Positions 1 to 64,000 of a stretch of DNA of 64,000 bases are shown here, piece by piece. The stretch lies in contig NC_132901.1 of NCBI RefSeq assembly GCF_030463535.1, positions 558,980 to 622,979 on the forward strand, written 5' to 3'. A program made the position numbers and the translations under genes. Below the pieces are notes generated by a model. It did no database searches, was not told where the DNA came from, and worked only from the letters and a program-made list of their open reading frames with translations. This stretch comes from Salminus brasiliensis. Lineage: Eukaryota > Chordata > Actinopteri > Characiformes > Bryconidae. Numbering within the stretch: the stretch's first letter is position 1; every line of letters starts with the position of its first letter.

Positions 1-240
1 TTTTTCTAAAACCTTCTTACTCCACCACAACTCTTCTAGAATCTACTGATTTCAACCTAACATTGCAGAACATTCTGATTGTCCTCTAATTCGTAATTCA
101 TGTAACTTTACCTTACCCATTCTAGAATCATCAGAATTGAACTGAACTCTTCTAGAACCTTCTACCTCCACTCTAACACGTCTGGAAGCTGTTGACTGTT
201 GATTTTTTTAGAACATTCTTTACTCACTTTCACTTAGTAA
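1..240. repeat. Degenerate TTCTAGAA-rich repeat
   Basis: The stretch is full of short imperfect copies of CTTCTAGAA with CTAAC and ACCTTCTAC neighbours. Similar words appear in the opposite orientation at about 840-1560, so the two blocks look like diverged inverted copies flanking the plus-strand tail exon. No coding potential is seen. Whether this is a decayed minisatellite or a mobile-element remnant cannot be told from the sequence alone. Confidence 0.4.
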
Positions 241-347
241 CTACTTTTTGTTTATGAAAAATGTAATAAAAACACAATTTCCTTTGACATGTTACATAAC
301 TCTTCAATAAAGGTTTCTAAAAGACACATGTTTTTAAATCTCCTCAG

Positions 348-476
348 GCTGGAGAAGATGAGGTGTGTTACACTTCATTAGATTTCCCAAGCAGAGGACA
401 GAAACATCTGAAGATGAAGAAGAGAGTGGATAGCTCTGATCTCTGTACATATTCTCATGTTCAGTACAAAGTTTAA
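348..476 (+). CDS. Terminal tyrosine-motif exon of a plus-strand receptor gene (5' exons outside the window)
   Basis: This is the last coding exon of a receptor of the same family, but on the opposite strand to every other member here. A CTCCTCAG acceptor ends at 347 and the exon is 129 nt, giving 42 residues and a TAA stop. Length and reading frame equal the last exon of gene A. It carries two tyrosine motifs: VCYTSL, which fits the ITIM pattern V/I/L/S-x-Y-x-x-L/V/I, and CTYSHV, where the -2 residue is Cys, so the second motif is weak. Between them is the family's RGQKHLKMKK basic stretch. The transmembrane and V exons must lie before base 1. A terminal exon this similar without a recoverable upstream gene could also be a stray fragment, but the intact acceptor, frame and downstream AATAAA favour a real gene end. 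It is tail-to-tail with gene A. Confidence 0.75.
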   Translation, partial: AGEDEVCYTSLDFPSRGQKHLKMKKRVDSSDLCTYSHVQYKV

Positions 477-681
477 CTGAGTGTAACACTGCTGAGGAAC
501 CTTTGTAACCTTCTGGAGGCCATGGAGATCCAGCATTGGCTTTTTTTATCTGACCATCTAGAAACAGTGAAGAAATAATCAGCCTATCAGTTTATTCAAC
601 TGTCATCCCAACATTGTTTGTTACACACAATATTTACAGTCACGTGTTAATAGATAGTGTTAATAGATTTTATGAATATGA

Positions 682-687
682 ATAAAA
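682..687 (+). terminator. Polyadenylation signal of the plus-strand receptor gene
   Basis: AATAAA lies 206 bp after the TAA of the 348-476 exon. A second AATAAA lies near 745. Assigned by position only. Confidence 0.5.
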
Positions 688-839
688 ATTGGTTTTTGTC
701 CTCAATTAAAATTTCGTCTCTTTTCCACTAACATCATTACACATTAATAAACTCCTGATCAAATTCTAGACTATGACCGAATCTCTGCAGTATGTTAGTG
801 TAACACAGAGGAGCCTGACGAAGAGCCTGAAGTCAAAAA

Positions 840-1560
840 ACAGGCAGAAGAGTTTAAAACCAGAAACCTCTAGAAAGTAGGAAACATGTCTGCAGAAGAA
901 GAAGATCCTAGACGAGTGAATGTAGAGTCAAAAGTCTAGATGGATTCAGAAGTTCCAGAAGAGTCAAAGTGTTGTCCGAATATTCTAGAGGAGTGAGGGT
1001 GAGAGTGAGGTAAGTGATTTCTAGAAAAGTGATGGTGGACACTGAAGGTGTTGGAAGAGTTAAGGCCGTGGTACACCTCTGTGCCAACACGCCCCACACA
1101 ATAAAGTTCTGAAGGAAGAGCGCCAATAAACTTTGTATACAGGAGCTCCTGTGACTAGTGTTTTCAGTATTTCCCCACTTCGTTGACCCAGCCTACTCCA
1201 TGTGTCTTTTAAAACACTGGAATCCTTACATTTACATTGAATTTGTTCAAGTCAAAAGTCATACAATTATTTTGGTTTAGATTTAATGCAAAAATGAAGG
1301 AATCCTGCATGGCATGATGAGGAATTGAACACTGAGTCCTTGATACATCTATCAAAGAAAAAGGTTGATTTGGCACTGATCTGCATGGCACAGTGGCGGG
1401 TGTTGAAGAAAGGCAGAAAAAGCATTTAGAAGGAATCACAGGGTGCTAGAAGACTTAGGGTAGAGTCAGAAGCTTCCAGAAGAGTGAGGGTAGAAACAGA
1501 AGTTTCTAGAAAAATAGACAGATTCAGAATGCATTAAAAAGAGTTCTACAGTTAGGGTTG
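840..1560. repeat. Degenerate minisatellite-like tract (TCTAGA / AGAGTGAGGGT words)
   Basis: Loosely repeated units built from TTCTAGA, AGAGTGAGGG and AGTCAGAAG recur at irregular 25-40 bp spacing, interrupted by unrelated sequence around 1100-1430. The rest of 688-2408 shows no exon, transposase or other recognisable gene. Confidence 0.4.
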
Positions 1561-1903
1561 TTGCCTATGTGGTCAGTCAGTAGGTTGTAGAAAACTAAGA
1601 TTAGAGTTTCTGCTCAAACAAAAGAGCATCAGAATGTCAAAGAACTCAAGTAAGAAGATGCCTTCTCTTGAAGCCCTCGAGTGATGGTTTCCTGTTTGTA
1701 TTAAGTGACTGTCGCTATCCGTGGTGCTGAAAAATTGAAGGGAAGACTCACAATGAGCATTGGTCTTTAACCCCCTGCTACTGCCCAGTTTACCCAGACA
1801 GTCCGCTCAATGAAGATTTGCAGCAGACTTATTCAAACCAGTTAATCCACATTACTTAAAATCTTTGACCTGCGACCAAGGTGAACCAAAATACAACTGA
1901 GAT

Positions 1904-1949
1904 CATAATAATAAAAATAATAATAAGAAGAAGAAGAAGAAGAAGAAGG
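1904..1949. repeat. Microsatellite (AAT)n/(AAG)n
   Basis: Compound trinucleotide run: AAT repeats pass directly into about eight AAG repeats. Confidence 0.85.
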
Positions 1950-2256
1950 ATTTAGAGAAGATTACTGAGCCTTGAGGTTCTGACAGCATCACAAAAATAC
2001 ATTTGAAAGGATTTTCATATTAATGTTTCCTAGTTTGATCAATGTATGGACACAAGATTCCTTTGCAAACATCTAACATATATTAAAAAGTGGAAAGTAC
2101 ACAGAGGTATACAGAAAATAATGGAGATGCAAAAAGTAAAGTCAACAGATAAACAGTTTTCTCAGAATGATGTTTTAATTAGGATTAATGAAGCATAAAC
2201 ATGATGCCTTAAAAATGTCAAAAATATAAGAGAAAATGTAGTCATTATAGATTTAG

Positions 2257-2308
2257 TAGTATTAGTAATAATAATAATAATAATAATAGTAATAATAATA
2301 ATAATAAA
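2257..2308. repeat. Microsatellite (AAT)n
   Basis: Run of AAT units with a few AGT interruptions, about 100-150 bp downstream of the stop codon of gene A. It probably lies in or just past the 3' UTR. Confidence 0.8.
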
Positions 2309-2408
2309 ATAATTAGTTCTAGTAAAAAATAACAAGTGAAAGTAATTGATTCACTGATTGATCTTCCAGTATGTGACACATTCCTTTCCATTTTAATTAA
2401 ATAAAGGT

Positions 2409-4463
2409 TTATGATCTCTCTGTTTTAACCTCAGAATAAGTGCTGAAAGCTGACCTCTCAATTTTCTTCTTCTTCAGAGGTTTCTGTTGTCTGCTTGGGA
2501 GATCCAATGAAGCATAACACACCTCACCTCCTCCAACCTGCAATCAATTTCACAACAGTTTGCATTTTTAAGATTTCTTCTAAAAAGACAGATTTAAAAC
2601 TATGGCATTTTAGGGTTTAGAACTTAGGGTTAGTGAGAGATAACCTAGATTAATGTTTATAAATTAAAAGGAATAAGCTGTTAAAATATTGTAAGATGTA
2701 AATAGATGTAAATATTGTCAATACATTATATACAAATTATATTGCACTTGTAAAATATCTGGAAATAACATTTACAAGAAGAAAAAAAACATCTTAACAG
2801 TATGAAGAAATCCTACTGACAGGAACCAAGACTTAAAAAGGAAAGACCTCTAAGGATGTTACTTGTCCCAAATTCACAAGTCCCCACCCAGGACACAGGA
2901 ATTGTGTAAGGGATGGGCTTATTGTCACTGGTTTTCCTTCACACAGAAGAATTCAATCTGAACCATGGATCAACTGAGTAATTTTAAACATCACTTGTGC
3001 ATTTGCAAAAGTGTACCCCGGTATCTCCAGGGACCCTGTGTTTAAGGTTCTCCCAGGGTACCTGGTAGAAGTGACACTGGACAGGGATGTCTGGAAATGA
3101 TTGCTTGCCCTATTGCCACTGTAGTTCTGAACTGGATCAAGTGGACTTGAGAAGGAGAATATGTAGAAGAACCACTAATTGTAGAAGAACTGGAAGGGTA
3201 TGAGGAACAACTACTGTGAGGAACCAAAGGTCCAAAAAACACCACAGAAAAGAACCAAATGTAAGCAATTCTGCCTTCAGACAGTGTGAGTGAGCATATT
3301 TCCCCATACCTGGTCAACTGTTTCGCTTGTTCTGTCTTTCCAATTCTTTGTTTTGCCTCTCTGTTCCAGACAAACTTTGGATTCTGCCATAAATACAACC
3401 ATTACATGTCCAGCCTGATGAAATCAGACTTCATACCAAAGCAGTTCTACATTTTCCTTGTATTTGTATCAAAAAAGCACAAATGATTGTTGTGTGCTCA
3501 ACAGACTCATTGACTAATCTATCTTTGAAATGATACAAGCAATTTCAGAAAGGGAATTGGAGGGTTAGGGTCAGTACCTTTAGTTCTGGTTCTGCAGATG
3601 CAGTACACACAGGTGGAGGAGAGCAGTGAAGAGAAGACGGCACTCAAAGGGCACACAGTGACCAGAAGCTTCCAGCAGGTGCTACAGTCTGATACAGGAG
3701 GAGTGGAGGTGGGTAGGGTGAGGTTGAAGCAAGGGTCTGAAATCAGACAGGATTTGGAGAAGAATGAAGTACAGCTAGAACTCGAGTGACCTCACAAATC
3801 CTTCTGCTCTCATAACTGTCTCAGTTTACCACAGCATAGAAGAATCATGGGACAATTAAAGAGTTCTTGTAGTTTTATGGTTTTAAGCTTAAAAATACTT
3901 ATAAATCTCAGGTCAGAAGAGTCAGAAGATCAGAGATCTTACCCAGGAGAGAGAGTCGAGTGGTTCTGTTCCCATAATGATAAATGTCCTTAAAGAGTGT
4001 AACTCCACTTTTATCTGTGGTAAGCTTTGTCTCCTTTATAGCGCAGTAGTACAGACCCAGATCTGATTCTGAGACGTTCTTCACCAGCAGGTCATGAGTT
4101 TGGTTGGATGGATTCCATACACCAGAGTAGCGTGGACGGTCACCGTTCATAAAATTCATAACTGACAGAATGAAAGGAGGTTGACGGTCATGTGAGCAGT
4201 TTCTAAACCAAACTGTAATTAATCCACTCTTCCAAACACAGTCGCTGTAGAGAGTGACAGTATCTCCTGGTCTGACTCTCATCTCCACTTCTTCTGCTCC
4301 AGAGATCCTGGAGAACCAAACACCTGAAACCCCTGAAACACACCAACCTCCCTTTAGACTCAGAAGATGCAGAAGATCAGCAGATCTCATCCAGTTGAAA
4401 ATGATCAGATATAATAGTCTACTTACACACGAGTTTGAGGAGAACAGCTCTCGACTTCTCCAT
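2409..4463 (-). CDS. Receptor gene A: V-set Ig, transmembrane, two-ITIM tail
   Basis: Predicted type I leukocyte-type receptor, 250 residues. Exons (minus strand, 5' to 3'): 4427-4463 signal peptide start MEKSRAVLLKLV; 3943-4323 V domain; 3578-3736 stalk and transmembrane; 3310-3356 juxtamembrane; 2409-2537 tail. Lengths 37+381+159+47+129 sum to 753 nt, in frame. The V domain has TLYSDC, a core Trp in VWFRNC and DLGLYYC, so three cysteines, plus N-glycosylation sequons NCS, NQT, NVS and NRT. The transmembrane segment after CWKLL is uncharged and Cys-rich, ending in ICRTRTK. The tail has VCYASL and STYSEV, both matching the ITIM pattern, separated by a lysine run. Exon 4 (reads GKTKNWKDRT) is the least certain exon: it resembles no other copy and its acceptor is weak. 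The stalk is longer than in B or D. The family name is not assigned. Confidence 0.8.
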
Positions 4464-4528
4464 CTCAGACACTGCTGCTGGGGGACTGATGGTGAAGAGG
4501 GTCTTTGAAGCGGATGTGTGTCGAAATC

Positions 4529-4548
4529 TGATTGGTCCACGTCAGTGG
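4529..4548 (-). promoter_or_regulatory. Proximal CRE-like/CCAAT module of gene A
   Basis: On the minus strand this reads CCACTGACGTGGACCAATCA with one variation at the edge: a CRE/ATF-like TGACGTGG immediately followed by an NF-Y-type CCAAT box, 66 bp before the ATG. The same module at almost the same distance precedes every gene of the cluster. Factor names are inferred from motif resemblance only. Confidence 0.65.
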
Positions 4549-5084
4549 AAAATGTCTTGCTTTCTACATTTTCAGCGTTTGTTGTGTGCCTACGAAACCA
4601 CTTGTTTAAACATCACAGGCCAATCACAGGCTTGCTTTTGGTCTCCATTCTCAGAAGAGCCTTCAGTGCAGATGTTTTTCACACCTAACTAGTTCACGCG
4701 AATGGAATATTTGTCTTGTCTAAGGAGGTTTGGGGTGCCAGTAAATAGACTATAGGCGCCATGGTAAACCAACTTCCTGTTTCCATTCAAATTGACGAGA
4801 CATGGTCGATTCAGCCTTTCTACAGAATATGAGCAGATCTCAGTTTCCACTACGGGTTTGGGAACTAAGCGTCTTTTAAAGTGCAGTTTAAGACCAGTGA
4901 CCCATGTAGTGTATGGATTACATCTTCATCAAAAAGAAGTCATCTTTAACCTACATAGTTTTATCCAATCAAACCCAACAGCACTGATATGAGAGATACC
5001 TTCCAGATGCAGGTACATGTAGAGAGGTTTGAGACCTACACGACATTGAGCAGATCTTCAGTCAGTCTTTGCCATCAGTCAGAT

Positions 5085-5113
5085 GGCCTCAATGTGGGTT
5101 TCCTGTTGTAGTG
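5085..5113 (-). promoter_or_regulatory. Distal conserved block (RUNX/ETS-like) upstream of gene A
   Basis: Plus-strand core AATGTGGGTTTCCTGTTG, about 620 bp before the ATG. TGTGGG resembles a RUNX site and TTTCCTG an ETS site. This block recurs upstream of nearly all members even where the flanks have diverged. Confidence 0.5.
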
Positions 5114-5939
5114 TCTAGTGGAGAGGGGGGGAGGGCATTGTTTTGATGATGTATTTGACATACTAACCCACCACAGGTTTAAAGACCCCTAGGTTTAGGG
5201 CACCAGTCCGAGCTTTGCTCTGTCTTCAGTGGTTTGTGGAAAGCCTCTATTTAAGCCATCTTACACATCCATCTTTCCACCTTTAGCTCTCTTCAGTTAC
5301 AGAAGAGCAGGAGTCTACAGCTGAGCTTATCCTGTTCTGCACACAAGCTTATATAGTCTGCAATCCTGTCCTTCTTACCTCAGGCTCTAACAGCCCTCAT
5401 TGACCTCTGGTACTGCTCCAGATCTTCCAGCAGTTCAGCCTCCAGAGGTTCTGCCTCTCTGATTCTTCAAGTACCAGTTCTTCCAAGTAGATGACCCTAA
5501 ATTAGTCCCCGCTGACACAAACCTGAGATTCCAGAAGATGCTACAGCATCGCTACTACCTCTCCTCTCTGCAGTTTCCCACATTCATTTTGTACTTACAG
5601 GAAGGAATGAAGGGGTCCTGCCCAAGTGTTGCTATGCCAGGACGTGTAACTGCAGGATCTACTGCTACTGTTGATATGCATGGGAGTCGCTCAACAATGG
5701 CATCTGTTTACATAAAAAGTGCCACACTTCAATAAAAAGAGCCAATCAGAATGCTGGATAATCAGTAGCCACTACAAACTATCTTTCTCAGATTTTATCA
5801 GTAATGAAACATTTGAACCTTCAGTTTCCAGTGTTTTGGTCTCTCCCCATTCATAGAGATTGGAGTCTGAGTGAACATCCAATCAAGCCTAAATTTGTTA
5901 TTGTGAAATGAATGACACTCAGAGTCACACTCACAGTAT
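5114..5939. other. Intergenic; left end of a duplicated segment starts at 5371
   Basis: No exon is visible. From 5371 onward the sequence is nearly identical to 58548 onward, with a constant offset of 53177 bp to about 8.0 kb. The 170 bp before 5371 have no counterpart at the other copy, where a LINE end is found instead. Confidence 0.7.
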
Positions 5940-5945
5940 TTTATT
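5940..5945 (-). terminator. Polyadenylation signal of gene B
   Basis: Minus-strand AATAAA in the same sequence context as the signal of D (14089) and M (59117). It lies beyond the Tc1 insertion, so the element would be inside the 3' UTR. Confidence 0.55.
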
Positions 5946-6036
5946 ACAGTATCAACAATCCACACAATTCAACTTCATCCAATAACACCTGACCTAATTG
6001 ACCGAATGCACAGATACTCCAAGCCAACTCCAGTTA

Positions 6037-7048
<1,012 letters not shown>

Positions 7049-7093
7049 TACCTTTAGCTTCCACCTCAGGAACCTTCCAATATATATGTACTC

Positions 7094-9016
7094 TTATAAT
7101 CTCTCAGTTTTAATGTCAGAATATGTGCTGAAATCAGAGCTCTCAACTGTCTTCTTCTTCTTCAGACATTTCTGTCCTCTGCTTGGGAGATCCAGCGATG
7201 CATAACACACCTCACCTTCTCCTCCGTCCTGCAGATATTAAAAGTCAGATCTTAAGAGGGTGACCTGAGCTTGACTGATTGTCTTAAAATTCTAAAATTC
7301 GACTGGAAAATAAACTATGCAGATGTTTCCACTAAAGCTAAAGGGTCATTTAGAAAATCAAAATAACACCTCATCCAGTCCAGAGGCGAGGGAGCGTGAA
7401 CTGAATTAATGTTTGGGGGTGGGTCCAAAGATTGTTGGGGGGAAGAACGTCGTCTCTAGGTAACATCTATTTAATAATCCATCTGCTCAAGTTGTTGTTT
7501 CAGTATTTGGGACCATTTAAAGTCCATTTTAGAACCTTAAGCTGATTCTCAATGACGTGGAACCCTCAACCTTCTAGACTGCTGCTGCCTGTTTCCTCTG
7601 CACTGTTTGCACTGTTGGCGCTAAATGTAATCTTTTCAATCAAAGTTGTAGCTAAGTGGCTAATGCTAACAGGGTTAGGACTCAAGGCTATATACAGTTT
7701 TTAATGTAAATGATATGGTAAATGTTTTGAGTGTGTGTGGGCGAGTAAGGGAGAGAGAGTTACAGAGAGGTGGTAACCACAAATGTTTCAATGAGAGGCT
7801 TGAGCAAGGCCATTTACGGTACAGGTGTTAACTGTTTGTACCGTTTCATTCTTTCTGCTCTTCCGACATGATCGTCTGTTTCTCAGCTCCTGACCAGCTT
7901 CTTCTTCTGCTATGAAAGATCATTAATATTAAGTCAGACAATATCATCTAATTAAAACAAAGATCTACAGAAATAAAGTGGTTCTGATTCTTCAACACTA
8001 GAACCATCAAAGATCTACAGATTACAGCTGTGGTCAATCATAGGACATGCTGAACTTCTGTCAACTCAATGCTCAAACTGTCTTTTACTGTGAGGGGACA
8101 GCAGTGGACAACAGGGTAACATCAAATCAGAGCCCTTAGAAAAGTCCAGTCGTAGTGAGGTACCTTTGGTTCTTGTTCTGCAGAGGAAGTACACACAGGT
8201 GGAGGAGAGGAGAACACACACAGGACACACACTGACCAACAGCTTCCAGCAGCTGCATTCTGATACAGGAGGGGTGGAGGTGGTCTGCAGGTCTGAAATC
8301 AGAGAGGATTTGGAGAAGATTGAAGGCAGGAGATCTCAACATGTAAAGATAAAGTACAGCTAGAACTCGAGTGACCTCAGAAATCCTTCTGCTCTCATAA
8401 CTGTCTCAGTTTACCACAGCATAGAAGAATCATGGGACAATTGGGACATGGTTTTAAGCTTAAAAATACTTGTCAGAAGATCAGAGTGAGGGATCTTACC
8501 CAGGAGAGAAAGTCGAGTGGTTCTGTTCCCATAATGATAAATGCCTTTAGAGAGTATAACTCCATTTTTATCTTTGGTAAGGTTCTTCTTATGTATAGCA
8601 CAGTAGTACAAACCCAGATCTGATTCAGAGACGTTCTTCACCAGCAGGTCATGAGTTTGGTTGGATGGATTCCATACACCAGAGTAGCGTGGACGGTCAC
8701 CATTCATAAAATTCATAACTGACAGAATGAAAGGAGGTTGATGGTCATGTGAGCAGTTTCTAAACCAAACTGTATATAATCCACTCTTCCAAACACAGTC
8801 GCTGTAGAGAGTGACATTATCTCCTGGTCTGACTCTCAACTCCACTTCTTCTGCTCCAGAGATCCTGGAGAACCAAACACCTGAAACCCCTGAAACACAC
8901 CAACCTCCCTTTAGACTCAATGCAGAAGATCAGCAGATCTCATCCAGTTGAGAATGATCAGATATAATAGTCTACTTACACACGAGTTTGAGGAGAACAG
9001 CTCTCGACTTCTCCAT
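7094..9016 (-). CDS. Receptor gene B: V-set Ig, transmembrane, two-ITIM tail
   Basis: Predicted inhibitory receptor of 248 residues. Exons: 8980-9016 (MEKSRAVLLKLV), 8500-8880 V domain, 8164-8292 stalk and transmembrane, 7842-7906 juxtamembrane, 7094-7228 tail; 37+381+129+65+135 = 747 nt, in frame. The V domain reads TLYSDC, VWFRNC and DLGLYYC (three cysteines) and ends GNRTTRLSLLG at the phase-1 donor. The transmembrane exon is four residues shorter than in C or I but still has about 21 uncharged residues. Exon 4 is strongly charged (EEEAGQELRNRRSCRKSRK). The tail carries VCYASL and STYSDI, both ITIM-like, so recruitment of SH2 phosphatases is inferred. The hydrophobic core of the signal peptide is interrupted by a Lys, as in A, C, D and E. 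A second in-frame acceptor lies 9 nt upstream of the V exon (end 8889). Confidence 0.85.
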
Positions 9017-9083
9017 CTCAGACACTGCTGCTGGGTGGTTGATGGTGATGAGGGTCTTTGAAGCGGATGTGTGTATTGAGCTC

Positions 9084-9103
9084 TGATTGGTCCACGTCAG
9101 TGG
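9084..9103 (-). promoter_or_regulatory. Proximal CRE-like/CCAAT module of gene B
   Basis: Perfect copy of the module, 68 bp before the ATG. Confidence 0.65.
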
Positions 9104-9240
9104 AAAATGTCTCTGTATCTAAATTATCAGCGTTCGTCAGGTTCAAAAATAACCACGTGCAAAAACAACACAGGCCAATCACAGGCTTGCGTTCGGTCAC
9201 CTTTCTTAGAACAGCCTTCAGTGTAGATGTTTCTCACGTC

Positions 9241-9260
9241 TGATTGGTCCACATCAATGG
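9241..9260 (-). promoter_or_regulatory. Second CCAAT-containing copy upstream of gene B
   Basis: TGATTGGTCCACATCAATGG on the plus strand, about 140 bp further upstream than the main module; the CRE-like half is degraded. D, E and M have a counterpart near 17744, 21114 and 62426. Confidence 0.45.
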
Positions 9261-9707
9261 AGTATTTCTCTTGTCTGAGCAGATTTGGGGTAGGGGTAAA
9301 TAGACTATAGGAGGCTTTGGTAAACCAGCTTCCTGTTTCCATTCAAATTGACAAGATATGGTCAGTTCAGCCTTTCTACAGAATTAGAGCAGAGCAGAAG
9401 GTCTGAGAGCAAGTGTTTATCCAATAAACAGATGCTCCTTAAAAGTGCAGTTTAGGACCAGTGACTCATGTAGTTTACTGTATTATATTATATCCGCCAA
9501 ATGAGAGGTCACTTTAACACACACTCAATCAAATCCGACAGCACTGTAATGAGAGATACAGTATAGAGTGATGGTACAGCTGATTGGGTGCTAATTTTAA
9601 CTGGTGAAAAGCTCTTTATATAGTTATTAGGTAAATCTTCTACATTTAGAGAGGTTTTAGGCCTATATGACATACAGGAGATATTTCATCCTTAATACCA
9701 GTCAGAG

Positions 9708-9740
9708 GGCCTCAATGTGGGTTTCCTGTTGCAGTGTGGC
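9708..9740 (-). promoter_or_regulatory. Distal conserved block upstream of gene B
   Basis: Core AATGTGGGTTTCCTGTTGC, about 700 bp before the ATG, within flank shared with D (18170) and M (62893). Confidence 0.5.
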
Positions 9741-10958
9741 TGCAGAGTGTATGGTGTTGTTTTGCTTGATAGACAAACCAACCACAGTTTTTTTCTTTAT
9801 TATTGCCCTAGCTTTGTCCTGTCATGCCAGTGGGTTGTGGTAAACCCCTAATAAGGTCATACAACACTTGCAATTGACCACCTCTAGCTTTTCTTAAATT
9901 TGATCAGTTATTAAAATTTTTACATTCAGTTCTGAGTGTTTTGGTCTCTGCCCATTTGTATAGATTGGAGCCTGATCTTGTGTGACTGGAAAAAACTTCC
10001 TGGTGGCGTTGCACAGATGGCTCCTGAGTGAACAGACTCTTCCACCACTTTTCTTTTCATTTCCAGACATAAGTAACTCCTTCCTTTCCTTGTTGCATTG
10101 AACTGAGGGATAATCGATAATAGTGTCCAACATAACCTCTCTCAAAACGGACCAGTTCTAAGAGTGCATCATGGACATGCAAGTATACTCAACTTTGACG
10201 CTTTCATCTATTTTACATACTATACTTACATACTGCATATTCAATAAATGGTTAGTATTAGTAATTAGTTTGCAAATGAGTGACACACCCAAAGACTTCT
10301 CCCATCTTGTCAGTTTGGAACTGTTCTACTGTCAGTGGTTCGAAGGACCTATCGTCTATGTCAATAATGTTTTGCTGGATTTCCATCATTGACCAGGTAC
10401 CTTCACTTTCAGTCACGTTCAGCACTTTAATCCAATACAGCCTGAATGTGTTAGTGTGAGATGAATGATACACAGAGTAACTCATAGTTGTACATACTGG
10501 TCATGCACATCTGGAGAAAGACATGTTGCCAGTGTTACTGTTCTCCCTTTATTTACAGCCTCTAATACACACAATTTAAGGACACTGATCAAGTGTCCAA
10601 CCCTGGCAGCCTAGCAGAGACAGACATGTATCCCACAACCCTGTGACCAATAACCCAGTGTTGTAACCACAGAGCCACCGCAGCCATGTAGAGTCATGAG
10701 ATATCTACCCATTGTTTGTATAACACGTCATACAGCAAGTCTGTTTACATAACTTATTCTTTAGTTTGGACTATCTAGAACCTTCCTTAAGGCCTCAGGA
10801 CCAGTGATCTGGCCGCTCTGTTCAGTTTGCTCTGAATTTACAGTCTCAATCCCTCCACATAAATCCAGAAAACCCAAAGTGAGACTCAACAGTGTAAACC
10901 ATGTGTTTGGGCAGGAATTCAGGACAGAAATGAAAGACTGATCTGATCTTTACAATCT
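9741..10958. other. Intergenic between genes B and C
   Basis: Largely parallel to 18200-19384 and 62926-63850. No exon, transposase or RNA gene is recognised. Short open frames that recur in the three copies are explained by their common descent. Confidence 0.6.
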
Positions 10959-10964
10959 TTTATT
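10959..10964 (-). terminator. Polyadenylation signal of gene C
   Basis: AATAAA on the minus strand, about 80 bp after the stop codon. It is also present at 19385 (E) and 63847 (N). Confidence 0.65.
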
Positions 10965-11045
10965 TCTTCATTTGCTGTAAAAACATTCAAAAAGCTCAAA
11001 CATGGAGCTTCTAATAAGTGGCGTCTCGGCCTGAAGTTGGCGAGT

Positions 11046-12446
11046 TCAGTCTGATTTGAGGGCAGAGTTCAGAGCTGTGTATGATACTTCAGTGTGACAG
11101 CAGAACTTCCCCCTCATGCTTCTCTCACATTGATGCTTCTCAGCACTGCCCACCTAATTGAGAGAGAAAGAGAGAACTAATCAATACCTACTCAATAACT
11201 ACAGATATCAGTAACTACAGCAGCAGTGTACAGGTGTGTGTGTGATGATGATCTACCTGATACACTTTGTCAGTGAGCAGCTCTCTTCTCTCTTCAGAAC
11301 CTGAGGAGATCAACCAAAGACCACCATCAACACCAGTCTACCAGCCTCTGTCTCTTTATGTGCAGAAGCACCTCCACCATGAGAATGAGCCCCAAAGAAT
11401 GAAGTGTGCATAATAGTAATTACTCAGCGCCCCCTCTGGTGAGGAAGGAGAATGCAGCACCATGAACAGGACAGTGAGACACGTCTGATGAAGAACATTG
11501 AGACATGTAGATCTTTCTAGTGATCAGAGTTCATAAAATGATTAATAAAGTACCTCTGTTTCTGGTTCTGAAGGTGAAGTACACACAGGTGGAGGAGAGC
11601 AGTGAGCAGAGAAGAACACACACAGGACACACACTGACCAGCAGCTTCCAGCACTCTGATATGGGAGGGGTGGAGGTGGTCTGCAGGTCTGAAATCAGAG
11701 AGGATTTGGAGAAGAATGAAGGCAGGAGATCTCAACATGTAAAGATAAAGTACAGCTAGAACTCAAGTGACCTCAGAAATCCTTCTGCTTTCGTAACTGT
11801 CTCAGTTTACCACAGCATAGAAGAATCATGGGACAATTAAAGAGTTCTTGTAGTTTTATGGTTTTAAGCTTTAAAATACTTAAAGAAATTCTCAGGTCAG
11901 AAGAGTCAGAAGATCAGAGTCAGGGATCTTACCCAGGAGAGAGAGTCGAGTGGTTCTGTTCCCATAATGATAGACATCCTTAGAGAGTATAACTCCATTT
12001 TTATCTTTGGTAATGTTTCTCTCGTGTAGAGCGCAGTAGTACAAACCCAGATCTGATTCAGAGACGTTCTTCACCAGCAGGTCATGAGTTTGGTTGGATA
12101 GATTATACACACTGGAGTAACATGGATGGTCATCCCTTGTCAAATCCAGAGCTGAGATAATAAGAGGAGGTTGATGGTCATGTGAGCAATTTCTAAACCA
12201 AACTGTATATAATCCACTCTTCCAAACACAGTCGCTGTAGAGAGTGACATCATCTCCTGGGCTGACTCTCAACTCCACTTCTGCTCCAGAGATCCTGGAG
12301 AACCAAACACTTGAAACCCCTGAAACACACCAACCTCCCTTTAGACTCAATGCAGAAGATCAGCAGATCTCATCCAGTTGAGAATGATCATATATAATAG
12401 TCTACTTACACATGAGTTTGAGGAGAACAGCTCTCGACTTCTTCAT
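11046..12446 (-). CDS. Receptor gene C: V-set Ig, transmembrane, single-ITIM tail
   Basis: Predicted receptor of 236 residues with a tail unlike B. Exons: 12410-12446 (MKKSRAVLLKLM), 11933-12319 V domain, 11554-11688 stalk and transmembrane, 11257-11300 juxtamembrane, 11046-11153 tail; 37+387+135+44+108 = 711 nt, in frame. Exon 4 reads GSEERRELLTDKVYQ. The tail has one clear ITIM, EVSYTAL, and no lysine run. The V domain has TLYSDC, VWFRNC, DLGLYYC and an additional Cys in DHPCYSS, where the paralogue D has Arg. The usual V-exon acceptor CAG is changed to CAA, so splicing must use the alternative AG 9 nt upstream, adding three residues before VWFSR. The transmembrane segment ends YFTFRTRNR instead of ICRTRTK. 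Confidence 0.82.
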
Positions 12447-12513
12447 CTCAGACACTGCTGCTGGGGGACTGATGGTGAAGAGGGTCTTTAAAGCGGATGT
12501 GTGTGTTGAGCTC

Positions 12514-12533
12514 TGATTGGTCCACGTCAGTGG
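12514..12533 (-). promoter_or_regulatory. Proximal CRE-like/CCAAT module of gene C
   Basis: Perfect copy, 68 bp before the ATG. Confidence 0.65.
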
Positions 12534-13004
12534 AACATTTCTCGGTATCTACATCATCAGCGTATGTTGGTTGCGAACAACCACATGTAAAAACTTCAAA
12601 AGACAATCGCTGACTTCCTATTGGTCATTTTTCTCAGCGTGCCTGACTGGTCCACATGAGGGTTAACATGTAGATTTGAGAAGAAGGTAAAGAAGATAAA
12701 ATGGGCTTTGATTAACCAGTTTTCCTTCAATAATTAGATAAATTAAATTAAATTAAATAAATTAGATGAAACTTCAAAACATGTAGTTTCATCCAATCAA
12801 ATCCAATAACACTGAACTGAGAGACATTTCAAAGAGCGTTCTCACATCTGTTGAGTGCAGAGAACTGATTGGGTGGATTTTACTGTAGCAAGGCATGTCC
12901 TATACAGACCCTCGGCCAGTCTAGTACTTTGACCAGGCCTGAAATATAGTTCTAACCTACGTAAAGCAGCTCTACCATCAGTCACTAAAGGCAGTCAGTG
13001 AGCA

Positions 13005-13030
13005 GGGCCTTATTGTGGGTTTCCTGTTGT
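13005..13030 (-). promoter_or_regulatory. Distal conserved block upstream of gene C
   Basis: Core TATTGTGGGTTTCCTGTTG, about 560 bp before the ATG. Confidence 0.5.
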
Positions 13031-14088
13031 CATGTGACAGCACACTTGTGATTGCAGAGTTTTTAAGGTGGAGGCAGGTGGTGAGTTGCATTGCTAGGTT
13101 ACTAGATAGATGAACAACCTTATTTTTCACTGTCTGATTTAATTTGATGGATCCTTACCTGCCCTACATTTACCAACAATCATTTGTGGACAGCTGTTAA
13201 AGCCTACTTCACCCTCAGTTATAGAAAGTTGAAGAGATCCTGAGCTCTGCATTGTGGCGCCGGCGGATGATTTTAGCTGTGATCAGATGTAGTGCTGTAC
13301 TCAGATTAAACTGTGCTATTTTGTATATTTATATTTTTGGTATAGTATCATTTCTACTGTTGTTCTGATATTTACATGTACCGCTATTGTTGTCTGTTGC
13401 AGTTCTACTTGCCCAAGAGAAGGACAAAAGAGAATTTGGGGGCTCTTCCAGGATATTATCTGATACATTGAGCACCTTAGCATGAGAAATATACCAAACG
13501 AAACCTAAAGATTTTGATTTTTCTATATAAACGGGACTGTACAGAGTAATGAAGGTCCTCAGTTTCAGTATAGACTGGCCAGTAGCTCCAAGAGTCAGTG
13601 CTTCATTCAGTGAAATACAGGAAGACTGTGGCACTGGTAGAGCTGAAACATCACTACTTCAGCTACATCTGAAAGGGTTGCCTTGATTTAAAATATTTCA
13701 TAGTGATATTCTTTAAAATACATATCAGAGAGCTCTAAATGTATGTCTGCAACACATACAGCTCACGGATCTCAATGTGCAGTGCTCTGTTTAAGTTTTC
13801 CTGAAGCTCTTCAGTCTCCTGAGTGTGTATCTGAAATTGCATGATGTTCTACACCATGGACACTATTAGCAGCTCAGAGAAGTGACCAAAAGCCAAGAGC
13901 AGATCATCTGATCTCTAAAGATGAGCTTAAAACAGCTGTGTTGGATTCATGAAATAACTCTGTGGAGTTTTGTGGAATTTAGCCCTGTTAAAGGTGATTA
14001 ATTTATAGATTTATAGTTAAAGTGTAAAATCAAGCTAAAAAAGAGATAGGTCAACATGACTCTTTATCATTGTATATGATCACAGTAT
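13031..14088. other. Intergenic between C and D
   Basis: No exon or element is recognised. The last part, near 14080, begins the stretch that parallels 5.94 kb. Confidence 0.5.
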
Positions 14089-14094
14089 TTTATT
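14089..14094 (-). terminator. Polyadenylation signal of gene D
   Basis: Minus-strand AATAAA in the same context as at 5940. Confidence 0.55.
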
Positions 14095-14177
14095 ACATCA
14101 TTAACAATCCACACAATTCAACTTCATCCAATTACACCTGACCCCATTGACCAAATACTCCAAGCCAACTCCAGTTA

Positions 14178-15464
<1,287 letters not shown>

Positions 15465-15507
15465 TACATCCAGCTTCTACTTTAGGAACCTTCCTCTATA
15501 TGTACTC

Positions 15508-17519
15508 TTACAATCTCTCAGTTTTAATCTCAGAATATGTGCTGAAATCAGAGCTCTCAACTGTCTTCTTCTTCTTCAGACGTTTCTGTCCTCTGCTCGG
15601 AAGATCCAGCGATGCATAACACACCTCACCTTCTCCTCCATCCTGCAGATATTAAAAGTCAGATCTTGAGAGGGTGACCTGAGCTTGATTGATTGTCTTA
15701 AAACACTAAAATTCTACTGGAAAATAAACTGTGCAGATGTTTCCACTAAAGCTGAAGGGTCATTTGATTATAGAAAATAAAAATAACACCTCATCCAGTC
15801 CAGAGACGAGAGAGCATGGACCGAATTAACTTTTGGGGGTGGGTCCAATGACAGTCGATTGTTGGGGGAAGAACGTCGTCTCTAGGTAACATCTAGTGAA
15901 TAATCCATTCGCTCAAGTTGTTTTTCCTGTCCTCACAAAATCAGTACTTGGAACCATTTAAAGTCAATTTTAGAACCTTAAGCTGATTCTCAATGACGTG
16001 GAACCCTCGACCTTCTAGCGTCTCCTCTGCACTGTTTGCACTGTTGCTTGCATCATTGCTAAAGGTAATATTTTCAATGAAAGTTGTAGCTAGGTGGCTA
16101 ATGTTAACAGGTTTAGGACTTAAGGCTATATACAGCTTTGAATGTATATGATATGGTAAATGTTTTGAGTGTGTGTGGGCGAGTAAGGGAGAGAGAGTTA
16201 CAGAGAGGTGGTAACCACAAATGTTTCAATGAGAGGCTTGAGCAAGGCCATTTATGGTACAGGTGTTTACTGTCTGTACCTTTTCATTATTTCTGCTCTT
16301 CCGACATGATCGTCTGTTTCTCAGCTCCTGACCAGCTTCTTCTTCTGCTATGAAAGATTATTAAAGTTAAGTCAGACTTAATATCATCCAATTAAAACAA
16401 AGATCTACAGAAATAAAATGGTTTGTCTATAGTCCGGATTCTGGTTCTGATTCTGATACTTCAAAACTAGAACCATCAATGATCTACAGATTACAGCTGT
16501 GGTCAATCATAGGACATGCTGAACTTCTGTGAATTCAATGCTCAAACTGTCTTTTACTGTCAGAGGACAGCAGTGGACAACAGGGTAACATCAAATCAGA
16601 GCCCTTGGAAAAGTCCAGTTGAAGTGAGGTACCTTTGGTTCTGGTTCTGCAGAGGAAGTACACACAGGTGGAGGAGAGGAGAACACATACAGGACACACA
16701 CTGACCAGCAGCTTCCAGCAGCTGCACTCTGATACAGGAGGGGTGGAGGTGGTCTGCAGGTCTGAAATCAGAGAGGATTTGGAGAAGACTGAAAGCAGAA
16801 GATCTCAACATGTAAAGATAAAGTACAGCTAGAACTCGAGTGACCTCAGAAATCCTTCTGCTCTCATAACTGTCTCAGTTTACCACAGCATAGAAGAATC
16901 ATGGGACAATTGAAGAGTTCTTGTAGTTTTATGGTTTTAAGCTTTAAAATACTTAAAGAAATTCTCAGGTCAGAAGAGTCAGAAGATCAGAGTGAGGGAT
17001 CTTACCCAGGAGAGAGAGTCGAGTGGTTCTGTTCCCAAAATGATAGACATCCTTAGAGAGTATAACTCCATTTTTATCTTTGATAATGTTTATCTTGTGT
17101 AGAGCGCAGTAGTACAAACCCAGATCTGATTCAGAGACGTTCTTCACCAGCAGGTCATGAGATTGGTTGGATAGATTATACACACTGGAGTAACGTGGAT
17201 GGTCATCCCTTGTCAAATCCAGAGCTGAGATAATAAGAGGAGGTTGATGGTCATGTGAGCAGTTTCTAAACCAAACTGTATATAATCCACTCTTCCAAAC
17301 ACAGTCGCTGTAGAGAGTGACATTATCTCCTGGGCTGACTCTCATCTCCACTTCTGCTCCAGAGATCCTGGAGAACCAAACACCTGAAACCCCTGAAACA
17401 CACCAACCTCCCTTTAGACTCACTGCAGAAGATCAGCAGATCTCATCCAGTTGAGAATGATCAGATATAATAGTCTACTTACACACGAGTTTGAGGAGAA
17501 CAGCTCTCGACTTCTCCAT
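15508..17519 (-). CDS. Receptor gene D: V-set Ig, transmembrane, two-ITIM tail (B type)
   Basis: Predicted 247-residue receptor, paralogue of B. Exons: 17483-17519, 17006-17383 V domain, 16633-16761 transmembrane, 16280-16344 juxtamembrane, 15508-15642 tail; 37+378+129+65+135 = 744 nt, in frame. The tail has VCYASL and STYSEI. The V domain differs from B by one missing Glu near the start (GAEVEMRV), and its centre (LIISALDLTRDDHPRYSS) matches gene C rather than B. V exons and tails therefore do not share one history, which points to gene conversion or exon exchange between neighbours. The cysteines are TLYSDC, VWFRNC and YYC. Four N-glycosylation sequons are present. Confidence 0.85.
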
Positions 17520-17586
17520 TTCAGACACTGCTGCTGGGGGACTGATGGTGATGAGGGTCTTTGAAGCGGATATGTGTATTGAGCTC

Positions 17587-17606
17587 TGATTGGTCCACGT
17601 CAGTGG
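17587..17606 (-). promoter_or_regulatory. Proximal CRE-like/CCAAT module of gene D
   Basis: Perfect copy, 68 bp before the ATG. A second, weaker copy lies near 17744. Confidence 0.65.
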
Positions 17607-18169
17607 AAAATGTCTCTGTATCTAAATTATCAGCGCTCGTCAGGTTCAAAAGTAACCACGTGCAAAAACATCACAGGCCAATCACAGGCTTGCATTCGGT
17701 CACCTTTCTTAGAAAGAGCCTTCAGTGTAGATGTTTTTCACGTCTGATTGGTCCACGTCAATGGAATATTTCTCTTGTCTCAGCAGATTTGGGGTAGGGG
17801 TAAATAGACTATAAGAGGCTTTGGTAAACCAGCTTCCTGTTTCCACTCAAATTGACGAGATATGGTCAGTTTAGCCTTTCTACAGAATTAGAGCAGAGCA
17901 GTGGGTCTCAGTTTCCACTACAGATTTGGAGAGCAGTGTGAAGTGTTTATTCAATAAACAGATGCTCCTTAAAAGTGCAGTTTAGGACCAGTGACTCATG
18001 TAGTTTACTGTATTATATTATATCCACCAAATGAGAGGTCACTTTAACACGCACTCAATCAAATCTGACAGCACTGAAATAAGAGATACAGTATAGAGTG
18101 ATGGTACAGCTGATTGGGTGCTAATTTTAAGTGGTGAAAAGCTCTTTTTCTCCTTAATACCAGTCAGAG

Positions 18170-18200
18170 GGCCTCAATGTGGGTTTCCTGTTGTAGTGTG
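18170..18200 (-). promoter_or_regulatory. Distal conserved block upstream of gene D
   Basis: Core AATGTGGGTTTCCTGTTG, about 660 bp before the ATG. Confidence 0.5.
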
Positions 18201-19384
18201 GCTGCAGTGTATGGTATTGTTTTGCTTGATAGACAAACCAACCACAGTGTTTTCTTTATTATTGCCCTAGCTTTGTCCTGTCATGTTAGTGGGTTTTGGA
18301 AAAACCCCTAATAAGGTCATCTAACACTTGCATTCGACCACCTCTAGCTTTTCTTAAATTTGATCAGTTATTAAAATAAATTGTGTTTTGGTCTCTCCCC
18401 ATTCATAGAGATTGGAGCCTGATCTTGTGTGACTGGAAAAAACTTCCTGGTGGCGTTGCACAGATGGCTCCTGAGTGAACAGACTCTTCCACCACTTTTC
18501 TTTTAACTTCCAGACATAAGTAACTCCTTCCTTTCCTTGTTGCATTGAACTGAGGGATAATATATAATAGTGTCCAACATAACCTCTCTCAAAATGGACC
18601 AGTTCTAAGAGTGCATCATGGACATGCAAGTATACTCAACTTTGACACTTTCATCTATTTTACATACTATACTTACATACTGCTTATTCAACAACTGGTT
18701 AGTATTAGTAATTAGTTTGCAAATGAGTGACACACCCAAAGACTTCTCTTATCTCATCAGTTTGGAACTGTTCTACTGTCAGTGGTTCGATTAATTCATC
18801 ATCTATGTCGATGATGTTTTGTTGGATTTCCATCATTGACCAGGTACCTTCACTTTTCCAGCCTGAATGTGTTAGTGTGAGATGAATGATACCTAGAGTT
18901 ACTCATAGTTGTACATACTGGTCATGCTCATCTGGAGATAGACATGTTGCCAGTGTTACTGTTCATCCCTTTATTTACAGCCTCTAAAACACACAACCTA
19001 AGGACACTGATCAAGGGTCCAACCCTGGCAGCCTAGCAGATGCAGCCAACAGCAGATCCCTCAACCCTGTGACCAATAACCCAGTGTTGTAACCACAGAG
19101 CCACCGCAGCCATGTAGATTGAGGAGATATCTACCCATTGTTTGTATAGCATGTCATGCAGCAAGTCTGTTTACATAACTGATCCTTTGGTTTGGACTAT
19201 CTAGAACCTTCCTTAAGGCCTCAGAACCAGTGATCTGGCCGCTCTGTTTAGTTTGCTCTGAATTTACAGTCTCAATCCCTCCACCTAAACCCAGAAAACC
19301 CAAAGTGAGACTCAACAGTGTAAACCATGTGTTTGGAAAGGAATTCAGGACAGAAATGAAAGACTGATCTGATCTTTCCAATCT
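18201..19384. other. Intergenic between D and E
   Basis: Parallels 9741-10958. No gene is recognised. Confidence 0.55.
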
Positions 19385-19390
19385 TTTATT
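19385..19390 (-). terminator. Polyadenylation signal of gene E
   Basis: Minus-strand AATAAA, about 100 bp after the stop codon. Confidence 0.6.
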
Positions 19391-19486
19391 TCTTCATCTT
19401 CTGTAAAAACACTCGGAGATTCTGTGACGTAAAAGCTCAAACATGGAGCTTCTAATAAGTGGCGTCTCGGCCTGAAGTTGGCGAGT

Positions 19487-20889
19487 TCAGTCTGATTTGA
19501 GGGCAGAGTTCAGAGCTGTGTATGAGACTTCAGTGTGATGGCAGAACTTCCCCCACATTCTTCTCTCACATTGATGCTCCTCAGTACTGCCCACCTGATT
19601 GAGAGAGAAAGAGAGAACTAATCAATACCTAATCAGTAACTACAGATATCAGTAACTACAGCAGCAGTGTACAGGTGTGTGTGATGATGATGATCTACCT
19701 GATACACTTTGTCAGTGAGCAGCTCTCTTCTCTCTTCAGAACCTGAGGAGACCAACCAAAGACCACCATCAACACCTGTCTACCAGCCTCTGTCTCTTTA
19801 TCTGCAGAAGCACCTCCACCATGAGAATGAGCCCCAAACAACGCAGTGTGTATAGCAGTAACTATTCAGCGCCCCCTCTGGTGAGGAGGGAGAATGCAGC
19901 ACCATGAACAGGACAGTGAGACACGTCTGATGAAGATCACTGAGACATGAAGATCTTTCTACTGATCAGAGTTCAGAACAAGGAAATAATGAATAAAGTA
20001 CCTTTGGTTCTGGTTCTGCAGATGCAGTACACACAGGTGGAGGAGAGCAGTGAGAAGAGGAGAGCACACACAGGACACACACTGACAAGCAGCTTCCAGC
20101 ACTCTGATATGGGAGGGGTGGAGGTGGTCTGCAGGTCTGAAATCAGAGAGGATTTGGAGAAGATTGAAGGCAGGAGATCTCAACATGTAAAGATAAAGTA
20201 CAGCTAGAACTCGAGTGACCTCAGAAATCCTTCTGCTCTCATAACTGTCTCAGTTTACCACAGCATAGAAGAATCATGGGACAATTAAAGAGTTCTTGAA
20301 GTTGTATGGTTTTAAGATAATCAAAGAAACTCTCAGGTCAGAAGAGTCAGAAGATCAGAGTGAGGGATCTTACCCAGGAGAGAGAGTCGAGTGGTTCTGT
20401 TCCCATAATGATAAACATCCTTAGAGAGTATAACTCATTTTTATCTTTGGTAATGTTCTTCTCATGTTTAGCGCAGTAGTACAGACCCAGATCTGATTCT
20501 GAGACATTCTTCACCAACAGATCATTGGTTTGGTTGGAAGGATTGGACACACTAGAGTAACGTGGATAAGCAGCACTCATAAAATCTTGCGCTGACATAA
20601 TGAGAGGAGGTTGACGGTCATGTGAGCAATTTCTAATCCAAACTGTATATAATCCACTCTTCCAAACACAGTCGCTGTAGAGAGTGACATCATCTCCTGG
20701 TCTGACTCTCATCTCCACTTCTTCTGCTCCAGAGATCCTGGAGAACCAAACACCTGAAACCCCTGAAACACACCAACCTCCCTTTAGACTCACTGCAGAA
20801 GATCAGCAGATCTCATCCAGTTGAGAATGATCAGATATAATAGTCTACTTACACACGAGTTTGAGGAGAACAGCTCTCGACTTCTCCAT
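19487..20889 (-). pseudogene. Receptor gene E (C type) with a 1-bp deletion in the V exon
   Basis: All five exons are present: 20853-20889, 20374-20753 V domain, 20002-20136 transmembrane (ICRTRTK), 19699-19742 (GSEERRELLTDKVYQ) and 19487-19594 (EVSYTAL). The V exon is 380 nt instead of 381. One base is missing near 20434, in the stretch that encodes DKNGVIL in B. The frame shifts, loses the G-strand YGNRTTRLSLLG and runs to a stop past the donor, so transmembrane and tail would be lost. All splice sites and the other exons are clean, so the lesion is recent or a sequence error. Without it the gene would be an ordinary one-ITIM receptor. A Cys-containing V core of the A to D kind is retained. 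Confidence 0.75.
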
Positions 20890-20956
20890 CTCAGACACTG
20901 CTGCTGGGGGACTGATGGTGAAGAGGGTCTTTGAAGCGGATGTGTGTATTGAGCTC

Positions 20957-20976
20957 TGATTGGTCCACGTCAGTGG
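20957..20976 (-). promoter_or_regulatory. Proximal CRE-like/CCAAT module of gene E
   Basis: Perfect copy, 68 bp before the ATG. A second copy lies near 21114. Confidence 0.65.
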
Positions 20977-21869
20977 AAAATGTCTCTGTATCTACATTAT
21001 CAGTGTTCGTCAGGTTCAAAAATAACCACGTGCAAAAACATCACAGGCCAATCACAGGCTTGCGTTCAGTCACCTTTCTTAGAAAGAGCCTTCAGTGTTG
21101 ATGTTTCTCACGTCTGATTGGTCCACGTCAATGGAATATTTCTCTTGTCTCAGCAGATTTGGGGTAGGGGTAAACAGACTATTAGAGGCTTTGGTAAACC
21201 AGCTTCCTGTTTCCATTCAAATTGACGAGATATGGTCAGTTCAGCCTTTCTACAGAATTAGAGCAGAGCAGAAGGTCTCAGTTTCCACTACAGGTTTGGA
21301 GAGAAAGTGTTTATCCAATAAACAGATGCTCCTTAAAGTGCAGTTTAGGACCAGTGACTCATGTAGTTTACTGTATTATATTATATCCACCAAATGAGAG
21401 GTCACTTTAACACACACTCAATCAAATCTGACAGCACTGAAATGAGAGATACAGTATAGAGTGATGGTACAGCTGATTGGGTGCTGATTTTAACTGGTGA
21501 AAAGCTCTTTATATACAGTTACTAGATAGATCTTCTACATTTAGAGTGGTTTTAGGCCTATATGACATACAGGAGATATTCTATCCCTCAGGGGCTGTTT
21601 TGCTAATGTATCTGACATATTATCATAACATCTTTCTTTTGTTCCACCAGCCCTAGCTTTGCCCCATGTCTAACGATTGTGGGAAACCCCTTTTAAAACC
21701 AACTAACTATCAAGTGGCTCTTGATCTTCATCTCAGAGGCTGGTGGTGCACCTTCAAAGTGCAGTTTAAGACACTGAGAGACACATGAACAAATGTTGCA
21801 GCGAGCTGATTGGTTGGATTTTAGTGGGGAGCGTGTCATGTATTAGTCAGACCTTTGTGTAATACTTTG

Positions 21870-21903
21870 AGCAGGGTCTTGCTGTGGGATTCCTGTTGTA
21901 GTG
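21870..21903 (-). promoter_or_regulatory. Distal conserved block upstream of gene E
   Basis: Variant core GCTGTGGGATTCCTGTTG: the RUNX-like part is kept and the ETS-like part has one change. It is about 1 kb before the ATG. Confidence 0.4.
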
Positions 21904-23034
21904 AGCCTGCAGATTGTTGACTGAGTGTCTACAGTGAAAAGGAGATGACCAACCATATTTTTATTGTTATGGTGACACCTGATCGATACATGCCCTAACT
22001 TTAATCCCTGGTTAAAACTATTGCACAGATACTTCTGACCCCTGCTAGGAGTTTCCATGCCCCTGTGACTGTGTCCTACAGAGCCAACACCAAATAGGTG
22101 GCCATCAGACTGATCCCTTGCTGCTGTTTGGGTTGACCAGCAACATTCCAGCCCTAACCTCCTCCATATCTGTTCTCATCATTTGTTCACTCTACTCCAG
22201 ATTAGGTGGCTAAAGCATAGTTTATCTGGCATCAAAGATTTGGGAGCCTTCTGGAAAGCCCCTATGTCCTTCTTACCTTGAGTTATTTGTGCTACTTATG
22301 ACCTCTGGTGCTACTGTAATTCTGCCAGTCCATCCATCCTCAGATACTCTTGCTCCATTTGGTCATCTGATCCTTTTATTTTTGCTTAGTTTGCTTATGT
22401 ATATCAAGTAAAATAGAGATGCAACTGGACAAACAAAGAGCCATGAGGGGATATAACATCACCAAAAGAGCAAGTATAAGGAGAAAAGAGAAGAGGACCC
22501 AGCACTGAGCCTTGAAGGACACCAGTTGAGAGTTTTCATGGAGAGGATGTAGATCTTTGTTTCCCAGTAGGAGCATCCCTTTAAATAGGCCTCAAATCCA
22601 TGTAGATCCGGTGTTTCCAAGGTTGCTGAAGGTGGACAGGAGGATCTTGTGATTGATGGTGAAGAATCAGGGCCAATGACAGTTTGGTCAAAAGGGAATT
22701 GGGTGCATCATGAATCATGCAAGACAGTCCAGTACCAGGCAAGTCACATGTCTAGTACTGTCAGTGTGAGAAACCATCTCAAGTGGTCGCTGGAGAACCA
22801 AAATGGGATTGTTAAGAAATGCCTTGCTGAAGGAAGGATCTGAACTTTGAAATAACCATAATCTCTGGTATCAGTAATGTGAACCCCAACAATCTACATT
22901 TCAGTGACACTGACACCTGACCAAATTGCTGGCCAAGGTTCCAAGCCATTACCAGGTGAACATTTACAGCTTCCAGCGTAACTTAACATCATGTTACAAG
23001 ACAAGAATTGTCACCACATGGTTCGAAAACACTT
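21904..23034. other. Intergenic between E and F
   Basis: No exon is recognised. The part around 22.43-22.60 kb has the look of an old dispersed repeat, but no ends are visible. Confidence 0.4.
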
Positions 23035-23040
23035 TTTATT
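23035..23040 (-). terminator. Polyadenylation signal of gene F
   Basis: Minus-strand AATAAA, about 590 bp after the stop codon, which is a long distance for this family. Confidence 0.45.
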
Positions 23041-23623
23041 GCTGCATTTCAACTTTATCAAGCATCTTTGAGATGAAGCAGAAATCACTGTTTACAAAAA
23101 GGCTTCTGTCCCCACAAGTACTTACGCCCAAGACATGCATACACTGTGGAGATGGAACTGCAGATCAATCAGTTTTACACTAGAGGCTTTGATGAAGGTT
23201 CAGTTATGCTTCAGTATATAAGCACCACAGGTCAGCAAGTGCTATCTCTCTCTCAGTGGACACTGTCCATGGTGCTGAAACATGTCTGCATTTAAAGTTC
23301 CCACAGACCTACTTACTCTTTAACTTGGATATTATGTGTAGACAGTGCCAAACTCTTCACACATCTTCTTCTGAGCCACTGAGTCACGTTCTAAAGCCCT
23401 GTCTTTTGTAATTATGCTCGGTGAACTTGGAGACCAGCACCAGGGCAGCAATTGTACAGGACTGAAGACATATACACACAGTTTTCAGTACATTCACAGT
23501 GCAGGACATTTTATATTACTGACATCTTAAAGTCCAACAAATCCAACAAAGTGGATCATGACTGCCGTTCTACAGCTCCAGACTCTTCGCTCTTCTAAAT
23601 GTCCAGAATCCTCCTCAGAAGGT

Positions 23624-26600
23624 CTACTCAAATATAACCTCAGAATAGGTGCTGAAATCAGAGCTCTCCCCTCTGTTCTTCTTCTTCTTCTTCAGATGTT
23701 TCTGTGCTCTGTTCGGGAGATCCAACGAAGCATAAGACACCTCATGGTGTCCAACCTGAAAGAGATTTCAAAACACCTGACTCTCAGAAAAATGGTACAG
23801 TGTCATGCAAAAGTATTCACCCCGCTTGGCTTTTTACTTATTTTGTCCCATTACAATCTGTATTTAAATGTTTGAATTGTATGTGATGCATCTGCACAAC
23901 ATATTCTACGTTAGTGAAGTGAAATGAAAAAAAATATATATAAAAAACAAATAAAATAAACTGAAATAAACTGAAATAAAAAACTGAAAATGGGCATGTG
24001 CATATGTTTTCACCCCCTTTGCTATGAAGCCTCTAAAAAGAAGTCCACCTGTGTGCAATCTAAGTGTCACATGATCTGTCAGTGTATATACACCTTTTCT
24101 GAAAGGCACCAGAGGAGGTAACACCATTAAGGAAGAGGCACTAACCAAACATCACCATTAAGACCAAGGGGATCTCCAAACAAGTCCGGGACAAAGTTGT
24201 AGAGAAGTACAACTTTGAAGTTGGGTTATAACAAATATCCAAATCTCTGATGATCCCCCAGAACACCATTAAATCCATTATCATCAAAGAAGACAATAGT
24301 GCCACAACAAACCTGCCGAGAGAGTGCCGCCCACCAAAACTCTCAGACCAGGCAAGGAGGGCATTTATCAGAAAGACAGCACAAAGAACGAAGGTAATCA
24401 TAAAGGAGCTGCAGAGTTCCCTAGCAGAGACTGGAGTATCTGTGCATGTGGCATGTTGGAGACTCTCCAAATGTATGGGGAAGGTGCTCTGGTAACATGA
24501 GAGCAGCATAGAAAAAACTATGCCTGGCGCAAAACCAACACCTCACATGACCCCAAGAACACCATCCCCATAGTGAAACATGGTGGTGGCAGCATCATGC
24601 GGTGGGGACGTTTTTCAGTAGCTGGGACTGGGAAACTGGTCTAAGTCAAGGGGAAGATGGATGGTGCTAAATACAAGGTTATTCCTGAGGAAAACCTGTT
24701 TCATTCTGTCAGTGATTTGGCAAGGCAAGGATGGAGGACAGAAGTTCACCTTCCAACAGGACAATTCCCAAAGCATGCAGCTAAAGCAGCACTCGAGTGG
24801 TTTAAGTGAAAACGTGTGAATGTAATGGAATGGTCAAGTTAAAGCCCAGACCTCAATCCAATCTAGAACCAAACCATCTGTGTAACCATAGCAACCACCT
24901 AAAATACCATAGCAACCACCATAGTAACTTTTTAGACCACATTTGCAATCACCTCAAATGTTTTTATCAACACCTAGCAACCACAGGGGTACACCACAGC
25001 AACCACATAGGAGCACCTTAGCAACACCATATCATGAACAATTAGCAATGCCTTAGCAACCACTGGAAAGTCCATAGTAGCAACTATAGCAACCTTGGAA
25101 CACCTAGAAAACATCTGGCATACCACAATAAATGCTTAGCAATGATCTAGCAACCACCAGGTATGCCACAGAAACCACCTAATAAAACACTTTCACCTTA
25201 GTAACCACATAGCAACAGCCTAGCAACTGTGCATTTCTTCTGTAAATGCACTTTTCTAGTTGTTAGTGTTACTCTGTGTGTGTTTGTGTTCCAGTACCTG
25301 GTCACTGTTCCTGCTTGTTGAAGTCATTGTTTTCTCATTTCCTTTCTCGTCACCCTTCTTCTCCACTGCCAATAAACACATCAGAAATCATCCATATTAA
25401 AGACAATATCAGCAATGCTCCGGCCCATCAACACCAGCAAGAACACATTCTCTCTAATATAGAGATTGAGAACGTGTGGAGCTGAGGAAGTCACTGTAGA
25501 TTACATCACCTGAAAATCTAGCATCAAAGCTCCACTTCTACACACCTGGAGCTCTGCAGCGGTAGATGAAGTACATACAGGTGGAGGAGAGGAGAACACA
25601 CACAGGACACACACTGACCAGCAGCTTCCAGCAGACACTACAATCTGATACAGGAGGGCAGGGGGTGGTCAGGGATGTCTCATCTAAGGTAAGAAGAAAA
25701 GTAAAGGGTGCTGATTGAGCTCAATAGGCCTCTGTAGATGAAGAGCAATGGGAGACCCTCAGGAAAGACTTCTGAAGAGCAACTTAGTGATCGTTGATGA
25801 CACTTTAATGTAGGGCAATATTCAAGGGTACACTGCACCTACATCATCCTTTACAAACATTTCTAAATGTTTTTTTCCAACAAGTATGGGGTTGGCATAA
25901 TATAGTCTGGTGAAATGATGCTCAAATTGACCAAAGTAAGCTTTAAGACGCCTGACTCTTGTTGAAATAAGACTAAATAAATGCTAATGTAGGTTTACAT
26001 CAGTTGTCATGAAGGCTTATTACTCATATCCATTATTCTATTAGCAAATCTGCTTCATTGACTTCACGGAGATCTGAACTTGAATTGAATTATATATTAA
26101 TTATAGATGTGAGATAAGTGGGGTCTTTAGCTCTGGAGAAACATCTAAACAGTCTGAACAGTCACCAATATCTTCCTAAGCTGACTCTACATCAGCTTCA
26201 TTGTTCGCTGCTCTGCTCTTATATAAATATATACACACTTATATCTGCCATAAGTGGGCTTTCAGAAGATGTTTCTTCTAAACAGTTGATAGAATAAGAC
26301 CTATTGTTGTCTTTGAGACATTTCTAACAGTCGTTATTTAAGAAGTTCTTGCTGTTCTATTGACACATGCTTTAAACATCTGGACTGCAGATGTTACTCA
26401 GAGGAACACTGAGGTGAACTTACCAAGGAGAGAGAGTCGAATGGTTGTGTTTCCATAAAGATAAACATTGTCCAAAGAACCAGTTTGAGTATGTGCTTGT
26501 AGAGCGCAGGAATACAAGCCCAGGTCTGCTTCAGTGACGTTCTTCACCAGCAGATCAGTTGTTCGGTTTAAAGAATTCCACACAAAAGAGTACCGTGGAT

Positions 26601-26990
26601 GGGTTCCTCGCTCTACAACTGTGGATGTGATGGTGAGTTGGTGATGGTGTGAGGAGTTTCTAACCCAAACTGTATCAAATCTATTCTTCCAAACACAGTT
26701 GCTGTAGAGAACAGCATTGCCTCCCGGTCTGACTCTCATCTCCACTTCTGCTCCAGAGATCCTGGAAAACCAAACACCTAAAAAAGAACCCCATCAACTT
26801 CACTTTAGATCATGCATGGTTTCATATGTCTTCTTATGTAGAAAGCCTCAGGTTATAGTACTGGTGTTCAGACTCAGACACAGTTTTAGCTCTTCAACTG
26901 AAGGATGCTCTATAATATAAAAAAATTAGCAGATGTAGAAGTTTACTTACACATGAACGTGAGGAGGAGAACTGCTCTTGATCTCGCCAT
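23624..26990 (-). CDS. Receptor gene F: diverged V-set Ig receptor with two-ITIM tail
   Basis: Predicted 243-residue receptor. Exons: 26951-26990 ([13 protein letters not shown]), 26424-26777 V domain, 25546-25683 stalk and transmembrane, 25298-25365 juxtamembrane, 23624-23755 tail; 40+354+138+68+132 = 732 nt, in frame. The V domain is nine residues shorter than in B, lacking most of the loop before the G strand. It has only two cysteines (LYSNC and LYSCA); the RNCS cysteine is Ser (RNSSHHHQ). The transmembrane segment ends YFIYRCRAP. Exon 4 begins [14 protein letters not shown] and is the longest in the cluster. The tail has VSYASL and STYSEV. Intron 4 is expanded to 1.5 kb by a Tc1 relic and a minisatellite. 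The signal peptide is more hydrophobic than in A to E. Confidence 0.8.
23798..24866 (+). mobile_element. Tc1/mariner relic in intron 4 of gene F
   Basis: Starts after TA with CAGTGTCATGCAAAAGTATT, a Tc1-type terminal sequence. The plus strand then shows scattered transposase words (for example the equivalent of [14 protein letters not shown] near 24560-24600 and SPDLNPI near 24845) in different frames with stops. No right inverted repeat is found; a minisatellite begins where it should be. It is inserted antisense to gene F. Confidence 0.7.
24878..25230. repeat. Minisatellite of TAGCAACCAC-type units, intron 4 of gene F
   Basis: Many imperfect copies of about 10-25 bp built on CCATAGCAACCACC and CCTTAGCAAC, following directly on the broken Tc1 end. 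Confidence 0.8.
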
Positions 26991-27060
26991 CTCACCAGAG
27001 ACTGATGCTGGGTGGCTGATGGTGGTGAGGGTCTTTGAAGCGGATGTGTGTGTTTAGCTG

Positions 27061-27080
27061 TGATTGGTCCACGTCAGTGG
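27061..27080 (-). promoter_or_regulatory. Proximal CRE-like/CCAAT module of gene F
   Basis: Perfect copy, 71 bp before the ATG, although the gene itself is strongly diverged from A to E. Confidence 0.65.
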
Positions 27081-27716
27081 AACATTTCTATTTTTGATGA
27101 TGTCCCACAGAGCAGTGGTTAATGCTTTTGTTTAGAGATTTCACCAATGAGAGATGTGCAACCTAGTCTTCCTGACTGGTCTCTTGGTAAAAAGGTGGTG
27201 TTTAGAGATGTGGTCAGCCAGTGGCTCTCTGTTCTAAAAGATAAAAGGCTAAAAAATGACCAATGAAGAAGAAAACGACATTAGATACTCTACGGGTAGA
27301 CCTCAACTACAGCTAACTCTAATGGGAACATTCCTGGGCCTACTTCTTCTTCTAATGTAACTTTGTGACCATCCAAATTATGTCCCTTAGCATAGGATTG
27401 TCTGCCAATGCCGTACGCCACCTGACCACTGAATACTGGGCTGATTTAAACCAGTTACTAATTACGAGTGCCGATTCTGATCAGATCTGGGAGCAGATAT
27501 TTAAGGTTCTCATGCTGTGGCCTTGCTACAGCTTTCCTGTTTTGTTGCACCTTTGATGCTCATGAGCTTTTAGCCATGTGTTGGTGTGTATGTGGGTGCT
27601 TGAGAGGATTTTACAGTCAATGACCACATTTCCATTCCAGTCTAATCTGAGCATGTGTGGGTTTGTGAGGGGGGAGCATGGTTCTGATAGGTTAAAAATA
27701 AGCAACAACCTAAACT

Positions 27717-28000
27717 ATATGTCCAAATGTTTGTGGACACCCCTTCTAATTCAGCGTTCAGCTACTGTAAGTTGCACCCATTGTTGACACAGGTCTGCTA
27801 ATGCACACGGGCAGCTTGTGTAGTCCCCGTAGAGAAGTACTGCCAAAAGAATAGGACTCTCTAGAGCAGATAAACCATGCCTAATGTCCGGCAGATGAAG
27901 TGGGGCGGTGGTCATCCAACATATCGCTGAATACAATCAAATGCTTACAGCAATGCTTCTCCAAAATATCGTAGAAGTCTGTTCAGGAGGTTTTTTTCTT
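27717..28000. mobile_element. Fragment of a fish DNA transposon (probable)
   Basis: Begins with TATATGTCCAAATGTTTGTG, which resembles a terminal sequence common in fish Tc1-group elements. The other end and any transposase frame are absent. The remainder of 27.1-28.87 kb shows no recognised gene. Confidence 0.4.
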
Positions 28001-28870
28001 GGACAATTGAGACATTTACTCCAACAAAAGCAGAATCAACTAGATTTTTTAGGTTTGAGTTTTGGGTTGAGGGTTGGGATTATGACCAGGTTTATAGTTG
28101 GAGCAAATTTACACAACCTTTATAGTTAGTTAGATCAATGTAGGTGTCTACATAGCATCTAATGGGTTCATCATTTAACAAACACTTCAGCTGTCCCTGA
28201 CATTGCCAATAGCAAATCTCCAAAATGACTTGGAATGAAATATTTTATATTGACATCCACTGAAAGTTAAGATGTATTTTTTGGAGAGTTAGAATTTAGG
28301 CCTTTCAGCTGCCTTGGTATCTGCCTGTATCTCTGGATGCTTTTACTTTCACTTTTTTAGTCATTTACCATCACTTTTGACAGAGTTCAAGGTTATGGCC
28401 ACAGTTAATCCCACATTTATAATATTTGTTTACAACATATTTGTATTCCTTGCTATTGTTTACTTGTTCAAATGAAGGTCTGCTGAATGACCCATACAAA
28501 CTCTGATTTGGTCAACAGTAAAGACAATGGCAAGACAGATGTCTAAGAGGATGGCAGTTTGTGTTGAAGTGTGTGAGAGTGTTGTGGCTTGCTCAGAAAC
28601 TGAAACTCTGCAGATCTATGAGCAGGCCGTCTCTAACCACAAATGTTTCCATGAGGGTGTGTTGAAGTTGAGCTATCATAGAACACGGCAGCTCAGGACT
28701 GTGTATGACACCTGCCATGACCCGTTCATAATATAGTACAGTTCTCAAAAAGGTGTGTTGTTCATTTTAATACATGATACAGGCTTAAAACAGGTCCTGG
28801 ATCAGTTTTTCCACTTTAACCAGGTCTGGACGTAGCCTCTACACTGTGTAGAACTGATGTGCACTGGTCT

Positions 28871-28908
28871 GAGCTGCAGGGCCTCACTGTGGGTTTCCTG
28901 TTTTAGCA
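28871..28908 (-). promoter_or_regulatory. Distal conserved block upstream of gene F
   Basis: Extended form with GAGCTGCAGGGCCTC before the core ACTGTGGGTTTCCTGTTTT, about 1.9 kb before the ATG. Confidence 0.5.
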
Positions 28909-29149
28909 TAGCTCTCAAACTCTCAGGCTTGAAGAGGTGGGAGAGGGGAAGACTGTTTAGACACACTTTATTAATTCCTTTAGGAACTATGTGTATGTGT
29001 ATGTGTGTTTTCCTACACAGGGCTGGGTTAGCAAATGGGCTAAGTGGGGCTGACACATGCAAGAGGTCTATTGGTTGGCTTGGGAAGTGATGGAAAAGTT
29101 TTACTATTTGGTTGATAACAGGACATCTATCGTCAGGTTTATCCATATG

Positions 29150-29663
29150 TGTCATGGCGTGCTAGGCCAGACTTCCCCCTCGTTTGGGAGGGGGGCAAAA
29201 GGGGACACGAAAGGAATCTGGGTTAAACAGGGGATAACTTAAGTTAGGGGGGGGGGAGCTGGGGGACCAGTTACTAAGCAAAAACCACAGCATGCTGCCG
29301 TGAGCCAGAATCCTGACAATGAGTGATCGAGCCTCGCTGATAACGTGGATAGCAGGGTGACCTGCTGAGTCAAAGCTGGTCGTAACACACCTCTAGTCGT
29401 GCGGGGAACCTCTCAGGCGATCTCAAGGTTCCAAATGATACAATTCTCTGCATTGAACCATGGAGTTGAGGCTCCTTAAGTACCCCCAGTCCCAGGTGAA
29501 ACACATGAACCAAACAAAAGGACAAAGAAGAATCAGAATGGAAACATGAGTCGACACACTGAACCAAACACATGAACACAAACAAGGGGGAAGTCCATAT
29601 TTGGGCCTGTGGGTGGCGGCTCAGAATCGCCCCGGGGGAAGGCGCTATACCGAGTGCCCGACA
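29150..29663 (-). mobile_element. Solo LTR, minus orientation
   Basis: 514-bp unit beginning TGTCATGGCG and ending CCCGACA on the plus strand, flanked by perfect 5-bp direct repeats ATATG (29145-29149 and 29664-29668). Its reverse complement aligns along its length with 31297-31990. No internal retrotransposon genes adjoin it, so it is a solo LTR. A homopolymer run of G near 29247 lies inside. Confidence 0.8.
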
Positions 29664-29668
29664 ATATG

Positions 29669-30350
29669 GAGTGTTTATTTTAATTTTTTTTGCATGACAG
29701 TGCTGTTTAAGAAATGCTAATGCTGAATTAATGTATTGCACTTGATAAAGTAAGATTTGGTTTAAAGGATAGTTCAAGGAATTGGAAATCCTGCAATCGA
29801 GGAATTCATGACTAGATGTACTCAAGATGATTTCAAGGCCAAAAGAGATCAACTGGAACTTTGTTTCACAGTTTACAGTTAAACACGAGTTGCCCTCTCC
29901 ATGGTGCTGAAAACACTTCTGTTCTTTCATTGAGTAAGATGTTCTGAATAAAGGACCACTACTGACCAGATATTATTGGGGTCCCTTAGCACAGAGACAC
30001 TGAAATGGTGGTGTTTATGGTAGTGTGTGTGCTGGTGGTGCTGAGGGTGTGGTTGAAAGTGCATCCACCACCCAAAAATATCTGCACAAGAATGTCTCTG
30101 TGCTCAGAAAATGGTAATTTGTCAAACATAATAGTGGATAGTCATTAAAGTCATTACTGAGTCATTAATGACCATCAATGGCACTACCAACTACTGTGTT
30201 GCTAAAGCTCTTGGCTAGCCTGCAACCTTATGGAAAGATACAGCCTTAATGATGATGGTAGAGCTCTCTTTAGGACAGCCACAATCACACATAAACTTTG
30301 CTGATGGATTCTTACATTTGCTTACACAGTTATTTAGTATTCAAATGCAT
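29669..30350. other. Intergenic between a solo LTR and gene G
   Basis: No gene recognised. Downstream flank of G. Confidence 0.4.
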
Positions 30351-30356
30351 TTTATT
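30351..30356 (-). terminator. Polyadenylation signal of gene G
   Basis: Minus-strand AATAAA, about 280 bp after the stop codon. Confidence 0.55.
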
Positions 30357-30633
30357 AGATCTCCAAATCACCAAGACATTTCCTAGAGAAATCAAAAAGA
30401 TCCAGTTCTCTTAAAGACTCTTAAAACTCTTTTTAAAACAGGTTCTTCAAATGATGATGCCAGATATGTGCAGGTGACGACCCTTTAAATTGGTGAAGAA
30501 CCTTTACATAAAGTTAGAGTTCCTTTAGACATTCAAAACAAACATGGTCCTTTCTGAAACTTTAACTAAACCCAAAAACTAACAAACCTCAAACTACAGC
30601 AGTTCCTTCTCTGAAAAAGGAACCTCCAGATAT

Positions 30634-32912
30634 CTACACTTTCTCAGATTTGACCTCAGAATAAGTGCTGAAATCAGAGCTCTCAACTCTCGTCTTCTTC
30701 TTCAGATGTTTCTGTCCTCTGCTTGGCAGATCCAATGAAGCATAGCACACCTCATCTTCTCCTCCAGCCTGCAGTTATAATAAAATAAGTCTAGTAATCC
30801 AGGTCCACCATATCGTACGACTTCTGTATGTAAAGATGTGCATGTACAGAGTGTGTTGTACCTCATCCTGCTTTCTCATCTTCACACTCCTCCCTTGGTC
30901 TGCTCTTTGACCTAGTGTTTGGGAAGGACAGAGATTGCATAACTCACCATTCTCACACCTAAGTCAACAGTATTCATTGATATTAAATGTTTTTCATGTC
31001 AGTGAGAAAAAGAGAGAGAGTACCTGTAGTTCTGGCTCTGCAGATGCAGTACACACAGGTGGAGGAGATCAGCGAGGAGAAAAGAACACACACAGGAGTC
31101 ACACTGACCAGCAGCTTCCAGCAGATATTCCGGTCCGATATGGGAGGGGTGGAAGTGGTTTGGGAGGGACTAGTACAAGGGATGGTCATATCTGAAATAT
31201 ATATATATTCAGAAACATGCATTTACTGATACAGAAAATACAGCACAAAAAATTATCTTGACGAACCTCCAGACCATTCAAAGATGTGTGAGATATTGTC
31301 AGCCCCTTGGTATCGCGCCCTCCCCCGGGGCGATGCCGAGCTGCTGCCCACAGGCTCACACAAGGACTTTTGTTTTGTGTTTAAGGGGCTTCCATGCTAG
31401 ACTCGACCCCGAGAATTAAAAAGATTAGTAGATTTATGTCTAGAAACCTCAAGGTTTCGTGTCCTCTTAGCATTAGGCCAGCTTCGCCTCGACTCCGTCA
31501 TCAACTCCTGATCTTCTCAGAGGGTCGAGCTTCTAATGAGGTACGCTCGCTTTTCAAGGGAGAGTATCCTTCAGCTCTCAAACCGCCTATACTGCTCATG
31601 GTCACGCGTCAGTACCAGGTCTGTTCAGCTTTGCCATTTGGGTTCTCTCTCGATTTCCCGTCTCTTAGTTCCCCCAGCACCTGATGAACACAACCTTGGT
31701 TCTCCAGTGTTTTCCCCAGGCTCTGCCTGCTGGTTTACGTTTACATTTCCCTTCCTGTTCATTCCTTACCTCCTAGCTCAGCTCCTGGAGTCCTACCAGC
31801 CTCAGGTGTGTTTTGTGTTGTCCATTTTAATCGTCACAGTTGTATTTGGATTCTCGTTTGCCTGTACTTGCTACCTTTTGCTACGTTCTCCCCTGTTTTG
31901 GTTTCTTATATTCTGTTAATAAATATACTTGCATTGGATCCATCTCTGCAAGTGTTCATCCCTCTGTGTCTGGCCTAACCCGTCATGACAGATATCATAG
32001 GAAAACAAGCTTGAGTTTCCAAGCAACTGCATTTTAAACACCTTATGGAGAATCTTTATAAATCTTTCAAATAAAAAAATGCTTTTAATGGTTGTTTGGG
32101 AGCAATCCCAAAGAAGAATCACTTGGGTTTTACAGAGATCTTTAAGTAGGGGAGAACCTTTGAAGGTCCAATTAAACCATCTCGTCACCAATAGCACACA
32201 TCTTTAGATATAAAACCAAAGGTTTCTTCAATGGCATCATTCAGGAAACAGCATCTGTATTTTTAAGAGTGTAGCATACTGAAGACCAACAGAATCCAAG
32301 AAGAGGAGCTGCGCTCTTACCTATAAGAGAGATCCGTGTAGTCTGGTTTCCATAATGATAAACTGTCCCATCACTGTTGCCCTGTATCTCCTGTCTTGCA
32401 CAGTAATACACACCCAGGTCCTTTTCCGAGATGTTCTCCACCAGCAGATCGTAGGTCTTGCTGGAGGAGTTCCTCACAAATCTGAAGCGTGGGAAATGTT
32501 GTTTGACATCTGGACTAAATGTTAGCAGAAGTGGAGGGTGGCTGTCATCGGAACAGTTTCTAAACCAAGCAAGATGTGATCGCTGGGGTACAGCACAGTC
32601 ACAGTAGAGAGTGATGTTGTCTCCTCGTCTGACTCTCTTCTTCACTTCTGCTCCAGAGATGTTGGAGATCCAAACGCCTGCAATGTAAGAGAAGACTTCA
32701 GACTCAACCACAAAGAACGGTGCTACAAATGGATCACTGAGTAATACAAGGACCACTCTCGAATGTCGGTAACAGAAACCTGGCTGTGGGAAGAACCTTT
32801 CAGAGGTCTAAAGAGGCATCACTTGATGTAAGGGTTCTTTACAAATTTTAAAAGATGTAAATTTTGTGTACTCACACCAGAGAGTGAGGAGAAGAGCTCT
32901 TGATCTGTCCAT
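30634..32912 (-). CDS. Receptor gene G: V-set Ig receptor retaining the canonical B-strand Cys, two-ITIM tail
   Basis: Predicted 244-residue receptor, the most diverged intact member. Exons: 32876-32912 (MDRSRALLLTLW), 32321-32677 V domain, 31024-31191 stalk and transmembrane, 30862-30899 juxtamembrane, 30634-30768 tail; 37+357+168+38+135 = 735 nt, in frame. The V domain reads ITLYCDC, WFRNCSDD and DLGVYYCA: four cysteines, with the canonical C23 position filled, unlike all other members. The G strand is YHYGNQTTRISLIG. The transmembrane exon matches I to K in length ([15 protein letters not shown]) and ends ICRART. Exon 4 (DQGRSVKMRKQDE) aligns with that of I to K. The tail has VCYASL and STYSEV. 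Intron 2 holds an antisense solo LTR. Confidence 0.82.
31297..31990 (+). mobile_element. Solo LTR in intron 2 of gene G, antisense to the gene
   Basis: 694-bp unit from TGTCAGCCCC to GTCATGACA, flanked by perfect 5-bp direct repeats GATAT (31292-31296 and 31991-31995). AATAAA at about 31918 fits an LTR R region in plus orientation. The open frames inside it are not receptor exons. Confidence 0.85.
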
Positions 32913-32976
32913 CTCGGATACTGGCGCTGGATGGCTGATGACAATGAGGGTCTCTGCTGAGGTCTGGGCTGAGGTC

Positions 32977-32996
32977 TGATTGGTCCACGTCAGTGG
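32977..32996 (-). promoter_or_regulatory. Proximal CRE-like/CCAAT module of gene G
   Basis: Perfect copy, 65 bp before the ATG. Confidence 0.65.
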
Positions 32997-33315
32997 AACA
33001 TTTCTATTTTTAAATGCATTTGTGTTCAGAGTCACAAATGAGAGGTGGGAACTAATCACATGCTTTCTTACTGGTCTCTTTTAAGGAGAGTGTTTTTTGA
33101 TGTTTTTTAAATTAGACGTGTGATCAACTCTTAATGCTTAATCTCTAAACCACAGAACCATACCATGGCTGACTGTTGAGCCAGACCCTTTAAACATAGT
33201 TGTACGCAATGAAATAACCCTTTTATAGTGTCACAAATTGCATGGCATCAACAACATATTGCTCTAACAGTAACACTAAATAGACTGTTCCTCTGTTTTA
33301 TAACATTCTACTACT

Positions 33316-33900
33316 TATCAGGCCCTCATTATCGTGCCTCCACCTAGGCGATCTCGAGCCGCCGCCCACAGGCTCAAATAAGGACTTCCATTTCGTTTGT
33401 GGTCACGTGTGGTTCGGTTCTGTTGTTATTGTTCATTGTTTTGATCATGAGTTTTACCTGGGACTGGGACGTCGAATGGCCCGAACTGGAGCCATCAGGA
33501 CACCCCTGCGGTTCATCTTAGGTCTCAGGTGTGTTCAGGTCAGCTCCGGCGATTCACCCATGTTCAGAGTAGGTTTCCCGGCTACTCACGCGTCAAGCGA
33601 GGCTTGCTTGCTCCCTGTCTGGATGCTCACGGTTTCATTTATTTCTTTTTAGTTTCTCCCCGGTTAGTCTCCCCTTTACTCCCGCTTTGCTCCCAACTCC
33701 TCCCAGTCCCAGGTTGTGTTTTGTTCGCCATTTCATTTGTCACTTTTGGGTTTTGTTTTGTCACCATTGCTCACTGTTTGCTGCTTGTTTTGCCCCTGTT
33801 TGTCACTTGCCCCTTTCTGTTTCTCCTGGTTGTGTTAATAAATCTGCTTGCTTTGATACCTGCAAGCGTTCATCCCATCTTGGTCTGGCCTAACATGCTG
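33316..33900 (+). mobile_element. Older solo LTR upstream of gene G
   Basis: Aligns with the two LTRs at 29150 and 31297: start TATCAGGCCCTCATTATCG, the shared CCGCCCACAGGCTC, AATAAA near 33837 and the GTCTGGCCTAACA end. The terminal bases are degraded and no target duplication is visible. It lies about 400 bp upstream of the first exon of G. Confidence 0.7.
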
Positions 33901-34674
33901 TTTTGTGAAATTTTGAACCAAAGGGAAATAATAACTTAAATAACTCAGGTTCCACAATAGACCTGTTTCAACATATTGCCAATGCATTATGACCATATAA
34001 CCTTTAATATAAGGTGAACATGGACGCATGATATCCTTATATTCGGATATGAAGACCAAATTAGCGTGGTTCTGCAGTGCACCTGCACTACTTCATAATG
34101 CCTTTCATAGTACAAACACCTTTGCAGCCTGTTCAAAAGGGGTAGGCCTCTTCCTAGTGGTTATACCGAACAGTAAGTTGTTCATACGATACAGTGTGCA
34201 CTAATTGGATGGAGTGCACCTTAGGCCAGCGCCTGGGCATCAACAGGGCAGAATTCGTTCTCATTACACATGCCATTACACTAAGAAGGTTTTTAAAGTA
34301 TTGTCATTTTAAACAATTGCTTTGTTAATACTACTGTTAATAATGTCCATTTGAGGCACCTCTACAACCTTTACAGTATATATGAAACATAACCAATGGA
34401 CTTTGTATACCCAAGCCATTAAACCATGCCTGAGATCTACATCACATTCTGCTTTGCATTTGCATTTACCACTTCATTTTAAAACCAGCTACACGTATAA
34501 TATTTAATATTAAATTTTTAGCTCCATAAATCTACCCCATATCATTTAAAGCAGCCAACTGACTCCTGGACAGTTATTAACTACAAAGCAGTCTCAAACT
34601 TAGGAACAGTGCATTTTCAGCAGATCTGAGATCAGTCAGTCAAGACAATCAGGGTGAGGTGTCCTGGCATGGCC
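33901..34674. other. Intergenic
   Basis: No gene or element recognised. Confidence 0.4.
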
Positions 34675-34712
34675 TGAGCTGCAGAGCCTCGCTGTGGTTT
34701 TCCTGTTTTGCA
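34675..34712 (-). promoter_or_regulatory. Distal conserved block, first of four upstream of gene G
   Basis: Core GCTGTGGTTTTCCTGTTTT; here the RUNX-like word is a full TGTGGTTT. It is about 1.8 kb before the ATG of G and is preceded by GAGATCAGTCAGTCAAGACA, a lead sequence shared with the next three copies. Confidence 0.5.
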
Positions 34713-35154
34713 TGTCTGAACTGCTACTGGTGAGCTCTCGGACTCAAGAGGAGATGTGGTAAAGATAGAAGATCAAACGTCTTGGTTTATCTGATGTTAC
34801 AATCAGAAAAACAACAATGTTTCCAAAGCATTTCAGCATGAGCATGTGATTGGGTGCAGCTACTTCTGTCTTGCATCTCGTTTTAATGTCCAGGAATTCA
34901 ACGAAGACACTAATGACCAGTATATGTGTTTCCCTATATATATAATAAATGGTATATGTTTATTAATGCTGCTCAGTGTTAATTGTGCATTACTTTACTG
35001 TTCATGAAAGGCCTATGAAGGTATTGTTTAAAACAGATACTGGGTCAGATCTTCCTCCTAACCAGGTCTAAAAAAAATTAGCCTCCCCACAGTGCAGAAC
35101 TGATGTGAGATCAGTCAGTAAAGACAGCAAGCATTTGGTGGTCTGATGTGGTCT

Positions 35155-35192
35155 GAGCTGTAGGCCCTCACTGTGGGTTTCCTGTTTTCGTG
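35155..35192 (-). promoter_or_regulatory. Distal conserved block, second copy
   Basis: Core ACTGTGGGTTTCCTGTTTTC with the same ATGTGAGATCAGTCAGTAAA lead about 60 bp to the left. No receptor exon lies between this copy and the next. Confidence 0.45.
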
Positions 35193-36102
35193 TGGGGGAG
35201 GAGAACTTCACTTTGACTAACCACATACCTCTCCTTCAAACCCCCCAAAGCATTCTGGGAAATGTATACAATCTAAAACACAAGTGGACTCATGACTTCA
35301 TGCTTGCTTATTTGATGACCCTCATCTTTTCTTCTGCCTAACTGAAGGCCAGATTAGGTCTTATTAGAGCATCTCTTCCTGTTTTTAGTTGATGCACTAA
35401 GAGGACCTGGGAGGGGCAATGGGAGGGGATAACTGAGTTTTAGTGATGTTGGCTGGAACTCAAGTTGGAGCTCACCAATATACACTGAACTGTTGCGCTC
35501 AATTAGGAATGGCAGTTGGGGTGTTGCTGAGCCTAAACGGCATCACGTGTAACTGTTAGAGTCCTCAGCCAATTGTGAACATGATGTGTTGGCCTGGTTG
35601 CTGACACAAAATCCCCTGCAGGCACCAGCAAGGTGGGATGAACCAACATCAGATTCATGCAGAACCACAGGAGGCTCACTTCTAGACAATTGGGTTTAAA
35701 GGCCCAAGTCTCACTCATCTCTCAAATCGTCCACATGGAATCTTCTATGGATGAGTCTCTTGGAGAGATTCAACAAGGACCCAGTACTGAACATCAAATG
35801 GATAGTTTCTAAACAAAGCTCTAAATCTGTGAGGTGCAGCAACTTTCACCAAAGAGCCCCGAGAGTGGTTCTTTAGCTCGTCATCTAAGAAACTGAGGCT
35901 GGGAGACTGGGGTGACCATCCTGATCTAGCCTAGCTCATTGGATTACTGAACTCAGAAGATCTATCACTATCATCAGTAACATGTATAGCTCTTTGAAGT
36001 CAAGCTGAGTAAAACTATATGTTTGATCACTTGGTCAAAATGTTCATAAATAGGTCTCAATGTGAAGGATAGTTGGTTTTAAATGTGAGATCAGTCGATG
36101 TG
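35193..36102. other. Intergenic
   Basis: No exon recognised. At 35870-35905 there is a weak resemblance to a signal-peptide exon region, too short to call. Confidence 0.3.
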
Positions 36103-36147
36103 GCCTGAGCTGCAGGGCCTCGCTGTGGTTTTCCTGTTTTTGCAGGT
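36103..36147 (-). promoter_or_regulatory. Distal conserved block, third copy
   Basis: GAGCTGCAGGGCCTCGCTG then TGTGGTTTTCCTGTTTTTGC, with a complete RUNX-like word. Confidence 0.45.
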
Positions 36148-36439
36148 CTGAACTTTGACGCTGCTGTGCTCTCAAGCTTGTGATCATGTTGGGGAGGGAG
36201 GTGTGGGGGAGGTGAATCTTCACATATATTTGTATAGATGCATGCCAGTCAGAACTAAGCCTGTATGTATATTCAATGTAGTTGTAGCTATAAGGGTGCA
36301 CTTGCAGCACATTGACCTGCAGGTCATCAACTGATTAACCTGTGTGCTCAAAAATAACATTACGTAACATTGCCTAATATTGTGAAGGTCCATCTTGTGC
36401 TGTCAAAACATCTCTGACCTGTCAAGGCATGAACCTCAT

Positions 36440-36620
36440 AAGCCCTCTGAAGGTGTTCTGTGGTATCTGGCATCAAGACATTGAGCATCAATGAGTCTTG
36501 GGTTCACCAGTTGTCCTTCTTTGGACCATTTATGGTAGGAACTGTCCACTGCATTCCAATGACATGTCACAAGACCTCCCTGATGTTTTGGAGATGTTCT
36601 GACCGTCATCTAGCCATCAC
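36440..36620. repeat. Dispersed repeat, copy 1 (partner 37958-38105)
   Basis: About 150 bp matching the partner: TCTGGCATCAAGACATTGAG through CATGTCACAAGACCTCCCTG. It sits in a longer stretch (36340-36800) that looks like a non-coding fish transposon remnant; class not determined. Confidence 0.55.
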
Positions 36621-37094
36621 CATTCTCGTCAAAATGGCCCTGATTCTTATGCTTGACCATTACTTTTCTTTCCAATGCTTCAACTTCAAGAACTGACTGT
36701 TCACTCAGATAAGATAAGATATCCACCCCTTGACGGGAGCCACTGGAACCAGATTGTCACTGTATTCACTTCACTTGCTAGTGGTTTTAAAGGACATGGC
36801 CTGCACATGTATGGTTGAGGTGTCTATGCATGGTGAGTTGCTGTTTGACACTGCATGTTTATGAGGTGGCCATTGTTAACCACAGATGTTTCCATGACTC
36901 AGTGTGAGTGTTTCTGGGGGGGACAACTTCTTAAGTTCTATATCACTCATCACATACCAGTTTCATATGGCAGTGAAATCATATATGTGCACATATATAG
37001 TCTTGGATCAGTTTTAAACAGGTGTGAAAGTTACCTCTGCACAGTGCAGAACTGATGTGAGATCAGTCAGTAAAGGGAACCAGTGTGGTGGTCT

Positions 37095-37125
37095 CAGGGC
37101 CTCACTGTGGGTTTTCTGTTTTAGT
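37095..37125 (-). promoter_or_regulatory. Distal conserved block, fourth copy
   Basis: Core ACTGTGGGTTTTCTGTTTTAG; the ETS-like word has one change. It has the same ATGTGAGATCAGTCAGTAAA lead. Confidence 0.4.
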
Positions 37126-37484
37126 CTGTGCTGCAGAGCTAGCACAGGATGCATACAGCTACTGAGCTAGCATGACTAACTTAAATGCATTGTTTAGATG
37201 AAGCTATTTTTGTAATTCCTCTTTATATATCTTTAAGCAAACAGCCACCAAAAAAACATGGTATAGAGTCCAAAAATCCAAACAACAGAGAAACAAGGGG
37301 AAAAAATGGAAATTGGAAATTTGGGGGCAAAAGAACACAAAATGTGGGGAAAAACCCAACATATTTAATGGTCCAAATGATGTAGTCAATCTGTTCAGGT
37401 TTAATCCATCCAAAATGATTAGTATGGTTAATGATTGTCCTCTTGATCTCCAGAATCCCCAGAAGAGCAACATTCTGTTGACCT

Positions 37485-38894
37485 CAAAATATATGATATC
37501 AGAGCCCTCCACCTTCTTCTTCTTCTTCAAACATTTCTGTCCAATGAGATCCAATGAAACATAACACACATCATCTTCTCCAAACTGCTGCTGAATTAAG
37601 CGACATTCACAAAACGTAACGCAGGGAGATCTCTTCAGATGTTTGAATGTTTGAGATGTTTGAGTTGTCATGGGTCTATATGCAAGCCTTTGAGAAAGAA
37701 ACTATGAAGAACCAATACAAATTCTCATCATTGATGGAGAGAACCTTTGTATATGGTTCTTCAAAGTAATGGTTCCTAACCCTGGCCCCACGCTGTTCCA
37801 TTTCCTTCTCACCTTTTCTGCTTTTCCAATTCATATTCCTCCTATTCCTGTCATCATTAATCTCCACTGTCGATAAAATGAAACAAAAAAAAAAACATTC
37901 ATATCAATGTTGGAACAGTGGTTTAAACTCAGAAGGTTGTGGGTTCAAACTTTTCTGGCACCAAGACATTGAGCATCAATGAGTCTTGGGTTCGCCAGTT
38001 GTCTTCCTTGGAACCATTGTTGGTAGGGACTGTCTACTGCATACCAGGGACATGTCACAAGACCTCCCTGATGTTTCGGAGATGTTCTGAACGTCACCTA
38101 GCCATCAAACTTAGTTCAAACTGAGTTCCATGGAGTAAAAAAAAAAAAGTACCATCAGTTCTGCAGATGCCCACAGAGGTATACAGAGGTTGAGGACAGC
38201 AGTGAGGAGATACGAACACACCCAGGACACACACTGACCAGCAGTATCCTGCAGACACTACAGTCTGATATCGGAGGGAAGGTGCTTCTGAAATAAGAGA
38301 ACTGGGTAATCAGGTGATTAAGCCCAGGGTGCAAAGCCTGTTTTACACAGTCCACATGGCTATTCAGGACATTCTTAAGCCTTCTGATCTCCCGAAAATG
38401 GTTTAGCGATGGAAACGTCTTGAAAATGGTTCCTTTTTCAGTGTTCTATAGCGTCTCCAATTTCCATGCCCCTTTAAAGAAACATTCTGGACATTTCTTT
38501 GGGAAAATGGCTTTAATATGAAAGTAAAAACAGTAAAAGAAAGACTTGTAGATCAGAGTTAGTGATCTCACCATGCAAGGCAAGTCAGGTGGTCAACTGT
38601 TTTCATAATTATAAGCATCCTCATAGTGAATACCTGTACTGGTATAGACCCAGGTCTGATTCAGAGACGTTGACGTTCTTCAGCAGCAGATCACAGGTTT
38701 GGTTTTAGGGATCCAAACAGCTGTGAAATAAAATTTCATGCTGAAACAATGAGGGAAGGTTGATGCTCATGTGAGCAGTTTCCAAATTGAATTCTATTGA
38801 ATTATCTTCTGAAAAACAGTCACTGTAGAGAGTGACAATTCTGGTGTGACTCTCATCTCCACGTCTCCTCCAATGATCCTAGAGAACAAAACAC
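37485..38894 (-). pseudogene. Receptor relic H
   Basis: Three decayed exons keep family order. The tail (37485-37590) reads EDDVCYVSLDLIGQKC with a lysine run and IIYFEV but no family stop. The transmembrane exon (38153-38287) reads PPISDCSVCRILLVSVCPG, with the Trp of CWKLL changed to Arg and a stop at the end. The V exon (38574-38894) still shows the DNA for the glycosylation and YYC regions but with several frameshifts and a broken donor. The signal-peptide exon is deleted: the CCAAT module follows directly after the V acceptor. A dispersed repeat lies between tail and transmembrane exons. Function is lost. Confidence 0.75.
37958..38105. repeat. Dispersed repeat, copy 2 (partner 36440-36620)
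   Basis: Same orientation as copy 1. It lies in the intron between the tail and transmembrane exons of relic H. Confidence 0.55.
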
Positions 38895-38950
38895 CTGAAA
38901 CACCTGGTAACGGTCTTTATAGTGGATGCACAGATGTCTGTGTTGAGTTG

Positions 38951-38970
38951 TGATTGGTCCATGTCAGTGG
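38951..38970 (-). promoter_or_regulatory. Proximal module of relic H, CRE-like half mutated
   Basis: The CCAAT box is intact but TGACGTGG is TGACATGG. It now lies about 57 bp from the V acceptor because exon 1 is lost. Confidence 0.5.
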
Positions 38971-40707
38971 AAAATACAATATCAGCATATATATAACCAC
39001 ATGTAAACACAGCCCAAGCCGTCTTATTGGTCAATTGTTTTTATGAAGAATCTTCACTGAGGTGGTGGGTTACACCTGATTGGTCCATGTGACTGAAGCT
39101 ACATTAAGTGGTCAATTTAATCTTTCTTCCTTAATCGTTCTGTACAGAATAAAGGCATTACATTCTACCCTAAGTGGCCAAGTGGTTAGTTCTGGAGACC
39201 CCCTTAACATAAATCATCTGAAATTCCAGTTTCCCAGACTGCACCCAGGCCTACACTGGAGATTATTCAATGCTCAAAGCAGTGCAGCACAACAATGCAG
39301 TTTAAATCTGATGCATGACCATCACATGACATCACCTTCAATCAAATAAGGCACCCTTGAGAAGTCATAGACTGTTGCCAAACAAGACTGTTGGCATTTC
39401 TGTAAAAGGTATAGAGCTGATTGGGCAGATTTGGGGGATGCCATATACCTCAAGTCAGTCTTATATGTTTACAAAGAAAGAGCCTCATTGTGGGATTCCA
39501 GTTGCAGGGTGGCTAGACTATGGAGGTTGAAAAGGAGGGGTTCCCCATTGTAGATTACTATACGACTCCAATTCAGTCCACACCAGAAATGGCTCTGACT
39601 TCTGGAAAAGCCCTATTTAACCCAGATGACCTACCATTTCTGTCTGTTCTGAATTACTGGTGACTATTCTGTAGCATCAGGAGGATTTTGCTGACTCAAT
39701 CAGACCATGGGCGAGAATCTATTCTTGTGAGCAGCACAGAATTAGTGTAGAATTACAAAAGGTTCCTGGAGGATACCAGTCCACCCCTGCCGAAGTTTGC
39801 CGTGTTTGACGAAGCACAGGCTTGGGAAGATCGATCAAATCAATGTATAGTCTTACGTCTTACTTGTGTAAACACCACCTGGAGCTTCAAAAAAACTACA
39901 AGGGTCACTTTTAGTTTTTCCTTGTGAAAGTCATTGGGTCTCCACCAGAGATCCACAGATTTCCCTAGAGATCTTTCTGGAGGATGGATTCCCACAGCAG
40001 GCCAGTGCTTATAGCAACTCCAGTAGTCTTGAAAAGACACACCATGGCACCTTGGGATGTAGAGCCTCTGGAAACTGCTCCCTGGCTGAGGGCTGACATG
40101 GTTATTATATATTAGTGGACATCGTGGCTCCATTGAGTCCCTTTGTGCTGTTAAACCCAGGGGTGGTGTTGGAGTCAATTGGTGACCATTAGTTATAAAT
40201 GCATGGATATTAACTGGATATTGCAGCTGCTTTACTTTATACATAACTGTACGTTTGCACCACATCAGTGTTGATGCATATCGGTGTCAAGGTCTGAAAA
40301 TCTTGCGCTAGTATTGTGGGTTCACTCTGGGGCAGAATAAGCAGATACTCTTGATTAACTCTGACTTTAAGAAACTTATTTCAATAATAGAGCACAAAAT
40401 AACAAAACAGATGTACTGCTGGTACTCATCACCTACATCTATACCATACATGCCATCACATCAGGCATCTGCTCCAGAGGCCTGCATGTGGCCATGAAGA
40501 GGCTTTCGATGGATATGCCTTTAAGGCCAGTTGAACACATCCAAACCTAGTCCATAGATGAAATCTGACGATTTAATATGCTTGATTGATAATTATGCTT
40601 GATTGTACCAACTGGTTTCAAGCTAAATTGTAGCAGTTCTGGCCATCTGTGGTCCAGAAAATACAACCCCAGTACTCCATCAGTGCCCCAACAGGTGCTT
40701 TGGTGGA
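38971..40707. other. Intergenic between relics H and H2
   Basis: A degraded distal block (TTGTGGGATTCCAGTTGCAG) is at 39488-39508. No exon or intact mobile element is seen. An open frame at 39840-40265 has no family resemblance and is not called. Confidence 0.4.
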
Positions 40708-41738
40708 TTGTTATGAGCAGGTTGATCCCTTCTCTCTTCAGAGCCTGAAGAACCTCCAGGCTTTCATGAGCCTTCATTTTTTTTTTGGTTCAGGAAAACA
40801 CCTGGAAAAGATAAGAAGACCTACTGGAGAACAGCTCTCTGTATGTTCAGGCAAGAGGATCTGTTTGCTCAGTGCCTAGATACTTTGGTCCACAGCTTCC
40901 AGCAGACCCTACAAGCTGAGAGATGGGAAAGAACTGGGGTGTCCAGCATCCAAAATCCGAAACCAACCACAAACATAGGTGCTCAAACAGGCCAGAGTGA
41001 ATGATCTGACCAAGACAACCAAGTGACTCTGCTTCCATAATAATGAATGTTCTGAAGGATTGTAACTGTTATCTTTGGTGCTTCTTTTTCTTTCATGTAG
41101 ACCTTAGTGATATAGACCCAGGTCTAATTCAGAGATGTTCTTCACCAGCACATCAGCAGTTGTTTGGAATGATTCCACATAACAGAATAACATGGAAGAA
41201 CTCCATGTAATGATGCTCAAGATGCTCATGTGAGCAGTTCCTAAACCAAGCTGGTCTGATTCTCATCTCCACATCTGCTCCAGAGATTCTGGAAAGTGGA
41301 AAAACAACATTTCATTAAAACTCTGTTAGAAACTTTGACCAAAGCTTTGGAGATGCTCCAAGCTTCTCCTTCCAATGTCACATTGTATACATATACTTAC
41401 CTGGACATCTACCTTCTACGTCTTTTTGACTTCTAAGTTCTTACATCCCACCACCTCCACATCTCCCCTGGTTCTGATCATTCTGGAAGTCAGATCTCCA
41501 GTCCATGTTCCCGGAGTTCTTGTCTTTCCCATTTTCATCCATTCTTTCAATTTCAATTTTGAAGTCATAGTCCAAAGGTGTTGTGAGTCTTCTTGTACAG
41601 AAAGTCACAATAGCAGATGTTGTTTCTCTGTAAAACACTAAATAAAGGTATAAAATAGAAGAAAACTTTAGAAGATTACATCAAAGAAGCAGATGTGGAA
41701 GTTTACTTACACATGAGAGTGACTCTTGATCTCTCCAT
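40708..41738 (-). pseudogene. Receptor relic H2 (C/E-type juxtamembrane exon)
   Basis: Order on the minus strand: signal exon 41711-41738 (MERSRVTLM, three codons shorter than usual), V remnant about 41045-41292, transmembrane remnant about 40873-40990, and exon-4 remnant 40708-40744, whose DNA aligns with the GSEERRELL exon of C and E. The V remnant keeps the DLGLYYC-equivalent and glycosylation region but has deletions and frameshifts and lacks the B-strand Cys part. No tail exon is found. It shows that a C/E-type gene once lay in this part of the cluster. Confidence 0.6.
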
Positions 41739-41805
41739 CTCAGAGAGCAGTGCTGGGTGGCTGGCGGTGGTGAGGGTGTTTGAAGCGGATGTGTGTGCTG
41801 AGCTC

Positions 41806-41822
41806 TGATTGGTCCACATCAG
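41806..41822 (-). promoter_or_regulatory. Proximal module of relic H2, degraded
   Basis: CCAAT box intact; CRE-like half reads TGATGTGG. Confidence 0.45.
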
Positions 41823-42220
41823 CCCACCCCTGAGAATCACCAGTTTCCTGGCTGGCCTGTTTTTAAAAAAGATCATCTTATATTTGGAGGTGTGTTTTTA
41901 GTTTTCTCACATTTTGAGGAAACTGTTGGAGCACAGTAACTACAGAGGTTTACCTGGGCTCAGAACATCAGCTAATCATCAATCAAGTCAATAAACGAGT
42001 TGATTTTAATGTTTCAAACCAGGGTTATTAATAAAATATCCAGAAATCCAGACCTCCAGGAGTTGAAATCCACCACTCCAGTGCTTTACCAGTAATCAGT
42101 AAGTAAGCAACTGTCTTGCAGTTAAGTAGGCCTTGCAGTTTTTAAGGATAGCCTCTTATTGGATGTGAGATCAGTCAGTAAATGCTTTCAGTGTGATCTG
42201 ACCTGATCTGGTGGTCTCGA

Positions 42221-42256
42221 CAGCAGGGCCTCTCTGTGGGTTTCCTGTTTTCGCAG
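42221..42256 (-). promoter_or_regulatory. Distal conserved block upstream of relic H2
   Basis: Core CTCTGTGGGTTTCCTGTTTT, still intact although the gene is dead. A second one, ACTGTGGGTTTCCTGTCTTA, is at about 42470-42489. Confidence 0.45.
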
Positions 42257-43151
42257 TTTAGTCCTCAAGGCCCCTCCCATGCGATTCTTCTCTTGTCTTA
42301 GTTTATCTGATGTCATTACACTCTGGACATAGCTTCTGTTTGTCTCTGTATATCTATGACTATGACAGACTTCCATGACTATCTGTGAATGGATTGCTGA
42401 TGTAGTGCCATTTGAGCTCAGTTTTATCATCTCCAATGGCTTTTGACCTTACTGTCAAAAGCTGTCTTACTGTGGGTTTCCTGTCTTAGTGTGGCTATCA
42501 GAACTTCAGTGTGGGGGAGGAGAATAATCACTGCTCACATTGACATCACAGATTTCACATGAACCCACCCCATGTTTCCCTAACTGCTTAAACAGGTATT
42601 GCTAAGACAAACAAGCAGCTTTTCCCATTGATCAGGCCTTCAGGAATTGGACTGAATGTTTTAGGTATCAGATTAACCACTAACATCAGTAGGACATCAC
42701 AGAGGAATCAACTAATCCCATTCTGATTTACAGGTGCTGGAGTACCTAGACACTGGAGGTTCTAGATGTAGGCTATTAGTGTAAGCAGGTTTCGTTCAGT
42801 TGTTCGAAGTTCCTTGTCTGGACTCTTTACTGAAGGAGTCAAGGTAAAACTGCAACAGACCAGCTTTTACAAGGTTTCAATCCAGAACCACAGAGTTAGT
42901 TAGTCTCTGTCTGTGGTGCTGAAACCACTGCAGACACTATATGTATGTAAGAGCCATATGCCTTATGTCCCTGTATCAGGGAGATGGACCACAGTGACAG
43001 TTTGAGGTCCAGTCCAGTCCAGTCCAAGTTAGCAGTTGGGCTAAGAAGTGGTTTAGGGCAAGCGTTGGCCTTGTAGTAGAGATTTGATGTGAGAAAATTT
43101 GAGCAGCACCTCAAACAGTTCAAACAGCAGCATTCAGGAGTTCGATTCAGC

Positions 43152-43157
43152 TTTATT
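43152..43157 (-). terminator. Polyadenylation signal of gene I
   Basis: Minus-strand AATAAA in the context CTAATAAAGC, about 280 bp after the stop codon. Confidence 0.6.
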
Positions 43158-43434
43158 AGATTTCAGTGAAATTATCAAACATTATCGAACAAAACTCCTT
43201 AAAATACATAACCAGCACTGTCAAAGGTCCTACAATTGCTGACTTTCATCAGATAAGATGTTAACATCTGCTAGAGATAATGCCATGCAGATAGAGTACA
43301 CATGCTTCTCAAATCTCAAAACTCAAGAACAAACGACATGACATGAAGCAAACATTGAAAACAGACCTGAAACTAAATCAAACTCCAACACTGCTGACCT
43401 TCTGAACCCTGAAAGAATGCTCTCCTCAGAAGAT

Positions 43435-44960
43435 CTACACTCTCTCAGTTTTAACCTCAGAATAAGTGCTGACATCAGAGCTCTCAACGTTCTTCTTCTT
43501 CTTCTTCTTCAGACGTTTCTGTCCACTGTTTGGGAGATCCAACGTAGCGTAACAAACATTCTCACCTCCGGCCTACAGAGATGTAGAAGCATCATATTAA
43601 TGAAGCACACTGAGATCACTGTAAGTGCTGGTAAAGTGCTGTAGACTGTAGAGTAAGTGTGAATGCATGCTGTACCTCGTTACTCTTCCTCATCTTCATG
43701 TTCTCTCGTTGTTCTGCTCTACAGTCAGCTGTTACGATTAGGAAGAACATGAGGATAGTCAGATAGGCTCACGTTACGGTGACTACGACTCTACCATGCA
43801 TTCAAATCAGAGAAAGAGAGAGAGAGAAAGTACCTTTGGTTCTGGTTCTGCAGATGCAGTACACACAGGTGGAGGAGATCAGTGAGGAGAGGAGAACACA
43901 CACTGGACACACACTGACCAGCAGCTTCCAGCAGATGCTACAGTCTGATACAGGAGGGCAAGGGCTGGGTTGGGGTTGGCTGGTACAGGGAACGGTCATG
44001 TCTGAAATAATTGAGAAAGAAACTAAGTTAATTAGCATCCAAATCTGTTTGAGGCACTAATGAATGATCTAACAGTATTTGGCTTTAACTTCGAGTCCAA
44101 GACTATGAGAGTCCAGACCAAGTATACCCAACAGCAGAGACCACGTCAAGCCCAAATATTATGTCCAAGTTCACTAAAACTGTGGAAGAACCTTTTAAGA
44201 TACTTTGAGGTCCTTCAAGAAAATGATTTTGGAAAGAAAATGTTCCTTGAAGGTTCCTCAAAGCACTTTAAGAGAATCTTCCACAGTTTCAAACTGAAGA
44301 ACCTCCAAAGGTTCCTCAATGATCGTATACTTTTAACAGTGTACAAATACTATGTAGACCAACACATGTCTGAGAGATTAGACAAAGCATGGTGCATCCA
44401 AGGCTGACTGTAAAACAACAGCACTAGAATGAGAGAGTAAAACTGAGTAATCTTACCAAGGAAAGAGAGAAAAGTGGTTCTGTTTCCATCCTGATAAATA
44501 TCTTCATTGACCTTATCTCCACTTCTATTCTTGCAGACCTTTGTCTGATGTAGAGCACAGTAGTACAGACCCAGGTCAGATTCAGAGACGTTCTTCACCA
44601 GCAGATCGTAAGTGTTGTTGGATTGATTCCACACTACAGAGTACTGTGAAGAAAAATCAAGACCAGAACTATCTGCTGATATGACGAGAGGTGGTTGATG
44701 ATCATGTAAGGATTTTCTCAACCACTTTAATATAAATCTAGCTTTCCAAACACAGTCGCTGTGGAGAGTGACATTGTCACCTGGTCTCACTCTCATCTCC
44801 ACGACTCTTCCAGAGGTGCTGGAGAACCGAACACCTGAAACACCAGCAACACTTTAGATGAAGCCGTTTAAGGTATTCCTAACCAGGTTCTGTTGAACGG
44901 GTATTACTGGACAGTTTACTTACCCAAGAGAATGAGGAGAACAGCATGAAATCTCTCCAT
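43435..44960 (-). CDS. Receptor gene I: V-set Ig, transmembrane, two-ITIM tail
   Basis: Predicted 252-residue receptor. Exons: 44924-44960 (MERFHAVLLILL), 44457-44834 V domain, 43834-44001 stalk and transmembrane, 43676-43713 juxtamembrane (EQRENMKMRKSNE), 43435-43572 tail; 37+378+168+38+138 = 759 nt, in frame. The V domain has two cysteines, LHSDC and LYYC; the RNCS cysteine is absent (WLRKSLHD), so one disulfide is expected. The stalk is Pro/Ser/Thr rich. The transmembrane segment [18 protein letters not shown] is uncharged and ends ICRTRTK. The tail has VCYATL and STYSEV with six Lys between. The signal peptide is a good hydrophobic one. The AG-rich microsatellite (CTCTCT on the coding strand) starts only a few bases after the transmembrane exon donor. 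Confidence 0.85.
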
Positions 44961-45027
44961 CTCAGAGACTGGTGCTGGGGGGCTGATGGTGGTGAGGGTG
45001 TTTGAAGCGGATGTGCTTGCTGAGATC

Positions 45028-45047
45028 TGATTGGTCCACGTCAGTGG
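45028..45047 (-). promoter_or_regulatory. Proximal CRE-like/CCAAT module of gene I
   Basis: Perfect copy, 68 bp before the ATG. Confidence 0.65.
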
Positions 45048-45780
45048 AAATTTCTATTTTCGATTACGCCTTACTCTGTAGTGGTTAATACTGCTGTTTA
45101 AACAACTCACCAATGAGAGCCATGCAAGCTGATCACATGCTTCCTGACTGGTCACTCCTTAGCAGTGTGGTCTCTGATTTAGACAGTATAACTTTTTTGT
45201 TCTATTCAGTTGTCTGACTCTGGGTGAGAACCAAAAATGTCTCATAAAGTAAAGATGATCATATTCAGAAGCATTGACACTGAAGACGATAGGAGGAAAT
45301 ATTTAAATCAGACCACATGACTTAACGTGTCTACCAGATCCTCAATGAAACTTGCTACAGCAAATTAGCTCAGCCAGGCATATCGAAGGAGAACGTACTA
45401 TAGGATTCAGGCCTACTTGACACCTGACCCAGTGTTTCGATCAGTAATTCTCAAACTTGTCCCAAAACAATCCAGGCAATTCAGTTTTTTTTTTATGTTA
45501 ATGTATCCTTAAGGAAAACTGTGGGTGGTTTAGGAGGTACTGAGGACTGCTGTAAAACTCCCTGCCTTACATTAGCGGATCACTGTTTACAGTGACATTT
45601 CTGACCCTTTGAACTCGAGCTGTGTGAGACTGTAAGACTGATCATTTCAGACTATAAACTCTAAACTGATTCTATGAACAGTTAGTTCATAATTCAGTCC
45701 CGAATTTAAGAACAGAGAGGTGTGAACAGATCTGAGATCAATCAGTAAACACAGTCAGTGTCAGGTGGCCTGGTTTGGCC

Positions 45781-45820
45781 TAAGCTGCAGGGCCTCATTG
45801 TGGGTTTCCTGTTTTGCTCA
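45781..45820 (-). promoter_or_regulatory. Distal conserved block upstream of gene I
   Basis: AGCTGCAGGGCCTCATTG then TGTGGGTTTCCTGTTTTGC, about 830 bp before the ATG. A weaker second copy (ACTGCTGGTTTTCTGTG) is at 46091-46130. Confidence 0.5.
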
Positions 45821-46631
45821 CAACTCTGAACTTTGATGCTGGTGAGCTCTCAGGTTTGACGAAGTGTGTATGTGAGGGAGGTGGTGCAGACAACAAAGCA
45901 AAGATGCTGCAGCTTTGAAGGGTTTCATATTTTTCATCATCTTACTGAACGTTCATCTGTCTGAGATCTCTGTGACAGCAGTGCTTTCTTTAACCTGACG
46001 TCAGGTCCTGGGTCAGTTCCTGGGTCAGTTCCTCCACTGTAACCAGGTCTGAAAGTGGTTTCTACACACAAATTAAGGACAGTCTGTGTGACCTGAGCTG
46101 CAGGGCCTCACTGCTGGTTTTCTGTGTCAGCATGGTCGTCAATCCTTCAGTGGGGGAGGAGACTCATTGTACTGTAGTTCATTTGATTTCACTTTACCCC
46201 TCAACATGACAGACCTAGTCCCTGTCTGTGGTGCTGATTCTACTGCTTTCAGTAAAAGCCTTTGTACTGTTCATTTGCTGTGCTCTAATTTCAGAAGCTG
46301 CTGGGAAACTGAGAATTTCTATCATTAACCAAACAGATCAACTTTTCTTAGAATGCTGGGTGGGCTGTCAAAAAGACACACTGCAGTCTCTTCTCTAGTG
46401 AGAGTCCATGATGGCTCAACTCATGGTCCTTCCACAGGCTGGACAATAGTGGCTGGGATTTTATTTGGGACTTGAGTCCAGACTGAGGTTTGGCTAAGAG
46501 CTGGTTCAGGGTAAGTATTGGCCTTGGCTCACTGTTGGCTCTTTGTGGGATGGGTAATGGATTTGGTATTTGAGATGTGAAGTGAGAATATTCTCAATAA
46601 ACACAATCAGTTCAGAAACTTGTAAATAAAC
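45821..46631. other. Intergenic between I and J
   Basis: Duplicated at 52841-53650. No exon recognised. Confidence 0.5.
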
Positions 46632-46637
46632 TTTATT
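46632..46637 (-). terminator. Polyadenylation signal of gene J
   Basis: Minus-strand AATAAA in the same CTAATAAAGT context as for I and K. The corresponding site of L (about 53650) is mutated to AATACA. Confidence 0.6.
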
Positions 46638-47038
46638 AGATTTCAGTGAAATGTGAGAACATTCTCTAACAAAATCATTGTCAACACCATTGTAGGTATT
46701 TTTAGCTGCTTTCCTTACATTCAACTTACATTAAAATACACATCTGATAAATTCACCTCAGTTTTCTCCAAATTTTAGCTAAGGCTTAACCTAGAAGCTT
46801 AACTCAAACACAAAAACAGTTCGAACTTCTGTAGACCATCTACAGGAGCTATCTAAATGAAGTCCACTCCCATATTTCAATCTGTAAAAACATGCAAGTG
46901 AAGCAAACGACACAAACAGAGCAATAATAAGAATGCTATCTGAACAGGATGAACTGAAGAATGGTGAAACATAAGAAAAGTCTAAACTTAAAAAAAACGT
47001 CTGAACCTGCTGAAGATCCAGAAAACTTCTCAGAAGAT

Positions 47039-48584
47039 CTACATTCTCTCATATACTACTTCGGAATATATGTGTTTCTTCTTCAGCCAATCCAGTCCTT
47101 TGTGCAGGAGATCCAACGAAGTGTAACAAATGTCCTCATGTCCAACCTGCAGACCAAGCTTCTCTTTTAGAAAACTAATAATGAGGTGCAGAAGCATCAT
47201 ATTAATGAAGCACACTGAGATCACTGTATGTGCAGGTAAAGTGCTGTAGACTGTAGAGTAAGTGTGAATGCATGCTGTACCTCGTTACTCTTCCTCATCT
47301 TCATGTTCTCTCGTTGTTCTGCTCTACAGTCAGCTGTTACGATTGGGAAGAACATGAGGATAGTTAGACAGGCACACGTTACAATGTCTACGACTCAACC
47401 ATGCATTCAAATCAGAGAAAGAGAGAGAGAGAAAGTACCTTTGGTTCTGGTTCTGCAGATGCAGTACACACAGGTGGAGGAGATCAGTGAGGAGAGGAGA
47501 ACACACACTGGACACACACTGACCAGCAGCTTCCAGCAGACGCTACAGTCTGATACAGGAGGGCAGGGGCTGGGTTGGGGTTGGCTGGTACAGGGGATGG
47601 TCACGTCTGAAATAAGCAAGAAAGAAATTGCTTTAATTAGGTGATCAGAATTCCCTTAATAATAATAATTAATAATATACTGTTTCATTCACACAGTAAT
47701 GTTAATTAATTACTCCATTTGGCTTTAACTTCAGCACAGTCAAGAAGCCTTTCTTGAGTTGAAAACCATTCAAAAACTGAGTAGTCAAAACTGTCTAAAT
47801 GAGAGTAGAGATCATGTCAAGGTCAAGTCGAAGGGAATTTTGAGACCAAGTCCAAATACAAATACTTGGGAGACCTGAACAAGTCCAAGGATAAAGAAAT
47901 TCTGAGATTAGAGGTATCTTTGAATTATTAGTCCATTCAAACTAGGTACTACCAAATAGAATGAATTCCAATACAATTCTGACAATAAGACAAAAGATCT
48001 CAAGTTCAAGACCGACTTGTGAACTGCAGCGGGAATCAGAGGGTAAAATCTTACCAAGGAAAGAAAGAAGTGTGACTCTGTTTCCATCCTGATAGATGTC
48101 TTCATAGACTGGATCTCCACTTTTGTTCTTAACCATCTTTTTCCTATGTAGGGAGCAGTAGTACAGACCTAGATCAGATTCTGTAACATTCTTCACCAGC
48201 AAACTGTAGCTTTGGCTGGAGATATTCCACACTACGGAGTACCGTGGAAGAACATTCTGGCCCAAATCCTTTGCTGATACATTGAGAGGTGGTTGATGAT
48301 CATGTAAGGGTTTTCTGAACCACATTATTCTATATCCAGTCGTCCAAACACAGTCGCCGGGGAGAATGATATCATCTCCAGGTCTCACTCTCAGCTTCAC
48401 AAATCTTCCAGAGGTGCTGGAGAACCAAACACCTGAAACACAAAATGAAATCCTATTGAAGCGAAGACACACACACAACCAAGCCCTTCTCACAGCTTTG
48501 TGATATCGCAAGATATGCCATGAGATGAAGTTAGATGGTTTACTTACCCAGGAGAGCGAGGAGAACAGCTCTAGATCTCTCCAT
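47039..48584 (-). CDS. Receptor gene J: V-set Ig receptor with shortened tail
   Basis: Predicted 242-residue receptor. Exons: 48548-48584 (MERSRAVLLALL), 48055-48432 V domain, 47439-47606 transmembrane, 47281-47318 juxtamembrane, 47039-47146 tail; 37+378+168+38+108 = 729 nt, in frame. The V domain has two cysteines: LPGDC (the usual Ser before DC is Gly) and LYYC, with RKPLHD in place of RNCS. The tail is 35 residues: ICYTSL fits an ITIM, but the lysine run and following linker are reduced to LKKKH, and the second tyrosine is in HIYSEV, which lacks the required -2 residue. J therefore probably has one strong motif. The proximal CCAAT box is mutated and no distal block is found upstream, so expression may differ from its neighbours. 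Confidence 0.82.
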
Positions 48585-48651
48585 CTCAGAGACTGGTGCT
48601 GGGGGGCTGATGGTGGTGAGGGTGTTTGAAGCGAATGTGCTTGCTGAGATC

Positions 48652-48671
48652 TGATTAGTCCACGTCAGTGG
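48652..48671 (-). promoter_or_regulatory. Proximal module of gene J with mutated CCAAT box
   Basis: TGATTAGTCCACGTCAGTGG on the plus strand: CCAAT has become CTAAT. The CRE-like TGACGTGG and the 68-bp spacing to the ATG are unchanged. Confidence 0.6.
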
Positions 48672-50197
48672 AAATTTCTATTTTCGATTACGCCTTACTC
48701 TGTAGTGGTTAATACTGCTGTTTAAACAACTCACCAATGAGAGCCATGCAAGCTGATCACATGCTTCCTGACTGGTCACTCCTTAGCAGTGTGGTCTCTG
48801 ATTTAGACAGTATAACTTTTTTGTTCCACTCAGTTCTTTGACTTAAGTGAGAACCAACAATGTTCAATACAGCAATGATGATTACATCCAGAAGCAATGA
48901 CTCTGAACAGGATAGGCCCAAAGGCTCATTGAAGGCCCAAATTCTTGCTCATCTTTCAAATCTTCTACTGAGCTTCCCAACATATTGCCAGCATAGTCTC
49001 TATGTGGCAATGTCTCTATGTGGTTCTTAATAAAAATTAAAACTAGAGATTAATCTCTTCATCTTAGCAGTTGGGGTTGGCTGACTCTTGACAGTGAGGG
49101 CCTTCGTACATTGAGCTAAAAAGCCAACCCACAACTAAAAAGCACATGGTTCCTGATTGGTTCCTGAATACATGTCGCAGTCCTGGAGGACTTGACTGTA
49201 CTATTTTTCAACAAATCAGATCATGTTTAAAACTAGCTACATCAAAAGAGCTCAGTCAGGTATATTAATGGTCAATTAACTATAGGGTTCAGGCCTCCAA
49301 GGCCCCAGGACTAGACCTGTCCACATGTGCGTTAAAACTGGTCCTCAGAGCCTCACAGATATTTCACCTATTTGCCCATGAGATAAAGCAAAATCTAGAT
49401 GGTCAAGTCTAGGAAGTCTTGAGGACTTTCATTTCAGAATATAAACTCTAAACTGACTCTGGAACTGTTAGAGCTCATACTTCAGTCTAAAAGTTAAGAA
49501 CAGAAAAGTGTTTAGTCATCAACATGATGACTAAATGAACTCAAGAACAAGACCACTGTTAACAGTAAGATGCATAACTAGATGTTTGATCACTTTATTA
49601 GGCAATAAACTGACTCAGGTCTCAAAGTTAAGGATAGACGGTTCTTCGATCTTAGATCAGGCCTTCAGGCATCAGATTAACCACTAACATCATTGGGATG
49701 TCACAGAGGAATCAACTAATCACATTCTGATTTACAGGTGCTGGAGTACCCCCTGGAGGTTCTAGATTAAGGCTGTTAGTGTGAGCAGTAGTGTAAGCAG
49801 ATTTCGGGCAGTTGTTCGAAGTTCCTTGTCAGGACTCTTTACTGAAGGAGTCAAGGTAAAACTGCAACAGACCAGCTCACACATACCATACAACATGTGG
49901 AATGACATGACTTTTACAAGGTTTCAATCCATAACCACAGAGTTAGTTAGTCTCTGTCTCTGGTGCTGACACCACTGCAGACACTATATGTATGTAAGAG
50001 CCATATGCCTTATGTCCCTGTATCATGGAGATGGACCACAGTGACAGTTTGAGGTCCAGTCCAGTCCAGTCCAAGTTAGCAGTTGGGCTAAGAGGTGGTT
50101 TAGGGCAAGCGTTGGCCTGGTAGTAGAGATTTGGTGTGAGAACATTTTGCAGCTCCTCAAACAGCTCAAACAGTAGCATTCATGAGTTAGATTCAGC
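48672..50197. other. Intergenic between J and K
   Basis: The first 180 bp match the flank of I (45.05-45.2 kb), then it diverges. From about 49653 the second copy of the 7-kb unit begins. No gene recognised. Confidence 0.5.
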
Positions 50198-50203
50198 TTT
50201 ATT
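50198..50203 (-). terminator. Polyadenylation signal of gene K
   Basis: Minus-strand AATAAA, same context as at 43152. Confidence 0.6.
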
Positions 50204-50502
50204 AGATTTCAGTCAAATGTGAGAACATTAGCGAACAAAACTCTTTGTTAGAAATTAACCATCAGAACAAAGGTCCTACAACTGCTGACTTTTACCAAAT
50301 AAGATGTTAATTGTTTGAACATCTGCAAGAGATAACGCCATACGGATAGAGTACACATGCTTCTCAAATCTCAAAACTCAAGAACAAATGACATGACATG
50401 AAGCTAACATTGAAAACAGTGAAGAATCTCAATGACCTGACCTAAATCAAACTCAACACTGCTGACCTTCTGAACCCTGAAAGAATGCTCTCCTCAGAAG
50501 AT

Positions 50503-51977
50503 CTACACTCTCTCAGTTTTAACCTCAGAATAAGTGCTGAAATCAGAGCTCTCAACGTTGTTCTTCTTCTTCTTCAGACGTTTCTGTCCACTGTTTGGGA
50601 GATCCAACGTAGCGTAACAAACATTCTCACCTCTGGCCTACAGAGATGTAGAAGCATCATATTAATGAAGCACACTGAGATCACTGTAAGTGCTGGTAAA
50701 GTGCTGTAGACTGTAGAGTAAGTGTGAATGCATGCTGTACCTCCTTACTCTTCCTCATCTTCATGTTCTCTCGTTGTTCTGCTCTACAGTCAGCTGTTAT
50801 GATTAGGAAGAACATGAGGATAGTCAGACAGGCTCACGTTACGGTGACTACGACTCTACCATGCATTCAAATCAGAGAAAGAGAGAGAGAGAAAGTACCT
50901 TTGGTTCTGGTTCTGCAGATGCAGTACACACAGGTGGAGGAGATCAGTGAGGAGAGGAGAACACACACTGGACACACACTGACCAGCAGCTTCCAGCAGA
51001 TGCTACTGTCTGAGACAGGAGGGCAGGGGGTGGGTTGGGGTTGGCTAGTACAGGGAACGGTCACGTCTGAAATAATTGAGAAAGAAACTACGTTAATTAG
51101 CATCCAAATCTGTTTGAGGCACTGATGAATGATCTAACAGTCTTTGGCTTTAACTTCGAGTCCAAGACTATGAGAGTCAAGACCAAGTATACCCAACAGC
51201 AGAGACCACGTCAAGCCCAAATACTATGTCCAAGTTCACTAAAACTGTGGAAGAAACTTTTAAGATACTTTGGAAATGATTTTGGAAGGAAAATGTTCCT
51301 TGAAGGTTCCTCAAAGCACTTTAAGAGAATCTTCCACAGTTTCAAACTGAAGAACCTCCAAATGTACTATGTAGACCAACACATGTCTGAGAGATTAGAC
51401 AAAGCATGGTGCATCCAAGGCTGACTGTAAAACAACAGCACTAGAATGAGAGAGTAAAACTGAGTAATCTTACCAAGGAAAGAGAGAAAAGTGGTTCTGT
51501 TTCCATCCTGATAAATATCTTCATTGACCTTATCTCCACTTCTATTCTTGCAGACCTTTGTCTGATGTAGAGCACAGTAGTACAGACCCAGGTCAGATTC
51601 AGAGACATTCTTCACCAGCAGATCGTAAGTGTTGTTGGATTGATTCCACACTACAGAGTACTGTGAAGAAAAATCACGACCAGAACTATCTGCTGATATG
51701 ACGAGAGGTGGTTGATGATCATGTAAGGATTTTCTCAACCACTTTAATTTAAATCCAGCTTTCAAAACACAGTCGCTGTGGAGAGTGACATCGTCACCTG
51801 GTCTCACTCTTATCTCCACGACTCTTCCAGATGTGCTGGAGAACCGAACACCTGAAACACCAGCAACACTTTAGATGAAGCCGTTTAAGGTATTCCTAAC
51901 CAGGTTCTGTTGAACGGGTAATACTGGACAGTTTACTTACCCAAGAGAACGAGGAGAACAGCATGAAATCTCTCCAT
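50503..51977 (-). CDS. Receptor gene K: near-duplicate of gene I
   Basis: Predicted 251-residue receptor. Exons: 51941-51977 (MERFHAVLLVLL), 51474-51851 V domain, 50899-51066 transmembrane, 50741-50778 juxtamembrane, 50503-50637 tail; 37+378+168+38+135 = 756 nt, in frame. It differs from I by a few substitutions. In the V domain FILKWLRK is FKLKWLRK, VWKARF is VLKAGF (the Trp after DC is Leu) and MRVRPG is IRVRPG. The tail has KKKKNN in place of six Lys, and FSTYSEV. The motifs VCYATL and STYSEV are both kept. About 30 bp in the transmembrane-V intron are missing relative to I. It is most likely functional, with ligand-facing changes if the V domain binds through its CC' face. Confidence 0.85.
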
Positions 51978-52044
51978 CTCAGAGACTGGTGCTGGGGGGC
52001 TGATGGTGGTGAGGGTGTTTGAAGCGGATGTGCTTGCTGAGATC

Positions 52045-52064
52045 TGATTGGTCCACGTCAGTGG
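52045..52064 (-). promoter_or_regulatory. Proximal CRE-like/CCAAT module of gene K
   Basis: Perfect copy, 68 bp before the ATG. Confidence 0.65.
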
Positions 52065-52800
52065 AAATTTCTATTTTCGATTACGCCTTACTCTGTAGTG
52101 GTTAATACTGCTGTTTAAACAACTCACCAATGAGAGCCATGCAAGCTGATCACATGCTTCCTGACTGGTCACTCCTTAGCAGTGTGGTCTCTGATGATTT
52201 AGACAGTATAACGTTTTTGTTCCATTCAGTTGTCTGACTCTGGGTGAGAACCAAAAATGTCTCATAAAGTAAAGATGATCATATTCAGAAGCATTGACAC
52301 TGAAGACGATAGGAGGAAATATTTAAATCAGACCACATGACTTAACGTGTCTACCAGATCCTCAATGAAACTTGCTACAGCAAATTAGCTCAGCCAGGCA
52401 AATCGAAGGAGAACTTACTATAGGATTCAGGCCTACTTGATACCTGACCCAGTGTTTCCATCAGTAATTCTCAAACTTGTCCCAAAACAATCCAGGCAAT
52501 TCAGTTTTTTTTTTCTGTTAACGTATCCTCAAGGAAAACTGTGGGTGGTTTAGGAGGTACTGAGGACTGCTGTAAAACTCCCTGCCTTATATTAGCAGAT
52601 CACTGTTTACAGTGACATTTCTGACCCTTTGAACCCGAGCTGTGTGAGAGTGTAAGACTGATAATTTCAGACTATAAACTCTAAACTGATTCTATGAACA
52701 GTTAGTTCATAATTCAGTCCCGAATTTAAGAACAGAGAGGTGTGAACAGATCTGAGATCAATCAGTAAACACAGTCAGTGTCAGGTGGCCTGGTTTGGCC

Positions 52801-52840
52801 TAAGCTGCAGGGCCTCATTGTGGGTTTCCTGTTTTGCTCA
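52801..52840 (-). promoter_or_regulatory. Distal conserved block upstream of gene K
   Basis: Identical to the block of I at 45781. A weaker second copy is at 53111-53150. Confidence 0.5.
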
Positions 52841-54049
52841 CAACTCTGAACTTTGATGCTGGTGAGCTCTCAGGTTTGAAGAAGTGTGTATGTGAGGGAG
52901 GTGGTGCAGACAACAAAGCAAAGATGCTGCAGCTTTGAAGGGTTTCATATTTTTCATCATCTTACTGAACTTTCATCTGTCTGAGATCTCTGTGACAGCA
53001 GTGCTTTCTTTAACCTGACGTCAGGTCCTGGGTCAGTTCCTGGGTCAGTTCCTCCACTGTAACCAGGTCTGAAAGTGGTTTCTACACATGAATTAAGGAC
53101 AGTCTGTGTGACCTGAGCTGCAGGGCCTCACTGCTGGTTTTCTGTGTCAGCATGGTCGTCAATCCTTCAGTGGGGGAGGAGAATCATTGTACTGTAGTTC
53201 ATTTGATTTCACTTTACCCCTCAACATGACAGACCTAGTCCCTGTCTGTGGTGCTGATTCTACTGCTTTCAGTAAAAGCCTTTGTACTGTTCATTTGCTG
53301 TGCTCTAATTTCAGAAGCTGCTGGGAAACTGAGAATTTCTATCATTAACCAAACAGATCAACTTTTCTTAGAATGCTGGGTGGGCTGTCAAAAAGACACG
53401 CTGCAGTCTCTTCTCTAGTGAGAGTCCATGATGGCTCAACTCATGGTCCTTCCACAGGCTGGACAATAGTGGCTGGGATTTATTTGGGACTTGAGTCCAG
53501 ACTGAGGTTTGGCTAAGAGCTGGTTCAGGATAAGTATTGGCCTTGGCTCACTGTTGGCTCTTTGTGGGATGGGTAATGGATTTGGTACTTGAGATGTGAA
53601 GTGGGAATGTTCTCAATAAACACAATCAGTTCAGAAACTTGTAAATAAAATGTATTAGATTTCAGTGAAATGTGTGAACATTCTCTAACAAAATCATTGT
53701 CAACACCATTGTAGGTATTTTTAGCTGCTTTCCTTACATTCAACTTATACACATCTGATAAATTCACCTCAATTTTCTCCAAATTTAAGCGAAGGCTTAA
53801 CCTAGAAGCTTAACTCAAACACAAAAACAGTTTGAACATCTGTAGACCATCTACAGGAGCTATCTAAAAGAAGTCCACTCCCGTATTTCAATCTGTAAAA
53901 ACATGCAAGTGAAGCAAACGACACAAACAGAGCAATAATAAGAATGCTATCTGAACAGAATGAACTGAAGAACGGTGAAACATAAGAAAAGTCTAAACTT
54001 AAAGAAAACGTCTGAACCTGCTGAAGATCCAGAAAACTTCTCAGAAGAT
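52841..54049. other. Intergenic between K and L
   Basis: Copy of 45821-47038. No gene recognised. The polyadenylation signal expected for L is mutated. Confidence 0.5.
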
Positions 54050-55105
54050 CTACATTCTCTCATATACTACTTCGGAATATATGTGTTTCTTCTTCAGCCA
54101 ATCAAGTCCTTTGTGCAGGAGATCCAACGAAGTGTAACAAATGTCCTCATGTCCAACCTGCAGACCAAGCTTCTCTTTTAGAAAACTAATACTGAGGTGC
54201 AGAAGCATCATATTAATGAAGCACACTGAGATCACTGTATGTGCAGGTAAAGTGCTGTAGAATGTAGAGTAAGTGTAAATGCATGCTGTACCTCGTTACT
54301 CTTCCTCATCTTCATGTTCTCTCGTTGTTCTGCTCTACAGTCAGCTGTTACGATTGGGAAGAACATGAGGATAGTCAGACAGGCTCACGTTACAATGGCT
54401 ACGACTCTACCATGCATTCAAATCAGAGAAAGAGAGAGAGAGAAAGTACCTTTGGTTCTGGTTCTGCAGATGCAGTACACACAGGTGGAGGAGATCAGTG
54501 AGGAGAGGAGAACACACACTGGACACACACTGACCAGCAGCTTCCAGCAGATGCTACAGTCTGATACAGGAGGGCAGGGGCTGGGTTGGGGTTGGCTGGT
54601 ACAGGGGATGGTCATGTCTGAAATAAGCAAGAAAGAAATTGCTTTAATTAGGTGATCAGAATTCCCTTAATAATAATAATTAATAATATACTTTTTTATT
54701 CACACAGTAATGTTAATTAATTACTCCATTTGGCTTTAACTTCAGCACAGTCAAGAAGCCTTTCTTGAGTTGAAAACCATTCAAAAACCGATTAGTCAAA
54801 ACTGTCTAAATGAGAGTAGAGACCATGTCAAGGTCAAGTCGAAGGGAATTTTGAGACCAAGTCCAAATACAAATACTTGGGAGACCTGCACAAGTCCAAG
54901 GATAAAGAAATTCTGAGATTAGAGGTATCTTTGAATTATTAGTCCATTCAAACTAGGTACTACCAAATAGAATGAATTCCAATACAATTCTGACAATAAG
55001 ACAAAAGATCTCAAGTTCAAGACCGACTTGTGAACTGCAGCGGGAATCAGAGGGTAAAATCTTACCAAGGAAAGAAAGAAGTGTGACTCTGTTTCCATCC
55101 TGATA
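54050..55105 (-). pseudogene. Receptor gene L (J type), truncated by a LINE junction
   Basis: The tail (54050-54157, with ICYTSL and IYSEV), juxtamembrane (54292-54329) and transmembrane (54450-54617) exons are intact copies of J. The V exon starts normally at its donor (55066) but only 40 nt remain. At 55105, in the codons for the G strand, the sequence changes abruptly into the 5' end of a LINE. The rest of the V exon and the signal exon are not found beyond the LINE, where different sequence begins. It cannot encode a receptor; at most a fragment with no promoter of its own. Confidence 0.88.
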
Positions 55106-58100
55106 TGGCGCCGCGGAGGTGGCAGCCTGTTGCAGCAGCTCCTGCTCACTTCTGAGCTTTTTCTAACTTTTTTCCAATTTAGAAGTTTTTAAGTTAAGTT
55201 TCTTTGGTAGTTTAGTGTTTCTTATGACTCTAGGCACAATGGACACCAAAAGCGTGGTGATTTTTCTGGTTTCTACGCTACTTTTTTCCTTGTTTACGAC
55301 CGTGTCTGGAGATCCCGTGCGGAGTCGCGTGCCTATTGTTTACACCAGGGACCAGCTGTTAGCGCTCAGCAGCGCTGCCGTGCTGCCGCGCGAGAGGCAC
55401 GACATCCCCCGCGAGCTGAGGAGGAGGCGGCGGGGGAGCCGGGCTGGAGCTCTGTGTCGCGCCCGGAGGAGACGCTACAAGCCCGCTCTTCCTTCTGTAG
55501 TCATGGGGAACGTGAGGTCGCTCCCCAATAAGATGGACGAGCTGGCGGCGCTAACGCGACATCAGAGGGAATACCGGGAGTGCAGCATCATGGTGTTCAC
55601 AGAGACCTGGCTAACCACGCTGACTCCAGACACGCCCGTATCTGTGGAAGGCTTTCACCTCAGTCGGGCGGACAGGACGGAGGAGAGCGGTAAGAGGAAG
55701 GGAGGCGGACTGGCAGTATTTGTGAATGATAGATGGTGTAACTCTGGGCACATCACTATTAAGGAGCAGATCTGCTGTAAGAACATTGAACTGTTAGCCG
55801 TTAGCATGAGGCCGTACTATCTGCCGAGGGAATTCTCGCACGTGATCGTGATCGCTGCGTACATCCCCCCCTCTGCTAACGCTGACTCGGCCTGTGATGT
55901 CCTGCACTCAGCTGTGTGCAGGCTGCAGACACAGCACCCGCAGGCCCTCCTTCTTATCTCCGGAGACTTCAACCATGCTTCTCCATCCTCCACTCTGTCC
56001 ACCTTCACCCAGTATGTAACCTGCCACACCAGAGACATGAAAACACTGGACCTGTTTTTTGCCAACACAAAGGAGGCATACAACTCATCACCTCTCCCTC
56101 CCCTTGGAAGATCTGATCACTGTCTGGTTCATCTTCTGCCTGTGTACAAACCCATTGTACATAGGGAACCAGCTGTCACCCGTACAGTGAAGAAGTGGTC
56201 TAAGGAGTCTGAGGAGGCTCTGAAGGACTGCTTCGAAACAACGGTGTGGGAAGAACTGTGTGATCCTAATGGGGAGGACATTGACAATCTCACTCACTGC
56301 ATTACGGACTACGTCAACTTCTGTGTGGATAACACCGTGCCCACCAAGACTGTTCGGTGTTTTTCCAGCAACAAGCCATGGATTAATCCAGATATAAAGG
56401 CTCTCCTAAAAGCGAAAAAGAGGGCCTTCAGATCTGGTGACAAGGATGAGCTGAAAGCTGTGCAGAGGGAACTGAGAAGGAAGATCAGGGAGGGGAAAGC
56501 CAGCTACAAGAGGAAGCTGGAGGAACAGTTGCAGCAGAACAACATCAGGGGAGTGTGGAAAGGCCTTCAAACCATCTCTGGCCACACAAAGTCCAACTCC
56601 CAGGTGGTGGGGGACCAGAAGTGGGTGAATGATCTCAATCTATTTTTCAACAGATTTGATCAATCACCTAGCCCTGCCCCCACACAGACACCCCTGCTGT
56701 ATCCCCACTCAGCAGCACTACCATCATGCTGCCCTCCCCCTTCTTCTTCTTCTCTCAGAACTTCTGGCTCACAATCATCACCATCATCATCCCCTAATGG
56801 CTCATCGTCTGGCAGCATCAACCACCCATTCACACATTCCAGCACCCAGCCCCCCTGCTCCAACCTGTCCTTCACAACAACCCAGGTGAGAAATGAGCTG
56901 AGGAAGATCAAGCCTAAGAAAGCTACAGCTCCTGATGGAATCAGTGCCAGGCTCCTCAAGTCCTGCGCTGATCAGCTGTGCAGGGTAGTTGAGCATATGT
57001 TCAACCTGAGCCTGAAACTGGGAAGAGTACCACAGCTGTGGAAAACATCTTGTGTGGTACCTGTGCCCAAAACACAGCACCCAAAGGACCTAAACAGCTA
57101 CAGGCCGGTGGCACTGACTTCCCATCTGATGAAGTCACTGGAGAGGCTGGTCCTCAACCACATCTGCCCTCTGGTGAGCCCATCCATGGACCCTCTTCAG
57201 TTCGCCTACCAGCCTGGTGTCGGGGTGGATGATGCTGTCATCTATCTTCTACACAGAGCTCTGTCTCACCTGGAGAAGCCCGGCAGCACTGTGAGGATCA
57301 CCTTCTTCGATTTCTCCAGTGCTTTTAACACCATACAGCCAGGGCTTCTAAAGGACAAGTTGGGACATTGTGGAGTGGACAGTCACCTATCAAACTGGAT
57401 ACTCGACTACCTCACCAACTGACCCCAGTATGTGAGGGCACGGGACTGTGTCTCTGACTTGGTGGTCAGCAGCACAGGAGCCCCTCAAGGAACGGTCTTG
57501 GCACCGTTCCTCTTCACCCTGTACACTGCTGACTTCATGTACAGCTCACCGACCTGTCACCTCCAGAAGTTCTCTGATGACTCAGCGATCGTCGGCCTCA
57601 TATCCAATGAGGAGGACAGCGAGTACAGAGAACTTATTCAGGACTTTGTGGACTGGTGTCTGCAGAACCATCTGCAGATAAACGCTGGAAAAACCAAAGA
57701 ACTGGTGGTGGATTTCCGCAGGTGCAGACACCCCCCTCCATCAGTGAACATCCGGGGTATGAACATCGAGAGTGTGGACTCTTATAAATACCTGGGTGTT
57801 CATCTGAACAACAAACTGGACTGGTCAGTCAACACTGCTGCTCTCTACAAGAAAGGCCAGAGCAGACTCTACCTGCTGAGGAGATTGAGGTCCTTTGGAG
57901 TGCAGGGAGCGCTCCTGAGGACGTTCTTCGACACAGTGGTGGCATCTGCCATCTTTTATGGAGTGGTCTGCTGGGGCAGTAGCATCTCGACGGCAGATAA
58001 GAAGAGACTGGACAAACTCATAAAGAGGGCCGGCTCTGTCCTGGGGTGCTTCTTAGACCCAGTGCAGGTGGTGGGAGACAGGAGGATGACAACCAAGCTG

Positions 58101-58547
58101 GCATCCATGCTGGAGAACAGCTCCCACCCCATGCATGAAACTCTGGCAGCACTGGGCAGCTCCTTTAGCGACAGGCTGCTTCACCCCAAGTGTGTGAAGG
58201 AGCGGTATCGCAGGTCCTTCCTTCCTGCTGCCGTCAGACTACACAACCAGCACTGCTCCCAGCGGACCACATACACACACACTTAACCACATACACACAC
58301 ACTTAACTACACACACATGTTCATGTTCAGGGAATACTATGTGCAATATCCCACCCCCATGTGCAATTAAGAGTCTTTTACTGTAAATAATATTGTTTAT
58401 TGCTTTTTTAATTCTTATCTATATTGTGTGTATATAGTGTAAATTATTTATTTATCTAAATTTTTGTAACTGAGTGTCCTGCTATCCCTTTCTGCTGTTA
58501 CACTGTGAATTTCCCCACTGCGGGACTAATAAAGGATCTTATCTTAT
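55106..58547 (+). mobile_element. Near full-length non-LTR retrotransposon (Jockey superfamily, L2/Rex1-like)
   Basis: A GC-rich 5' end (GGCGCCGCGG) and about 110 bp of leader precede one long frame from 55215 to 58286, interrupted by a single TGA at 57420-57422. Endonuclease motifs are GNVRSLPNKMDEL, ETWL, SGDFNHAS and RSDHCLV. Reverse transcriptase motifs are SYRPVALTS, FFDFSSAFNTI, GAPQGTVLAPFLF and the catalytic FSDDSAIV, then YKYLGVHL. The frame ends at TAA, followed by about 260 bp of 3' UTR with TTCCCCACTGCGGGACTAAT and a terminal ATCTTATCTT repeat. No target-site duplication can be found because the two flanks come from different places. The clade is judged from motif wording only. 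Confidence 0.88.
55215..58286 (+). pseudogene. LINE endonuclease/reverse transcriptase frame with one nonsense codon
   Basis: 1024 codons including the end, in one frame apart from TGA at 57420-57422, which lies between RT motif A (FDFSSAF, about codon 700) and the APQG motif. The context LTN-stop-PQYV suggests a CGA to TGA change at a CpG. Either side is clean, so the copy is young. The N-terminus is Arg-rich (ELRRRRRGSRAG). Confidence 0.85.
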
Positions 58548-59116
58548 CTTCTTACCTCAGGCTCTAACAGCCCTCATTGACCTCGGGTACTGCTCCAGAT
58601 CTTCCAGCAGTTCAGCCTCCAGAGGTTCTGCCTCTCTGATTCTTCAAGTACCAGTTCTTCCAAGTAGATGACCCTAAATTAGTCCCTGCTGACACAAACC
58701 TGAGATTCCAGAAGATGCTACAGCATCGCTACTACCTCTCCTCTCTGCAGTTTCCCACATTCATTTTGTACTTACAGGAAGGAATGAAGGGGTCCTGCCC
58801 AAGTGTTGCTATGCCAGGACGTGTAACTGCAGGATCTACTGCTACTGTTGATATGCATGGGAGTCGCTCAACAATGGCATCTGTTTACATAAAAAGTGCC
58901 ACACTTCAATAAAAAGAGCCAATCAGAATGCTGGATAATCAGTAGCCACTACAAACTATCTTCCTCAGATTTTATCAGTAATGAAACATTTGAACCTTCA
59001 GTTTCCAGTGTTTTGGTCTCTCCCCATTCATAGAGATTGGAGTCTGAGTGAACATCCAATCAAGCCTAAATTTGTTATTGTGAAATGAATGACACTCAGA
59101 GCCACACTCACAGTAT

Positions 59117-59122
59117 TTTATT
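59117..59122 (-). terminator. Polyadenylation signal of gene M
   Basis: Same position as 5940 in the partner copy. Confidence 0.55.
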
Positions 59123-59213
59123 ACAGTATCAACAATCCACACAATTCAACTTCATCCAATAACACCTGACCTAATTGACCGAATGCACAGATACTCCAAG
59201 CCAACTCCAGTTA

Positions 59214-60225
<1,012 letters not shown>

Positions 60226-60270
60226 TACCTTTAGCTTCCACCTCAGGAACCTTCCAATATATATGTACTC

Positions 60271-62201
60271 TTATAATCTCTCAGTTTTAATGTCAGAATA
60301 TGTGCTGAAATCAGAGCTCTCAACTGTCTTCTTCTTCTTCAGACATTTCTGTCCTCTGCTTGGGAGATCCAGCGATGCATAACACACCTCACCTTCTCCT
60401 CCGTCCTGCAGATATTAAAAGTCAGATCTTAAGAGGGTGACCTGAGCTTGACTGATTGTCTTAAAATTCTAAAATTCGACTGGAAAATAAACTATGCAGA
60501 TGTTTCCACTAAAGCTAAAGGGTCATTTAGAAAATCAAAATAACACCTCATCCAGTCCAGAGGCGAGGGAACGTGAACTGAATTAATGTTTGGGGGTGGG
60601 TCCAAAGATTGTTGGGGGGAAGAACGTCGTCTCTAGGTAACATCTATTTAGTAATCCATCTGCTCAAGTTGTTGTTTCAGTATTTGGGACCATTTAAAGT
60701 CCATTTTAGAACCTTAAGCTGATTCTCAATGACGTGGAACCCTCAACCTTCTAGACTGCTGCTGCCTGTTTCCTCTGCACTGTTTGCACTGTTGGCGCTA
60801 AATGTAATCTTTTCAATCAAAGTTGTAGCTAAGTGGCTAATGCTAACAGGGTTAGGACTCAAGGCTATATACAGTTTTTAATGTAAATGATATGGTAAAT
60901 GTTTTGAGTGTGTGTGGGCGAGTAAGGGAGAGAGAGTTACAGAGAGGTGGTAACCACAAATGTTTCAATGAGAGGCTTGAGCAAGGCCATTTACGGTACA
61001 GGTGTTAACTGTTTGTACCGTTTCATTCTTTCTGCTCTTCCGACATGATCGTCTGTTTCTCAGCTCCTGACCAGCTTCTTCTTCTGCTATGAAAGATCAT
61101 TAATATTAAGTCAGACAATATCATCTAATTAAAACAAAGATCTACAGAAATAAAGTGGTTTGTCTATAGTCTGGATTCTGGTTCTGATTCTTCAACACTA
61201 GAACCATCAAAGATCTACAGATTACAGCTGTGGTCAATCATAGGACATGCTGAACTTCTGTCAACTCAATGCTCAAACTGTCTTTTACTGTGAGGGGACA
61301 GCAGTGGACAACAGGGTAACATCAAATCAGAGCCCTTAGAAAAGTCCAGTCGTAGTGAGGTACCTTTGGTTCTGGTTCTGCAGAGGAAGTACACACAGGT
61401 GGAGGAGAGGAGAACACACACAGGACACACACTGACCAACAGCTTCCAGCAGCTGCACTCTGATACAGGAGGGGTGGAGGTGGTCTGCAGGTCTGAAATC
61501 AGAGAGGATTTGGAGAAGATTGAAGGCAGGAGATCTCAACATGTAAAGATAAAGTACAGCTAGAACTCAGAGTGACCTCAGAAATCCTTCTGCTCTCATA
61601 ACTGTCTCAGTTTACCACAGCATAGAAGAATCATGGGACAATTGGGACATGGTTTTAAGCTTAAAAATACTTGTCAGAAGATCAGAGTGAGGGATCTTAC
61701 CCAGGAGAGAAAGTCGAGTGGTTCTGTTCCCATAATGATAAATGCCTTTAGAGAGTATAACTCCATTTTTATCTTTGGTAAGGTTCTTCTTATGTATAGC
61801 ACAGTAGTACAAACCCAGATCTGATTCAGAGACGTTCTTCACCAGCAGGTCATGAGTTTGGTTGGATGGATTCCATACACCAGAGTAGCGTGGACGGTCA
61901 CCATTCATAAAATTGGTTGAGGTTGATGCTCATGTGAGCAGTTTCTAAACCAAACTGTATATAATCCACTCTTCCAAACACAGTCGCTGTAGAGAGTGAC
62001 ATTATCTCCTGGTCTGACTCTCAACTCCACTTCTTCTGCTCCAGAGATCCTGGAGAACCAAACACCTGAAACCCCTGAAACACACCAACCTCCCTTTAGA
62101 CTCAATGCAGAAGATCAGCAGTTCTCATCCAGTTGAGAATGATCAGATATAATAGTCTACTTACACACGAGTTTGAGGAGAACAGCTCTCGACTTCTCCA
62201 T
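60271..62201 (-). pseudogene. Receptor gene M (B type) with a frameshift in the V exon
   Basis: Exons match B: 62165-62201, 61701-62065 V domain, 61364-61492 transmembrane, 61019-61083 juxtamembrane, 60271-60405 tail (VCYASL, STYSDI). The V exon is 365 nt rather than 381. At about 61915 the 22 bases that encode the C'-C'' region in B are replaced by GGTTGA, next to another GGTTGA, a net loss of 16. The frame is lost between SHEHQP and MNGDRPRYSG. Everything else, including splice sites and promoter, is intact. It would otherwise encode a protein almost identical to B. The small direct repeat at the scar suggests microhomology-mediated repair. Confidence 0.78.
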
Positions 62202-62268
62202 CTCAGACACTGCTGCTGGGTGGTTGATGGTGATGAGGGTCTTTGAAGCGGATGTGTGTATTGAGCTC

Positions 62269-62288
62269 TGATTGGTCCACGTCAGTGG
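62269..62288 (-). promoter_or_regulatory. Proximal CRE-like/CCAAT module of gene M
   Basis: Perfect copy, 68 bp before the ATG. A second copy is near 62426. Confidence 0.65.
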
Positions 62289-62892
62289 AAAATGTCTCTG
62301 TATCTAAATTATCACCGTTCGTCAGGTTCAAAAATAACCACGTGCAAAAACAACACAGGCCAATCACAGGCTTGCGTTCGGTCACCTTTCTTAGAACAGC
62401 CTTCAGTGTAGATGTTTCTCACGTCTGATTGGTCCACGTCAATGGAATATTTCTCTTGTCTGAGCAGATTTGGGGTAGGGGTAAATAGACTATAGGAGGC
62501 TTTGGTAAACCAGCTTCCTGTTTCCATTCAAATTGACAAGATATGGTCAGTTCAGCCTTTCTACAGAATTAGAGCAGAGCAGAAGGTCTGAGAGCAAGTG
62601 TTTATCCAATAAACAGATGCTCCTTAAAAGTGCAGTTTAGGACCAGTGACTCATGTAGTTTACTGTATTATATTATATCCGCCAAATGAGAGGTCACTTT
62701 AACACACACTCAATCAAATCCGACAGCACTGTAATGAGAGATACAGTATAGAGTGATGGTACAGCTGATTGGGTGCTAATTTTAACTGGTGAAAAGCTCT
62801 TTATATAGTTATTAGGTAAATCTTCTACATTTAGAGAGGTTTTAGGCCTATATGACATACAGGAGATATTTCATCCTTAATACCAGTCAGAG

Positions 62893-62925
62893 GGCCTCAA
62901 TGTGGGTTTCCTGTTGCAGTGTGGC
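62893..62925 (-). promoter_or_regulatory. Distal conserved block upstream of gene M
   Basis: Core AATGTGGGTTTCCTGTTGC, as for gene B. Confidence 0.5.
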
Positions 62926-63846
62926 TGCAGAGTGTATGGTGTTGTTTTGCTTGATAGACAAACCAACCACAGTTTTTTTCTTTATTATTGCCCTAGCTTT
63001 GTCCTGTCATGCCAGTGGGTTGTGGTAAACCCCTAATAAGGTCATACAACACTTGCAATTGACCAACTCTAGCTTTTCTTAAATTTGATCAGTTATTAAA
63101 ATTTTTACATTCAGTTCTGAGTGTTTTGGTCTCTAACAACTGGTTAGTATTAGTAATTAGTTTGCAAATGAGTGACACACCCAAAGACTTCTCCAATCTT
63201 GTCAGTTTGGAACTGTTCTACTGTCAGTGGTTCGAAGGACCTATTGTCTATATCAATAATGTTTTGCTGGATTTCCATCATTGACCAGGTACCTTCACTT
63301 TCAGTCACGTTCAGCACTTTAATCCAATACAGCCTGAATGTGTTAGTGTGAGATGAATGATACCCAGAGTTACTCATAGTTGTACCTACTGGTCATGCTC
63401 ATCTGGAGATAGACATGTTGCCAGTGTTACTGTTCCTCCCTTTATTTACAGCCTCTAAAACACACAACCTAAGGACACTGATCAAGGGTCCAACCCTGGC
63501 AGCCTAGCAGATGCAGCCATGTATCCCTCAACCCTGTGACCAATAACCCAGTGTTGTAACCACAGAGCCACCGCAGCCATGTAGATTGAGGAGATATCTA
63601 CCCATTGTTTGTATAGCATGTCATGCAGCAAGTCTGTTTACATAACTGATCCTTTAGTTTGGACTATCTAGAACCTTCCTTAAGGCCTCAGGACCAGTGA
63701 TCTGGCCGCTCTGTTCAGTTTGCTCTGAATTTACAGTCTCAATCCCTCCACCTAAACCCAGAAAACCCAAAGTGAGACTCAACAGTGTAAACCATGTGTT
63801 TGGAAAGGAATTCAGGACAGAAATGAAAGACTGATCTGATCTTTCC
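62926..63846. other. Intergenic between M and N
   Basis: Parallels 9741-10958 with a ~310-bp gap. Around 63135 it follows the D-side wording (CAACAACTGG) rather than the B-side. No gene recognised. Confidence 0.5.
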
Positions 63847-63852
63847 AATCTT
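63847..63852 (-). terminator. Polyadenylation signal of gene N
   Basis: Minus-strand AATAAA as at 10959 and 19385. Confidence 0.55.
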
Positions 63853-63953
63853 TTATTTCTTCATCTTCTGTAAAAACACTCGTAGATTCTGTGACGTAAT
63901 AGCTCAAACATGGAGCTTCTAATAAGTGGCGTCTCGGCCTGAAGTTGGCGAGT

Positions 63954-64000
63954 TCAGTCTGATTTGAGGGCAGAGTTCAGAGCTGTGTATGAGACTTCAG
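63954..64000 (-). CDS. Gene N: 3' end of a C/E-type receptor tail, cut by the window edge
   Basis: The final 47 nt correspond to the end of the single-ITIM tail exon of C and E, through the stop codon: SYTALNSALKSD. The rest of the gene should follow beyond 64000, completing a third B-C type gene pair. Intactness cannot be judged. Confidence 0.7.
   Translation of the reverse strand, partial: EVSYTALNSALKSD

Follow-up and report, generated by a model that had tools for sequence, protein, structure and literature searches.

Fish possess several sets of innate inhibitory receptors, and the question raised by this locus of Salminus brasiliensis is whether its repeated genes belong to one of them. 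Within the window, by which we mean the whole stretch of 64,000 nucleotides analysed, and on either side of it, these genes form a tandem array and probably specify germline-encoded type I membrane receptors, each with a single V domain and an inhibitory tail; a UPRE/ERSE-II element lies at most of the open genes.

Extent and content of the array

The genes are built from five exons, which encode a leader, one V-type Ig domain, a stalk with the transmembrane (TM) segment and two cytoplasmic parts, in phases 1,1,1,0. The preliminary description had reported this design for 15 minus-strand loci plus a plus-strand tail. An exon-by-exon check agrees; the 15 loci are A-G, H, H2 and I-N, and all five exons are present in 11 of them (A-G, I, J, K and M). 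The minus strand of the window holds 13 V, 13 TM and 13 tail exons, plus one tail end at the window edge. The 13 tails comprise 11 long and two short ones, the tail of H being degenerate. The loci are listed below, with the exons given as SP, V, TM, E4 and E5.

348..464, plus strand: tail exon; the V exon of its gene lies outside the window, C28:556559-556909
2409..4463, minus strand: gene A, intact; SP 4463-4427, V 4323-3943, TM 3736-3578, E4 3383-3310, E5 2537-2409; two ITIMs
7094..9016, minus strand: gene B, intact; SP 9016-8980, V 8880-8500, TM 8292-8164, E4 7906-7842, E5 7228-7094; two ITIMs
11046..12446, minus strand: gene C, intact, short-tail type; SP 12446-12410, V 12319-11933, TM 11688-11554, E4 11300-11257, E5 11153-11046; one ITIM, VSYTAL
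15508..17519, minus strand: gene D, intact; SP 17519-17483, V 17383-17006, TM 16761-16633, E4 16344-16280, E5 15642-15508; two ITIMs
19487..20889, minus strand: gene E, V frameshift, short-tail type; SP 20889-20853, V 20753-20374, TM 20136-20002, E4 19742-19699, E5 19594-19487
23624..26990, minus strand: gene F, intact; SP 26990-26951, V 26777-26424, TM 25683-25546, E4 25365-25298, E5 23755-23624; two ITIMs
30634..32912, minus strand: gene G, intact; SP 32912-32876, V 32677-32321 (four Cys, LYCDC), TM 31191-31024, E4 30911-30862, E5 30768-30634; two ITIMs
37480..38898, minus strand: locus H, old pseudogene; the V exon is fragmented, the TM segment contains an Arg and the tail is degenerate
41010..41744, minus strand: locus H2, old pseudogene; it retains a leader-like exon and a disrupted V
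43435..44960, minus strand: gene I, intact; SP 44960-44924, V 44834-44457, TM 44001-43834, E4 43728-43676, E5 43572-43435; two ITIMs
47039..48584, minus strand: gene J, intact; SP 48584-48548, V 48432-48055, TM 47606-47439, E4 47333-47281, E5 47146-47039; one ITIM, ICYTSL, and the non-consensus HIYSEV
50503..51977, minus strand: gene K, intact; SP 51977-51941, V 51851-51474, TM 51066-50899, E4 50793-50741, E5 50637-50503; two ITIMs
54053..55105, minus strand: locus L, truncated; it retains the tail, E4 and TM exons and the last 14 V codons (55105-55064)
60271..62201, minus strand: gene M, V frameshift; SP 62201-62165, V 62065-61701, TM 61492-61364, E4 61083-61019, E5 60405-60271
63957..63998, minus strand: locus N, the last part of a tail exon of the short type; V exon outside the window, C28:624197

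Nine of the 11 loci with a full set of exons (A, B, C, D, F, G, I, J and K) have an exon sum that is a multiple of three, phases 1,1,1,0 and no internal stop, and these are exactly the nine genes that had been called intact beforehand. In E and M the V exon is frameshifted. The V exon of gene C uses an upstream acceptor, the second CAG acceptor being CAA in this gene. A non-LTR retrotransposon follows locus L, at 55167. M and N are the start of the second copy of a repeat of about 53 kb; positions 5371-9949 and 58548-63134 match at 98.7%, gene M being the copy of B, and E4 of gene F (25365-25298) is conserved in the second copy of its region.

An exon search of contig C28 gave 33 V exons across about 156 kb, 25 of them open, and the array runs past the window by about 17 kb leftward and about 75 kb rightward. 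Searching the whole genome with the tail of gene D resulted in 19 matches, all of them in this array. A divergent relative with the same exon types is present as a single locus on another contig (C1); its tail was recognised by eye, the D-tail search having returned only the C28 array. The preliminary description mentions neither how far the array extends nor its second tail type, the shuffling of V and tail exons, the promoter element or the displaced cysteine.

ITIM-bearing tails and a shared promoter element

The presence of ITIMs in the tails had been claimed earlier and is borne out: of the 28 tail exons taken, all have the consensus (S/I/V/L)xYxx(I/V/L) at least once and 18 have it twice. 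These exons come from the whole array, excluding three degenerate tails, those of locus H, of the copy of H and of the 547-kb pseudogene. Two ITIMs are rarely found by chance in a shuffled D tail (P=0.0013). The two tail tyrosines are 26-30 residues apart, with a lysine-rich stretch between them. A single consensus ITIM is found in J, L and two copies outside the window, in the plus-strand tail, and in the second, short tail type, which is shared by C, E, N and two further copies outside the window. None of the nine intact window genes has a charged residue in the TM segment, as had been stated for every member; the TM segment of pseudogene H contains an Arg.

Because architecture, ITIM conservation and the uncharged TM segment agree, germline-encoded inhibitory receptors that recruit SH2 phosphatases are the best reading of the family; the inhibitory receptor family proposed in the preliminary description is supported by these features of the sequence. 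The V domain would bind a candidate ligand on cells or pathogens, and Src-family kinases would phosphorylate the last-exon tyrosines in V/I-x-Y-x-x-L and S-T-Y-S-E/D-V/I. Judging from the motifs, both phosphotyrosines may recruit the tandem SH2 domains of SHP-1/SHP-2, by which cell activation would be damped, while members with a short tail would signal through one ITIM. Recruitment of SHP1 is stated for the fish LITR and DICP families in a section of PMC8662705. Exchange among neighbouring genes may have joined like V exons to unlike tail exons.

Pooled pN/pS was 0.70 for the V exon (140 of 253 pairs, dS <0.6), 0.53 for TM and 0.50 for the tail. It was 0.16 in strand F and 1.31 in a CDR1-like stretch of the V domain, and dN/dS exceeds 1 in a few closely related V pairs, e.g. 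C/D with 2.66 from 9 and 1 changes. These are pairwise NG86 estimates, from which no positive selection is claimed. The family had been described as rapidly evolving; copy number and loops do vary; the overall V pN/pS is below 1.

Just before the leader exon, 63-69 bp upstream of the ATG, lies a conserved 17-mer, TGACGTGGACCAATCAG, which fits both UPRE and ERSE-II. The consensus sequences are given in a portion of PMC8301375 as TGACGTGG/A for UPRE and ATTGG-N-CCACG for ERSE-II. In the window the element is located as follows.

4528..4544, minus strand: 17-mer of gene A, TGACGTGGACCAATCAG, match to UPRE and ERSE-II
9083..9099, minus strand: 17-mer of gene B; second copy 9240-9256, 1 mismatch
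12513..12529, minus strand: 17-mer of gene C; second copy 12643-12659, 3 mismatches
17586..17602, minus strand: 17-mer of gene D; second exact copy 17744-17760
20956..20972, minus strand: 17-mer of gene E; second exact copy 21114-21130
27060..27076, minus strand: 17-mer of gene F, with 1 mismatch that spares the ERSE-II core
32976..32992, minus strand: 17-mer of gene G
45027..45043, minus strand: 17-mer of gene I
48651..48667, minus strand: promoter element of gene J, with CTAAT in place of CCAAT
52044..52060, minus strand: 17-mer of gene K
62268..62284, minus strand: 17-mer of gene M; second exact copy 62425-62441

The ERSE-II core is exact at 20 of the 25 open V loci, including eight of the nine intact window genes, and at none of six old pseudogenes. 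The CCAAT box is lost in J and its copy, and three further loci (x542, x556 and x624) have open V exons without an exact core. No such element was found in the 10 kb examined for the C1 relative, and nothing was found in the open-access literature on NITR-like genes with ERSE-II. An MHC-type SXY promoter was set aside on the basis of spacing as generally known for SXY, the CRE-like and CCAAT boxes here being one base apart. The position of the UPRE/ERSE-II element before the leader of most open genes suggests that receptor expression may be tied to a secretory or ER-stress state, with ATF6, XBP1 and NF-Y as the factors predicted to bind.

Both the tail and the promoter can be read differently. 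The copies could be adhesion or decoy proteins, or a dying array, whose tail motifs are relics and not working ITIMs. This is consistent with the drift of the V exons and with the damage to several window loci (H, H2, E, M and L), but we consider it very unlikely, given that a consensus ITIM is retained in every tail exon taken, that tail pN/pS is below that of the V exon and that nine of 15 window loci are intact. It is quite possible, if somewhat short of probable, that the 17-mer is an ordinary CRE-like plus CCAAT promoter, bound by CREB/ATF1 and NF-Y and unconnected with ER stress or XBP1. Such boxes are common in promoters, and conservation marks a functional core promoter without telling which factor binds. 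What speaks for the UPRE/ERSE-II assignment is that the 17-mer fits both consensus sequences exactly at once, down to the one-base gap of ERSE-II (per the section of PMC8301375 that gives them).

The V domain and its relation to known families

All 24 V rows have Cys 94, and every row has Cys 27 or Cys 29. The canonical B-strand cysteine (27) is absent in 20 of them and present in only four; the 20 have a cysteine two residues later, and Cys 29 occurs in 23 rows altogether. Cys 43 (W+4) is present in 15 rows and absent in nine. Gene G, its copy and the C1 relative have all four cysteines (27, 29, 43 and 94). Since both AlphaFold models have the same short B strand (23-25) in their DSSP strings, the disulfide question is not decided by the models. 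No account of a B-strand-shifted V disulfide was found in the open-access literature.

The NITRs resemble the family in organisation. As characterised in parts of PMC2442602, they are clustered fish receptors with a V domain, a mostly uncharged TM segment and one or two ITIMs, encoded by leader, V, TM and two cytoplasmic exons; most members also have an I domain with six cysteines, whereas some are without it. The same parts accept FGXG, TXLX(V/L/I) or parts of both as J-like variants. The present family differs in that FGXG, as in the prototypic J motif FGXGTXLX(V/L), is absent from all 24 V rows, and in that none of the nine intact window genes has a second Ig exon or an I-domain exon. The loose J-like end TXLX(V/L/I) is found in 11 rows and absent in 13. 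In a tree of V domains from the same genome, with weak deeper branches and several long comparison rows, all 24 rows of the family fall into a single clade (95/86) that contains no NITR row; rows on contig C9 outside the clade are read as the NITRs of this genome.

Salmon NILTs with a single Ig domain have six exons in phases 1,1,1,1,0, among them one for a connecting peptide, and carry a CX3C pair (PMC3022915, in part). NILT and CD300-like genes share with our family the V domain, ITIMs in a last exon of phase 0 and clusters with pseudogenes and transposons (same part of PMC3022915), but the family has five exons in phases 1,1,1,0 and at most one cysteine just after the strand-C Trp. With the second cysteine pair defined as CX3C/CX6C/CX7C (NILT) or as two pairs with WCR (CD300), no CXnC was found after the Trp in the 24 V rows, the four-Cys rows having positions 27, 29, 43 and 94.

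The DICPs are likewise multigene ITIM receptors of fish. They have Ig domains of the D1/D2 type. LITR/MDIR receptors have multi-Ig FcR/KIR-like or modular ectodomains, as against the single V domain found here. Both DICP and LITR entered the comparison by description only, and the family is apparently without a name so far. The KIR/LILR genes of mammals form tandem arrays with copy-number turnover, ITIM tails and pseudogenes, and encode two to four C2 domains; the family would work in a similar way, unlike them with one V domain and, in the nine intact genes, an uncharged TM segment.

PDB sequence searches listed generic V or other Ig domains among their matches. Foldseek with the D model gave a moderate alignment (best E 2.3e-4, TM-score at most 0.57 and rmsd 4.7-9.8 among 50 matches listed), and the Foldseek/VIA matches listed are V domains of antibodies, nanobodies, VNARs, TCRs and shark CD8alpha. 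NITR, TREM and CD300 chains are absent among those listed, which excludes none of them. Rfam had no match at the gathering threshold, and none of 62 pattern matches in a viral contig collection was confirmed as family. The sole match in a genome contig collection, 26 residues in a Lachnospiraceae MAG, was disregarded as chance or contamination. No description of the family was found in the open-access literature.

The cluster might nonetheless be an offshoot of the NITRs, or represent in this species a named fish family such as the DICPs, which have single-Ig members and, according to a section of PMC8662705, are also ITIM receptors recruiting SHP1. AU tests did not reject joining the family with four NITR V rows (p-AU 0.089) or three NITR I rows (p-AU 0.21), the best BLAST match of D outside the family is an NITR I domain (36% over 102), and the 11 TXLX(V/L/I) ends are J-like by the usage in parts of PMC2442602. 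We nevertheless regard such an origin as rather unlikely, in view of the missing FGXG and second Ig exon, the separate clade and a BLAST identity of 25-27% between D and the four NITR V rows. The earlier judgement that this is not clearly a named family therefore stands with respect to its own clade, the NILT/CD300 hallmarks and the prototypic NITR J motif, but not to the extent of rejecting a sister relation to NITRs. As to the cysteines, Cys 29 may pair with Cys 43 and leave Cys 94 free, without a shifted B-F disulfide. The gap from Cys 29 to Trp 39 is short (10 residues), so that position 27 still looks canonical, and Cys 43 is found in most copies. This pairing seems doubtful to us, however, since Cys 43 is missing from nine copies, which requires at least four changes on the tree, and all nine keep Cys 29 and Cys 94 and lack Cys 27. 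Five of these nine (F, F2, J, x667 and x692) have no other cysteine in the V exon, and I, K, x663 and x684 have one more.

Implications

Taken to its full extent, the proposal would be that of a new fish family of ITIM receptors wired to the unfolded-protein response through a fused UPRE/ERSE-II, with secretory or ER-stressed leukocytes raising their own brakes, and with a V disulfide re-registered from Cys 27-Cys 94 to Cys 29-Cys 94 via a four-Cys intermediate kept in G and the C1 relative. We offer this combination as a speculation that may well prove wrong. If true, a V clade of its own with a displaced core cysteine kept through repeated duplication would be a natural series for how an Ig disulfide moves, and the UPR-type element that the genes share ahead of the leader would tie inhibitory signalling to ER stress or to a plasma-cell state.

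Gene models and extent of the array

Searches with leader, V, transmembrane (TM) and tail peptides recovered 13 V and 13 TM exons of the receptor family on the minus strand of the window, as well as ITIM tail exons; loci C, E and N carry a second type of tail. The receptor gene models comprise five exons.

Exons of the receptor gene models
Leader exon: 37 or 40 nt
V exon: 354-387 nt (in-frame genes)
Stalk plus TM exon: 129-168 nt
Short cytoplasmic exon: 44-74 nt
ITIM exon: 108-138 nt

Nine of the 11 five-exon loci (A, B, C, D, F, G, I, J and K) keep the reading frame, have phases 1,1,1,0 and contain no stop; the other two, E and M, have a frameshift in V. Of the remaining four loci, two (H and H2) are old pseudogenes, one (L) is truncated, and one (N) is cut off by the window edge. 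The receptor family proposed in the preliminary description is real. Exon-wise gene models gave the same tally of 15 loci plus one plus-strand tail, nine intact, and the five-exon design with its phases was confirmed in the nine in-frame genes. In gene C the second V acceptor is lost (CAG to CAA; window 12300-12446), while an upstream acceptor is intact and in frame, and its leader is therefore unlike that modelled for the sister genes. A 133-residue open frame with hydrophobic stretches (window 24141-24542, minus strand) sits between exons 4 and 5 of gene F; no Pfam match was found for it.

The window (C28:558980-622979 of the 1.066-Gb assembly) is part of a receptor array spanning ~542 to 698 kb of contig C28. 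A count across 500-730 kb gave 33 V exons, 25 of them open, where "open" outside the window refers to the V frame only.

V exons of the array
Left end, plus strand: 4, of which 2 open
Window: 13 (9 intact, 2 frameshifted, 2 old pseudogenes)
Right of the window: 16, of which 14 open

A unit of ~53 kb is repeated in tandem on C28, with blocks 96-99% identical, so that M and N start its second copy. To this repeat belong two 4.6-kb copies (window 5371-9949 and 58548-63134, 98.7% identical) containing receptor B or M and a Tc1-like transposase fragment (DDE_3). The repeat could be a genuine duplication, or a second haplotype left unresolved in the assembly. Two 175-nt inverted arms, 91% complementary and spaced 941 nt, are found at 14176-15466, in a stretch similar to the Tc1-like sequence at 5.9-6.8 kb. 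The truncated receptor L adjoins a non-LTR retrotransposon (55167-58286, plus strand), two open pieces of which match reverse transcriptase; it also has a weak match to an endonuclease.

Left of the array are SRCR exons and weak Ig matches. A 14-kb tandem duplication (C28:500331-528844, 98.6%) with SRCR and Ig-like exons on this side is possibly another receptor array. To the right is a gene with a STIM1 SOAR domain (Pfam 5.8e-7).

Relationship to other receptor families

A tree of V domains was built from 53 rows, 24 from the receptor family and 29 others, the latter bearing labels that we assigned from their motifs. The 24 family rows form one clade (95/86), free of NITR V, NITR I, C19 NITR-like, CD300/NILT-like, butyrophilin, TCR and Ig rows. 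Deep branches are weak, and the family shares a weakly supported half with the NITR rows. A cluster on contig C9 of the same genome, with FGEGT in V and a second Ig exon, we read as NITRs. Another V-exon cluster, at C19:32.58-32.75 Mb, with ends FSNGTFLAVTG or FFNGTFVAVTG, forms a clade of its own; we take it to be NITR-like or perhaps DICP.

The preliminary description held that the family was not clearly a named one. For NILT this stands: the sixth exon and CXnC pair, described for NILT in PMC3022915, are both missing, and by these tests the family is not NILT. For NITR, constraining the family with NITR V (p-AU 0.089) or NITR I (p-AU 0.21) was not rejected, and the family may be a NITR offshoot. 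The prototypic NITR J motif contains FGXG, with TXLX(V/L/I) as a loose J-like end (PMC2442602); FGXG occurs in 0 of the 24 V rows and the loose end in 11. The family was not found in the literature searched and, as judged from that literature, is apparently unnamed.

A further relative, 36% identical to gene D, is located on contig C1 (19581205-19581567).

Region L026, 2535-5618, minus strand: V, TM and two-ITIM tail

Its TM exon and tail, with VYYASL and STYSEV, were identified by eye, and six Cys occur across the V exon stretch.

Cysteines of the V domain

In the numbering of gene D, we take the canonical strand-B Cys to be expected at position 27, seven after Gly and twelve before Trp. Among the 24 V rows, Cys 27 is present in four, Cys 29 in 23, Cys 43 in 15 and Cys 94 in all, and no row lacks both 27 and 29. 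Gene G, its copy and the C1 relative carry all four. Cys 43 is absent from nine rows, which implies four or more changes on the tree; these rows retain Cys 29 and Cys 94 but not Cys 27. Five of the nine have no further Cys in V, and four have one more. The simplest reading of these sequences is that the core disulfide has moved to 29-94, the four-cysteine form representing an intermediate. Possibly, three-cysteine members instead form a 29-43 bond, leaving Cys 94 free.

A conserved upstream element

A 17-mer, TGACGTGGACCAATCAG, is found with at most one mismatch 63-69 bp upstream of the ATG in all 11 five-exon genes of the window, where matches with up to three mismatches number 19 (0.26 expected). 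It contains a UPRE (TGACGTGG/A), and its opposite strand an ERSE-II (ATTGG-N-CCACG); PMC8301375 gives both consensus sequences, with XBP1s, ATF6 and NF-Y as readers. Exact ERSE-II cores number 27 across 230 kb against 0.30 expected, every one at a receptor locus, and all 15 genome loci with matches, out of 55 examined, are pieces of the array. No ERSE-II-like element was found in 10 kb at the C1 relative. In a promoter alignment of seven representative genes, 19 of the best 20 columns are invariant (mean 3.2). Upstream of the genes, D shares an identity of 0.68-0.96 with F, G and I over the last 100 bp versus 0.14-0.19 in the preceding 25 bp.

The exact core is present at 20 of the 25 open-V loci, is kept by the recently frameshifted E and M, and occurs at none of the six old pseudogenes. 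The Fisher value for open loci against old pseudogenes, 0.0006, or 0.005 with duplicated pseudogenes counted once, is only indicative because the rows are related. Counting against a promoter reading are the loss of the exact core at J, its copy and the array loci x542, x556 and x624, and the absence of the element at the C1 relative.

As an array of ITIM receptors in a fish, the cluster is of an ordinary kind; the displaced cysteine and the promoter element are two unusual and testable features of its receptor family.
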